In this document: piece after piece, positions 1-64,000 of the stretch
Numbering within the stretch: the stretch's first letter is position 1
How the letters are laid out: every line of letters begins with the position of its first letter
NCBI GenBank assembly: GCA_020746875.1
Contig: JAGTJL010000019.1
Span: 124,001 to 188,000 of the forward strand
DNA length: 64,000 nt
Direction of reading: 5' to 3'
DNA from: Rhexocercosporidium sp. MPI-PUGE-AT-0058
Taxonomy: Eukaryota > Ascomycota > Leotiomycetes > Helotiales
The notes under the pieces: generated by a model
Databases searched by the model: none
Seen by the model: only the letters and a program-made list of their open reading frames with translations
What the model was told of the DNA's origin: nothing
Program-made: the position numbers and the translations under genes

Positions 1-238
1 AAGCAAGGCTTAATAAGGGGAGGCTAAAGTGCCTTTGGCGGCATTAACGATATCTTTTAGAACATGTAGGCCTTATATTAATATTAATATAAAGTTATAT
101 TAAATTACTATAAGTTTTTAATATAAAACTTAACGGCGAAATTAACTTTTGCTTCTTTTATTTAAAAGTATATAAGTAAAGTATTTACTTTTTGAGCTAA
201 AGAGTTATTAATTTGTTAAACACCCTTAAAGGGGCCCA
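1..238. other. AT-rich sequence, no gene seen
   Basis: RIP-like AT-rich sequence before the satellite. I see no relic reading frame or repeat that I can name. Confidence 0.5.
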
Positions 239-483
239 AATCCTGGGGAAGCGGAGATATAATAGCGGCGGCGAGTGGTACCTTTATACGTCATTCTGCC
301 TCCTAATTAGACGTATTCTCGTTTCTTACTTAAGTAAATGCCATTCTCTTAATTAAGCGTATATCATTCTCTTAATCAGGGGTCTGCTATTTTCTTAATC
401 AAATGTCTGCTATTCTCTTTATCCTTAGAGGGCCTATTTATAGATTCTAGGACGCGAAGACGTAATAGCGGCGGTAAATAATA

Positions 484-639
484 TAAAAGAGGTAGATAGT
501 AGGTCTCGTTCAGCCTTGTCTTTTGCTTTTACTTTTAAAGAAATTCATAGAGAAAATTCTAAATATTTAGATTACTAATTAAAAGAATAACCTTATTGCC
601 TTATAACGGTGGACGAGACCTACTGTCCACCTCTTATTA
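484..639. mobile_element. MITE family A, copy 1 (RIP-degraded)
   Basis: About 156 bp with inverted ends, nested in a satellite unit and flanked by TA at 482-483 and 640-641. It is the mutated sister of the copy at 1293-1446: the interior (AAATTCATAGAGAAAATTCT and following) and the subterminal GGTCTCGT box are shared, with transitions in the TIRs. It sits at the same point of the satellite unit as copy 2, about 809 bp away, so a MITE-containing segment was probably duplicated together with the satellite. Confidence 0.7.
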
Positions 640-1292
640 TACCTTTATACGTTATTTTGCTTCTTACTTAAACGTATTTTCGTTTTTTACTTAGGCATAT
701 GCTATTCTCTTAATTAAAGGTTTATTATTATCTTAATTAAGGGTTTATTATTATCTTAATCAGGGGTCTATTATTCCATTAGTTAAGTGTTTGTCATTTT
801 CTTAATTAAATGCCTACTATTTTCTTTATTTTTACTTATTTATAGATTTTAAGAAAGCGGAGATATAATAACGGCGGTGAGTGGTACTTTTGTATATTAT
901 TCTACCTTACTTAAACGTATTCTCGTTTCTTACTTAGGCATATACCATTCTCTTAATTAAGCGTATGTCATTCTCTTAATTAAGGGTCTGCTATTTTCTT
1001 TATTCTTAAAGAGCCCATTTATAGATTCCGGGGAAGCAAAGACATAGTAGCGGCGGCGAGTGGTACCTTTGTACGTCATTTTGCCTCCTACTTAAACGTA
1101 TTCTCGTTCCTTAATTAAGTATATGCTATTCTCTTAATTAAGAGTCTATTACTTTCTTAATTAGAGGTCTATTATTCCATTAGTTAAGTGTCTGCCATTT
1201 TCTTAATTAAATGTCTGCCATTCTCTTTATCTTTAAAGGGCCTATTTGTAGATTCTGGAGACGCGGAGACGTGATAGCGGCGGTAAGTAATA

Positions 1293-1446
1293 CAGTAGGG
1301 GCGGCATAGTGGGTCTCGCCAGCCCTGTCTTTACTTTTACTTTTGAGGAAATTCATAGAGAAAATTCTAGATATTCAGATTATTAATTAAAAAAATAACC
1401 TTACTACTTTACAACAGTGGACGAGACCCACTGTCCACCCCTACTG
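1293..1446. mobile_element. MITE family A, copy 2
   Basis: 154-bp element with ~28-bp terminal inverted repeats starting CAGTAGGGGYGG and carrying a subterminal AGTGGGTCTCGYC box. It is flanked by TA on both sides (1291-1292 and 1447-1448). Removing the element and one TA restores the satellite text GGTAAGTAATACCTTCGTACG, so the TA duplication is directly visible. There is no coding capacity. The TA target suggests mobilisation by a Tc1/mariner-type transposase. Confidence 0.82.
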
Positions 1447-1456
1447 TACCTTCGTA

Positions 1457-1613
1457 CGAAAGGGGGTTTTAAGTGGGTCTCGCCCGCCCTTGTAAGGCAG
1501 CAAGTCATTCTTTCAATCAACAGTCTAATATTCTAGAATTTGCTCTATAAACTTCCTCAAATGTTGAGGCAAAATACTTGGGGTGGGCGAGACCCACTTA
1601 AAACCCCCTTTCG
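1457..1613. mobile_element. MITE family B, copy 1
   Basis: 157-bp element with near-perfect terminal inverted repeats of about 33 bp beginning CGAAAGGGGGTTTTAAGTGG and continuing GTCTCGCCCGCCC. It is flanked by TA (1455-1456 and 1614-1615) and inserted in the CGTACG box of a satellite unit only about 10 bp from the end of the family A copy. It shares the subterminal AGTGGGTCTCG box with family A although the outermost bases differ. It is non-coding. Confidence 0.85.
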
Positions 1614-2096
1614 TACGTCATTCTGCTCCTACTTAAACGTATTCTCGTTTCTTACTTAGGCATATGCCATTCTCCTAATTAGGGGTCTGCTATTCTCTTA
1701 ATTAAAGGTCTGCTATTCTCTTAATTAAAGGTCTGCTATTCCATTAATTAAGTGTCTGCCATTTTCTTAATTAAATGTCTGCCATTCTCTTTATTCTTAA
1801 AGAGCCCATTAATAAATTCTGGGGAAGCAAAGATATAATAACGGCGGTAAGTAGTATTACTATACTTTCGTACGTCATTCTGCCTCTTACTTAGACGTAT
1901 TCTCGTTTCTTACTTAGGCATATGCCATTCTCTTAATTAAGAGTCTGCTATTCTCTTAATTAAGAGTCTGCCATTCTCTTAATTAAAGGTCTATTATTCC
2001 ATTAATTAAGTATCTACCATTTTCTTAATTAAATATCTGCCATTCTCTTTATCCTTAGAAGGCCTATTTGTAGATTCTGAGGAAGCGGAGACATAA

Positions 2097-2380
2097 TACA
2101 CACACACAATTTATTACGCCCGGCGGCTGAGCCGAGAGGGCAACTATCGCTGATCTACTAATACATTTCCCAAGAATTGTCCTAGTCTCCTTCAAGCCCA
2201 TACAGAGTTCATTTCTAGCCTATGTTTCCTCATCTTTCCTTTTTCTTACGGATTCTCAGTCGCTAGCGAAATCGGCTTCGCTTTAAAACACCTCCAAATC
2301 TGGGTACTGCTGACATATAGTCATTAAGTCACGTGGTTTACTTATTTAAAACGAATGGCATTTCTGAACAGCGGGAAAGC
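2097..2380. other. junction segment between satellite break and left TIR
   Basis: The satellite stops at 2096 (AGACATAATA) and continues as a short CA repeat (CACACACACA), then moderately GC sequence. A TIR-like stretch, CAGTCGCTAGCGAAATCGGC, lies at 2257 and a second in the same orientation at 2383. I cannot tell whether this is part of the inserted element (a duplicated end) or a separate nested insertion. No gene is seen. Confidence 0.5.
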
Positions 2381-2435
2381 TACAGTAGCTTATAAAATCG
2401 GCTTCGCGTCGTCTCGCTTAGACATACCTTCCGTG

Positions 2436-2586
2436 CGGAAGAGGGTTTTAAGTAAGTCCTCGTCCAGCCTGGTATTTTCTTTTGTTACTTATAAAAATTT
2501 GTAACGAGAATCGGAGTGTTTAACGTTATTCTATAGTCAATAATACCTTGCTACTAACCACGGTGGCCACTTGGAACTCCTTTCCG
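2436..2586. mobile_element. MITE family B, diverged copy
   Basis: Inverted ends CGGAAGAGGGTTTTAAGTAA (left) and, on the other strand, CGGAAAGGAGTTCCAAGTGG (right) enclose about 150 bp. The subterminal box CTCGTCCAGCC resembles that of the copy at 1457-1613. The interior is different. This is a degraded relative, probably inserted into E1 just inside its left TIR. Confidence 0.5.
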
Positions 2587-2860
2587 TACAAAAAAAGAAG
2601 AGACAAAAGAATATTAAGCGAAGCTGCTAGAATATTCCAGACTCACTAATCTAGCATATTTATAAATCATATAAAAACATTAGCATTAACTGAGTAGTTG
2701 CTGTATATAAAAATCAGCTCCCCCTAGTCCCTCTTTATCAAAGTTAAGAAAATAAAAAGAATATAAATTAGTTGTCTATTTAACATCTCAGTTCTCAAAC
2801 GCCAAAAGCAGCAGCTGGCCCCTCTTCCCGAACAGAAGCCAAGGGCAATAGTGTCAATCG

Positions 2861-5800
2861 TCAGTAGTAGCCGCTCTCAAATAGCAGCTTGACGACATTG
2901 ACGTGCCCCTTCTTAAAGGCTTAATGTAATAGCGTCCGTCCATTTTTATCAGCCGCTGCGGGGTCGGCGCCTTTCTCGAGCAGCAACTTAACGACATTGA
3001 CGTGCCCCATCTATAAGGCCTAATATAATAGCGTCTGTTTATCTTTATTAGCCGCCACATTTACATCGGCGCCTTTCTCGAGCAGCAACTTAACGACATC
3101 GACGTGCCCTTTCTTAAAGGCCTAGTGTAATAGCGTCCGTTCATATTTATTAGCCGCCACGTTCACATCGGCGCCTTTCTCGAACAACAGCTTGATAATG
3201 CCCTCGTGCCCGCGTTTAGCAGCCTATGACAGGGGCGTTTAATTATTTATATTTACACTATTTGGCGCAACTTGTCCTGATTTAATTAAAAAGGAAAAGA
3301 GTATTTCATTACTATACTTTATAATATATAAGAGAATACCCCTTTTTCATAAGAAAGTAAAGTCGCGTCTAAAGGTGGCTCATTTCTTTTTACTTTAATA
3401 ATATTATTTATATAAGTTATAAAGCGGAGATATTAAAGGCTGAGTTTCCGCTTAGATATTAAGAAGTACACAAATAGCTTTATTACCCTTAGTAGCTAGC
3501 GCCGCGAAAAATGGCGGTTTATAACGCTTATTTTTAACGTCGAAGTAAGACTCCTTTTAAGAATATATTTAAATTAAGTCGGCCAAGTTCTTTTTTATAA
3601 AGATATAAAGGAGGCTAACTAATTTAGTATATCGCCGAATATTAAACCCTTTAAGAGTATTATTAAGGAATATCTATTGTTTAAAAAGGAAATCGACAAG
3701 AAAATTTCTTTACTTTATTGCATTTTATTAAGCGTTATTAGCGTGGTAAAGGACATTAAGAATTGAATATTTAAGAAACGAAAACTTTAAGGTAATAGTC
3801 TCCCGCAACTGTTTAGCCTTAAATGCCTACGGTAAAGGGTTAAAGATATGGACGTCTTAGCTAATTGAAGCGTTTAGCTAAGCCAAGTAGTAATTCCTCA
3901 AAATTTCGTGATTATAGCTTACGAAGTTGCCTAAAGCCTTAAACTATTAGCCTTCGTATTTACTTAGTAAAAAGTCTTGAATAGACTTATGAATAAATTA
4001 GACTTCGGAGGCCTTATTCCAAGTGACTTCGGCTAAGCTCTTAAAAGAACTTCTTATGAAAGTCTTTATTTAGCTTAATTCCATATCTTTTTAATTTCAA
4101 TAACTTAAACTCTCTTTTTCGACACTAAGTTAGACGGCGAAGTAGAGTTCTAGCGGCTTAAGAGAACGAGTCGCGAAGAGGATTTATTTCAGACAAATTT
4201 ATAGCTTTTCAAGGTTTTCTTCATCTCGTATAAGAATTATCTCAAACAATTCTATTAGACCCGGCGGAATTTCCTTAAGGCGTTCGCGGATTTTAGTGGA
4301 AGCGGAGCCATTGCGGTATTCGATGTTGAAAATATCAATAACCAAAACGACCTAAAGGAAAATGCGAGAGGATTTTTTAAGGATTTTGAACCGAAATAGC
4401 TCGGCTTGCTTCGACTTGCCCAGCCTAAGTTTCGACTTAATATACTGTTCGATATCTTCCGTATGCCCGATTTCGTATTCTAAAGTGACTTCGATGTCGT
4501 TTTAGATGACAATAGTTAGATAATACCGACTAGAAAAGTAAATTTGTAACTGAACTTATGCCTCTCTCGCGTAATCGCATAGCCCCTTAAAGAAGTAAAT
4601 TATACCCACAGCCTCGTTTTTATTATATTTATTCAGCGTATTAATAAATATTATTAACAACCGACTCTTAAGCTTCTAAATAATATATATTAACGTTTAC
4701 TTTAATGCTTTCTTATATCATTTATTCCGTTAAATAACCCTCGCGCTATCGGCCGTTAACCACTTTAAACTATTTCTTAACTCCACCGCCTTCTTAAAAA
4801 GCTAATAGAAAAGAGAGCGGTATAAACCCGTTATCGACTTCTCCTCGACCGTGCCTCGTGCGAGGAAGAAGAATGATAACGTGATTTTCGAGGAATTGCC
4901 CTTTGCGTTAAGCTTAGCCTCTTCGAAGAGGAGTTTCATTAGAGTTGACTTCCTGGTGCCGGGATTACCTTTAATTTAAAGGAAGCCGCCGTAATCTGGC
5001 TGTTTTACTACGTTGTGCTAGGATATATATTTAAGTTTAATAAGAAATTAGCGGTAAGTTATTCTTTAAGCGGCTATTAAATTTATTAAGCGCTCGTCGA
5101 TTTTTGTGAAATAAAGCTAGTCTATTAATGACTGGCTTATTATAGCGTTAATATTTATAACTAGCTCTTTTCCGGTCTCTAGTAAATTGTTTAATTATTA
5201 GCCGCTAATTAATATTCCCTTATTATAAATAATTAACGGTTTTATACTTACTCGTTTTTAATTGTTTAATAGAATTAAAAGTATATAAGATAGGCGATAG
5301 TTGGTCGAGCTAATGTTTCCTTAAACGCTTGTCAAACTCGTCTTAAAGCCTCTAGAATGCTATCTCCGCCCTCTTACCATAAAGAAGTGGCATAAAAATG
5401 TCGAAAATACTTAGTAAGGAATAAGTCTTATCTTCTTCACGTATAGTCTGGCGATTTTTAGTTTATGATATTCGCTCGTTAACGTTAAACGTAAATAAAG
5501 TAGTTCTTTAAAGAGCCTGAGCCGTAATCCCCGTTATCTTATAAAGCTATCGCTTTAACGATTTCTTGTCACCGAATCGTTTGCTACTCAAGCAAAAGAA
5601 TTCAATCGATAATAAAATAATAAGTTCTTGAAGTATTCAACCACAAGTAAACCACCGACTTCTCTTAAAGGCCGATTGCCACGATTGTAAAGACGAGTCG
5701 ACTTAATTATAATTATTTGTCGAAACATTTAATAAATAAACGTAACATTTAGCCGCATTTTAATACTAGCGAAACATAAAGTTAATAGCCTCTATGAGCT

Positions 5801-6053
5801 TAATATTATTCACTTTGTCGATATAATAAATATTTATTTAAAAGTATTATAAGCTATTGCGTCTGGCTTATTCTCTATAGAACTAGATCTTCTTATAGCC
5901 AGCCTTAAGCTTGCCGGAATAATTCCTTAGCTCTTAAAGGGTGACCTCCTCTTCTCCTTATATATATAAGAGTATAATATATATTAGAATTTCGTGGATA
6001 AGGTCGTCGATAAGGCTAAACTCGCCGCCGTCGTTATTCTTTAAAAGACATAT
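2861..6053 (-). pseudogene. HET-NACHT-ankyrin NLR-type pseudogene, RIP-degraded
   Basis: Minus-strand relic of about 1,060 codons. Seen: a degenerate start at 6053 (ATA TGT CTT TTA in place of the usual ATG CGT for a MRLL start) and a HET (heterokaryon-incompatibility) domain over the first ~240 codons. HET landmarks are the Ile-Asp-Lys box at 5819, the SRWFT box near 5660 and the SLLSIFDIFMPLLYG box near 5400. A linker with the F..ID motif follows near 5110, then a NACHT P-loop at 4969-4943 (GNPGTRKST, with AGG where Gly is expected), then ARGTVEEKS and GLYRSL near 4850. At least four ankyrin repeats (LLLEKGADVN type) span 3290-2861. The HET part is in one frame; NACHT and ankyrins share another, so one indel or short intron lies between ~5330 and ~5200. 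Stops are TGG- or CAG-derived. Known role of the family: fungal STAND/NLR receptors that trigger heterokaryon incompatibility or cell death. This copy is dead. Confidence 0.88.
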
Positions 6054-7003
6054 TAAAGAGATTTAATCCGTAGAATCTTAAGAAGGAAGGTTCTTAGTAA
6101 AAGGTAATCGTAGAGTCGGCATACGTGCGAATTTGTTTATTAAGTTAAAATGAAAGTTAAGTTAAAGCTGGAGCTAGAGCTCTTGTCGACTTAATAGAAC
6201 GATAGCCTCGCGACAATGCGTCGATAGGCATCGCTTCTAACGCGTAAATCAGTTAATTACTGGCCAGCTACGTATCAGATCTTGATTTTATAGCCGTACT
6301 TGGCCTATTTATTATCTCGTGCGCGATTGAGCTATGGCTTTGATTTTATTATTAATTGCTTATCTTATTACTTGGGCTAGACGTATAAGCTATATAAAGA
6401 GAGGCAATGCTATCACGTATAATCGTTTCTAAATTAGGTAGTAATCGACAACTATCCGGCATATTCTTGCGATTAAGGTGGGTAAAATCTTATATAAGCT
6501 CTTAAAAAGATTTAAGTGTTAAATCTATTAATCCTGCATATATAACGCCTATTTTTATTAAATTTAAGGGGTAGTCGAAATTGTGATAGGGTAGTATAGG
6601 CAGCAATATTTAAAATATACGTGACTGTGGAAATAGGGCACATTCTTTAAAGAGTTTCCTCGATGAGTATATGGCGTCGCGCTACGCGCTTCACACCCTT
6701 TTAATATTTATAAACAATTCCTATAGTAGATAAATCATATAATTAATAATAATAGAACAAGTAATACGGGATATAAGAGGTTAAAAAAGTATTGCCTCCC
6801 GGTCAGCTTCTTAAATTCTAAGTATAGAGGACGCAGTGGCTGGGTGTTATAAACAACTTTTAACGAGGTACCTAAGTACTTACGTATTGCAGAGTACACG
6901 GGATAATAGAGGAGTTGCGGCGCCAGCACTAAAAATAGATGAGGGGGTTTATATTTACAAATTTTTAGGCGAAAGAGGACGAAGCCGATTTTATAAGCGA
7001 CTA

Positions 7004-7475
7004 TAGCGGCGGTAAATAGTACCTTCGTACGTCATTTTGCCTCTTACTTAGACGTATTCTCGTTTCTTACTTAAGTATATGTCATTCTTTTAATTAAAGG
7101 TCTGCCATTCTCTTAATTAAGGGTCTACTATTCTCTTAATTAGGGGTTTATTATTCTATTAGTTAAGTGTCTGCCATTTTCTTAATTAAATACTTATTAT
7201 TCTCTTTATCTTTACTTATTTATAGATTCTGGGGAAGCGAAGATATAGTAGCAGCGGTAAGGAATACCTTCGTACGTTATTCTGCTTCTTAATTAAATGT
7301 ATTCTTATTTCTTACTTAAGTATATATTATTTTCTTAATTAAGCGTATGCCATTTTCTTAATTAAAAGTCTGCCACTTTCTTAATTAGGGGTCCGCTATT
7401 CTATTAATTAAGTATTAGCCATTTTTAATTAAAGGTTTGCTATTTTCTTAATTAAATATCTGCCATTCTCTTTAT
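7004..7475. repeat. satellite array, right arm
   Basis: The remainder of the unit interrupted at 2096 (TAGCGGCGGTAAATAG onward), then a second unit opening GATTCTGGGGAAGCGAAGAT near 7217, both with the CTTAATTAA minisatellite. The array fades into RIPed sequence near 7475. Confidence 0.8.
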
Positions 7476-10400
7476 TAAGCGCATTTTTTACGTCAATTAA
7501 AACAGTTTTTAATAACCTCTCGAAGTAAGTGGCTTAACATCACATTGTCTTTATACTGTCAATTCTACTTTTAAAGAAAAAGTAAGTCTAACGGTCTTTC
7601 GGTCTTAACTTAGCGCTTAAACTACAAACAATAGCCGACATCGATCGTTACACTTAGTATATTAATAATATTTAATTAACTCAAATTAAAGCGTTAATAC
7701 TTCGCAGTCTCGATAGCGCCTTCTTTAAGAAAGTATATATTCATAAGTCGTCGTAAAAAGTTTATTTATAAGTTTTAAGAAACCTTATAGCCGCTATTAC
7801 TTTTAAATTATATTTATTAATAAATATATCGCCAGAACTTTTATTATATAGGCCTATCGAGAACTAATACTTTCTCGGATCTTATCGACAGTCTCGTATA
7901 ATGGACAGGCTTTCCTTTAATAAAGCCGAATAAGAGCGCACTGACTTTAAAGTGTTCCGCTTTAATTCGAGGATTTACTTTATAATAGAAAAAGGATTGT
8001 TTATTAATATAAAGAAGTGCCGGTTTTAGTAAGTATACACTTTTAAAAACTACTTAAGCGGCTTATAAAGAGTCCTTCTCGAGGGCTGAAATCACTTTTT
8101 TTTAAAAGCCTATTATAAAGTAAAGATTATCAGACCGACACAACTATAGGCATAACTATTAATAATAAGAAAAAGGTTATATTCTCCCTCGAATCTCCGT
8201 TATATATTAATTAATAATAACGAGGAGCGGACAAGCCTTTTATTAATAATAATATAAAAAAATAATAAATAGATAATCTAAAGACCGCCGCCTATAGCAT
8301 AAGTTCCTCGGACTATATTAATGAAATCGACTTCTTTTAATAAACTCTTAATAATACTAATCATTTAAATATAAACACGGATGAAAGAGCCCTTTAAGTA
8401 TTACCACCGGGTCCTTCGACATCCGTATTATTAAGTATAACTTCTTTGAAAATAAACCAATTTAAGTAAGAGAAGTTTTTACGTACTCAAAAATTAAAGT
8501 CCTTTCTTTTACTAATCCCTTAATAACATCACGACGTAGTCATTAAGACGCGATTATTAAGCTTTAAACCCCAAGCTCTCCTCACAACTGCCGGCTCCAT
8601 AACTACCGTAGCTAATATATAATTAAATAAAATAAAAACATTTATTATTATATTTAAGTTATAACGTCTCTCGATATATAATAAAAAGGCCACATTTACG
8701 GCTACTTAAGCCTAAAAGAAAATATAACTAACGGCTGTCGCTCTTCCTCGTGCTATTAAACGTAATACTGTCACGCTATTAATAACCTTAGTAAATACGG
8801 CCAATTTAAGATTAAAAGTAAATAATTCAGTTTTTATAACTCGGCCTCTTATACTAGTTAGCCGTTTAACATCGCCAACCTCGTAATTAATAATATTAAA
8901 GAATCCGTAAATATAAAAATAATATTCACTTCTGACGTCACAAAACAGGAATCTCTTAAAATAAGTATCGGCAGCCCTAATAACAGAACCTTCTAGTAAA
9001 CCTCTAGTTTCAAATACTCCGACAATATAATTATAGTCTTCGCCGCACTAAATAAGGCGTTTATTACAGAAATCCGGCACTTTTTACTTTAGAACTAGGT
9101 CCATATACCTTAACAAAAGAAAGAACGACTAATTATTAGCCAATTAGTCGTATACTTACGAAGTCGTAACCCTTATATTTAAACATAAGTATAATACGAC
9201 TACGTCTAAAAGATTTTAATTAATTAAGAGAATCTTATTTCCTTTATATAATTAATTTAATAAAAGGTTTATTCTTAAGGTGAATACCTTAATATCGTAA
9301 AATATAATAGAATTCTATACGCAATATATAAAATTTATTAAATAAGGAAAGCATTCCAACGGGCTAAAGTTTGAATTCTTAAACGTTATTATATAACCTA
9401 GACTTAACTTATTAATAATTATCCCTTTAAATAATCGAGCCAACTTTTAAATATTAAAACAATTTGCCTTTAGGTCCTTTATAAACAGCCTGTCGAAGAA
9501 TCCAAGACTCGAGGAGTTCAGAATATTAATTACTAATATTAATAATATTATTTTTAATAAAATAAAATGCCGTAATCCTTAGTCGATGTTATCGACGATC
9601 CAAATACGACTAATAGCGTTTAAAATCATTTAATCCACATAAATGCCTCCTAGCCTTTTTACGTCGCGAGAGTAATCTTGGCCACCTTATGACTTGCTCT
9701 CGTTTAAGGAAATTGTAAGTCGTAATCTTACCCCGGCTATCTTATAAGTAGCCAGCGGCCACGGTGCGAGTGCGCGAGACTTATAATAGTTCGAAGCCGG
9801 AAACTCACATTTTATACTGCCCCGAATTACTATTCGCATCTAAGTAGACATATTCAGGCGTATAAGTAAATTATATTTAATTAAGGCACTTAGTCTTAAA
9901 GTAAAGAATATTAATTTCTTCGCTTAGTTTACAAAAGAAGTAGGCTTTAATAACCTAATAAGGCCCAAAGAATTGACTTTCATATTTCGAGACGCGTTAC
10001 TTATACTTAAAAACAATTGTATTACCAAAGGCAATAAAGAATACTTTAATTATATAAAGCGAAATATAAGGCCGGTATATAAGCATGTGACGGCACGCAT
10101 GCCCGATTTGACGGAGTTTATTATTTTAATTATAATACCCGCGTAAGACAGCGAAATAGGCGTAAAATAGTAAAGGATTTCATTATATATTAAAATCGAA
10201 TTATTATTATATTATACTTATTCTTTTTTAAATTGTTTTTACGTAATTTATTATATATCTCAAGCTAATTAAATAAAATAACCTATTATTAAATACTTTG
10301 CTACTGTAGTTTACCGCTTGCGCGAAGGGCGTGAGCTTATTAATAAAGCTATTAAATGCGTATATATAAATATTAGTGTATTATTACGCCGCTTTGCTCG

Positions 10401-13108
10401 AGCAGCTTATATATCGGCTAACGTATTATTTAAACTTAATTAACGGCGTTTAAAAAGTAAATAAGTCTAATGTTAAGTATGCTTAAAGTCTAATCTATAG
10501 TAAGTTATTAATAGGCACCGAGTATACTTAAGCTTTATAAAAGTATATCCTTAAAAATAAAGAATTAAAATAAATTAAGGCTAAAATCCTTTTTAATAAA
10601 CTTAACATTAAACTCACGTATATTTTAATATATAACGTATATATATTTAAAATATATTCCTAAATAAACATACCTAATTAAGTCTATTAAATAAGCTTAT
10701 CGATTACTAGTCTTAGATTTGTATATATATATTAAGTAATCCTATTATAAAATAAGCTTATTCCGAAACGCCGGCGTCGTTAATTATAAAGAGGTAATAC
10801 TTAAAACTATATATACTTAAAATCTTAATAAAATAACCGGCATTTACTTAGTTTAGGTTTACTATAGTTAATATTATTATAATTCCGTATCCTTAATATA
10901 AAGGCGTATACTTAAATTTAAGCATATTAACATTAAAATCTAAGAATCGGAGACGTCTATTAAGGTTAAACATATGCTCTATTAAAAGGAAGGTCGTCTT
11001 AATTACAGGCCACTTAACCTCTTTATAAATGTCATCTTTAATTCCAGCTCGACAAAGGACAAATTATAAGAATAAAGTAATAGGTTCTCTTAAGTTTAAC
11101 TCAAAATAAAAAGTCGACATATACTCCCGTTACTCTTCGGCATTAACTATCTCTAATTAGCCAGCTACCTTTTACGAATATATGAGCTCGATGACTTCCA
11201 TGTTACTAGCTACGCTAATTTATATTATTTAAATTCGATATATTCTACGGTTATAAAATGACATTTAATATACTAAAACATTTCAAAGAAATGGCCAAGA
11301 CCGGCTCTGGATCGTAAGGACTACGAATCGTTAATATAAAGCAGTCACGTTATAATATAAATAATAACTATTAAACTTTACATAATTTATATTTAATCTT
11401 CCGCTCGACTTCTATTTAAAAAGAAAATATTTTATAAAAGACAATATTCGAGCCGTTTAAGGCAGGATAAAGGCGCCGTAAGAAAGAGTAAAAGTGTAAT
11501 AATAATCTTAAAACTTAGTAATATATAGCGAAGGAAATGTCACGAGCATTAAATAAATAAAAGACTTAATTTAATAAAAGCCTAGTAAATCGACTTTATA
11601 ACTTATCTTTATTCAATTTAAGTATTAAACTCTTAAGTATATAAGTAAGACTTGAACGTATAATTACCTTTAACTAACTAATTATTATAAAATAAGCCAT
11701 TCCTAAACTATAGGCTTCTTATTTAAATTAATTAGCTTTTATACTATTTAATTTAATTACTGAAATTGGGCCCGACACAAAGGTTTCCCTTTTATAACAC
11801 TCTTATACTCACCATTTCAAACAAAAGCTAAAGTAGTCAATTAATGCTAATTAAACAATGCCCTAAGCCTATAGTAAATGCGAAATCTATTGACGTAAAT
11901 AATAGAAAAGGCGGCGCTAATCTATAGTCGAAGACTAAGCTTAAGCTCACTAATGTCGGAGATGTGAAAGCACGCGGAATTAATATTATTACAATATTTA
12001 TATAAGTAGAGCTCCTTTAATAAAAAGTCTAATTTAACTAAAAGACCGACTTAATAAGTTTACTTAGGAAAAGCGTAAAAATTAATACTTTAAATACTAT
12101 TAAACATAATATTATAACGGTTATTACGGGCTTAATTCGAATAGTATTATTATTAATAAAATACTCGGAATTAATAATAATAATAATTAACGAAGGGATA
12201 CTAAAAGTAAATCTCTAATTTACGGTTATTAATAATCCGACTGAAGACTTAAACGTAGCTAATATAGCCGGAGCCAAGCTGCCCAAAACGAGTATTAGCT
12301 AAGGTGTCAATCGAAATATATTAAACTTAAGCTGCTTTTAAGTCAATAGTATATAATAAACTCAAGATATATTAAAAAAGCTATAAATCGAGACATTAAT
12401 AATCCAGGACGTAACTAAGGCTATTTACCTTTATAAAAAAGGAATGCCTTATCGCTTACTTTAGTAAAATATAAAGGAGTATATATTTAATAAAGCATAA
12501 TTTCATAAACCCCTTATTAAGCCTTATCTTAAATATAACGCTGTCAAATATTACTATAATATAGTCCTAAATACCTAATGTCACATTATTATAATGGCCA
12601 TAGCCCTAGCTCTAATTATAAAAGTCTCCTTTTGCTTACTTAAAGTTAAATATACAACTTAAATCTATCTAAGGTATAAGAATAATAAACGTATTTACAG
12701 AGCTAAACTATATTAAGAAAAAGATGGCGTCTTTTACACAGGACGCTATATCACCTAAATCTCAATCCGTATATTCTTTCGTCGAGAATAAGCCGAAAAA
12801 AAATATAAAAATAAAAAATGAATTAAATTAAAATAAACCAATTTAAAATTAACCCGGCTTCTCCTAAAAGTCTTATAAAGTAATTAAGTATATTATAAAT
12901 AGTGGCAACGATTACTATAGTTATTTTAACTTAAAAAAAACTTACACTTCTAAAGAGATTAATAAGCAATATAAATAACTCTCTAGACTCACACATTTGA
13001 ATAAAAACAAATGACTAAATATAAAGTAAGCCTTTTAACGTATAACATCTTCTCTTTACTTAAATAACTTTAATATTAATTATAAAGCTCGCTACTACTT
13101 ATAATGTC
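7476..13108. other. RIP-degraded tract with unidentified relic frames
   Basis: Long TpA-rich stretch without any intact gene. A plus-strand relic frame is readable from about 8680 to 9600 (for example SLKISIGSPNNRTF and IIIVFAALNKAFITEI, with only TAA/TAG stops of the RIP type). Another lies around 11120-12900 (SMTSMLLATLIY and RNGQDRLWIVRTTN). They may belong to one large mobile-element protein continuing into the frame at 13109, but I do not recognise the family. Confidence 0.4.
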
Positions 13109-14600
13109 TTGACGGATCCTAGCGAGAGACAAGCTTATAATAAGACACCTGTAAAATACTCACCGCTTAAAAGGCTATTTAATAAGAAGTTCGGTAATAA
13201 TACTTTTAGTGGCAGCGATTCCGGCAGCGATTTCGGCAACGATTTCGGTAGTAATAACAAAAGACTAACTACACTTAAATTAAACGAGGCCATTAAGGCA
13301 ATTTATAAAGCCGCAACATTACTTATTTAAGGAATATTAATAAATCTACCTTTATAACGGGAGAAAGCGAATTTTATAAGATAAATAAATGCTTTTAATA
13401 AGAAAATTAAAGCTTAAAACAAAATCAATAGCTTAAATAATAAAAACCTCTGCCAATTCTTTATTTAATATACTATTTTCGAGAGCAATGCTCTTCTAGC
13501 GAAGCCGCATTAGGACAAGCTCACACAAGACCCTAATGACTCGAGCGCATTAAAAACGATAAACAAAATCGAAAAAACACTTAAGAATATAATTATAAAG
13601 AATAAATATAATTTTAATTAGTATTATAAAGTTTTAGGCTTCAAACCCATTAGTAGCAATTCATCGACACACAACATAAGGGGAAATAGTCAGCTTAACT
13701 TAAGCTAATAAAACGCGGGCGAAAGTAGCGACTCCTTATCTTAGCCTAAAACCTTTATAAAATAAAAGCCAGAATATATATTAAATAAAGATAAAATTAT
13801 AATAATACTCCTAAAAGAACGTAAACATCGTTCTTATTAAAATAGCGTTTTAAGGCCATTAAAAACAATTATAACAAGTTATTAATTTATTATCCTTAAT
13901 AAAAAAGTAAATCGCATTAAATTAATTTCAGACTAAGAAATCGAGAATAAGGCGCGACGTGAATATCTTAGCTTGCTAAATAATGAAATCTTTAATACTT
14001 ACTATTCCGAGCGGCGCGTTATTAACGATTTAATAGACTTATTTAAGTGTTTATTTGACTTTATTACGAAGCCTTTCGAAACGAAGTCCAGTAATGCCTT
14101 TCGTTACCCCCTAGGCTATGGTTTGGTTTTATATAAGAATAAAGCTATGAATATATTTAGTAAAATAGCTTTACGAAAGATGCTCGAGGACACTAATATA
14201 GACTTCGTAATATAAAAATGCGAGAAACGAAATAGTAAGATCTTAACTTAATAAATTCGGCCTCTAAGATAAAAAGAGCCTAAAACGATAGTTATCGAGA
14301 AACCTACGGATAAACGTCGCAAACGCGAGGCACTAATTAAAGAAGATTTAAGTCTTAAACCCTTATTTATATTAAAAGGTTTAACATTAAGAAAAATCCC
14401 TAAATAAAGAAGCAAAAGCACTTTTAAATCGATTGCTAATCCCTTAAATACTAAAGGAAAAAGTATATTATAAACCGCCGCAATTATAAACAAAATTTCT
14501 AAGTTAAAAAAAGACATAAATAAAATAAAAAAAATATTAAAATAATTAATATTAAAGCCCTAAAGAATCAGACTTATTTTCTCGTAATTTATAATATAAA
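13109..14600 (+). pseudogene. relic reading frame with Ser/Gly/Asp-rich N-terminal part, unidentified
   Basis: A single plus frame is readable over about 490 codons. It opens with an uninterrupted 73-codon stretch at 13109-13330, including a GSDSGSDFGNDFGS low-complexity tract, and includes an uninterrupted 80-codon stretch at 13973-14215. Between them the stops are mostly TAA/TAG where Gln is plausible. The basic, Lys/Asn-rich composition partly reflects AT mutation pressure. I recognise no domain. It could be the 3' part of a transposon protein begun upstream. Confidence 0.4.
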
Positions 14601-16160
14601 AATCCCTTCAACCCTATTATTAATTCAGTACTAACTACCTTAGTAAACTTAAGCTAAATAAAACCTATTTAATATTAATTCTTAATAATTTATTTTGCTT
14701 TCGTTTTATTCTTAATATTGACACTTCTCTCTTTAATAAATTTAAATCAAAAAATTATGGCCTATTTAACACTAATCTTCTCGTTATTATTGTTTCCTTT
14801 TACGCTTTTTCATTACCTTTTTCCTACTTTAAATTAATACTTATAATACTTTTCATATCTTATATTCCTTATATATTTAAACACAAATTAAATTCTCGTT
14901 TAGTCCTTTATATTATAAGTTCTTACGATATCGCATAAGATTTCAATTCTTAAATCTTTTACTTTCGAAAATATATGTCTCGATTTTCTAAGCCGTTAAC
15001 GCCGTACTTTAAAGATAAATATTATAAATAATAATGCTGCGTATAACAATTCTAAGGTTATATAAGTATATATTTTATTTATTATATAATATAAAATGTT
15101 AATTATATATATTTTAATAAAGTTTAGTCTATTTTTTTTATAAATATTACCTAAACTGTTAAATACATTAAATTTTTTTAGGACTCACGCTTACGCGACC
15201 GGGCATTTAACGCACATGCCTAAGTAAATAAAAAGGTAAATAAACCCTTTATTTAATGCTCGCTTAATTCTAGTGTCTTACTTTACGTACTTAAGCTTCG
15301 GCTTAACGCCTTTAGGCATAAGTAGGAAAAAAAAATAATAAATAAAGTAAAGACTAATCCTCCTTAATATTACCCTCGACGCTAACTGCTAAAACCCTAT
15401 TATATGCCCCTTAAAACACGAGGGTATATATAATTACGCTTTTATTTTTAGTTTATATATATAGCTTTTAAATTAAACCTTTTAAAGTTTTAACCGCTGC
15501 CTTTTGCTTTTATACTTCCTAGGCGAATAAAGTATTTATATATAATAAGGACTGGCATTAGTTTATTACCTTATTATTAACACGCTTCGAGACTGTCAAG
15601 TTATAATAATATATATTAATGTCGTTTTAAAGTCGCCGAGTCCTCTTCCTCTCTTAATAAAGCTTTTTACGCTTAATAATAAGCTTTAACTAAGTAACTT
15701 TTACGCGCAATTATAAGTTATATACGTCAGCCACGTTAATAACTGTTATAATAGGCGTGCGCGGCTCCTTAAAGTCGGTTATGTTAATCGTTTAAAAAGG
15801 CTTTAACTATAATAAAATTAAAAGAATAAAACTTTAAAAAAGAATTCTCACCTCCATAACTACGTTTATATTAAGTATACCTATAGTTTATATACTATTT
15901 AATTAAATATAATAATGCCGCTATTTATTAAATTTATATATACCGGCAATTATTAAAGTAAAGTATATATAGTTAAAATTTAACGAGCTATATTCGCCTA
16001 TAAAAAGTGTCTTTCGAATTAATAAACTCTTATTTAAGCCGCCCTTATTAAGTAAGCCACCTTTTTAAGCCAACTTGATTTTAAAAACAATTATTATAAT
16101 ATAAAAGTAGGCTTAAAAATCGCTTTTAAACTTACGTTCCGCGTCTCGACTAAATCAAAG
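14601..16160. other. AT-rich RIP tract, nothing recognised
   Basis: No relic frame or repeat structure that I can name. Slightly higher GC near 15180-15310 and 16140 onward. Confidence 0.5.
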
Positions 16161-16865
16161 ATGTTACTTCTTCTTATGCGACCGGTATCCCCTGCTCACC
16201 AGCGACTCTTAAACATTATTTCTCCGCAAGCTTGCCGACGGCCTAGTAAATATGTAAGTCAAATCAGTCGAGTAATAAGGTATAAAAAACTTATTTTTGG
16301 CTGCTTCTTAAAACTTCCACCTAAAGTCCGAGTCAAAATCTAGACCTTAACACTATTGCCGCGTCTCGTCATAATAAATTCAAAATTCGACCAAAAAACG
16401 GTAAGTTACGAGATTAAAATAAAAGCGCAGACAATTAAGCTATTATACGTCAATTACGAGTCTTAATTAAAGGCCTTAAGGAATTACGCTTAAATAAGAT
16501 TAAAAGAAAACTATAATAGCGTCACGTTTATTAACTAGTCCCGGGACACAATATTTCTGGACCTGCCTAACGAACCTAAATCTGCGGACCTAAACGAAGT
16601 CATGACCGAACTCGGTGCTATTATTCGGCCGGTTCAAAATCTTACGGTCCGTATAAGAACTCATTTATTTTAAGGATTCTTAAGATTTTTAAGGCAGGCC
16701 GAAAATCTATAAAAACTGGTTTTTATAAATAAGCTTAATAAAAAACCTTTCCTAAACAATTTAAGAGAGTGTTTATATTTAATAAATCTCGGATTTTTAA
16801 GGTTTATTAAAGGATTTAAAATAAGCTCCTATAACGAGTTACTATACTTTTTAAATGACGTTTAA
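16161..16865 (+). pseudogene. 2EXR-domain protein pseudogene
   Basis: One continuous plus frame of 234 codons plus stop (16863-16865), broken only by RIP-type stops. Codons 1-60 are uninterrupted (ATG at 16161). Near codon 48 comes FGCFLKLPPKVRVKI followed by a stop where Trp is expected, the hallmark F..LP.E+R..IW start of the fungal 2EXR domain. The central TFIN-stop-SRDTIFLDL block and later LTVRIRT and LRFIKGF blocks fit the rest of that family. 2EXR proteins are abundant in ascomycetes and of unknown function. No intron is needed. Located just outside the left end of element E2. Confidence 0.75.
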
Positions 16866-17492
16866 ATCACACTTCCTAAGTAGTATAATAACAAATAATT
16901 TAATGAAAAGAAATAAGAGATGTCGCCTAAAAATATAATATAAGTAAGGAAATTAAACGATATCGGGGAGAAATACTGTCTACTACTTCCAATCATATAA
17001 TATTCAAAGCGCCGGATGAGGGAGGGTTGAGGGCTGCGTCTGCGCACAATTATCTCATCATATGGCTGAACGAATAGCTGCCAGCTCTAAGTAGCAAATC
17101 TACACTCTATCTTGTTTCCTTTATGATTATCAAAAGAGAAAATTCTTTCCTTGAAGAGTGGCTTCTACAGTCGCTTGCAAAACCGGCTTCCCCTGCGCCC
17201 CTCACCAGAAATTCCGTAACCCAAAAATACGCAATTCATCGCCTTCCTCTGTTCAGGCCGTTGCAGAGAAAAAGCCACCGAATATAACTTTAACACGCAG
17301 AACTTGAGAATTCCGGTCAACAGCCTCCGCCTGGTTCTAGAATTTCATGCTAAGTCGGTACTCAAGGCTCTCTCAAGATTTCGTAGAGCCAGCTCCAGAT
17401 GCTCACTGACAGTCGTAACAACGCTAGAAGGATTGTAGATTTTCCTCAGAGTAGTATCCCATGTAGCTCAGACAAACATAGTCATATCGTAG

Positions 17493-17846
17493 TGTAACGG
17501 TCGTAGTATTTACTCGGTGCAAACACTAGAGGGTTGGGTTGATCTCTGATGATCGAGAAGTAGGTGTATCACGTACGCGTTGCAATCGAATTGCAAAGAC
17601 AGTTACCAAGTATGGGTGAGATACTTCATTTGAGTTGAGCACGAAGCTCCTATCTAATGGCAGACGTGCCAGTCTTATATAAAACTTTCGTACCGGTTGG
17701 ATCCCTGGATCTCCTAGATCCCCAGATCCATCACGTGATCCATTGATCCCGTGATTCCTGTCCTTTGTCTTGGCTTCTCTGTGTAGCGATGCTACCGAGC
17801 CTCAGGGCCAAGACACACGTGATACCCTGTTGGTATGTCCGTAACA
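17493..17846. mobile_element. solo LTR of an unrelated LTR retrotransposon
   Basis: 354 bp starting TGTAACGG and ending CCGTAACA, which are near inverted repeats, flanked by a perfect 5-bp target duplication CGTAG (17488-17492 and 17847-17851). It contains a promoter-like TATATAAA (about 17676) and a run of GATCC-type short repeats with a CACGTGATCC box (17700-17750). It is not RIPed and differs in sequence from the gypsy LTRs at 39.4 and 51.7 kb. Its end lies about 50 bp beyond the stop of the alanine-rich gene. Confidence 0.8.
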
Positions 17847-17895
17847 CGTAGATCTCGCGTTAGGACGTATCAAGCGTAAATTCGACTCGTTTGCT

Positions 17896-18465
17896 CTAAG
17901 CTTCAGAGAGCTGTGAGCTTTCCTTCGAGATTCGCTCGGCATGATATGCGACTGAACCCCACGGTAAAACAACTCCCCGTAGCAAGTAATATTGCCCGGC
18001 TTTGTTTTCTACCTCAACTTCGGGGAGGTTCGCAGACGCGGTGCTCGCACGGATAAATACCCGCCGAACCTCTGAATGCGCTGCTAGATCTGCGAATGTT
18101 ATCGGCTTGATCGATGACTCTTGAGTATCAACCTCGCCAATAATAGGTTTGTAGCAGCCCCAGGTCACAGCCCACGATGTGTGTTCACTGGCACCAACAA
18201 GGACCGCTCCAATAATCCATCCTGCTGGATTCCAAACATTGGCAGCGGTGACCCCTGCCGCAGCAATAGCAGCATTTTCAGCAGCGATAGCTACGGCAAG
18301 TGCAGCCTCAGCAGTGGCGAGGGCGCCGGCCGCAGAAGCAGCAGCACCAGCAGTAAGAGCAGCTTCGGAAGCGGCTGTAGCGACCGCAACTTGGACAGCG
18401 GCAGCTTTCGTGAGAGCGGTCATAGCAGCAAGTGCTCCGGCACCGGTGGCAACTACTAGAACCAT
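17896..18465 (-). CDS. alanine-rich small protein of unknown function, intact
   Basis: 189 codons, ATG at 18465 (context CATCATGG), stop TAG at 17896-17898. Residues 1-75 are Ala/Gly/Thr/Val-rich with few charges, resembling glycine-zipper or membrane-associating helices. A short hydrophobic segment follows (NPAGWIIGAVLVGA, residues ~82-95), then a Trp-containing TSWAVTWGCYKPIIGE block and a polar C-terminal part with LPEVEVENKAGQYYL and VVLPWGSVAYHAE. I recall similar uncharacterised fungal proteins with a W-x-C-W/Y-K-P block and a C-terminal LPW motif, but cannot name a family. It is the only long open frame here without RIP stops, and it is the cargo of E2. Frames on the opposite strand over it are shadows. 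Confidence 0.75.
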   Translation of the reverse strand: MVLVVATGAGALAAMTALTKAAAVQVAVATAASEAALTAGAAASAAGALATAEAALAVAIAAENAAIAAAGVTAANVWNPAGWIIGAVLVGASEHTSWAVTWGCYKPIIGEVDTQESSIKPITFADLAAHSEVRRVFIRASTASANLPEVEVENKAGQYYLLRGVVLPWGSVAYHAERISKESSQLSEA

Positions 18466-18609
18466 GATGATCCTTTGTTTTGCAGAGCGTGCTTTCAGAT
18501 AAGGGGTAGCAGGAAAGCAGGAAGGCGTACAGACTTCAAAAGGCGGTGGAGCTGAAAGCCAGTTTGATCTGGCTTAGTCACGCAATGCACAGACCACCAC
18601 CGTGGCTGC

Positions 18610-18626
18610 AAAATGTGTCACATTTT
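18610..18626. promoter_or_regulatory. perfect palindrome upstream of the alanine-rich gene
   Basis: AAAATGTGTCACATTTT is a perfect inverted repeat (8 + 1 + 8) about 145 bp upstream of the ATG at 18465. A TATATTTT sequence (minus strand, about 18685) lies further upstream. The position suits a transcription-factor site, but that is inference only. Confidence 0.35.
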
Positions 18627-19032
18627 ACGTTACGCCACACACATGACCAGGCCTAAAAAGTAGTGGCTGAGTAAAATATAGCGAGGCTGTATTCATACAG
18701 TATATTGTACCCAGGCTAATGCCGTTAATAAGCACTAACTTAAAGCTAAAACATGTGGCATTTTAGAGAAAGTCTTTAGATATTATAAAGTATAGTACTA
18801 AATCTGTATCCCCGCGTTATCCATATAAGGTTAAGCTAGTATCTGGACTTATTATAAGCGAGAGTTGGAGTTTATAGCTCCTTTGACGGAGGGGAAGCCG
18901 GTTTTGCAAGCGACTGTACATTGGAGCTCGTAAAATGTTTTTGCTCCTACGTAGCATTCAGCCCAGCATAGGCTTATGATTAGGATTCTATTGAGAAGCC
19001 AAATCCGTCAAGCGACTGACTTGTCAACTGTA

Positions 19033-19421
19033 TTAGTAAGAACCTGTAGCAAATTTAGGCCGCTTCTCTTTCAGGCCTTCCGTGTCTAGATCTGCTTCGA
19101 TAGCAGCTTCTCTACCCCTCTTGTTGTGGCCTCCCATGTCTGATTCTCCCTTAGATACGCCAGCGGCAGTGTTGAGCTCTCTCTGAAGTCGTTCATTCTC
19201 AGCCTTTAGCCCCTCATTCGAGCTTTTAAACCGGGCCAAAGATGTCTGGAACCATTTCCGTTCCTCTATATCAAGTGAGGAAAGGTTACTATGAAGTTGA
19301 ATGTGTACTTACCACCTAGAGTCTTAACACGCTCCCCAAGAGTCGGAATAGGGCTAGCAGTATTCGCACGATCTTCCTCAAACCTGCGAATCTTCTCTAG
19401 GTAACTGTTTAGCCGAATATA
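19033..19421 (-). CDS. 3' exons of a spliced coiled-coil protein gene
   Basis: Un-RIPed. Last exon 19265-19033 and preceding exon 19421-19313 are joined by a convincing 47-bp intron (19266-19312, GTAAGT...ATAG) that keeps the frame. The exon product reads YIRLNSYLEKIRRF, then TLGERVKTLG, then, across the splice, EERKWFQTSLARF, LKAENERLQREL and a basic tail KEKRPKF. Heptad-like Leu/Glu/Lys content predicts a coiled coil, and the Lys/Arg tail could be a nuclear signal. Further upstream exons up to about 19700 are suggested by GTGAGG...CTACAG and ...CTGAC...TTTAG signals, but I could not fix a frame-consistent model or a start codon. Function unknown. Confidence 0.55.
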
Positions 19422-20880
19422 CTAGATATCACAAGACACAATGAATCACAAACCATGAAGCGCTATATTCCTTGTACGGAGCAAATCCACCTGTTCTAAA
19501 TAGACTAAAGTCAGCTTGTATTAAGACTTTGAAGTCATATATATTACTTGCCTTGCTTTGCTTTCAAGATTATCTCTTGCCCTTTCACATATTCTGTAGT
19601 GAATGTGAGATAGGCGCACACTGTGTATAAATGGGACTAAGAATCCTCACCAATTGTGCCAGTTAAAGTGTGAAATTAAAGCTCGAGAGTCATATATTGT
19701 GGAGTTGACCAGTCCGAGGATCTTCGTAGTTCTCTACAGAGCTGAGCCGTCACAGCTAGAGTCTGTTAATACGTAATATAGGCGACAGACGAGAAGCAAG
19801 AACCTCGTAGTTGCGTAATATGATTATTTTCGCCGATTAATGATACCGAGTCCTATTTCTTAGTCAATATTAAGACAGGTTAATTGGTTTCGCGGTGTAT
19901 TAATATACTTGTTCGGCGGTAAGGTCAATCTCGCAGAGTTCTTCTCTCCCTTAGGCAAAATCCCAACGCGCAGCCCTAATAGTTATTTGAGCAAAACGTG
20001 TAACATTAAGTTAATATTGCGCACATACGCTGTAGATGTTTCGACAGTAGCTACTGTTGGGTCTCTTCTGTCATTTGTGCCTGCTGAAAGACGCTGTCCA
20101 ATTAGCTCAAACAGAGGCCTAGAGGTGCTATCAATCTCGTACCTTGAAAGCAAATTCAGGAGAAGAGCCACTGACAAAGGCACAAGCCTCCTGCTGAACA
20201 GGTGAAGTCATGCTGCTGGCCAAGGGATATAAGGAGGAAGAAAAACGAAGCTTAGAATACTGCTGCGTTGTGGTACAGGAGTCCGCCACCTTTTATGCTG
20301 CGAGAATGCCGATCCGAGGGTATCCAGTCTGCCTTGAAGCCTTGGGTCGCCGTCCTCGTTTGTTCTAGCTTCGACGATGAGGAAGCGTCACGGTAGCCAA
20401 GCCTATCAATGGGCTAGAACTCAATCAGCCAGCCAATTGCGGTGTGGCCGATGCTGCATATCGTTTTTACTGCTAGAACCCGCATACTACTAAGACAAAG
20501 CTCCTTAAAGAGGGTGGATGTTAGTGTTATGTTTAGATACAAAGTATTAGCAGCTCAAATAACCTGCTAGCAGCAAAAGGCGTGTCTTTCTAATAATGGC
20601 AGGGCAGACTTGACTATTGAGACGCGCTCTATCCGTTCCACCCTAGGCAAATGTGGCCGACGATTATCTAGGCTCTTTTCCGTCCAAATCAACACCAGTC
20701 ATCGACTGACTCCTGGAACTTTCACTCATAATCCACCACGTCAAGTAAACCCTCGTTATTATTATGGACTTACTCGTTATTGTATCTACATGACTTTGGC
20801 GGTATTTAGTAACAGGATACGGGCTCTTTCAGCACCCATGTCTTAAAGATATGTGGTCTAGAAACGCTGATAATGCGCAA
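19422..20880. other. un-RIPed island, gene content unresolved
   Basis: Near-balanced base composition. The first part probably contains the 5' exons of the coiled-coil gene. Beyond 19800 I see only short open frames on both strands (the longest about 98 codons at 19909-20205, plus strand) with no recognisable motif and an overlapping antisense frame, so I do not call a gene. Confidence 0.4.
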
Positions 20881-23700
20881 TTAAAGTCAAATATTTACAA
20901 AAATATAAGTAAATATAATAGATAGTTTATGAAAATTATCTGGCTTTATGCGTTTCGAGCCATTGCTGGATTAGAATACAGGCCACTATAATTAATTTAA
21001 TCTTAGTGGCTCGTGCCTCTTTTCGTTTAGCTTTCTAATAACCGCGGCATTAATAAAGCCGAAACCAGTAAATAGCCCCTTATAAGGGGAAATACTTTTT
21101 CTGTACCCTTTCACGTGTCTTATGCTTACTTAAATCCTGCTTAATTAACTGACCCTTCTTTTAGATACCTTATTATAACTATGCACTTAATAAAGACTTG
21201 CCGGAATCGATAGGCTAGAACTTGGACCTAGTAAATAAAGTGGTCAGCTGCCGTCGGGCAGAGCGAAATCTTAAAGTCGTTTCTTATAAGCTATTAGTAT
21301 TCCGCAACTTTAAGAAGATATAAAAGCCTGTTTTAGTTTTCGTTAATATAATAGCCGTTCTATCCTTATATTATTTACCCTTTAATTTTTATAAGGCCTT
21401 CTTCCCTATTATTTTATAAAATTAATATCGTATTAAATCTAAAAGATTTCTTTATATAATATTAAACTCGTAATTTATCGTAAATATACTCAGTTAAACA
21501 CAACCGAAACGACACTATCAGTGGGACGATCTTTATAAGATTTAAATTCACGGGTATAATAATACTTATTACGTTTTCACTTATTAAAAGCTATTTAAAA
21601 TTATCTACCGAGTTCGCAGTCATTATATAAAATATAAGCCAAAGCATCGTCCAATCTCATATTAATAGCCCCGGACTCTGGCCCCCTTTCGAATATTTTT
21701 AAAAAACTATTAGCGTATCGATAAATGGCATTAAGCTTAGTTTAAGTCTAGACTTTCTTATTAAAAATAAAATAAATATATTAAATTTCAAGGATTTAAT
21801 TAGCCTTATTAAAGGGACGACTTTAAGACTGTTTTAAGCGACTTAATATAAAGCATTTAAAACGGCATAACTTCGTAAAGAATATCGAGACGTAGCTTTC
21901 TATGTTTAATAGATATTATACTCGAGTTTCAGCGGAGAAATAAGACCTTATGAAAAACCTATTAGTAGCCTTAATAACGAGGAGTTATAATATAATAAAG
22001 AGAAGTTAACTATTCTTATAATATAGACTATGAAGCTATACTTATTAATAAAGAGCTTCGATGTCCAAAAGCATTAAAAATTAAATTAAATATTATTAAG
22101 TTTATTTAATAAAACGCTATTTAAGTATATAAATCGTGTCTTTAATACCCTTTTATATAATTAATAAATACTTTGCCTTTTCCCACTTTAATAAACGGTT
22201 TAATATTATTTAAATATAATACTAATATATAATTTATAAATAACCTTATAATCTTGTGCCTTTCTTTAATATTATTTATTATATTTATATTTTAACGAGC
22301 TAGCCTTTTAACTTCAGAGAACTCGTCGTTATTATTAATATATTTAATAAGTCGTTCCGCCGCACATTTTAAACATTTAATACAAAATACTATTATAATT
22401 TTGTCTGCTTTAACGTTAAAGTAAAAGAAGTATTAAACACCGAGAGCGTAAATATAAATTATGTCGGACTTAAGATATTTAAGCTCTTCGCGACCACATT
22501 CGAGACATATAATAGTAATAATAATAATAGTAAACATAATAAATAAGAGGGCGAAAGACAATTAGGCGAAATATAAGTAAGTTTATAATATTACGCGTAA
22601 AAATAATAACAAGAGGAATATATACCGTGGGTACTTACCTATCGACAGTAATAATCTGACTAATATAATACTACTTAAATTGCTTTTTGTCGTATGCTTA
22701 AATATGTTATATACTTAAGTTTACTTAATACTTAAATTTATCGACTATTTTTTAGCCGAAAGTTTAAAATATTAATATTATGTTTTAAATGTTATTATAC
22801 TTAATTAATTCTTAAATACTTATTTATAATATATTTCTTACTAAGTACTAAAATTTAATATATGCCGCTATTTATTAATATCGAAAAGGCTTAACTTTAT
22901 AAATTAAAAGAGATAAGTATTTAAGAACTTCCACCGCACCTAACTCAACTTTATAATATCGCAACTATATACTTAAAGGTTTTCACGTAAGTTTAATGTT
23001 ATCGATTTTATATGAATTACTTTTAAATCCCCTCTAGTCTTATAGTATTTATATTAAGTCGCGGCCTTTACGTAATTATTATCATTAGCGTCGCCTCTAT
23101 CTTAAGGCGCTTAAATAACTCCTTATATAGCTAAGTTTACATATCTGGGTTTCCAGCGCCTAACTATAGCTCTACAAAAGCAGTCATTATATTTATTAAA
23201 TCCATAGCCGGAAATATTATACCTTTATTATAAGAGATTTCGGGTATTAAAAGTATTAAATACTTAAACGGGGTTACAAATATAGCTGGCTATAACGTCT
23301 TAATACTATATTATCTTACTTAATATACGTTTTACGACAAAAAAGGCTAGGACATAAGTGTAGCTTACCTCACCCTAGGCCAAATCGATAAAGGCTATAT
23401 TAATTTTAATAACGCTTCGGCTATACGCTATAAGGGAGTTGATATACTTATGCCACTTTTAGATAGTCGTTTAAGTATTAAGCAAAAGGAATAAAGAGAG
23501 GCTTTATTATAATAAAAGTGTTAAAAAGCACGTAATACGCAATTCCAGCGTGAGTTTATTAGCTCGCTTTTATAGTCCTCTTCAAAGCCCCGTCCTCCAC
23601 CTTCCTCCCTTAGCTTTAATTTATATATTAATAAGGACTTTTTACTTCCTTTTTATAACTTTAAAATTCATTCTTAAAAGCCTTTTTATTTATACTTTTA
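20881..23700. other. RIP desert, nothing recognised
   Basis: TpA-rich sequence with short A/T runs. No relic frame long enough to describe. Scattered TATACTTAAAT motifs near 22690-22740 resemble the minisatellite at 24.4-25.6 kb. Confidence 0.5.
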
Positions 23701-23719
23701 AAAAGCTCTTTAAAAGACT

Positions 23720-24360
23720 AAATAAAAGGTAATCGCTACAGAACATTTTATTTATTAAGCGGCGAAACCGGTATCTTATACTATTGAATCGAAGGAGGAA
23801 GAGCCGCCGCGTCGGGCCACAAAATTAAGTAAGACTATTAAAAGGTCGATAATATTTCTGAATATAGTTTAAAATATATAATTAATTACATTATATAGCT
23901 ATCCTAAATCAGGATTTTTTAATAAGATATCGTGAGGTTATCCTTCGGTAGGCCATAGACATTAATAAGCCTTCTTAACATTATACTACGATTTTCGACC
24001 TTTAAAATTCGACTCCCACGCTATTAACCTTTTTATTAAGAACATAATTATACTCTAATTATCTTACGCCTTATCCTTAGTGTTTATTTTAAATCCATCT
24101 TCTGGCAGTACGTTAATAATATTATAATTAGGGAAGTTCACTACTCCGCTCGTACCACCGCACTCGTCAAGTAAAGACCGGAATAAGAGACTCCGCTTCC
24201 TTAAGTCAGTTAAGTAGATGCGGGTAAACTATGGCCTATTAAGTAGAGCCGCTGGGAGGGTTACTTTAGCTAGTTCGCATGTATGATGAGGTAATAACGT
24301 CTGCACTACGATTACTTAAGAAAGACTTCCTCGGAGGATTTCGCCGGCGTCGCTGTTATA
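23720..24360 (-). pseudogene. relic reading frame, unidentified
   Basis: A minus-strand frame is readable over about 210 codons with RIP-type stops only, including LLFRSLLDECGGTSG, VVNFPNYNIINVLPEDGF and DILLKNPDLG. GC is higher than the neighbours. The 5' side runs into the minisatellite at 24.36 kb. No family recognised. Confidence 0.4.
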
Positions 24361-24361
24361 A

Positions 24362-25110
24362 AGGAATATACTTAAATTATATATGTCTAATTAAGTTTAC
24401 ACAAAAGGCTACCCTTAATTTACTTCCCGGTGCCTTTACTTAAGGTATATACTTAAACTTACGTATATACTCTCCTTCCGGTGCTTATTTTAAGGACATA
24501 TTCTTAAATCCATATATACTTAAAATTATACCTTAAAAAAGATTTCTTTTAAAGGATTTCCGGCTTTACTTAACATAAGAATATACTTAAATCTGTGTAC
24601 TTATATATATAAAATTAAATTTATATAAAAGATCTTTATTGTCGTATATCTCGAGGGGCATAAGATAATATATACTTATAAATTAAATTTATATATGCTT
24701 TAAATTAAAACCGCCACATACTAATCCTTCTTTAGGCTCTTACCTCGGCGGTATATACTTAAATCTATGTATACTTAAAAATTAAAAACGCTATACCTTA
24801 AATCCCGCCCCTTTTAATACTTATACTTAAATATACGTATACCTTAAATTTAAAGGACCGTACCTCCGCACTCTTGTCGGTAATTATTTTAGGGGTATAT
24901 ATACTTAACTTATATATGCCTAAGATTAAATATATAAAAGAGCGTAATTTATACTTATTATAAGAGTAAATATATAAATTAGCAGACGCCTAAAATTAAG
25001 TCGGCATAATATAAAGTCCTTTACTGTCGCTTGTCTCGGTGGAATATACTTAAGAAGGCATATACTTATATTCACTAGAAAGTGGCTTACTTTGCCCGTG
25101 ACCTATAAAC
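24362..25110. repeat. minisatellite, direct-orientation arm
   Basis: At least eight diverged, spaced copies of a roughly 60-120 bp unit whose core is GGTATATACTTAAATCTATG followed by TATACTTAAAATTAAA and a CTTACTGCCGCTTACCTCGG-like GC box. Copies lie near 24367, 24452, 24499, 24588, 24670, 24751, 24825, 24898 and 25045. Spacing is irregular. Confidence 0.6.
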
Positions 25111-25249
25111 AGCCGTTAATTCAAAATCAGCTTCCATTAAAACCCGATTCGACCTCGTTCGCTTAACACATTATTAATAAAAAAAAATACTTTTATAATA
25201 ATAGAGCCGGGGAAACCCTTCGAGGACATCCTCTCGAGACTTAGCTTTA

Positions 25250-25585
25250 AGCGTACGCAGATATAAGTATATACTCTCAAGACAAGCGACTATAAGGGCC
25301 GTTTTTGTAGAGTTAATTTCCGGCATACGCGGATTTTAGTATATACCCTTAAATAAAGTATTAAAAAGAATAATGGAGAAAGGGGGGGGGGGCCTTCTGT
25401 ACAGACTTAATTTTATATACACGCGGATTTAAGTATATGTCCTCGTGATAAGTGCTGGGAAAGGGGTAAGAAGATAGTATTTTATATCGACTTAATTTTC
25501 GATATATATAAATTTAAGTATATGTCCTCACGGTAAGCGACAAAGAGGATTCTTTTATTAAACTTAATTTTAGGCATAAATTTAA
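25250..25585. repeat. minisatellite, inverted-orientation arm
   Basis: The same core in reverse complement (ACTTAATTTTxGGxATA, then CGGATTTAAGTATATG, then CCTCGCGATAAGCGACAA-like) about four times, near 25262, 25340, 25425 and 25510. Together with the direct arm it forms a head-to-head arrangement around 25110-25250. An 11-G homopolymer lies at 25382-25392. Confidence 0.6.
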
Positions 25586-25899
25586 AACTATTAATAAAGT
25601 AAGTCACAGGTTAAGTCACTAATCATTTTAATAAATTAATAATAAAAGAGTTACTATTTTAAGACTATAACTACAAATACTTATATGCATTTATATATAA
25701 TAAGTAAAAATAGGCAATAAAGGAAATAAATATTAATTATTATATAATAAAGTCCCGTAACTTATGGCAAAAGAGTACTAAAAAAGTTAAAATAGCTCTT
25801 CGTATTTTAATAAAGACAACCTATTTAATTCGCCGACGCCGTATTGTTTTTTTAATATCCCCACGACTAACATAATACCTAAGCAATTCTAATAAAGTT

Positions 25900-27270
25900 C
25901 GCTCCTTAACTCTCAGGCATTTCGACTTCTTTATCCTTTTACTTAAGACCTAAAAAGCTAATACCTCCTTAGCCTCTCGAATTTCGCCTTATAATACGTT
26001 AGGTTATTCGTGACAATAATATAGTTTCCTTATATTAATTCCTTTTAAAGATTTAGATTATAGTCTTTTAAATAATTTCTGAAGACTATTATTATAACGT
26101 TATAAACGTGCGACTTATATATAAAATATTCAAAAACCTTATAATTCCTTTCCTCTTCCTGCCTTGTATAATTTATGCCTTATTGTTAAGTTCGTTAGCT
26201 ATACTTACGATTGTGTCGCGTTATTTTATTTTAAGTAAGTCTATTAAGGAAATTATCTATAATTATAGTCGGTTTTAATTTATTAAAACACTTTTAAAAT
26301 ATAAAAAGGTATTACGTAAGATATATCGATTTAATAAATTCGACGAACCGAAATCTGAAGAAGAAGATTTGGGTTTAAATATAGCGTTTTTTAATTATAG
26401 TTAATATTATAATAACTAGGCCGCGATAAAAAGCTTTGGCAAGGTCATAGCTTGTCTTTACTTTACTTTAATATAAATATTAAATATTAAAAGAATTATA
26501 ATCTCGCCGAACTTTAAATACAAATTAGACAACGAATTAAATAATAAGCGAAACAATAAGCTAAACAATTATTATTACTTAAAATACTTCCTAAATCTTA
26601 ATTTAATATATAACGAAGCATTCCTTCTTATGACACGCGTTTTATCACTCATAAATGCGAATATTCAAAAACTCGAGATTAAAAGCGATAATAATAATCG
26701 CAGACATAGTGTAAATAAAGCGCTCTTTCGAGGAATGTCATAACTCGATTTGAGTCACTATTATAATGCCTTTTACGGCCTTCGCAATATTAAGATCGCT
26801 GTTAACGAAGCCAATATTAATAACGGCTAAAGGACAGGAAATTTAATTAAAATCTTATTAAGGGCAATAAATTTAAAAACGTTATATATACGTTATAATA
26901 ACGGAATATTTTATATATTCATAAAATATATTTTAAATATTATAATATAAAGTCGTTTAACCTCTTTAGAATTCTTTAAGACGATTATTAATTAAGGAGA
27001 TTTCTTAAATGTCTTAAGAAGCCACTTTAATACCTTAAAAAATATCGACCTCTTTTATGTCTGCCTTACGAATGATTCATAGAAAATTCTTTTAAAAGGA
27101 ATAAAATCTTCTCTTTTTCTTTAATATATTATAATTAAAGATTTATATAAAGATAGCCATAAGAAGATTTACTTATATAGTCATATATTAAGGAATTATA
27201 TTTTTGGCGACGGACTTAACTTACTCTTAATTAAATATCTTCTGAACTTATAAAAAAAGAGTATTCTTTA
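25900..27270 (+). pseudogene. F-box/LRR-like protein pseudogene
   Basis: A plus frame broken by RIP-type stops is clearest from 26580 to 27250. It reads FYGLRNIKIAVNEANINNG, NLIKILLRAINLKTLYI, then NTLKNIDLFYVCLTNDS followed by a stop where Trp is expected. Regular Leu-rich segments spaced about 25-30 residues, and the late ...L..L.L....L...SW... element, resemble the C-terminal half of fungal F-box proteins. The N-terminal F-box itself is not legible. I infer an F-box/LRR relative with moderate confidence. Confidence 0.45.
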
Positions 27271-27844
27271 AACTTACCCTCCTCTAATATTATTATAACT
27301 ACTTAGTCATTTTCTAAAGGCCTCGCGAATACACGCGAACTAAGTAAATTAAAAAGGTTAAAGAAAGGAGACGCCGCATAAAGTCGGTCTTTAAAGATAA
27401 CACGCCTACATTAAATTAATAAATAAGCTAATTCTCTTATCTCTGCTATTTATATTAATAGACATTATTAAATATAAAAGGTAATCCTCAAAATTAACGA
27501 GAAGACTCGCAAAAGAGGAGATCGTAAGTCCGAGGCCTTCGAGACGGAAACCGCGGGGATTAGCGAAAAAGGAATAAAGTAAAACCGAGGCGTAAAATAA
27601 TAATATAAATATAAAAAACAATAAAAAGAAAATAAACTTAAAAAGAATAAACTTAAAAAGTCTTCGTAAAAGGAATTACAGCCACGGCCAAGGAGTTATT
27701 AAGCGTTCGAGAGAAGGTAAAGAGAAAACAATATCGAAAAGAGTATATAAAGAATTCTAATAGTATTTAAGCCCTAAAGACTTAATCCTTTTGTTTAATA
27801 CGTTATTACGCGGTAATAAGCCTCTCGTCTACGCATTACTAGGA

Positions 27845-27971
27845 CACACCGTGGATTCTATAAAGGGTGTGTTAAATAATATATAACTCATTCGCCCTTG
27901 AAATTCTTTACTTAAAACTCTTTATAATAAGAATTCGCCTTATTTAACACAATAATAAATTAAATGGTGTG
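27845..27971. mobile_element. possible 127-bp MITE
   Basis: Inverted ends: CACACC...TGTGTTAAATAA (27845-27879) against TTATTTAACACA...GGTGTG (27940-27971). The outer six and inner twelve bases match perfectly; the middle is diverged. No clear target duplication. Confidence 0.4.
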
Positions 27972-28364
27972 GTGCGAATAAGCCAGCTAAAATTAACTAG
28001 CTAAATCGTCTCATTTAAGGTAGTATTTATAATATTAAAATAATACTTTAAAATTCATATTTATAATCGTCTTTCTTTTTAAACGAGTTTTAAAATAATA
28101 ATTATATAGAATTTACTATTTTATTTTTAACTTTTTGCTTATTTATTTTTGGACTACTTCTACTATTAATACTTTACTTAGCCTATCTTAACACAATTCT
28201 TAGCCACTAAATCCGCCTACTGCCTTTAATTTACGAGTGAGAATGGCCTTAGGCATTATTAGTTTAGCGATTAATTAATATTGTAGTTGGGCATATAACA
28301 CGCTTTACTTCGCCTAACTTTATAATAAGCAGCGGGCTCACTTATATACAGAATATCTCGTTCC

Positions 28365-28480
28365 CCTCTGCTAAAGGCGCCTAAAGTGCGTTGTCGAGGG
28401 GTCCACCTTAGGTGTTAACGTAGGCGCCTATCTCAAGTAGTAACCGCACGACCTCCTTATCCCCCTTAATATAATTAATA
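28365..28480 (-). pseudogene. ankyrin-repeat fragment
   Basis: On the minus strand the sequence reads KGDKEVVRLLLEIGAYVNT, a stop where Gln is expected, then GGPLDNAL. This is the ankyrin variant often seen at the C-terminus of fungal NACHT-ankyrin proteins. It is one repeat plus part of the next and no associated receptor domain is legible. Confidence 0.6.
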
Positions 28481-28559
28481 TACTTTTAAATACTTTTAAA
28501 ATACTTTAAAATATTTAGCTTAGATTTCTTAATTAATAAAAATAAAAATGCTTAACTAT

Positions 28560-28800
28560 TAAAAGGAAGTAAATAATAAGCCTTCTTTAAGATTAATAAA
28601 GTCGACGCCGATTTAAAAGATTGCTCCGGTTAAACGCCGCTATAGTATACTATTAAAAACGGGTATAAGGCCGTAATTAAGCTGCTGCTTAAGACTAATA
28701 AGGTCGAGGCTAACGCAAAAGATAACTTTAATTAGACGCCGCTATAGTAGGCTATTAAAAGCGAGCGCGAGGCTGTGGTTTATAAGGAGGGCTATTTAAA
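28560..28800 (+). pseudogene. ankyrin-repeat fragment, opposite strand
   Basis: Two to three ankyrin repeats in the plus frame: NKVDADLKD, TPL (28638 area), IKNGYKAVIKLLLKTNKVEA, then NAKDNFN-stop-TPL with TAG/TAG where Trp-Trp is usual. The subtype (LLLKT.KV..N.KD....TPL) differs from the minus-strand fragment 100 bp away, so the two come from different genes or arms. Confidence 0.6.
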
Positions 28801-31100
28801 TAAGAGGAAGGGGACAATTAGCTTATTAAGTAATTTAAACTTAATTACTTTATTTAATTATAATGTGATTTCGAAATAAAACTTAATAATATTAATAGCG
28901 TGAATTTTTATTAAGTGTTACGATTAAGCTCTTTATCCTTCGCAATTTTAACTTGCCGTTAAGACACTTAAAAGAGCGACAATTAATAAATAAATATAAA
29001 TCGCGTAGCTAAAGCGTATACTTATTATAAACATAATATTAAATAAAGTCAGACTGAAATTTATTACTTATCGACATTTACAATAAAGGAATAAAAGGCC
29101 GCGGTAACGGTCGACATTTCAGTAATACTTCTTTTAACTTTGATGCTTTTACGGCGGCGGTTTACGAGATTGCCTTTAATAGGCTAATAAGTTAAGAATA
29201 AAAGACGTAATAGACTTTAAAGTACTTATATTAACGTAGACTTAATATATTAAAATACTTTAATAAGTATAGTAATAAAAGAAATCCTATAGTTATAATA
29301 ATTAAATGCTTTATTCTATTATATTAATAAAGTGACTTTTAAATGTTAAAAAACTAACTATTAATATATAATATAAGCTTAGTGTTGCAGTTGTCGGTGG
29401 CGTAAAGGGCCGAAGGCCTATAATATTGAGGTAGGACTTAATATAAGGCTAAAGGCCTTGTATAATTAAGCGGCTGTAGGGGTTAATAAGAACGAGTAAT
29501 ATTATAAGTAGCTTGAATATTTAATTAGCATATACTTAAATTTATTTATATTTAAAGTAATATTATAAAATGGGGTTCTTAAGCAATGTTTTTTTATAGG
29601 GATGTTATACGTTCCGTTAATAACTTATATAAAGGAAGTCCTGTAGCTTATAAATAAATTAAGGCTAAGCTAGTATCAAGTTATAATATAAAGTACTTCG
29701 AAACTCTTTACTTTTGCAGTTCTTTGTTTTATAGCGTAATATAGTAGGAAATCAGAAGCGAAGCGGCAAGGCAACTCCACTTATGCCAGGTATTATATAA
29801 TAGCTTATTACGCCAATTAATAAGTTTATTATTTTGTTATAAACCGAAGCTAAGTATTAAGGGATATTTATTAAAGAAAATTCTTCCTTAAAGATTTACT
29901 TATTAATTAGCTTACTTATATATTATATGCCTTTGCAAATATAAACCCGATCATAAGACAAGTATTAGATTTTCTCTAGTCCAATAGCCTTATTCATTAA
30001 TATTACTTTAGTTATCTCTCCGATTAGCAGGCTAATACTTCCATTTAATTTGACGACCAGACCGCACCTTAAACAGAGTCTTAACTCTTTAAGTATTTAA
30101 AATAATTATATTTTATTAAAAAAAACCGGAACCTAAAGGTCCTTCTTTTTATTAGTGGCGTAATATACTCTTAAAACTTTGCCATTTTTACTTCGTCGGA
30201 ATAAGGACGGACATTATTTATATTCTTTACGTTAAATCTCGTTAAAAACCTTAAATTAAATAACTTAAATATTAATTAAAAGTATCCTATTAATAAAGCT
30301 AAGGCCGTTAACCTTATCTTACTTTTAAAAGAGACTAAAATACAATTAAATTAATATAACAACTCTTTATATATAAAGTATTACTTTAAACTTATATTCG
30401 CAGCGCCTATAAGCCCTTTAAACTATTAAAAACTAGACTTAATAGCTATAAATTAATATCTCGACTTTTAAAACTTAATAGCATATGATTACGCGAGCAA
30501 CTAATTAATTCCTAATATTATTAGCTATTAAATAAATTTATTCTCTGCCGAAGACATATTAACTCCGTTTAATATTAAGTTTAATATTAATTACTACACT
30601 TTTTATAGCGTAACGTTTAATAAAATTGTCTTAGAAATACTTATTTACGGCCGGTTATTTATAAAGACTAAAAGCCTTAAACAATCTTTTAAGGCCGTAG
30701 AGACTAGTATTTAAGAAGTAAAAGTATATAATTATAAGTCTTTATTAATAGTTAACTTTATTAAGATTTATAATGAAAAGCTTAGAGTTAGTTATAGTTA
30801 GAATTTAATTAAATAAGAATTAATTAACTATAATATTGTGCAAGTTAGTCGTCAAAAAATAAAGTAAATTAAGAGTATAAATTTAAAAGGTGCAATGTAA
30901 TAAGAAAATAATGCAAATAAAAAAAGGAGGGGATAGTCTAATCGAGAATGTGGTTTTAGAGCTAGTTAATTGTATTTTATAAGCAGCGAATAACTTGGAT
31001 TTCCCGGACTCATTATACGACAACGTTTGTAACCAACCTCGCTTACAGTTCTCATTGGCGACTGCTTCGGAGCCGCGATCGCCTTTTAAGACAGTTTATA
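28801..31100. other. RIP tract with a relic frame near 30480-30900
   Basis: Mostly TpA-rich. A plus-strand relic is readable at 30480-30900 (FSAEDILTPF, EILIYGRLFIKTKSL, SFKAVETSI, LLIVNFIKIYNEKL); family unknown. A short higher-GC patch at 30940-31090 has no legible frame. Confidence 0.4.
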
Positions 31101-31102
31101 TA

Positions 31103-31385
31103 ATATAAGCATTAATATCTTTAACATCTTTAATACTTTTATTATCTTTATTATTTTTAATATCTTTAATACCTTTAATATTTTTAACATTTTTAACATT
31201 TTCATAAATGCCTTTTAATATAATAACAAGCTTTAGACTTATCTCGCTACTACTTTCATAAATATTAAAATTCTTAATATTTTTAATATTAATCTTAAAA
31301 TCTTTAATATTTTCGCAAATACCTTATAATATAATAGCAAGTCCTAGACTTATCTTACTACCACTTTTATACTTATTAAAATCTT
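31103..31385. repeat. 9-bp (ATCTTTAAT-like) tandem tract within a ~111-bp duplication
   Basis: Runs of ATCTTTAAT, ATTTTTAAC and similar 9-mers at 31103-31200 and 31258-31312. They are followed in both cases by AATRCCTTWTAATATAATARC and a TAGACTTATCTYRCTACYAC box (31207 and about 31319), giving two copies of a longer unit. The 9-bp period could be a former low-complexity coding tract. Confidence 0.5.
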
Positions 31386-31810
31386 TAACTTTAATATTAT
31401 ATTTAAGAATCTAAGGAGTAAAGTCTTATAGCTCTAGAGGTTCCATAATATATAAACATTCCTTTACTTAATTAGTTACTCGATCCATTATATATATAAC
31501 TATAACCACGAACATTCCGGTTATTATGACAACAATAGTAATTATTGTCACGTAAAGCCGAATCCTATAATAAAAAATAACTATATAAGTTCATAAAGTT
31601 ATTAATAAAATATTACTTTTTTTTATTATTCTTCTTTAAAAAGATTACGTAAAAAAGGGCTATAGTTAATTATAATATTACCCCTCGTCTTTAAAAACTA
31701 TTAATAATATTAAGTTATATATAATTAAGAGTAGGCATTAAATAAGAGCTTTTAATTAATTTCTTTGTTTAAAAAACAACTTATTCTGACAGAAATTTAG
31801 ATTTAAAGAC

Positions 31811-32040
31811 TTATTATATTTAAGATAGCCTATAAGATAACATCCTTTAAAAATAATAACGATTTTTATTATTATAACTTTTCCTTTTTATTCAAACTAT
31901 ACCTCTCCCTTTTTTTAATAAATTATACTTCTTAAATATATAATATCTTTAGTATTTATTAAATAAGTATTTCTTACGTTTACCTTTTGGCACTTGCTTT
32001 ACTACCCTCTTATTGTGTGCTTAATGTTTTCCTCTTTATA
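31811..32040 (+). mobile_element. 5'-truncated gypsy LTR copy
   Basis: Matches the LTRs at 39357-39636 and 51653-51932 from CTTATTATATTTAAGATAGC to the GCACTTGCTTTACTACCCTC box and the LTR end (32040). The first ~50 bp are missing. The sequence just upstream (AATTAATTTCTTT, 31730-31805) resembles 55250-55325, so the LTR lies in or next to another repeat. Confidence 0.7.
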
Positions 32041-33110
32041 ATAATAATTTCTTTTATAAGGAAAAGTTCAATAATTATAATTATATTATTTAATATTAAA
32101 CTTATATTATAATATCGCTCCTTTATAACCTAGCTAATCTCATTACCTATTAAATAAGATTCATATCCCTCGTCCTCTCTCTTAACTTATTTACACTAAA
32201 TGTGATAATATTTCAAAGTCTTATTCGTAAAGCTAACTCTTATATAAATCTCTTGTTTATAATCGAAATAATATTTAATCCAAGCTCGTAAAGCTTATCC
32301 TTCTTATCCCTTAACTTTTATACGTAGCCATTTAATAAGGTCTCCAATTTTAATAATTATATATTAATTAATAATATAAGAAATAAGATTTATAAACGTA
32401 TAACTTATACGTCTTTAAAAGTGCTAAAATTAGCGAGGCTCTTTAAATTCGTCTTTAGTAAAGCGAGCGCTTTAATTACTTAAAAAAGAGTCGCTTTATT
32501 AGTTACGAAATCGACTTGCATTATAATACTTTAAACATCAGCCTTAAAGTTATTTAATTTAACGGCAATAAAATAAGAAGAAGATTTTATAATTATAAAA
32601 GTAATTAAAACAAGTCAGAGGTGTTTAGTTTCCTATTAAATAATAAATAATAGGCTCGGGTTTTTATTATAACTTAAGATTTTAACGTCTACAATAAAGG
32701 ATAGTATCGGAGGGTCGTTAATAATACTTTCTATAAGTATAGTTTAATTAATTAATTTCAGTAGCGATATAGGCGAGGTAATAAGAAAGTCTAAGGTAAT
32801 GAGATATATTTAAATTTATAAAAAAAGAGACGAAATAATTCGTATTATTATATTAAAAAATTATAATTCCGGCCGTCTTTTATTTAAAATAGCGCTAGCC
32901 ACTGTGGCCTTATTGTCTAAGGCTTTCACGGGTATTATATATCGCCGAGCCCGTGCGGAGCTGCTCAAGCCCCTTGCTCGTTTCAGCCCGAGGTATTAAG
33001 CAATGTGGCGATTATAAATTAATCTACACGCCACAGCAGCCACAAGGCTGACTACGACTTCTCGTGTAGTTGAGAGATGTGAGAGCTTGAAGACGATCTT
33101 CTTAAAAATG
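32041..33110. other. RIP tract rising to higher GC before element E3
   Basis: No gene recognised. From about 32880 the sequence is less mutated. The short antisense frame crossing 32996-33199 overlaps the E3 terminal repeat and shows no motif. Confidence 0.45.
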
Positions 33111-33560
33111 TACAGTCGCTTACAAAATCGGCTCCCCCCTCCGCACTCGCTAGAAGATTCGGAGCCCCACCTTTTTGACAGGGCTGAGCAAAATATCACG
33201 TGATCATTAAGTACTTTAGTAACTTATTAATCAACTTAATCGAACTGATCTAAGGCACTTCTTATACAGTTTCCCTCTGTGGGTATTGCACAAGAGGTCC
33301 ATAATCCCTAAAATCCAACCCACGATAGTACTTTAAATATCTGTTTTATCACGTGTGAATGTCTAACTGAGTTATACATTGCTTAGTAATGCCCCGCTAT
33401 TGGCGGCATGAGTGCGAGCCTCATCATGACCTTCCGACATCGACCACTTAATGCCTAATGCGCATGAAGTTTCCTCCTTATTCACTAGTAATCACGCATT
33501 AACTTCTGTGCTCTTAATTCTTGCTATCTCAAGTTCTGCCTAGCTAATCCTGATCTGAAA

Positions 33561-36500
33561 ATGCGTCTTTTGCACCTTTAAAGCGGCAACCTCAGCCTTA
33601 TTAAGGACTACACCGAACATGTTCCGCCATACGCGATACTATCTCATACTTAGGGAAAAGATACAGAGGAGGTCACGTTCGACGATTTTAAAGCGAGCAC
33701 TTATATAAATAAAATTAAATATAAAAAGATTAAGTTTTACGGAGAATAAGCAATAAGAGATAAGTTCTAATACTTTTAAGTAAATACATATTATATTAAC
33801 AAATCTAATCTTCTAGAGCTTTCGGAAGCTATTAATTCTATGTTTCGCTAGTATTAAGATACGGCCAAATACTACGTTTACCTCTCGGATATTTTTAAAT
33901 AAAGTAATGCAGATAAACCGTTCTCTCGGTCAATATGGAAATCAGAATTTCGGCACAGTAAATAGTTCACTCGAGCCTGGACGCTCTAAAAGCTTATTAC
34001 ACCACAGTCAGTTAAATTCTTCTCTCGGGAGGACGAACGATTAAGCGATAAGAGATCGCTCGAATCATCACTTCACGAGATCACAGGAATTCCAGTGAAA
34101 GTATTTCAAGGGAAGCCTCTCGTCGAATTAACTATTAAAGAACGGATACTATGGGCAGCGAAACGCATAGCTAAGCGCAAAGAAAACGAGACTTATTCTC
34201 TATTAGGAATTTTCGGCCTATACATGCCGTTAATTTATAGCGAGGGGAGAGAAAATGCCTTCTTTCGGCTTAAGAGGGAGATTGGCGAACATTCAAAAGG
34301 TAAATTTAGCAAATTCCATAATAAGGACTCGACTTAATAAGAGCTATAATTATAATTAGCTTATATATTCGGCTTTTGTATAAGAACTAATATACATGGC
34401 AATATACACTGGATATTGCCTCAGGCTATTAATAATCTATTCACAAGGCGTTTTAATTTACTTTCCCGAATATAGAGAGCTCTTTAAAGTAAATCTAATT
34501 CTATAGCTTAGATACAGAGGAGATTCGTAATTACAGGACTAGGCGGATAAGGGAAAAGCGAGATATGCTTGCAGATTGCGAGCTTAATGAGACAGAAGTA
34601 CGTTCTTCCGATAGCTATTAAAGATTTATAAGTATTTAGCTTATACTATAAGTTCTAAGGAATATTCTAGGTCGACGTCGATAAACCTTCCACCGCCGAG
34701 CGTGATTTTATCGCCGTTACAAAATTACTTAGGCATTCTATTGAAACTGTCCTCGAAGCACTTCAAGTTCTTACGACTACCGAACGAAGCTGGCTCCTCA
34801 TCCTCGATAATGCTAACGACCCTGACTTCGACTACCAAGTCTACTTTCCACCTAGGTACCGCGGCGCCGTTCTGATGACATCTCGCGTTACCGAATGTAG
34901 GCGATACAGTCAAGACGCCTTCGAAGCGTTAGAGGGTCTAGAAGAGCAGGACTCGAAAGAACTTTTACTTAAAGCAGCCGGACTATCTCCGGAATCGTGG
35001 CCGTCTCAGGATTCCTAAGCTAAAGAAGTAGTCAGCCTCCTTAGATCGCACACGCTTGCCCTAATACAAGCTGGAGCATATGTTAGCTATAGCCACTGCC
35101 AGCTCGGCCAATACCCTGAGGTTTACTAACGGCAGCGACATCGGCTCTTGCAATTTCGACCCAAGCAGGCCCAATCGAGGTATCGCGATGTTTATGCTAC
35201 CTTCGAAGCCTCAGCAGATGTCTTAGAATAATCCTAAAATAAGTCTGCATGCGATATTCTTTACTTGCTGGAGATTCTGTCGATGCTTGGCTCTAGCGTT
35301 CTTCCTCTGCAGCTTTTCGAAGAGGCATAGAAAGGTTATAAAAAGATCTCGCAGATTAAAAATAAGGCTAAAGATATCGATGAATTTACTCGAGATCACA
35401 TCTCGCAGTTGCCAAGTTTTATCGTCCCAGAGGAAGACGAATGGGACCCTTTTCGTCTTACCGACGCCAGTTCTCTCCTCGCCTCACTTTTATTAGTCAC
35501 TCGACAAGATCTAAAAGGGGGCGTAGGATTGTCGATGCACCCGCTGACTCATGCTTAGGCTAAGGATTGACAGGATTCAAAGTATTAAGGGGTGGCATAG
35601 ATTGTAACTAGCTGTATTCTTAGAGTCTCTCGGTTAAGTACTCGCTTATGGCAAATACAAGAGAGACTTTGGCTTCCGCACATCTTATCATACCTAGATA
35701 TTAAATTCAAGAAAGTATTTAACTTGGCGTCGACAGCAGTTGTTACCCCGCTCTTTCTCTAGTGCGGCTGGGCACTATTAAACATGCGATAAGACTTTAG
35801 ACTTAGTTAATTATTACAAGATATATTCCTCGAGCTAAGATAGGAGGTTAACGAGCCATCGGAAGAGTTCTTGCCGCTCTATGACCTTCAAGCAAGAAGC
35901 CTAATGAATCTTGGGAGGAATGAAGCAGCCAGGGCGCTGCTCGAGCAGGTGATTAAGATCCGGGAGACCATGCAGCCCGAGACACACCCTGACACGCTCA
36001 AGACTATGAATAACCTCGCTCTTGTGCTCTCTAAGTAAGGTAAGTACGCCGACGCGGAGGCTATAAACCGCCAAACGCTCAAGATTTCAGAAGAGGTGCT
36101 CGGCAAGACGCACCTTAGCACGCTTACGACTATAAGTAACCTCGTTAAAGTACTCTTTAGGCAAGGCAAGTACGTCGACGCGGAGGCTATAAACCGCTAA
36201 ACGCTCGAGATTTCAGAAGAAGTGCTCGGTAAGACGCACTTTAATACGCTTATAATTATAAATAACCTCGCTCTTATATTTTTTAATTAAGGCAAGTACG
36301 CCGACGCGGAGGCCATAAATCGCTAAACGCTCGAGATTTCGGAAGAAGTGCTCGGCAAGACGTACTTTAACACGCTTATAATTATAAGTAACCTCGCTCT
36401 TATGCTTTTTAAATAAAGTAAGTACGCCGACGCAGAGGCTATGAACCGCTAAACGCTCGAGATCCGAGAAGAGATACTCGGCAAGACGCACTTTAACACG

Positions 36501-37565
36501 CTTATAACCATAAATAACCTCGCTGAAATGCTCGATAAGCAAGGTAAGTACGCCGACGCGGAGGCCATAAACCGCTAAACGCTCGAGATCCGAGAAGAGA
36601 CGCTCGGCAAGACAAACCTTAACACGCTTATAATTATAAGTAACCTCGCTTTTATGCTTTTTAAATAAGATAAGTACGCCGACGCGGAAGCTATAAACCG
36701 CCAAACGCTCGAGATTTCAAAAGAAGTGCTCGGTAAGACGCACTTTAATACGCTTATAATTATAAATAACCTTACTCTTATACTCTTTAAGTAAGGTAAA
36801 TACGCCGACGCGGAGGCTATAAACCGCTAAACGCTCGAGATTTAAGAAGAGGTACTCGGCAAGACGTATCTTAACACGCTTATAATTATAAATAACCTCG
36901 CTAAAGTATTTAATAGCTAAAGTAAGTACGTCGACGCGGAGGCTATAAACCGCTAAACGCTCGAGATTCGAGAAGAGGTACTCGATAGAACGCACCTTAA
37001 CACGCTTATAATTATAAATAACCTCGCTCTTATACTTTTTAAATAAAACAAGTACGCCGACGTAAAGGCTATAAACCGTTAAACGCTCGAGATTTAAGAA
37101 AAGGTACTTAATAAAACGTACTTTAATACGCTTATAATTATAAATAACTTCGCTCTTATACTTTTTAGCTAAGGCAAATACGCCGACGCAAAGGCTATAA
37201 ACCGCTAAACGCTCGAGATTTAAGAAAAGGTGCTTAATAAAACGCACTTTAATACGTTTATAACTATAAATAACCTCGCTAAAATGCTCTTTAAGTAAGG
37301 TAAATACGCCGACGCGAAGGCTATAAACCGCTAAACGCTCGAGATCCGAGAAGAGGTGCTCGGCAAGACATACCTTAACACGCTTACGAGTATTTACTAT
37401 CTTGCCTATCTACTTCAGAATAAACACGAGTATGAAAAAGCATTAATACTTTACAAAAGGGCTTGCAGTGGCTTTAAGTCATTATTAGGCTCTGAATATT
37501 CAATCACAAGAGCCTGTGTAAACCATTATTCTGCTATGCTTAATAGTTTTAACGCGGTAAAATAA
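33561..37565 (+). pseudogene. HET-NB-ARC-TPR NLR-type pseudogene, full length
   Basis: One unbroken frame of 1,335 codons including the terminal stop (37563-37565), ATG at 33561, no indel or intron, interrupted only by TAA/TAG/TGA of RIP type. HET domain, codons 1-245: MRLL start, VPPYAILSHT followed by a stop for Trp, EAINSMFR near 33830, NETYSLLGIFGLYMP near 34190. NB-ARC: P-loop GLGG-stop-GKS at 34536-34559, Walker B WLLILDNAND at about 34791-34820, sensor-like GAVLMTSR near 34865. From 35934, about twelve 42-residue kinesin-light-chain-type TPRs (126-bp units, GKYADAEAINR...LNTL...NNLA) run to 37430, then a short tail. Known family role: STAND receptors in fungal non-self recognition and cell death, with HET as effector, NB-ARC as switch and TPR as sensor. 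It is the cargo of E3 and non-functional. Confidence 0.92.
35934..37430 (+). repeat. 126-bp tandem TPR-coding array
   Basis: About twelve units with high identity, each containing CTATAAACCGCTAAACGCTC or close variants. In most units the codon after AAC CGC is TAA (stop); at 36070 and 36700 it is still CAA. The long open frames on the minus strand across 36213-37247 are shadows of this repetition. Confidence 0.9.
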
Positions 37566-38048
37566 ATGTAGCGGTACTTTATAGCGCTGCTCGAGCAGGT
37601 AGTCAAAATCAATAGATTGAGATTGAAATTCCCCGAGCCGTATAGTATCGGAGAACGCACTTTCTTACTTTTCAAAGTCACTATAATTAATTTATATATC
37701 AAGTATTATTAGAAAAACTCTTTTTCTTTCGTCTAAAGTAGTACAACTAGTATTAAAACGTGATATAACACCTCTGTCGTAGAAGACTTTCTTAAGGCTT
37801 TGCCTACGTGTTCGAATGATTCTTCTCTAATATATTTTTATAACTTTAATAAAGAGGGGCTTAGGGAATATGATTTCTATATAACTTAATAAGAATATAA
37901 TATTCTAAAAGGTTCAAGTTTATTCTGTCGACGTTATAATGTGCTTCGCGCCTGCCGGTCACATAATACTTCGCTTAGCCCCGACCTTTAGGTGGGGCTG
38001 AATCTTTTGGTGAGTGCGGAGGGGAAGCCGATTTTGTTAGCGACTGTA

Positions 38049-39139
38049 AGAAGACGTGAAAGCTTAATCACAAAACAATAATATAAAAAGTATGTTCTTA
38101 TAGAAAAACATACCTCTTTGAAAATCCGTAATATCGGCGATAACATTAATATAATTTCTTTATAATAAATGCTAAAGGTATTATAAAATAGTTAAAGGGG
38201 AGGGATTTTTAAACTAGCGTAAGAAGAATTACATTATATATGGTTTTTTAAACATATAAAGTCCAAGTACCTATTAAATTTTCCGGCACGGGGGTTTTTC
38301 CGGCACATAGAAATAAACGTTATTTTTATTATAAACAAAAGCATAGTTGCTCACATATTACTAGTAAATAAACAGCCTAAAAAACATAAGAATTAAGCGT
38401 AAAAAAATAAATCTAAGAATATTACGTTATAAAAAATGTTATAATTAATAACGTTAATACCTCAGGCACTATATTTATTTAATATTATTATATCTCCTTT
38501 TATATAATTATTTTACTATAGCACTATATATAAGTCTCGTTAATTCCAACTTATATAAGAATTATTTATTAATTATAACTTATAAAAACGCTATTAAAAA
38601 ATATATAACGCTATCGACTTTGTCTAAGTATATATAAGAAGTAAAAAACGTTTTATAGTCCCTATAACTAATAGGCGGCGACTATTTAAGGCCAATTTTA
38701 CGCGGGAGGCTAAAGCTTTCTCAAAAGACACTATACTTTTCACGTAAACACATTAATAATAATAATAATAATGAATATAATAATAAATTTCTTAGCGGGT
38801 TTAGCTAATTTCGTTACGTTAAATTAATAAAATAAAGAAAGGCTATTTTAATTCGTTAAGGAATCTCTTAACGTATTAAAAATAAACGCTAGGTCAGGGT
38901 ATTTTATTAAGATCAAGAAGATATCGTGCGTAATACAACAGCGAACGCGGGCTTCGACATACTATGTAAATATACTTCATTTTATATAAATAAATAAAGG
39001 CGCTAGAAATAATAGTTTTTAAAAATATATAACGACCGATTTTATAAAATTATTCAATTTAAATAAGAAATATTTAAATAAAGCTATTTATATATTTTAA
39101 TAATAGTCACTTATTAAATAGGCGTATACTTAAATATAA
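38049..39139. other. RIP tract between E3 and the patatin relic
   Basis: It probably contains the 5' part of the patatin-like gene, but no frame is legible before about 39140. A (TAA)n microsatellite lies at 38753-38790. Confidence 0.4.
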
Positions 39140-39356
39140 TAAAAATAATAAAAAGTAAAATAATGCTTAGCTTTATAAATATTTAAATATAGTCTTACTT
39201 AATCAGGGATTTAATATATATCCTATTAATATAAAACAGACCACTAGCCTCACAATAAAGTGAATATTTCATTTCTATCTTTTCTTTAAATAGCAGCTAG
39301 CTTACTTTATTATAAAACCGTGTAATTATAGCTACTAGTTTAGCCTACACTTATAC
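39140..39356 (+). pseudogene. patatin-RING pseudogene, 5' segment before the gypsy insertion
   Basis: The plus frame LNQGFNIYPINIKQTTSL, then IFHFYLFFK, LAYFIIKP and FSLHLYYG runs into the gypsy insertion. It continues in the same frame directly after the target duplication at 51937 (YGKITFA, then SDRAAILLYSLLYF), so both parts were one gene. The true start lies upstream and is not legible. Confidence 0.65.
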
Positions 39357-39636
39357 TGTGGTAGGGTTGACCTCAGAGGCCCATTTGTCACGTGATTAAG
39401 CTGCATCTTACTATATTTAAGATAGCCTCTAGGATAATATCCTTTAACGACACAACGATTTTTACTATTATAACTTTTCCTTCTTATTTAAACTATACCT
39501 TTCCCCTCCTTTAATAAATTATATATTCTAAATATATAATATCTTAAGTACTTATCAAATAAATATTTCCTACAATTACCCTCCGGCACTTGCTTTACTA
39601 CCCTTTTATTATATATTTAGTATTTTCCCTTTTATA
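39357..39636 (+). repeat. gypsy 5' LTR
   Basis: 280 bp; starts TGTGGTAGGGTTGACC and ends TTTTCCCTTTTATA, aligning without gaps at both ends with the 3' LTR. C-to-T and G-to-A differences between the LTRs fit RIP. Confidence 0.9.
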
Positions 39637-40499
39637 TATTTTAATAATCGACATAAGGAATAAGTAGAAAAGCTAGAGTAAAGTACGTAAAAAAGCTTAA
39701 AGGCCCCTTATATTAATTATAAAAACCGAAACCGACAAGTATTCGAATTAATATAGACTTATTTATTTAAAGATCTCCTAGCCCTTAAAGTAAAATCAAA
39801 TCGGCACTTCAATAGTTTCCTACAGTATAACGAGAAGCATAAGAAGTCTAAAAGAAAATCACTTACTTTTAATATAAGAGTACTTAAACTATTAAAAAAG
39901 CCAGCTTTAATACGTAAAGCATTAATATTAAGAAAGTCGGACCGAAAATAGCCGGATTACGCTATTAAAAACGCCTTAATTAATATTAAAATATATTTAA
40001 TATTTTAAAAAACGAAAAGTAAACTATTTAAAATAAATCCGGCAAATTTTAACGCCGACCACACTTTTAGTAAGCGTATTTATTACTTTTTTTTTCTTCT
40101 TTTCCGCTAGTGGCTTATTTTAGGCTAGCGAGATAGAGCTTAATAAAAAGGTATATAAGGTTTTATTTTATACTTTTTTAATTAATTTCAGTCTTAAGTT
40201 ATTTTATACCGAGATTAATTTTAATAATAATAAAGCTTTAATATTTAACGAGATTTATTTATTTTATTTAAGCTTATATATTCGTTTATTATAAGGATAA
40301 GAGGCTTAGACTTCGGCGTCTTTCGGGCTTTATTACCTCGAGAAGAGCTTAAAGCTATAAGCTTTTTAACTTAATATTTTACTTATATATTTCCTTTGTT
40401 TTCTCGAGCTCGTATATTCTTTCTTTTTTAATATAATATATTATATTTTTTACTTTTTTACTAATAATATTAAGCGCATTTACTCTTTAATAAATTATT

Positions 40500-42470
40500 A
40501 ATTTTACTAAGAAAAATTAATTATATTCGAAAACGATATTAAAAACAACGCTTTTAACGGTAACTTAAAAGGCAAGGAGCCTGAACAACTTATTAATAAC
40601 TTCTTTATAACCCGAGGAAGCTCTACGACCCCGATTATAGACTACTTTACTATTAAGACTGGCTTTACAGGCTCTGTAAGCTCTTTTACTTTCGTGCTTA
40701 TTAAACCTCTAATAGAGCCTAATATCGCTGGAATCACTAACCCTACTTTATTACAACTACTAAGAACACCTATAAATAATGCTTCGACTATAAGGGGGAA
40801 AAAGAAAAGAAACAAAAATGGCGGTAATAACTTACAATAAGACATATTTAACTATAATTAAAGCAATAGCCATTCAAAAAGCTCCGGTACAAAAGCTCAA
40901 GCCGCCCCTTAAGCTCTACCGGCTTACATAACACTTACTTAACTTATATACCCTTAAGTCATATTATATTCGCCTCCGAAACAGGGGAGACTTAACCCCG
41001 CTAATATAAGCTATATAGCACCGCTTTAAGCTTAAGTCACTTCCGCTTAAGCTTTTTAATTAATACGACTTACGTTAAGATAATATAAACTTATTAAAAC
41101 CTTTATATTATATAAAATAAACAAGGCTTTAAATAATTATTATTATAAAACTACTTTTAATAATATAACGTTTTAATAACTTATATTTTAAGCCGCACGA
41201 CTTATTACAGACTTTATTAAAAGACTTCCTCATTTTATAATAGCCTAAGCTATGCCGACTTTAAGCACCTTTAATTACTTATACTTTAACGGGAATAATA
41301 CTATTAAATTCTTTAAGACCTTAAAGCAGCTCTTTACGGCTCGAGGTATTATAAATGACGCCGAAAAGAAATAATACGTCGTAAATTATTACACTTTTAA
41401 AGTAAGTTAAAACATCGAGTAGCTCTCCGACTTCTTTAATAGCATTTATTAAAAGTTAATTAAAAAAGTTATAAAAGAGTACCGAACGTTCGACCTTAAA
41501 TAATATTATTATACTTTTTAAAACTTAAAAAAAATATTTAATAATTTTAAATATATTATAAAAAATACTTTTAAATCTTAATCTCGATAGTTTCTTTAAG
41601 CTTTTAAAAAGGTTAATCGAGCTTATATGCGAAAGAAAATTATTACGAAGCAGTAAATAATTATAAAGTTTTTAATAGCTTTACTTAAGCACTTAAAGCA
41701 AAAAGCCGGAACTTTTATAAAAAATAATAATACTTTTAATACGAAAAATATATAATCTTTCGATAAAATATACATAAAAATAAAAAGCTTATTCCGAGTC
41801 GAGCGGGAAATCGATACTTTAATTAAAGAAAAAGTATTATTTATATAAATTATTTAAACTAACCGTCTTCGACTCGGGTCGAGTAATAGCAAAACTCCTT
41901 CTTTAGCAATATAATTCAAGAGGCTTAACTTTATAGCTCGCCCCGAGCTTATAAGGTATAAAGACAATTCTCTAGCTCGGGAGATCGACGACGTTTTTAA
42001 GAAGAATTCGGTGCTTCGTCTTAAATTAAATTAAAAAAGGCATATTTAAAAAGAAGTTATTCTTATTATTAAAAGGCTAACTCGCGATATTAATTAAATT
42101 ATAAAACGGGATATTAATATAATTACGGAAAAACTAAATAACTTATGTATTTTATACGTTATTATAAAAAAAAAAGAATCTAGAATTAATAGCCGAAGTT
42201 AAGGCTTTATTTACTTACGAGTCGATTATATACCTTAAAGAAGCTAAGGTATTTTATTAAGATTTTAAAATAAACTTTAAATATAATTAACGTTTTAATA
42301 TAAAGGATAATATAAGCACCGGATGCCTCTTTTATTTTAATAAGCCGATTCTGAGTGCTAGACCTTAAGGATTCTATAAGTATTAAAATTAATATTACGA
42401 GTTTAAGAAGTAATTTAATTTAAGAATTATTTATAAAAATAAAAATAATTATATTTATATAAGCTTTTAA
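40500..42470 (+). pseudogene. gypsy gag relic
   Basis: A plus frame with RIP-type stops, legible from about 40500: PEQLINNFFITRGSS, then at 41270 on YLYFNGNNTIKFFKTLKQLF and ARGIINDAEKK. This resembles the F.G......FL..(F/L)......(L)......(K) core of fungal gypsy gag. A degenerate zinc knuckle (GC-L-FYFNKP) lies near 42318. It would form the virus-like particle of the element. Confidence 0.65.
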
Positions 42471-43849
42471 AAAGAAAAAATAAAAGCTTAAGCGGTTTAA
42501 TTTTCTCGAAATAAATTAAAAAGAAAAGTCCTTATTTTATAAATAATTAATATAAAAAGAAACTTAAACCTGAGGCGAAAAGAAAAAGTAATTTAAAAAA
42601 AGCTTTAAGACGTTTAAAAAGCCCTTTTAATTTAATAAAATATTATGCCGAAGTCAGCTTTAAAAGAATTAATATTAAAAGTAAATTAAGAGCCGCAAGA
42701 CTATTTAGATATCCTCGTTATTCGACTTTTTAATATAATAAGATTAATTAACGTTCAAAACGTACTTATTACCTCTGATTTAAAAGGAATAAATAATAAC
42801 TTTAAAATAATACTTATGAAAATAAGATAATAAAGTACTACTGCTTTTAAAGTAATAATAAGAGCTAAATTATATATAACCGAAACCTTACTTTAAAAAC
42901 GTCTTAAGGCTTAAGCTAATTACGAAAAATTAAAAGTTCGTAAAGAAATTAAGAATACCGTTAGATTTCAAGAGCTTATAAACGTAAACCCTTTAGCTAA
43001 AGTATTTAAAGTAAAACCCACTCGGATTATTATAAGAGACAATAATAAAAATATTATTTTTAAAAAATTAAAAAAAGCTATTTTAGCCGTGAGTCGAAAA
43101 GAATTAATTATTATTAAATTACCTTTTACGGAGATTATTTAGAAACGCGTTAAAAGCAACTTATTTATTATTGTTAAGGCGACTTTAGGCCGACCTCGCG
43201 TATATTAGGCGTTATCGCGGAATAATTATACGTTAAATAATACGCTAAATAAGCTTCTTACTTAAAAAGAATTCCTTAAAAACTTAACCTTAAAAGAAAT
43301 CCTTGTTTTAATCGACCTACTAAGGACAAGTCGACTAAAGACTATTAATTAAGAGATTTAGGACTAAATCGCTACTATTAGTATTAAGACTATAAAATAT
43401 ATAAAAGCTCTTTAGGACTGCGATTAAAAAAAGAATAATATTATATTTTAACGCCTCTTATTATTTTAAGCTAATACTTCGGATTTTATATTAAAAAGAC
43501 TGCGAGCTTCGCGATAACCTGAACGTATTTTCCTTAAATAAAAATAACGAGTTATTACTTATCTTATTATATCTCGAGCTAGACTTACGTATAAGCTTTA
43601 AGTTTAATAAAAGAAATAAAAATATTAAGTCTTTTTAATATAAGAAATATTAATTTAATAATTAACTTTTTAATTATTATTAAGCTTAATTCCTTTTTTT
43701 AACTTAATACTTATAATCTTAACTATTATTTTAATAACGCTTTAAAAAGTAATAGTTTTAAAAGGAAAACTTAAAGTCGACTTATTATTAACCGCTAAAG
43801 TTTACTTAATCGACACACTTTAAAGACCGAGTTATAAGTAATACTTTCT

Positions 43850-46800
43850 AACGTCGAAATATGTAATTATTATATTTAAAAAGACAAGACTTAATGATAT
43901 CCGAGTTACTCTTAATTCCGGCGCAGAAATTAGTTATATATTTTATAATATTACTGTTTAATTAAAAGTCTTTATTATAAAAAGCGATTCTATAACCTTA
44001 AAGAGTATTATAAGTATAAAATCGCGATTTTTAAGATATGCGAATAACGTCTTAATTATAATAAAAGATTATATTATCTTTATTAAGTTTTATATTATAA
44101 ATATCTTAAGTATTAAAGTTATTTTTAAATTTTTATTCTTTTAAACTACGCGCGTTTTATTTAAATACTTATTTAATATAAAAAGCGGTTTAGTTTACGC
44201 TAACTTATAAAATAAGATTACGCGACTAATTACTATTATTAAAGTAATTAAACTTATAAAATACGCTAAAAGCATCGAAGCTGCGAAGTCTAAGAGCCGA
44301 GCTAATAGAATATTATTAAATCCGGAATTAGACTACTTAGAATCCGAAACTAACTCGGGAAACGAGTAATTGGCTATAATTAGAGCTTTATAATTAATAC
44401 CGTCAAATATTTTCTAAAGAATACTTCCTTTAAGCTCGAGGACGAGCTTTTTTATAAGAGAGATAAAAAAACCTTTAATAATAAAAGTAATTCCTCTTTC
44501 GAAGACGTCTTATATATTTTCATCGAATATATAAAACGAGAATTTATAATTTCAGAAACAAACCTTTACGATTACCTCCTTTATAAAGACTTTATTAAAG
44601 CTTCTTTCGACAGAAAATATATATTTAATATTATATTAATTAAGAAAATCGAGCCTATCTTTTAATTTATTATAAATTATAATATTTTATTAATAACGTC
44701 CTTATTTAGAGAACGTAAATAAGTTTCGCGGGTTTATATTATATATAAAATAAAAAATAAAAAGATTAAGCTTATAAATTAAATAAATAAAATAAAAGAT
44801 ATACTTAAAAGCCGTAAAGACTAGTACGAAGTCTTTAAAGAAAAGGACTTTTCTTAAGAGTAAATTAAAAAGTATTAAAATATTTTATTCTTTTATTTTA
44901 CCGGCTTTTCTCGCGGATTTAAAATTACGAAAAAGCGACTTATTATTTTAAATATTAAAAATATATTATAATTAAAAGAAAAAGCCTTCTTTAACGAAAT
45001 TATATTAAATCGAAAAGGTATTATTATATTTAATTAAATTAAGTATAGAAAATTCTATGAGGATGTTTTATTATTTATAATTATTAAAACGGTAAACTAT
45101 AAAGCTTAGCAAGTACTATACTTTCCACTCCTTAAAACGTTAGCTCCTGAAGTTAAAAAGATAATAAAAGACAGACTTAACCGTGGGGTTTTCAAACTCT
45201 TTAAAAGATTATATTATAACGCTTAATTTTTAATTAAGAAAAAGGAATTAAAAAAGTACCGCTTAATTAACTCGATAATTATACTTAACGCAATTACTTT
45301 AAGAAACGCTAACTTACTTTCTTTTATTAACGAATTTTCAGAGGAATTTATAAGGTGCTATATTGCAAGCTTAATAAACTTATATTTAAGTTATAATTAA
45401 TAAGTATTATATTAAAACAGCCGAAATATAACGGCTTTCTTTATGCTTAATATTAAATTAATCCAAAATATAATACTATTTTAAGGAGCTATAAACTTTA
45501 TTATTTAATTCGTAAGAATAATTAATAAAATATTAAAAAATATTATACCTTTTATTATAATATTATTCTTAAACGACGTTAATGTAAAAGAATTATATAT
45601 AAATTATAATTAAAAGAAAGCACGGCTTAAAATTCGCTAGTTCGTCCTTAAATACTTTTTTAACTTCGATAAAATACTAAAACGCCTTAAACGTATTAAA
45701 ACTATTATAAGCTTTAAATCTCAGTTCTGTCGTAATAATATAAACGTCGTCGGCTACGTATATAACTCGTAAAGAAGAGAACCTTTAATTATATACTTAA
45801 TTAAAATATAAAAATAAAAAAAACTAAAAAACGTTATAAAAGTCAAAGGATTTTTAAGTTTAATAACTTACTTTCGCATTTAAATTAAAGACTTTCGTTT
45901 ATTAGCCGAGCCGTTATACGACCTTATTAAAAAAGGAGTTAAATTTATATAAAACCCCGCAACTCACGGCTAAATAATAAAAACCTTTTAAAATATTTTA
46001 TACTTTTTTTTAATGCTTTATAAAATCGATTACTTTAAGGGCGCTAGCGAAATCGTCGTTTTTATAAACTCTAATAAAATCGAATAAAGTAGTTTCCTTA
46101 GTTAACGTAACCCGAAAAACAATAAGCTTAGATCGGCGAGATATAAGAGCGGCTTCTAAATAAAGGCAAAATAAGACTATAACGCTACGAAAAGAGAATA
46201 TAAAGGCATACTCTTAATCCTTAAAAAGCTTAAAATTTAACTTATAAGAGTCTATTTTATCATAAAGATTAACGTAAATACTCTTATTACTTAACTTAAA
46301 AGAGCTACTTACGACTACTTTAGTACGATACTCACTCGCTGACTCGCCTAAATTAGGCTTTTCGACTTCAAAGTGCGTTATATTAAAAGTACTACGTATA
46401 TAATAATAAATACTCTCTTAAGAAGACTTAAATACCTTAAGAATATTAAAGAAGATATTAAAAATAATAACGATAGGAATTAAATTTTAATTAAGCTTAA
46501 TATAATTAGAATTTGCCCAGTAAAAGCAGAAAGCATAAAAGACTTAATAAAAAAGCCAAAGACCTTCGATGATCTTAAGCTAACTTAAAGACGTAATATT
46601 CTCATCGATATAAAACAAAAAGTCTAAAAATTACAAAATAAATTAAGTAATTAAATAATACTTAATAGCGACTTATATATAAATTAAAAAAATAAAGCGG
46701 ACTTATTAATATCTTTAAAATACTATAAAAAGTATTATTAAAAAATAATTATTTATTTAATTACGTTTAAAACTCCGAAAAGTATAAACTTAAAAGCCTT

Positions 46801-48010
46801 TTATATATTTAAAAAAAAGCATTATTATATAGAGTTTATAATTAACGTATTTAAAGACTTTTATTAAAAGGCGCATTTATTAAACTCGTTATTAATATTA
46901 ATAAAGACAAGGCATATATCTTACGAAGCTGTTATAATAACTCCGGCTATAAAAGAAAGGAAAGTATATATTACCGCATTTTTTAACGCTATTTTTAAAA
47001 GGGCTATTTTAAAAACTCCGCGGAATTCATTAAAATATATAATAAATATATATTACGTAATATTAAGCAATAAAAAGAGCCTATAATTTTAATTACTTTA
47101 AACGGACTTATAAAAAAATAAGCGCTAAATATTACTTTTATATTAATATAAAATAAAAAAAAGTATCTCGTTATCGCTTAAGATAATATAAGCGGTTAAA
47201 TTAAAGTTAAGGCGCTTGCTTTAAAGAAGGCTAAAGGTATCGCTAATTTCATTTAATAAAATATTATTTACTGACATAAGCTGTTTTAAAAGCTAGTAAT
47301 TAATAGAAGCATAGAAAATATAAACGAAGTCGTTAACTTATTAAATAAAATGGAAATTCGACGAATTTAAATATCGACTTATAACGCGAAAGCTAATAAC
47401 ATAATCAAGCGGGGATATAGCCTTATTAAAAATGCCCTTTTTAAAATAAGAGAAGATTAAATAAGTAACTTATTAGCGGTTTTATTTACTGACCGCACTA
47501 TAATTTATAAACTTATAAGCTATACCCCCTTTTATATAATTTACGGCAAAGAATTAATTCTTCTTATTAAAACACGTTACTTTATTTAAAAAAGCCTCTT
47601 TTTAAAAGATATTAAGAGTATTAACGATTTAATTTACATTCGAACTCTTTAATACTAAATGCGAAATAATAATATAAAGAAAGCTAGGCTTTAAAAGACA
47701 CGCCGTAAATAAAAAGGAAAAGAAGCTTTTAATATAAAAAAGGATATTCGAAATAAGCCGTTATAAGTTAAAGACTTAATTTTTAAGCATGATTTTATTC
47801 GGGAAATCAATATATTAAAAAGTAAAAAGCTTGACTTTTAATAATTAAGATTCTACGAAATTTATAAAGCCTTCCTTAAAAAAAGCTATTATAAACTAAA
47901 AAAGTTAAAAAATAATAATATACTCTTCCGCGGTACTTTTATAATTAATCGCTTTAAGCTGTTTTATAAACAAGAGCGCTTTATTTATTATAAAGACGAC
48001 AAGCTTTTAG
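43850..48010 (+). pseudogene. gypsy pol relic: protease, RT, RNase H, integrase
   Basis: Protease: VTLNSGAEISYI with AAT (43914-43916) replacing the catalytic Asp codon. RT: ILFLNDVNVKELY, the F-x-D-D box with AAC for GAC at 45572-45574; downstream SFKSQFC, VVGYVYNS and LITYFRI, LLAEPLYDLIKKGVKF. RNase H: YKSGF and YNATKREYKGIL near 46150-46200, then ILTRWLA-stop-IRLFDFKV near 46340. Integrase: KKYLVIA-stop-DNISG near 47160, AKGIANFI, ISTYNAKANNIIKRGYSLI near 47380, and a SYTPFYIIYGKELIL stretch near 47530. The domain order RT-RH-INT identifies Ty3/gypsy. Both catalytic-Asp changes are G-to-A, as RIP gives. Confidence 0.88.
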
Positions 48011-48039
48011 CGACAACTTAATATAATAATAATAAAGAT

Positions 48040-51000
48040 TAACCTAAACCCAGTCTCGAGGAGCGAAATTTACAGGGCCTTAAAGACCTTAAAGAGCTTA
48101 TAAGACAAGTTATACGGAATAATAAAATTATTATTAAAATACTTAAAAGGCTAACTCACGCGGAATAAAGTTAATATTAAGTCGTTACTTACTTTTCCAG
48201 CGAGTAACTTAATCGCTACGACTAATATCACTAATTACTCTTTATTATAATTCTCATAACTCGTCGCTTAGCGTTATTAAACGCTAAACTGTAACAAGGA
48301 CGTACCTTTTATACTTTACGAAAGGGATAAAGATTAAGGCATAATAATAAAGACATATACTAAAACATTAAAAGCTCTCCCTTAAATAACGAAAAATCCT
48401 CTTAATACTTTAAATATTATTTACGCTTATAAATACCTTTTAATTGCATTTATAAGTCGTTCCGTAATAATAATATTAGCATCCCAGTCGAGCTAAACAG
48501 TATGTTTACGGTAGCTGCCCTTCGAATAATTCAGTATTACTGACGCTAGACGTATAAGCTCGAAAGCTTATAAATATAATAATTATTAATATATTATAAA
48601 ACTAAAAAAGCCCTTAAGAAACTCAGAGAAAGTTTTAGCCCTGTAAAATAATTTAATTAAATTAAGTCGACTATAGCTTACGCTATAAAAGAATAGAATT
48701 TAATTAAGTATTTACTTTTTATTAAATTTTATAAAGAATTAAATAATAAGTCAAATAAGGTTCCTTCGACGAGCTATTTCGGAGCGTTAATAGTCTTAAT
48801 ATATTAATAAGCCAGGCGCTGAAGACAATAACCCCCCGAAATACACTGCCGAAGTAAGCTTATATAATAAGTCTTTAAAAGTAATTAAAAACCAGAAATT
48901 CTTCCTTAATATTACTTAAATATTTTATAATAAAAAAGATTTACTTTAATTAAAACAGTTCTTAAGATTATAATAAATAAGCTATTAATTTAAAAAGAAG
49001 ATATATAATAACTAAAAGATTACGCGTAATTAGACGACTTAAGATTTAAAAGAGCTTATAAGGCTAAATAAATAAAACTAATTTATATACTTAAATGAAT
49101 AATAAAGCGCGCGACAAGCTATAGGTTATTATAAAAGAAATAAGCTATTATAACTGCCTTATATCGATAATAAAAATCGTTAAATTTATTATTAATAATA
49201 TAAAAAGTTTATTTAAATATTAATAACTCTAATATAACGTGCTTAAAAACAGAGCTTAATACTCCGAGATTATAACGGTTAAGCTAAAGATAAGTAAAAT
49301 AAGTACGGCTAATAAATTATAAATCTTTAGCTTTTTTATATTTCTCTTACGCCTTTAATCTTTTATATTATAAGTGCTTTATTTTTAATTAAACTATCGG
49401 TCCTCGAAAATCAGCGGTCGAGTTGTCGTAAGCCTAAAGTTTAACGTAAAAGTTATTATTAAATTCTATGAATTCTCTTAATCGACGGCTGCTAAGTCTA
49501 GGCCCTTACGCTACCTAAGTATTAATAATAATAACTTAATTAAAAGTAAAAGTATAAAACAATAGATTAAATACTATAACAGGCCGAGCCTACCTTAAGC
49601 TATTTTAAGCAACGCATCGAAATACTAAAGTAATAACGACTTTATTTCCTTAGAGTTTCGGTTAACTAATTTTAAAATAATAAGATAAGTAGAACTACTT
49701 TATATAAAAGAAGATTTTAATTAATCTGAATTATACGCCTCTTCTCTAATCGTTTCGAAATCTCGCTTATCGGAATTTAAATATTATTATTATAGTTTTA
49801 TTATAATAATAACTTTATAAAGGACTTAAACAGGTAAATAATGCCTTATTATAAGTACTTAAGTCATTTATAAGTATTCTTTTGACTTTGTCCCTATAAA
49901 GCTGTCTCTTATTAAATAAATTAATTAAACTTTAAGTTAAGAGCTTTCCTTAGCCAAATATCAGTCCTCGAACCCTTAAACTAAGAACATTAATCGACTA
50001 AGAAAGAATATTATTATTTCTGCCTTTAAGATATATTTATTTCTTTTTTAAACTTAAAATCCGACTTAGCTTATACCGGCTTATAAAGGTATTCGGGGTA
50101 TGTTTTTATTACCTTTAAAGTCATTATAAAGTTATATTAATATAAAGTTCTTTAAAAAGAAACCTTACTTTTAAATAAAAGAAGTTACTTTAATAAGAAA
50201 GGACTTCCGGAAAGCTCGATATTATTAATTTAAAGGTTGCTTATAATATAATTAATAAAAGCTTAAAACAAGTAATAAAATTAAAAACACTTCTTATTTT
50301 AATAAGGCGATTAAAGCTGCGCTTTTAATTTAAGTCTTTAAATTATATCGAAGGATTATTAAGATTTAAAAGTTAGCGATATCGAACGAGAAGGAACTTA
50401 TCTTTAACTTCTTACTTTTCTTAGCTAATTAATAATAAGAAGCAAGTCGACGGAAAGCGACGACGAAGGCGGTTTAAGATAACTTATAGCTTATTAAAGC
50501 TTTAAGGGTTATTTTTAAGAAGCTTTTACCCCGTAACCTGCCGCCAAAAAAAAAAAGAGACCGCGAGGAAGACTAAGTAGCTTAAAGTTAATATATAAAA
50601 TATAATATTTTTTCTCTTTTTCTTTTAAATATAATAAATCTCAGCCGCTTATAATAATTTACTTATTTATTAAAGAATAATAGGAAAATATAATAAGAAG
50701 TTATTAAAGTATTATCGGCGCTTTTATTTAATATAATAACTATTAAAATAAAAAGAAGGAGAATTACTTAAGACCGACTTCGTTACTATTTAATATCGAC
50801 TTATTAAAAAAGTAAGAATAAAAAAAAAAAGATAAAAGTAAAAAAGAAACTTAATTAAGTTAACAAAAGAAATACTCCGATTAGCTTCTTTTTACTTTTT
50901 TATTATACTTCGAACCTTAAAGGTAAAAAGACTGTCTTTCGACTACCTATTTACTTTTAACTTTATATATTTATATATTCTTACTTTTTTAATATGCCTT

Positions 51001-51640
51001 TAATATATTTCCTTTTATTTTTAATAATAATTAAGAAATTAAAAAGGTTTATAAAAGATTTATTAAAGTAAAAGTATAAAAAAGAAGCGAGGTCGTTAAA
51101 AACACGCTAACTTAAAGTATAAAGGAATATCGACGAATTCGACGCGTTATAAGGATTAATTTTTATTTTATAAAAAAAGTCAGTCTTTACGTTGTAAAAA
51201 AAGAAGTCAGGAATTCATTTAAAATATTAATTATACGTCGATTTATCTTAAAAGAATTACTTTAATTTTATTAAAATTAAAGTTTACTTAAATATAATGT
51301 TTAAAAAGGCAAATTTAAGCGGCAAAAATAATACGATAAGTATTAAGAAGTATAAAAAGACTAATATAAGTATAAAGAAACGCGTAAAGCCTTTTTAAGA
51401 ATATTATAAAAAAAAGTAATAAAGTTATTAAAAAGGAAAAGAAAGAAAAAAGAGTAATAAAATAAAAGATAATATTTAAGAGTATTAAGCGAGACGATTA
51501 TTTGCTTTTAAAGGTAAGGTATAAGTCACCTGACATTTACCTGTCCTTATTTAAATACATTTTCCTTTAAGTATTTAAAGCTTTAAAGCTATAATATTAA
51601 TTTTTATTTCTTTACTCGAGGTCGAGCATGAGTTTTTTAA
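48040..51640 (+). other. unexplained 3.6-kb region between pol and the 3' LTR
   Basis: A plus relic frame continues after integrase: SLEERNLQGLKDLKELIRQV near 48050, then VELNSMFTVAALRIIQYY near 48495, FYKELNNKSNKVPSTSYFG near 48735. From about 50500 the sequence becomes Lys/Glu-codon-like and very A-rich. It could be an additional retrotransposon ORF or a nested insertion. I recognise neither a chromodomain nor an envelope-like protein. Confidence 0.45.
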
Positions 51641-51652
51641 GAGGGGGACGTA

Positions 51653-51932
51653 TATGGTGGGGTTGACTTCAGAGGCCTATTTATTACGTAATTGAGCTGC
51701 ATCTTATTATATTTAAGATAGCCTTTAGGGCAACATCTTTTAATAACACAACGATTTTTATTATTATAACTTTTCCTTTTTATTTAAATTATACCTTTCC
51801 CCTCCCTTAATAAATTATATACTTTAGATATATAATATCTTAAGTACTCGTTAAATAAGTATTTCCTACGGTTACCCTCCGGCACTTGCTTTACTACCCT
51901 CTTATTGTTTATTTGGTGTTTTCCCCTCCACA
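51653..51932 (+). repeat. gypsy 3' LTR
   Basis: 280 bp ending TTTTCCCCTCCACA, followed by the target duplication ATAC. It is better preserved than the 5' copy at its right end. Confidence 0.9.
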
Positions 51933-51936
51933 ATAC

Positions 51937-54900
51937 TACGGTAAAATTACCTTCGCTTAGTCCGATCGGGCTGCTATACTTCTTTATAGTCTTCTTTATT
52001 TTAAATTATAACGGCCTAGTCTATTCATTCTTATTAAAAATCGTTTTAAAGCGCGTGCGCTAAAAGAGTTGGCCTTAGTTAATACCGGGAAAAGGTTAGC
52101 CGGTAAATAAGGCTATAATAAGATTTACCTTTATTTTAATTTATTTACCTCTTTTAATAATAGGCAAATTTTATTTATAAATGGCGATTTTCTAACTTAA
52201 TCTAACACTAAGCCCTCCGCCTCCGAGAAGTATTACGAGGTTATTAAAACACTTCTTTTTAAACCGAGAGAAGATAATAAGACTTTATAAGTAGCTGTAA
52301 ATGACGTTTATTTTCGGCTTTTATTTCCTTTTATTAACGTCTTCTACTTTTTCGCCTTCGATTTAGGGGGTTTATAGCCTATCACTCATAGAATTGCCGT
52401 ATAATTAAACGGTGGCCACCCCTAGACTTTACTTATAATCGTGCTATTATAGATTATTATTATAATAAAAACGTTAACGCTAAAGTTTTAAGAGTTATAA
52501 ATTTTAAAGCACTTTCTTTACTTATTTACTCATAAAACGACAATAAACCCTTTAATATGTTTCGCGGCCATCCGTGTAATTACTTTACTTTTATATAGGC
52601 GCGTCTCGCTAGCGGCCCGCTATAAAAAACTAAAAGAATCGTTAATAAATGCCTTTAATTAAGTATAATTATAAAGACTTAAAATGAGTATACTTTTCTT
52701 AACGCAGCATTTCGCTGCTTTCCTAAGGCAGGCCTGCTCTTACTTTATAAAAGCTATTAACGAGTCATTTAATTTCATTAAAGCATTACGTATCGGTAAC
52801 CCGCTAGCGTTAGATCTCGAAGAGTATCTTACTTACTTTTTAATTAAAATCAACTTTATTAAGGAACTTAAGAATTTTATTATTTTTCTTATTACTTCTA
52901 GCTTATTATTAGACAATTATTATCCTAACATATATTGTGAGTTTAATATGAAAAAGGTAAGTAAATTTAACGAAAATATAGTCTTCCGCCCTCGAGATAT
53001 TTTCCGACTATTATATAAAGACGCTTACCTCTAAATATATAAAGATGAGGTACACTTAAAGGACCCGGAAATTCTATTCTTACCCTCGGGATCAATAAAA
53101 ATAATCGAGGATAGTTTCTTAAAGCTTTTCGTGACGCTTAACACGTAATTAATTAATAAAATAATAAATCTCTACCACTAGTTCTTTCTCGACTTATACT
53201 ACGATTAAAAAGCGTTTCGCTTAAATAATATTTGCCTTCTCTACTTACGCAAAAGACCTCGGTACCGCTTGTCTTATAAGCACTACATTTATTTAAACTG
53301 CATTCGAGATTTTTAAATATAAAATAAATATAACCCGTAACTTTATAAATCGAAGAGTTACGTCTTTTATAAAACAAGTACATTTAATATAGTTATTAAA
53401 GATTTTCCTCTTACGGCTGGCATTTGCCTCTTAACGTTTAATAAGAGCGGAGTAAGAGGTCTTGTTACTCTCGAATACTTATAGCTTCTTTAAAATAAAA
53501 TTAACTTATTTTACTTAATATAAGAGAATTTCGACGTCGTCTTTAGCATAAGTATTGGCAAGGTTAGTTTTACCTCCTAAAACTTTATAACTAATTAGTA
53601 TTAAGTAGGATTATTGCCATAAGGTTATTTATATACGACTAGACAGTCGAGCAAGTCATAGAAAATCTCGAGCGTTATATAAAGTTAGCATTTTAACCTT
53701 ATTCGTTATAAAATACCGACATCCTATTAGTTTTATAAATCTTATAAATAATTGACTTTATAGTTTTATATCTCGTAAACAGCTGCTATTCGGTAAATAA
53801 CCTGGAAGCGGCCTTACAAAAAGCATTTAAAAGCAGTCGGAGCATAATAGACTATTCGAACGCTACTAGAACCGGGACGTGCGTCGGCTTACTAATTACA
53901 ACCATTTATAACACGTCGATATATATCTTTATAAATTATAACGGAATTAAGGCAAGGAGTCGTAATTATAATATAATCTATATATGGGCTCTATATATTA
54001 ATTAATAATAAGTAGGCTATTATGTCTTTAGTCTGAGCGATGGCTCGTCGCGTGTCCTACTATAAAAAATATAAGTTTCTATCGATTAGATTTAACTTAA
54101 ATTAATATAAAGACAGCGCCCGGTATAGATCTACCGCACCTTTATAAGTATTTTCTTTATAATAAAGTATATTTAAAGCTTATATACTAATTACTTCAAA
54201 CTAAAAAACATAACCGGACTAAAGACTTTTTAAGACGACGGCTTATAAGAAAATGACCCCAGAAATCTTACTTTAAAAGAGACGGCAGTTATATATCCGT
54301 CTATTAATAAGCCAAGTCTCGTGATATTACTAAGAACGGAATCGTCTCGCCTTAATAATATCCCACATATGTCGCCGTCTCGCGATATCTTTTAAAATGG
54401 CTTTATTATAAAACTATTACGCGTATTTAAATTATCTTTTAATAGTATTCGTAATTATAAATTCTGTAGCCGTCGACGCGAGAACCGTAAAAAGTAATAC
54501 TTTCGGTTCGATATGGAATTTAATAACTTAGAGCCCGCTTTAGACGATATAATAAAGATGTAGGAACTTAAGGAGGCAGCTCGAGCCGCTATCTACGGAT
54601 CTCCGGAGTTAAAGCGATTTACACGTTATATTATAGCGGAGTTATTTGTCTTCTAGTTAAATTATAATCCGTTAAAAGAGAATGAAAAGTATTTTTATGT
54701 AAAACGAATATTATGTCGTCGGCGTATTAATCACCTTACTTTTAATGTCCTAATAGAACAGTTAACTAAAGGGTTAATTAAATTCTTTATTTAAAATCAT
54801 TTAATAAAAGGCTTAATCGATAACTTATAATTAAATACAAAGGGAAACTTTAGTAAAAGAGTTTTTATAAAGCTTAGCAATAAGCGATTTACTTTTGTTA

Positions 54901-55130
54901 TTTAATTATGATAAAGGAATGTAAATCCGTATAATATTAGCGGCTCTCCCTTTATTATTAATACGCTTATATTAGCTCAAGAGTTAAGCGCACCCTTTAG
55001 AATATCGAATTATTAAAAGAAGAAGAGGAGGGAATTTATAAATGCTTTTTATAAAAAGCGTTAACGTATAACGTAAATATAACGTAAGCTTCTCGGGCTT
55101 TAATTAAATAATATATTAATAAACCCTTAA
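51937..55130 (+). pseudogene. patatin-like phospholipase with internal RING, 3' segment
   Basis: About 1,040 codons readable in one frame from the gypsy target site. An N-terminal unknown region (YFFAFDLGGL near 52345; an uninterrupted 116-codon stretch at 52684-53034) precedes a RING-like Cys pattern with several Cys turned to Tyr (LRKRPRYRL near 53240). A patatin domain follows: SGVRGLVTLEYL near 53450, NFDVVFSISIG with the nucleophile-elbow Ser codon at 53551-53553, TCVGLLITTIYN near 53880, YIFINYNGIKARSRN, and ENDPRNLTLKE near 54250 where the DGG box precedes. The tail has YNISGSPF near 54930. Patatin proteins are acyl hydrolases; some fungal ones are NLR-associated effectors. Stops are RIP-type and the gene is dead. 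Confidence 0.85.
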
Positions 55131-57000
55131 GAAAAGATTTTCTTTTAAAGTAAAAATGTTAATTATCTCTTTATATTTATTGATTTTAGTCAGTCGTTTC
55201 TTTAAGTCACTACTTATTATAACATTTAGGCAAAACACTAGACAAGAGCTATTAATTAATTTCTTTATTTACTTTATTTAAAGAATAATAACTTATTTCG
55301 ATAAGAACTTAGCTTTAAAGACATATAAATAGTTAGAAATTTTTTAAATCTTTACTATTTCCTAATTTCTCGCGTATAACCTCTTACTTAAAAGTTTAAT
55401 ATTCTTATTATAAATAAAAGTAAAGCTTTTTAACGAAGGTATATATATAAAGAACTCGTTTTAATCTTCTTATATTTAATCCTCTGTCTTTTTACTCTTT
55501 TAAATAAATTTTTTATTAATAACTATAAATTTTATAACTAGAAAATTAAGAAAGTCTTTTAAATGACTTAGCCGTGCGGTAGTAAAGCTTAAATATTCGA
55601 TATTTTAATATTAGTTATAGCTAAGATCGTCCGAAGAAGTAATAAGGGTTATTTTAATATTTATAAATTTAGTTTTATAAGCCTAATTAATAAAAGCGAC
55701 GTAATATATATTAATATTAAAGTTAAAGTAAGCGTTTTATTAATTCTTTAAAGCGTTAATAAAAAAGAGCGGATAGTATTTTAAAGCGTGCATACAAAAC
55801 TCGTGGTTAACGTATAAAACGCTTAGTATTTGGCCTTAAAACTTAAAGTGTTATATATACTCGTTTTTAGCCGTCTCGAAACCGCTGGCATCCACAATAT
55901 TATATGTCTTTCTAATAATATCGTGAAAGTAAATAATAAAAAGGATATAAAGTTCTTTACACATAAACTTCTAAATAAACAATCGAATCTCTTTTAATAG
56001 GCGAGGGAAAAGGCGGAATTTTAATTATAATGCTATTATTAAAAATAGAGCGGTTACGACGAAAGAGCTGCGCTTATATATTATAACTTATACGTGCCTC
56101 GAGAATTAATAAGTCTTTTTATTTATAACGTATATAAGACTGCTTAAACTTACGAAGTAAATAGGAGGGATATTGCGTTATAAGAAAATTCTTTACTTAT
56201 TTCTACGATTTATAATATTAATACCTCAGGCATACGATATTCTGCTTCAACTAACGTAACTAAAGTCCCCGCTAATTTACTTAGCGCACTTTAAACTCAG
56301 TAAATAGACTTCTATAAATTTGAGTTTTAAAACTTTAAGGACATAATCTTTCTAAGTTAAAAGCTTCGTGCTTTCTTTATATTATTAAGCCACTCCTACG
56401 CCAAAATCGGCCGCTTATTTTATTACTTAATAGAAAAGATATAAGCATTAAGTCTTTATAGCTTATTTAAGTAAATTATTTACTCTCAATCACATTAAAT
56501 AATATATTATACGAAGTTAAGTTAAACTTATTTAAGTGCCTAATATAACTTTTAATAATTTAAATTACTACTTTTATTAATAATATAAGTATATATTATT
56601 AATTAACCCCCTTGCCTAAATAATATAAGCGAGTCTCATCCTAAGCATCTTTACTGAGTCTTTTAAAACTGCGAACTGAGTTCGGAACATTACTTTAAAC
56701 CCCTTCGACCGTCTTCTTGCGTTTTTTAAATAAGGGCTGCAGATCCTGACCGGGTGATTATGGAAGTAATTAGGAATTGTGAGATGTTCCTTAGGAGCGA
56801 CGCTCAATTAGGAAACCGTTCATGCGCTGCTTTGCGTTGCGGATAACCATAAGACCGCAGCTCCACTCATTGTTTTACTTAAGTTAATATACGGCGATGT
56901 CTTATAAAGTTTACTTACGGCTTTAATATATTTAAACCCCAAGTCTTTAAATTCGGCCTATAATAAATCAACAACGTCCTTAAATTTATTTAAATCTATA
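55131..57000 (+). pseudogene. RIP tract with an unidentified relic frame (55560-56400)
   Basis: Plus frame: VIAKIVRRSNKGYFNIYKF near 55620, LFSRLETAGIHNIICLS-like text near 55865, AREKAEF near 56000, YDERAALIYYNLYVPREL near 56050. No family recognised. The patch at 56610-56880 has higher GC and an open minus frame of 63 codons (56616-56807) that may be the tail of the minus-strand relic described next. Confidence 0.4.
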
Positions 57001-57149
57001 TACTTTTATTAACCGCTAGACTAAAGTAGACTTAGTTTTTATTAAATTATAATAATATATTATCTTCTTTTACTTATTAATCTCAAGTAAAGTAAAGTAA
57101 TTAATAATAATATTTAATAAATAAATAAATACTTACGACCTTTTAAAAT

Positions 57150-59101
57150 CGTTTATATTCTTATAATTAATCTCTTTCTTTTAGCGGCCAAAAGGTGCTG
57201 AGATTAATATGACCTTATCGTTTATATCTTTCTTATAAAATAAGATATTAATATTAAAATATACAAAAATAAGCCTATTAGTTATCTCGAAAGCAGCATA
57301 TATGTCCTAGCAGTTAAGCTATTCTATAAAGCGTAACCTGTCGAACACGCCATTTAAAAGCTTAATTATACTATTTATAATAATAGAATCGTTTTCGCCG
57401 AATAAGTACTTGCCGAGAATATAACTGACCCCTTCGATAACGCGATCGAGAGTAGTATTTAAATAGCTTTAAGGTACAGGTTCCTGTGATTTATTAATAT
57501 AAGTTATTAAACAGCTAGCCAGACATTAACTTACTTTCTCGAAACCGTACTTCGCTCGTAGGTTTAAGACCTCCTTTAATAGTACGATCCGCGATTTAAG
57601 CGAGTCTAAGAAGTAGAAAAGATAAGGTTTCTCTTCCTTAATTAATAGCCTCACTTACTCATCGATATGCTATCAAAACTTCAAAAAGCCGTATTTATAA
57701 GAAAATATATAATTATAAAAATAGTTTTTATTTAATAAAGCTTTCGCGGACTATATTATAAATAAAAGACATATATAAAAAAAAGAAATAATATAATATA
57801 AATAAAAGCTTAAACCCTTCTTAAATAAGTATTACAAATTAAAAACACTTCATTACTCTTTATTCCTTTTAATAACGACGAGCCCGAAACAACTTTATAT
57901 AATACTTCTAAATGTCCTTAATAAGCCACTTAAGACTATTAATTGTTTTACTCGTTGCATTCATTTTAAACAAAAGGTATTTATTTATAAAACCGCTTTA
58001 ATAATCAATATTCTTAGGCTCCCTATTGTCGCGACTTTTAATCTACTTAATTAAACGCTTAAAAACTTTAATCGTATGTCCTACATAAATACCTTAAAGT
58101 TAATCTAATCGCTCTTAAAGTCGAGATAAGCGAGTAAATTGTCGGAGAGAACCGGAATTATTATTGTCGTTATTATATTTAAACTCTATATCTTCGTCTT
58201 TTCTTATAATTCTATAAATGTAATTTAGCACTTTATTATTATTAAATTCGTCGACCACAATCGACTGCGTTAAGCCGCCAATATTAATAATTTACTCATT
58301 ATTAAAGTCCTCGATTATAATAGCCTGCATTAGTTTATTAATAGCAAGGCCTTAAGGCATTTCTACCTGGAGTCCTTCTTTATTAAGCTCGAAGCGTACA
58401 TCTTCCTCCTTCTTTATAATAATTATATTATAGTCGACATTTCTTATCGAGACACTTATTACGCTAAGTTCCTCGCCGCTTGTCTCCTTTATAAGTATTA
58501 ATACAATTTCATCTATCGCTACTATTATACTGTCCTCGTCAATTATAGTGCCGGACGCGAGGTCTAAGATATTAACGTAAGTCGAAGCCTCCTCGCGAAT
58601 CGACGTCTTTATATCACTAGGGATAGTCTCTTTAATAATACTGGCTAGAGCTACATCCTCGGCTATATCCTCGCTCGATTGGCCTAGGCCATTAATAAGA
58701 AAGGGTCAAATGCTATTAAAAATAGTCTCTTTAATAATATTAATTAGAGCTACATCCTCGCTTAATAATGCGAAATCGCCGGTAAGCGCGGTATTGTCTA
58801 TAATATTAGCTAGGGCTATGTCCTCGCTCAGTTGGCTTATTAAGACGTCAATAAGAGTAGATAATCGAATGCCACCGAGGATAGTCTCTTTAATAATATT
58901 AGTTAAAGTTACATCTTTACTTAATAGTACGAAATCACCCGTAGGCGCGGTATCGTCCATAATGCTAATTGGCGCTAAGGCTATGTCCTCGCGCTTAAAG
59001 CCGGCCGCATCCATTATAACTACATCGACGTCAGTCGCAGGTAGTAGTCCGTCCGTAATAATGCCCTCGCTTATAATAATATCTTAAGTTTAAGAAGCCA
59101 T
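57150..59101 (-). pseudogene. relic gene with N-terminal acidic repeats, unidentified
   Basis: Possible ATG at 59101 (MAS, then RIP-type stops). From 59014 to 58706 an uninterrupted stretch carries internal repeats of the type LLSEDVALxNIIKETI and LSEDIALANIIDNTALTGDF. More acidic Ile/Asp/Glu-rich sequence follows to about 58150. A helical-looking frame continues at 57700-57160 (EEKPYLFYFLDSLKSRIV, LKEVLNLRAKYGFEKV, DRVIEGVSYILGKYLFGEN). I cannot assign a family; it has the look of a large multi-domain protein's N-terminal region. Confidence 0.45.
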
Positions 59102-60361
59102 ATTAATAGGCGTAATGAGAAAGCGATAAGGCGCATCCTTAAGAAGCTAACCCTTTCGTGGTTTAAGTTAATAAATAAAATTAAAATTATAAGTAAATAT
59201 AACGAATAAATTAACTGGACTTAATAATAATAATAATTAAGTTAAAGTAAAGGAAAGAAAAGGAAAGAAAATAAAAAATTAAAGATTTATAAATAAAATA
59301 AAAGCTTATATACATATACCTAGCTCTAACGTATATTTTAAAGGTTACGCTAATAACATTTTGCCATTTTATGTACGTGTTTTATTAAAGAAAATATTAA
59401 TAAAGTAAATCTATTAAGTGCATTATGCCTCCGCCTCCTGCTTTTATATTATATATATAAAAGGCCAATTTAATTATAATAAGGGTAAAGTAGCGCTACG
59501 CTACGATTCCTTCGGTAGCTTCGACTTGAACTTAATTAGTTATATATGCGCAAGAGAAGGAGAAAGAACATATACTTATCTTAAAGCTCTCCGACATATT
59601 CGAATGTCCTAATACCTTATACGTTCTCTTTTACGTATGAAATGCGTGCTTATAATAGTCGGTCACAATAGGAGCCTATTCCTAACGGGGACCTGAATAT
59701 CGATAATATTATTAACGCTAATATCGGGGGATCTAGAGTACGTCATAATAATGACTTCTCACGTCGTAGCCGGCTTAGAGGCGAAGATTAAGCATTCCCA
59801 CACTTATTCTTATTCCGGCTCGATTTCGGTTTCTGGGAACTTATATAATATCTTAGTATAACCAAGCAGCTTTTACGTGTTTTTGTAATACACGTGGCTC
59901 TTATAAAGATAAGCTATGCCGGTCTTTATTATTCCTGCAAATATATAATAAATAGATTCTTATAAACGGAAAGGGTAAAAAAGGTAGACTTCTGGATATT
60001 GTCGTTCGGCTGTTTAAGCGAAGCCCCTAATCGCTAAGCGAGAAAGATGCAGTTTGGCTTTAACTTGCCCCGGATTTAGACTAATCACTTAATAAAGTTC
60101 GTTGCCTCTCGGATAATTAGAAACATCCAAGCTCCAGGGTCCGACTAACTGAACCTCTTCAGGAAACAAGGGATCAGTCGCGGAATTTCTCCTGGAGAAA
60201 TGCGGTTAAACGGCGTAGGAGTTTGATATAAATAATAAATAAATGATTAAAGTATAATGTAAATAAATATTATTAAAGATAACAAGCTTGCTAAACGCTC
60301 CTTCCTATACAAGCTGTTCAGGAATAATGCCACTGAAAGCGGCTGCGACGGATCCCCTATC
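59102..60361. other. partly RIPed sequence, no gene resolved
   Basis: Contains an open 64-codon plus frame at 59418-59612 without motif, and patches of near-normal composition at 59640-59960 and 60000-60220. Nothing assignable. Confidence 0.4.
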
Positions 60362-61146
60362 TCACCCTTGACGGCGTCGCTTCTTGCTTGAGCTCTTTAT
60401 ATTAAAGTCTAAAACAGCTCTAACTCCTAGCCGCTCGAGGTCTGCCTTTAGATTGTCCTTTTGCGCCTCGACTTCGCGTATATCCCGTCTTAACTCATTA
60501 ATTTTAACTAAATTATATATTAGTCAACCTTATTGAATTCGCTTATTATTTATACCTTTAATTGATTCAATCTCTTCTTAGAGAACGTCTATATAAGCTT
60601 TAGATCTTGTTAGTCCGGGGACGCAAGGGCAGTAAATAGTTATTTTGCGTTTCATTTGCTATTCTTTAGCTTGCCCGCTTCCCTACGTAGCTTAGAGCCG
60701 TGCTTTACTTATATGGAGTTGGCTATTATTAGCTTGGAGCTCACTAATATATTCTAATATAAGGGTGAGCAAAGGAATAGCTATTACAAGGATAATACTG
60801 ACGAATCACAGCTTATAATATAATAGGTAAAAGTATAAGAGTTGCTTGTGAAATGATTGTATTAGCGCCAAAAGAATTAGCGGCCATATCTCGGAAAATA
60901 ATATAGATTTCTTTTGGATCAGCTAATTTAATATACCAGATTCACAGATCTTACTACGAAGTAGAATAACCCGACTATCTTCACCGATATACGAGGGCTC
61001 CAGGGGGTCCTAAGCGATTATTAGGCATATAATCAAGAGTAGAGAGTCGGATGCATCACTCACCGAGTCACCAAGTCTGCAGCTATTTGGAAATTGCTAT
61101 CTCGTAGAGCAGACCCCCCAGGACCTGGTGTGGAATCACTGGACAT
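60362..61146 (-). pseudogene. spliced coiled-coil gene with basic tail, partly RIPed
   Basis: ATG at 61146 (MSSDSTPGPGGSALRDSN), first intron 61063-61010 (GTGAGT...CTTAG), and a probable second intron starting GTATAT and ending CCGAG near 60900. The 3' part reads ELQANNSQLHISKARL, YIDVL-stop-EEIESIKG, INELRRDIREVEAQKDNLKA and ends in a KKRRRQG tail, stop at 60362-60364. The 5' exons are intact while the 3' exon has several RIP-type stops. I could not make all exon phases agree, so either splice sites differ or the gene is frameshifted. Predicted coiled coil with a possible nuclear-localisation tail; the layout resembles the gene at 19033-19421 without clear sequence identity. Confidence 0.5.
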
Positions 61147-62920
61147 GATTATTACCCTCTTACCGTCTTTAATACTATGAACTTGTTTAGAGGCAGCGCC
61201 ATGTCTTCCGCTGTTTCGGGCGCAGTCTTATATACTAAGCATGTCGTATCAGTGGGATTCTTCTCTGTTAGCAGATGTGTTTTTAGCTTTAGCTTCTGAC
61301 TTATATAAAAAGAGGCTCTCACCGAAGTAAGTCCTGTCTCGCTAAGGGGAGGTGCGCTTATATTATTTATATAAATGAGTGGTGGTGAGCGTAGGAGCTG
61401 TAGTAATTATATCGGAGTAAACGCCGGGTTAGGCGCAGCGAGGAAAGTATAGATCGTGCTGGTAGGCACTCTTTATAATCTTTAAGTGCTTGCATCGCCG
61501 ATGCGGAAGCTGCGTTATTATTCAAGGAATAGCCGTCTGTTCCGCACCTCCTTACAGCACCCCTCAGGGATTTCCAGTCGCCTCAGCCTTGATTGTTATA
61601 GATAATGACTAGCAAACTGCCGAATTTGGCTTCCCCCGCTACCGAATCTGCCTCGCTCACGCCGTTTGATTAGACTAAAGGGCGAGGAGTAGCTGCATAT
61701 CTCTATTCTCGGGCCATCGTACTCCTTAATCCATAGTATTATATGCCACGGGATAGAGACTAACATACGTCTCTGCCTTTAGCTTATCCCCCATAGAGCG
61801 CCGACGACTTCTGCAGCCACGCCCGGGTACCTCTTCCGTGACGTAAATGTAAAGATGTAAGTCTAAGAATACTTGTTGCGCAAATCATGTTAAGGACTAG
61901 GTGCGAGATCAGCTTGAGCCGGTAAGGTCTACGGTAGTTAAATAATCTCTGCTTCTCCACCTATCTGCGTCGGCTGATCCGTCTTAAGCCCCCCTTAATG
62001 GCCAAACCGGAGTAATGTCGCAACTATAGCTTACTTATATACTTAAAATATCTTAAAATAAGTAAGGTAGCCATTAAAGCTAGCAGAGGAGCCCTCTTCG
62101 TGAATATCCAGACCCTTAAACCCCTAACCTCTTCTTAAAGCGCATCGTGAAAGTAATAATATATAATAATTTGTCTTAATTCATGTAATAAGCTCGCTAT
62201 TAGCTCTAAGTGCTCCATAAGGCAAATATCGACTTATCTTATATTTTATAAAGAACTTCGGCCACGTAAGGGGTTTAAAATAAACGCTTATAGGCTTCTG
62301 TACTTAAACGGCTTCGAGAGGTGGCATTAAATACAATAGGTGTCGTATCACGACTAATGCTTATTAGCTACCTTTATTTAAATATTAATTAAGAAAGACA
62401 TGACTTATATAAACACAGAGAATTCTAATAAGACACTCTTAATCGAGAGACAAAGTAAGTATAGTAGCTAAGCAAAGAGGGCTTCTTAAGTACTTACTTG
62501 CGAAGGCATTACTTAGGACGCATAACTGCACCGCATGACTTCTATCCCTCGGGATTATATTCAAAAACAAACTAAATAGTACTTGTTCGGAGGAAAATGA
62601 CACGATCGAGAATAAATAAATACTCCTTCTTTTTTTCTTATTCCTCTTCTTTCTTTCCTCAACTTCTTTACCTTTCTTTCTTACTCTTAAGTCTCCGCCT
62701 TACTCTTTTACATATACTTACCGTACGAAGACTCTTTCCTAAACCTCCTCTTTATTATTGCATATATATTATTATGACGAAAACGCGACTTAGATTTCAA
62801 ATAAAAAGGGTATAATAAAGTGGCTTATATTATGTATTTTCTCGGGATTTATTAGCTTCTTTACTTTTTCCTCTTTAATTATTTTCTGCCTCTCCGCCTT
62901 TTATATTTAACGGCTTAAGA
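61147..62920. other. un-RIPed island grading into RIP tract
   Basis: 61150-62000 has near-normal composition with no legible gene. A GGCTTCCCCC-containing stretch at 61608-61640 loosely resembles the E1-E3 TIR but has no partner. 62000-62920 is increasingly AT-rich; the open frame at 62597-62815 is Leu/Ser/Phe low complexity without motif. Confidence 0.4.
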
Positions 62921-63499
62921 ATGCCTCGCTCCTAGGATACTCCTCTTAGCCTAATTAAACAAGACGATTATATTGACATTATTTTATTTAAAGAATTCGA
63001 AGATATTAAAAAAGAGGTAGCTTATCTTAACTTCTTTAATTATATTCTTAATAACGATATTAATAAATTATTTATATAAAATACGCTTTTAGCAGCGGCA
63101 CCGCTATTAAAAAGCGTTAAAGTTACTCAGACTTTTAATAAAAAGAACTTATTTAACCTTTTTCTATTAAATTCTAATTCTTAAGGTTTTTATTAAATTC
63201 TGACTTCTAAGGCGGTATCTATCCCGATCGCTGCTAATAATAATAATAGTAATAGCGGTATTGAAGTCCTTACTATTCTGGGTCTTATGCGGGCTAGTAT
63301 TCTTATAGCTCGCGAGAAAATAGCAGCCGTCCTTAAAGTTCTCGTCGCCGAGCTAAAAGAGAAAAAGGAAACTAAGGCAGACGTGAAGCGATTATATATA
63401 GAGTTCTATTGCGACTTAACTAACTATATAAGTAATTTTATTAATATAACTCAGTATGAGTATTGGATATATAAGGGACCGGCACGTGGTTTTAAGTAG
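62921..63499 (+). pseudogene. relic reading frame, possibly gag-like
   Basis: ATG at 62921, about 192 codons in one frame with four RIP-type stops, the last 70 codons uninterrupted (from 63287). It contains an Asn/Ser tract (NNNNSNSG), then IAREKIAAVLKVLVAELKEK, Lys/Glu-rich helix, YEYWIYKGPARGFK at the end. Size and helix content could fit a retroelement gag-type protein, but I cannot name it. Confidence 0.4.
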
Positions 63500-64000
63500 G
63501 CGGGAAACTAATGGCTTTAGTTATATGTTTCTAGTCTTCCTTACGTAGCTATGTCGTATATAAATTCCGCGATCCCTTTTTAAATAACTTTATTATAAGT
63601 TATTAACGTGACTTATCTCCTGCCGCATTTTACTCTTTTATTTAAGAGCCTTATAATAGCTTCCGGTCGCCGTGACTTCAAGCCCTTTCTTAAGAGTCAG
63701 ATTTAAAGCGCCGTTTTAATAAACTTAAATAATTAATAAAAGTTTTTAATATTATAACGTATTTATAAGCTTTATTATTTATAATTAAACCCTTTTCTTA
63801 AGAAAACTAATACCTCGGGGTTCGACTCCCTTAAATATATCTTCTATGCCGCGCCGCCTGCTTAATTAGCTGCTAGTTATAAAAGTAAGTAATAACTTAA
63901 TAAAGTCCGACAACTGTAGCTAATTAAAAGATAAAAATAAATAACGGAAACCCGTATAATTATAAACACACGCTGGCATCAATCTCCATTCGACGATATA
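63500..64000. other. RIP tract to the window end
   Basis: Nothing recognised. The GGGTTCGACTCCC at about 63818 resembles a tRNA T-arm but no tRNA fold surrounds it. Confidence 0.5.

Follow-up and report, generated by a model that had tools for sequence, protein, structure and literature searches.

The question raised by this locus is whether inward-facing pairs of one TIR, set around three different genes, mark mobile elements that carry host genes, and which kind of transposase could move them. The window, that is, the whole stretch of DNA that was analysed, comprises 64,000 nt of Rhexocercosporidium sp. MPI-PUGE-AT-0058 (contig JAGTJL010000019.1 of GCA_020746875.1, positions 124,001-188,000, forward strand). 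An earlier note had placed three inward, TA-bordered TIR pairs in it, at 2381/7005, 17166/18918 and 33111/38048, and all three are borne out; all face inward with TA at every border, while none would be expected by chance. The elements are referred to as E1 (2381-7005), E2 (17166-18918) and E3 (33111-38048), in window positions, and their ends are as follows.

2381..2405, plus strand, E1 left TIR, TA at 2381-2382
6981..7005, minus strand, E1 right TIR, TA at 7004-7005
17166..17190, plus strand, E2 left TIR
18894..18918, minus strand, E2 right TIR
33111..33135, plus strand, E3 left TIR
38024..38048, minus strand, E3 right TIR

Allowing up to 3 mismatches, the window contains 7 TIR matches against 0 expected, the seventh being a lone copy at 2257 without TA. 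Compared as 20-mers, the TIRs of E2 are both perfect, those of E1 have 2 mismatches per end and those of E3 have 0 and 1. A search of the organism's own genome (62,724,422 bp in 60 contigs, one of 5.14 Mb) recovered 113 TIR matches versus 12 with a reversed control. From the 100 of these 113 matches that were listed, 18 further pairs were read, which together with the 3 of the window make 21 pairs and 20 distinct units. Conservation across 45 ends begins at the TA (0.05 bit at position -1, 1.85 bits at +1) and fades after ~30 bp. The TIR core measures 25-30 bp, TA-CAGTCGCTTRCAAAAYCGGCTTC, and is often followed by ~80-115 bp of related subterminal sequence. TA is present at both ends in 17 of the 21 pairs and at 11 of 12 lone TIRs, with L006 assigned to the pair L059. 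At its right end that pair shows two TIRs, at 4219 and 4815, of which the outer was used; the inner resembles the right end of L054. The units are 0.9-6.5 kb in size and spread over many contigs, and 15 of the 21 hold stop-free frames of at least 240 aa, the longest reaching 779 aa.

Such pairs might also be read as independent short insertions, either MITEs or solo ends, flanking common HET/NLR genes that have themselves never moved. HET domains are indeed numerous in this genome (526 candidates, of which 150 were scored), the 100 listed TIRs include 58 that lack a partner when up to 3 mismatches are allowed, and the best match of a left end is its own right end in only 4 of the 21 pairs. The earlier note had counted mostly unpaired or randomly oriented TIRs as evidence against its reading; the majority of the listed TIRs are unpaired, yet close neighbours are mostly inward. 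Among neighbouring TIRs no more than 10 kb apart, 21 of 32 face inward, as against a mean of 7.9 and a maximum of 17 in shuffles (0 of 10000 reach 21). The left and right subterminal sequences within pairs likewise score a similarity of 449.5, which is above every one of 10000 random pairings (maximum 429). Homology running across the TA borders in all copies, another observation named in advance as adverse, did not appear, as the alignments end at the TA both in the 45 ends and in the two copies L060 and L063.

Those two copies are the same element, with the same SIR2-NB-ARC-TPR gene and the same ends at two loci. From TIR to TIR 3771 of 4790 columns are identical, and the flanks are unrelated (46/129 and 59/129 identical). 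Movement is further indicated by empty sites with a single TA, found for 3 of the 16 sites tested (E3, L053 and L056), in which the flanks are joined without the gene. The empty sites belong to related repeats at other places in this genome rather than representing the same locus of another strain, and it is within one genome that the empty TA sites sought by the earlier note were seen. The E3 empty site matches at 94% over 214 bp, and its position is given below.

33021..38138, no strand, E3 insertion site, 90 bp per side contiguous with one TA at C8:481008-481190 and C16:531103-531285

No spanning match was obtained for 12 of the 16 sites, and L054 gave only a short one with CA instead of TA. 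Continuity of the reading frame across joined sites was also considered as support, found weak and dropped. Chance pairs of MITEs were rejected because of the empty sites and the within-pair similarity of the ends, and with the two-locus element and the excess of inward orientation also against it, the account by separate insertions is highly improbable.

The genes enclosed in the window had been described as complete in every pair, namely HET-NACHT-ankyrin in E1, an alanine-rich protein in E2 and HET-NB-ARC-TPR in E3. The features recognised inside the three elements are the following.

2879..3307, minus strand, E1 cargo, ankyrin-repeat remnant (Pfam match, stops read as X)
4526..5008, minus strand, E1 cargo, NPHP3_N (NACHT-like) remnant (Pfam match, stops read as X; RIP-degraded)
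17896..18465, minus strand, E2 cargo, open frame including stop, alanine-rich protein (~189 aa from the first ATG; start codon inferred)
33990..34334, plus strand, E3 cargo, HET-domain piece (51% identity, 58/114, to the HET protein of element L068)
34671..35015, plus strand, E3 cargo, weak NB-ARC-like piece (E 1e-4 to the L063 NB-ARC protein)
35856..37466, plus strand, E3 cargo, TPR array with stops (126-bp period)

E2 has a single open frame (225 aa from stop to stop) for an alanine-rich protein. Its product gave no match in Pfam, and structure predictions for the E2 and L058 proteins are of low confidence (mean pLDDT 53.6 and 46.2). The repeat count of E2 is 39. The genes of E1 and E3 are broken and RIP-degraded. 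E1 has 100-135 stops in each frame and no stop-free run longer than 89 aa, and the sense frame of E3 has 74 stops. RIP indices, which were computed for all 21 pairs and for some stretches of the window, are 1.32/0.68 for E1 and 1.32/0.75 for E3. L055, L056, L059, L063 and L070 are among the elements untouched by RIP. Regarding domain content, the NACHT-like and ankyrin parts of E1 were recovered as remnants, whereas a Pfam scan of its minus strand with X at stops returned no HET domain at E<=0.01. The TPR part of E3 was confirmed; its HET piece is assigned by identity to L068 and is unrecognised by Pfam on its own, and its NB-ARC-like piece gave no Pfam match and nothing useful in a PDB sequence search.

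Cargo with HET or NLR character occupies 13 of the 21 pairs, and the other 8 hold other or unrecognisable cargo or none. The proposed transport of allorecognition and cell-death genes therefore describes the majority of the pairs and not the family exclusively. L058 was left out of the NLR count because its PigL_N match is weak (E 0.023), and its reading as a STAND N-terminal protein was abandoned. The Pfam scan covered 30 ORFs, selected as long frames. Against an assumed background of 5%, HET/NLR cargo is over-represented; biased capture, an expanded HET pool or selection for carriers of cell-death genes may each account for the excess. No parent copy of the E2 coding frame was found in the genome among the 40 of 176 candidates scored. 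L070 has ~85-bp ends that match 24 other places and an interior without another near-full copy (26 of 26 candidates scored). L063 has partial matches of 90-91% at C8, C45 and C23. Further TPR-bearing loci, outside the 21 pairs, lie at C45:1009545 and C60:832005.

In agreement with the earlier note, none of the window elements yielded a recognisable transposase, and no DDE_3 match falls in any of them. A DDE_3-type (Tc1/mariner) transposase full of stops is located at C11:114.5-116.3 kb, ~25 kb from E2. Its frame starts ~190 bp inside a TIR of the family, a helix-turn-helix was named in it by eye, and the final 66 bp of E2 (18853-18918) are 86% identical to the end of this remnant (C11:116266-116331; L062:3267-3332). 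The left end of the remnant was searched for and not found, as were TIRs around the C2 transposase. A relative of the C11 transposase on C1 carries TACAGT...CGAAA near its start with 16/25 matches, a score equalled by 79 of 2000 shuffles. A PDB sequence search with the L071 transposase gave nothing useful. The autonomous copy with the same ends that the earlier note proposed to look for did not emerge in intact form among 78 DDE_3 matches, just 2 of which sit inside a listed TIR at a distance of no more than 4 kb, and the stop-ridden C11 copy is the one candidate remnant.

The earlier note had invoked a Tc1/mariner-pogo-type transposase acting in trans, and the same elements could in principle be mobilised by a pogo/Fot1-type (DDE_1) rather than a Tc1/IS630-type enzyme. 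TA targeting is common to both kinds. DDE_1 is also abundant here (150 scored of 258 candidates, none of them in E1-E3), and combinations of a TIR with DDE_1 within 8 kb number 10 on the element side versus 4 on the outer side. However, no DDE_1 adjoins a TIR on the element side, where the nearest lies at 1.6 kb (on the outer side there is one at 231 bp), and it is the DDE_3-type remnant that begins close inside a family TIR and has 66 bp in common with an E2 end. The pogo/Fot1 alternative is accordingly unlikely; the single degraded DDE_3 copy suggests the Tc1/mariner half of the proposal and the pogo half is unsupported.

Gene-carrying Tc1/mariner elements are already known singly, as ToxTA and one Pyrenophora tritici-repentis family. 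In the passages cited here, ToxTA (formerly ToxhAT) of Bipolaris, Pyrenophora and Parastagonospora is described as a likely non-autonomous Tc1/mariner element that resembles the present units in its TIR boundaries, TA duplication, single-TA empty sites, host genes and RIP-eroded copies, and its cargo includes a TPR gene described as NLR-family (PMC12506042, PMC6737239). ToxTA is one 14-kb composite with 74-bp TIRs and several genes, whereas here there are 21 small pairs with mostly different cargos, the two being likened by description and not by TIR sequence. Transduplication in P. tritici-repentis, as set out in the cited excerpt, places an extra ORF between Tc1/mariner TIRs, much as an extra gene lies inside the elements here, in one family of 46 members, 31 with both coding regions complete (PMC3538342). 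The present family instead has many cargos in 1-2 copies each, and none of its units contains a recognised transposase. Pack-TYPE or Pack-TIR elements of plants and animals are portrayed in the cited portions as mostly single-copy elements whose TIR ends enclose non-transposon DNA (PMC8903248, PMC8277862), and complete TIR elements around non-transposon gene sequence are likewise what is found here. The animal set is fragmentary and picked for identifiable parents, going by the cited portion (PMC8277862), in contrast to the many long, HET/NLR-rich open genes here and the lack of a found parent for E2 and L070. The units of this family have TIRs and TA target-site duplications, as Tc1/mariner elements do. 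The starts of mimp TIRs presumably resemble those of this family. The mimp/impala system of Fusarium is presented in the cited part as short TIR elements near genes of interest with a Tc1-type transposase, the mimps being MITEs that lie in promoters (PMC3599309). In the present family the gene sits within the element, and a size of 0.9-6.5 kb and frames of up to 779 aa set the units apart from miniature gene-free elements.

It might also be argued that the units belong to Starships or to some other kind of large element in which the TIRs are incidental. According to the cited passages, fungal Starships often have NLR genes among their cargo, as the units here do, and ToxTA rides in two of them (PMC12506042). 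In the present genome, the interval C11:78-162 kb holds a cluster of 13 of the 100 listed TIRs. The same source characterises Starships as very large, with a tyrosine recombinase and different insertion rules (PMC12506042), while the units here are small, have their own TIRs and TA duplication and occur on many contigs, and the tyrosine-recombinase (DUF3435) domain of Starship captains is absent from the 30 selected ORFs scanned. These results agree with the distinction from Starships drawn in the earlier note and make an origin as Starship parts extremely improbable.

The elements very probably constitute a non-autonomous, Tc1/mariner-like cut-and-paste family with a host gene in place of the transposase. 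The central proposal of the earlier note, a non-autonomous TA-targeting family that moves HET/NLR genes, is thereby supported through the inward pairs, the TA-limited homology and the single-TA empty sites, while two of the three window genes are broken and the cargo is not confined to allorecognition genes. An element inserts at TA and duplicates it, and the enzyme moving it in trans would be a Tc1/mariner transposase of DDE_3 type supplied by relatives such as the C11:114.5-116.3 kb copy. Capture of cargo may come about through template switching or gap repair within the element; the cargo would then move with the element as one unit, and is probably driven by its own promoters. On our best reading the family belongs with ToxTA and the Pack-type elements, and its unusual feature is the variety of cargos, most of them HET/NLR, behind the TIR of a single family, of which no report was found in the open-licence literature, subscription papers lying outside the search.

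More tentatively, and with the odds against it, the family may be specialised for cell-death NLR/HET genes, with cargo kept as an addiction or drive cassette or as selectable self/non-self polymorphism, such that the allorecognition repertoire would be partly assembled, reshuffled and RIP-pruned via DNA transposition. RIP is expected, in the cited passage, to conflict with the build-up of NLR genes by duplication (PMC12258605). In one genome of P. lycopersici, 42 HET genes are reported close to repeats in the cited section (PMC6034849), and TIR elements like these are one possible mechanism for such repeat-proximal HET genes. The TIR serves as a search key for cargo genes, and a small carrier with defined ends offers HET/NLR genes a direct and testable means of hopping, spreading and being lost.

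The 20-bp core motif of the family TIR occurs seven times in the window at up to 3 mismatches, with 0 matches expected, and six of the seven form three inward-facing pairs, each bordered by TA on both outer sides:

E1, 2381-7005, inward TIR pair, 4625 bp
E2, 17166-18918, inward TIR pair, 1753 bp
E3, 33111-38048, inward TIR pair, 4938 bp

The seventh copy, at 2257, has neither partner nor TA and is abutted by a repeat (2098-2257, within 2098-2276) that is also found in the flanks of two further elements, L066 (93%) and L067 (89%). On either side of E1, 240-2098 and 7003-7480 are arrays of a 23-bp unit inside longer repeats. The interior of E2 contains a dispersed repeat of ~200 bp (17491-17692), for which the rest of the genome gave at least 39 matches of 68-88% identity (best 40 of 176 candidates scored).

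Searching the whole genome with the motif (62.7 Mb, 60 contigs; the window is its C11:124001-188000) returned 113 matches (49 forward, 64 reverse) versus 12 for a reversed-pattern control. Among the 100 listed matches, on which the pairing statistics rest, neighbours no more than 10 kb apart faced inward in 21 cases, outward in 4 and in the same direction in 7, while 10000 strand shuffles gave a mean of 7.9 inward neighbours and a maximum of 17. The 18 pairs beyond the window's three were fetched, making 21 in all. At up to 3 mismatches 58 of the 100 TIRs are unpaired; a looser limit provided partners for some (C1:2220395..2226760 and C23:2114411..2117101, in the search with element L070). TA is present at the main match of 11 of the 12 unpaired loci inspected, a count that leaves out L006 as part of pair L059. 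C11:78-162 kb, which includes window 1-38048, is a cluster of 13 of the 100 listed TIRs, partly within AT-rich, RIP-like DNA.

These elements have defined ends, a TA duplication and empty sites. Across 45 ends (42 from pairs, three single) information rises from 0.05 bit immediately outside the TA to 1.85 bits on the first TA base, and conservation drops after about position 30; TA is present at both ends of 17 pairs. Left and right subterminal regions (positions 26-125) resemble each other more within true pairs than in all 10000 random pairings, with the own partner being the single best match in just 4 of 21 pairs. For 16 of the 21 sites (all except L051, L065, L067, L069 and L070), the two flanks were joined and searched against the same genome, and the matches were aligned. 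A single TA marks the junction in copies of the sites of E3 (C8, 94% over 214 ungapped bp; C16, 86% over 240), L056 (C10, 83%; C23, 77%) and L053 (C12, 97% over 159 bp; C1, 83%). A 62-bp match for L054 barely crosses the junction and has CA where TA is expected, and the other 12 sites searched gave no junction-spanning match. The empty sites are related sites within repeated DNA, not allelic sites.

The same ends enclose different genes:

L051, HET and ankyrins
L055, L056, L059, L070, HET
L065, HET, containing stops
L068, HET and C2H2 fingers
E3, HET, TPR and an NB-ARC-like piece
E1, L057, L064, NPHP3_N/NACHT and ankyrin
L063, SIR2-NB-ARC-TPR
L060, SIR2-NB-ARC-TPR, degraded copy of L063
L052, LicD
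L054, APH-like, below cut-off
L066, fungal-lectin-like, below cut-off
L067, CPAF-like PDZ
E2, L053, L058, L069, no cargo domain recognised

HET or NLR cargo is thus found in 13 of 21 pairs (12 of 20 with L060 and L063 counted once; for 13 of 21, P ~2e-12 at an assumed 5% background and ~9e-9 at an assumed 10%). The paired elements (71.8 kb) contain 5 of the 150 best HET matches versus 0.17 expected from element length alone, with no correction for gene-poor DNA. Fifteen pairs hold a stop-free frame 240 aa or longer. By their RIP indices, E1 and E3 seem to have been degraded by RIP (TpA/ApT 1.32 in both; second index 0.68 and 0.75 respectively), and E2 shows no clear sign of this (1.08, 1.14).

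One gene-bearing unit is present at two loci. The alignment of L060 (C11) with L063 (C12) reaches from one TIR to the other, with 3771 of 4790 columns identical, and the flanks agree at 46/129 and 59/129 positions. L060 looks like a RIP-mutated copy because 79% of the 828 substitutions from L063 to L060 are C>T or G>A and 56% of CpA sites are altered. Partial matches to L063 (90-91%) lie at C8:1981533-1982714, C45:66821-67336 and C23:1811961-1812344, with no listed TIR close by. The ~85-bp ends of L070 match 24 other places, in contrast to its interior, which has no near-full second copy in the genome and two short HET-region matches. Some elements also contain a second, inner TIR-like sequence, TACAGTAAACWTCGAAAYCGGCTTC, oriented as the outer ends (13 matches genome-wide, control 0), which may represent internal binding sites or, alternatively, older ends that are nested:

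L063:1835(+)/6048(-), paired
L065:1662(+)/3667(-), paired
L060:6021(-)
L067:1670(+)

No transposase was recognised inside the TIR pairs. Of 78 genomic matches to the DDE_3 (Tc1/mariner-type) profile, two are found no more than 4 kb inward of a listed TIR:

C2:55032, locus L071
C11:115296, locus L062, a remnant ~25 kb from E2

In L062 a frame resembling, by eye, a transposase's helix-turn-helix part starts ~190 bp inside the TIR and is followed by the DDE_3 match with four stops. At this end of L062 the terminal 66 bp are 86% identical to the right end of E2, the sole match among those listed; a search for the left end of L062 found none. The L071 transposase frame adjoins a 755-aa open frame (L071:5586-7850(+)) with no Pfam match; 78 bp separate the end of that open frame from a family TIR (7928, -) for which no partner was found. 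The sequence TACAGTAGAATTCGAAATTAGTGTC precedes a relative (C1:4227390; 52% to the frame in L071) and agrees with the family TIR at 16 of 25 positions; this apparent likeness is weak because 79 of 2000 shuffles reach it. No DDE_1 (pogo-type) copy adjoins a TIR on the element side (best 150 of 258 candidates scored). We propose that genes would be captured into elements and subsequently moved, with a Tc1/mariner transposase acting in trans, and that duplicated copies would be silenced by RIP.

The nearest named element is ToxTA, described in passages of PMC12506042 and PMC6737239 as non-autonomous and TA-targeting, with TIRs and host genes. The Tc1/mariner element with an extra ORF in P. tritici-repentis (PMC3538342) and Pack-type elements (PMC8277862, PMC8903248) follow the same principle. 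By word search, PMC12258605, on fungal NLRs, mentions transposons only regarding RIP and repeat content, and PMC4986451, also on fungal NLRs, nowhere. What sets this single TIR family apart from these known systems is how broad and how biased its cargo is.
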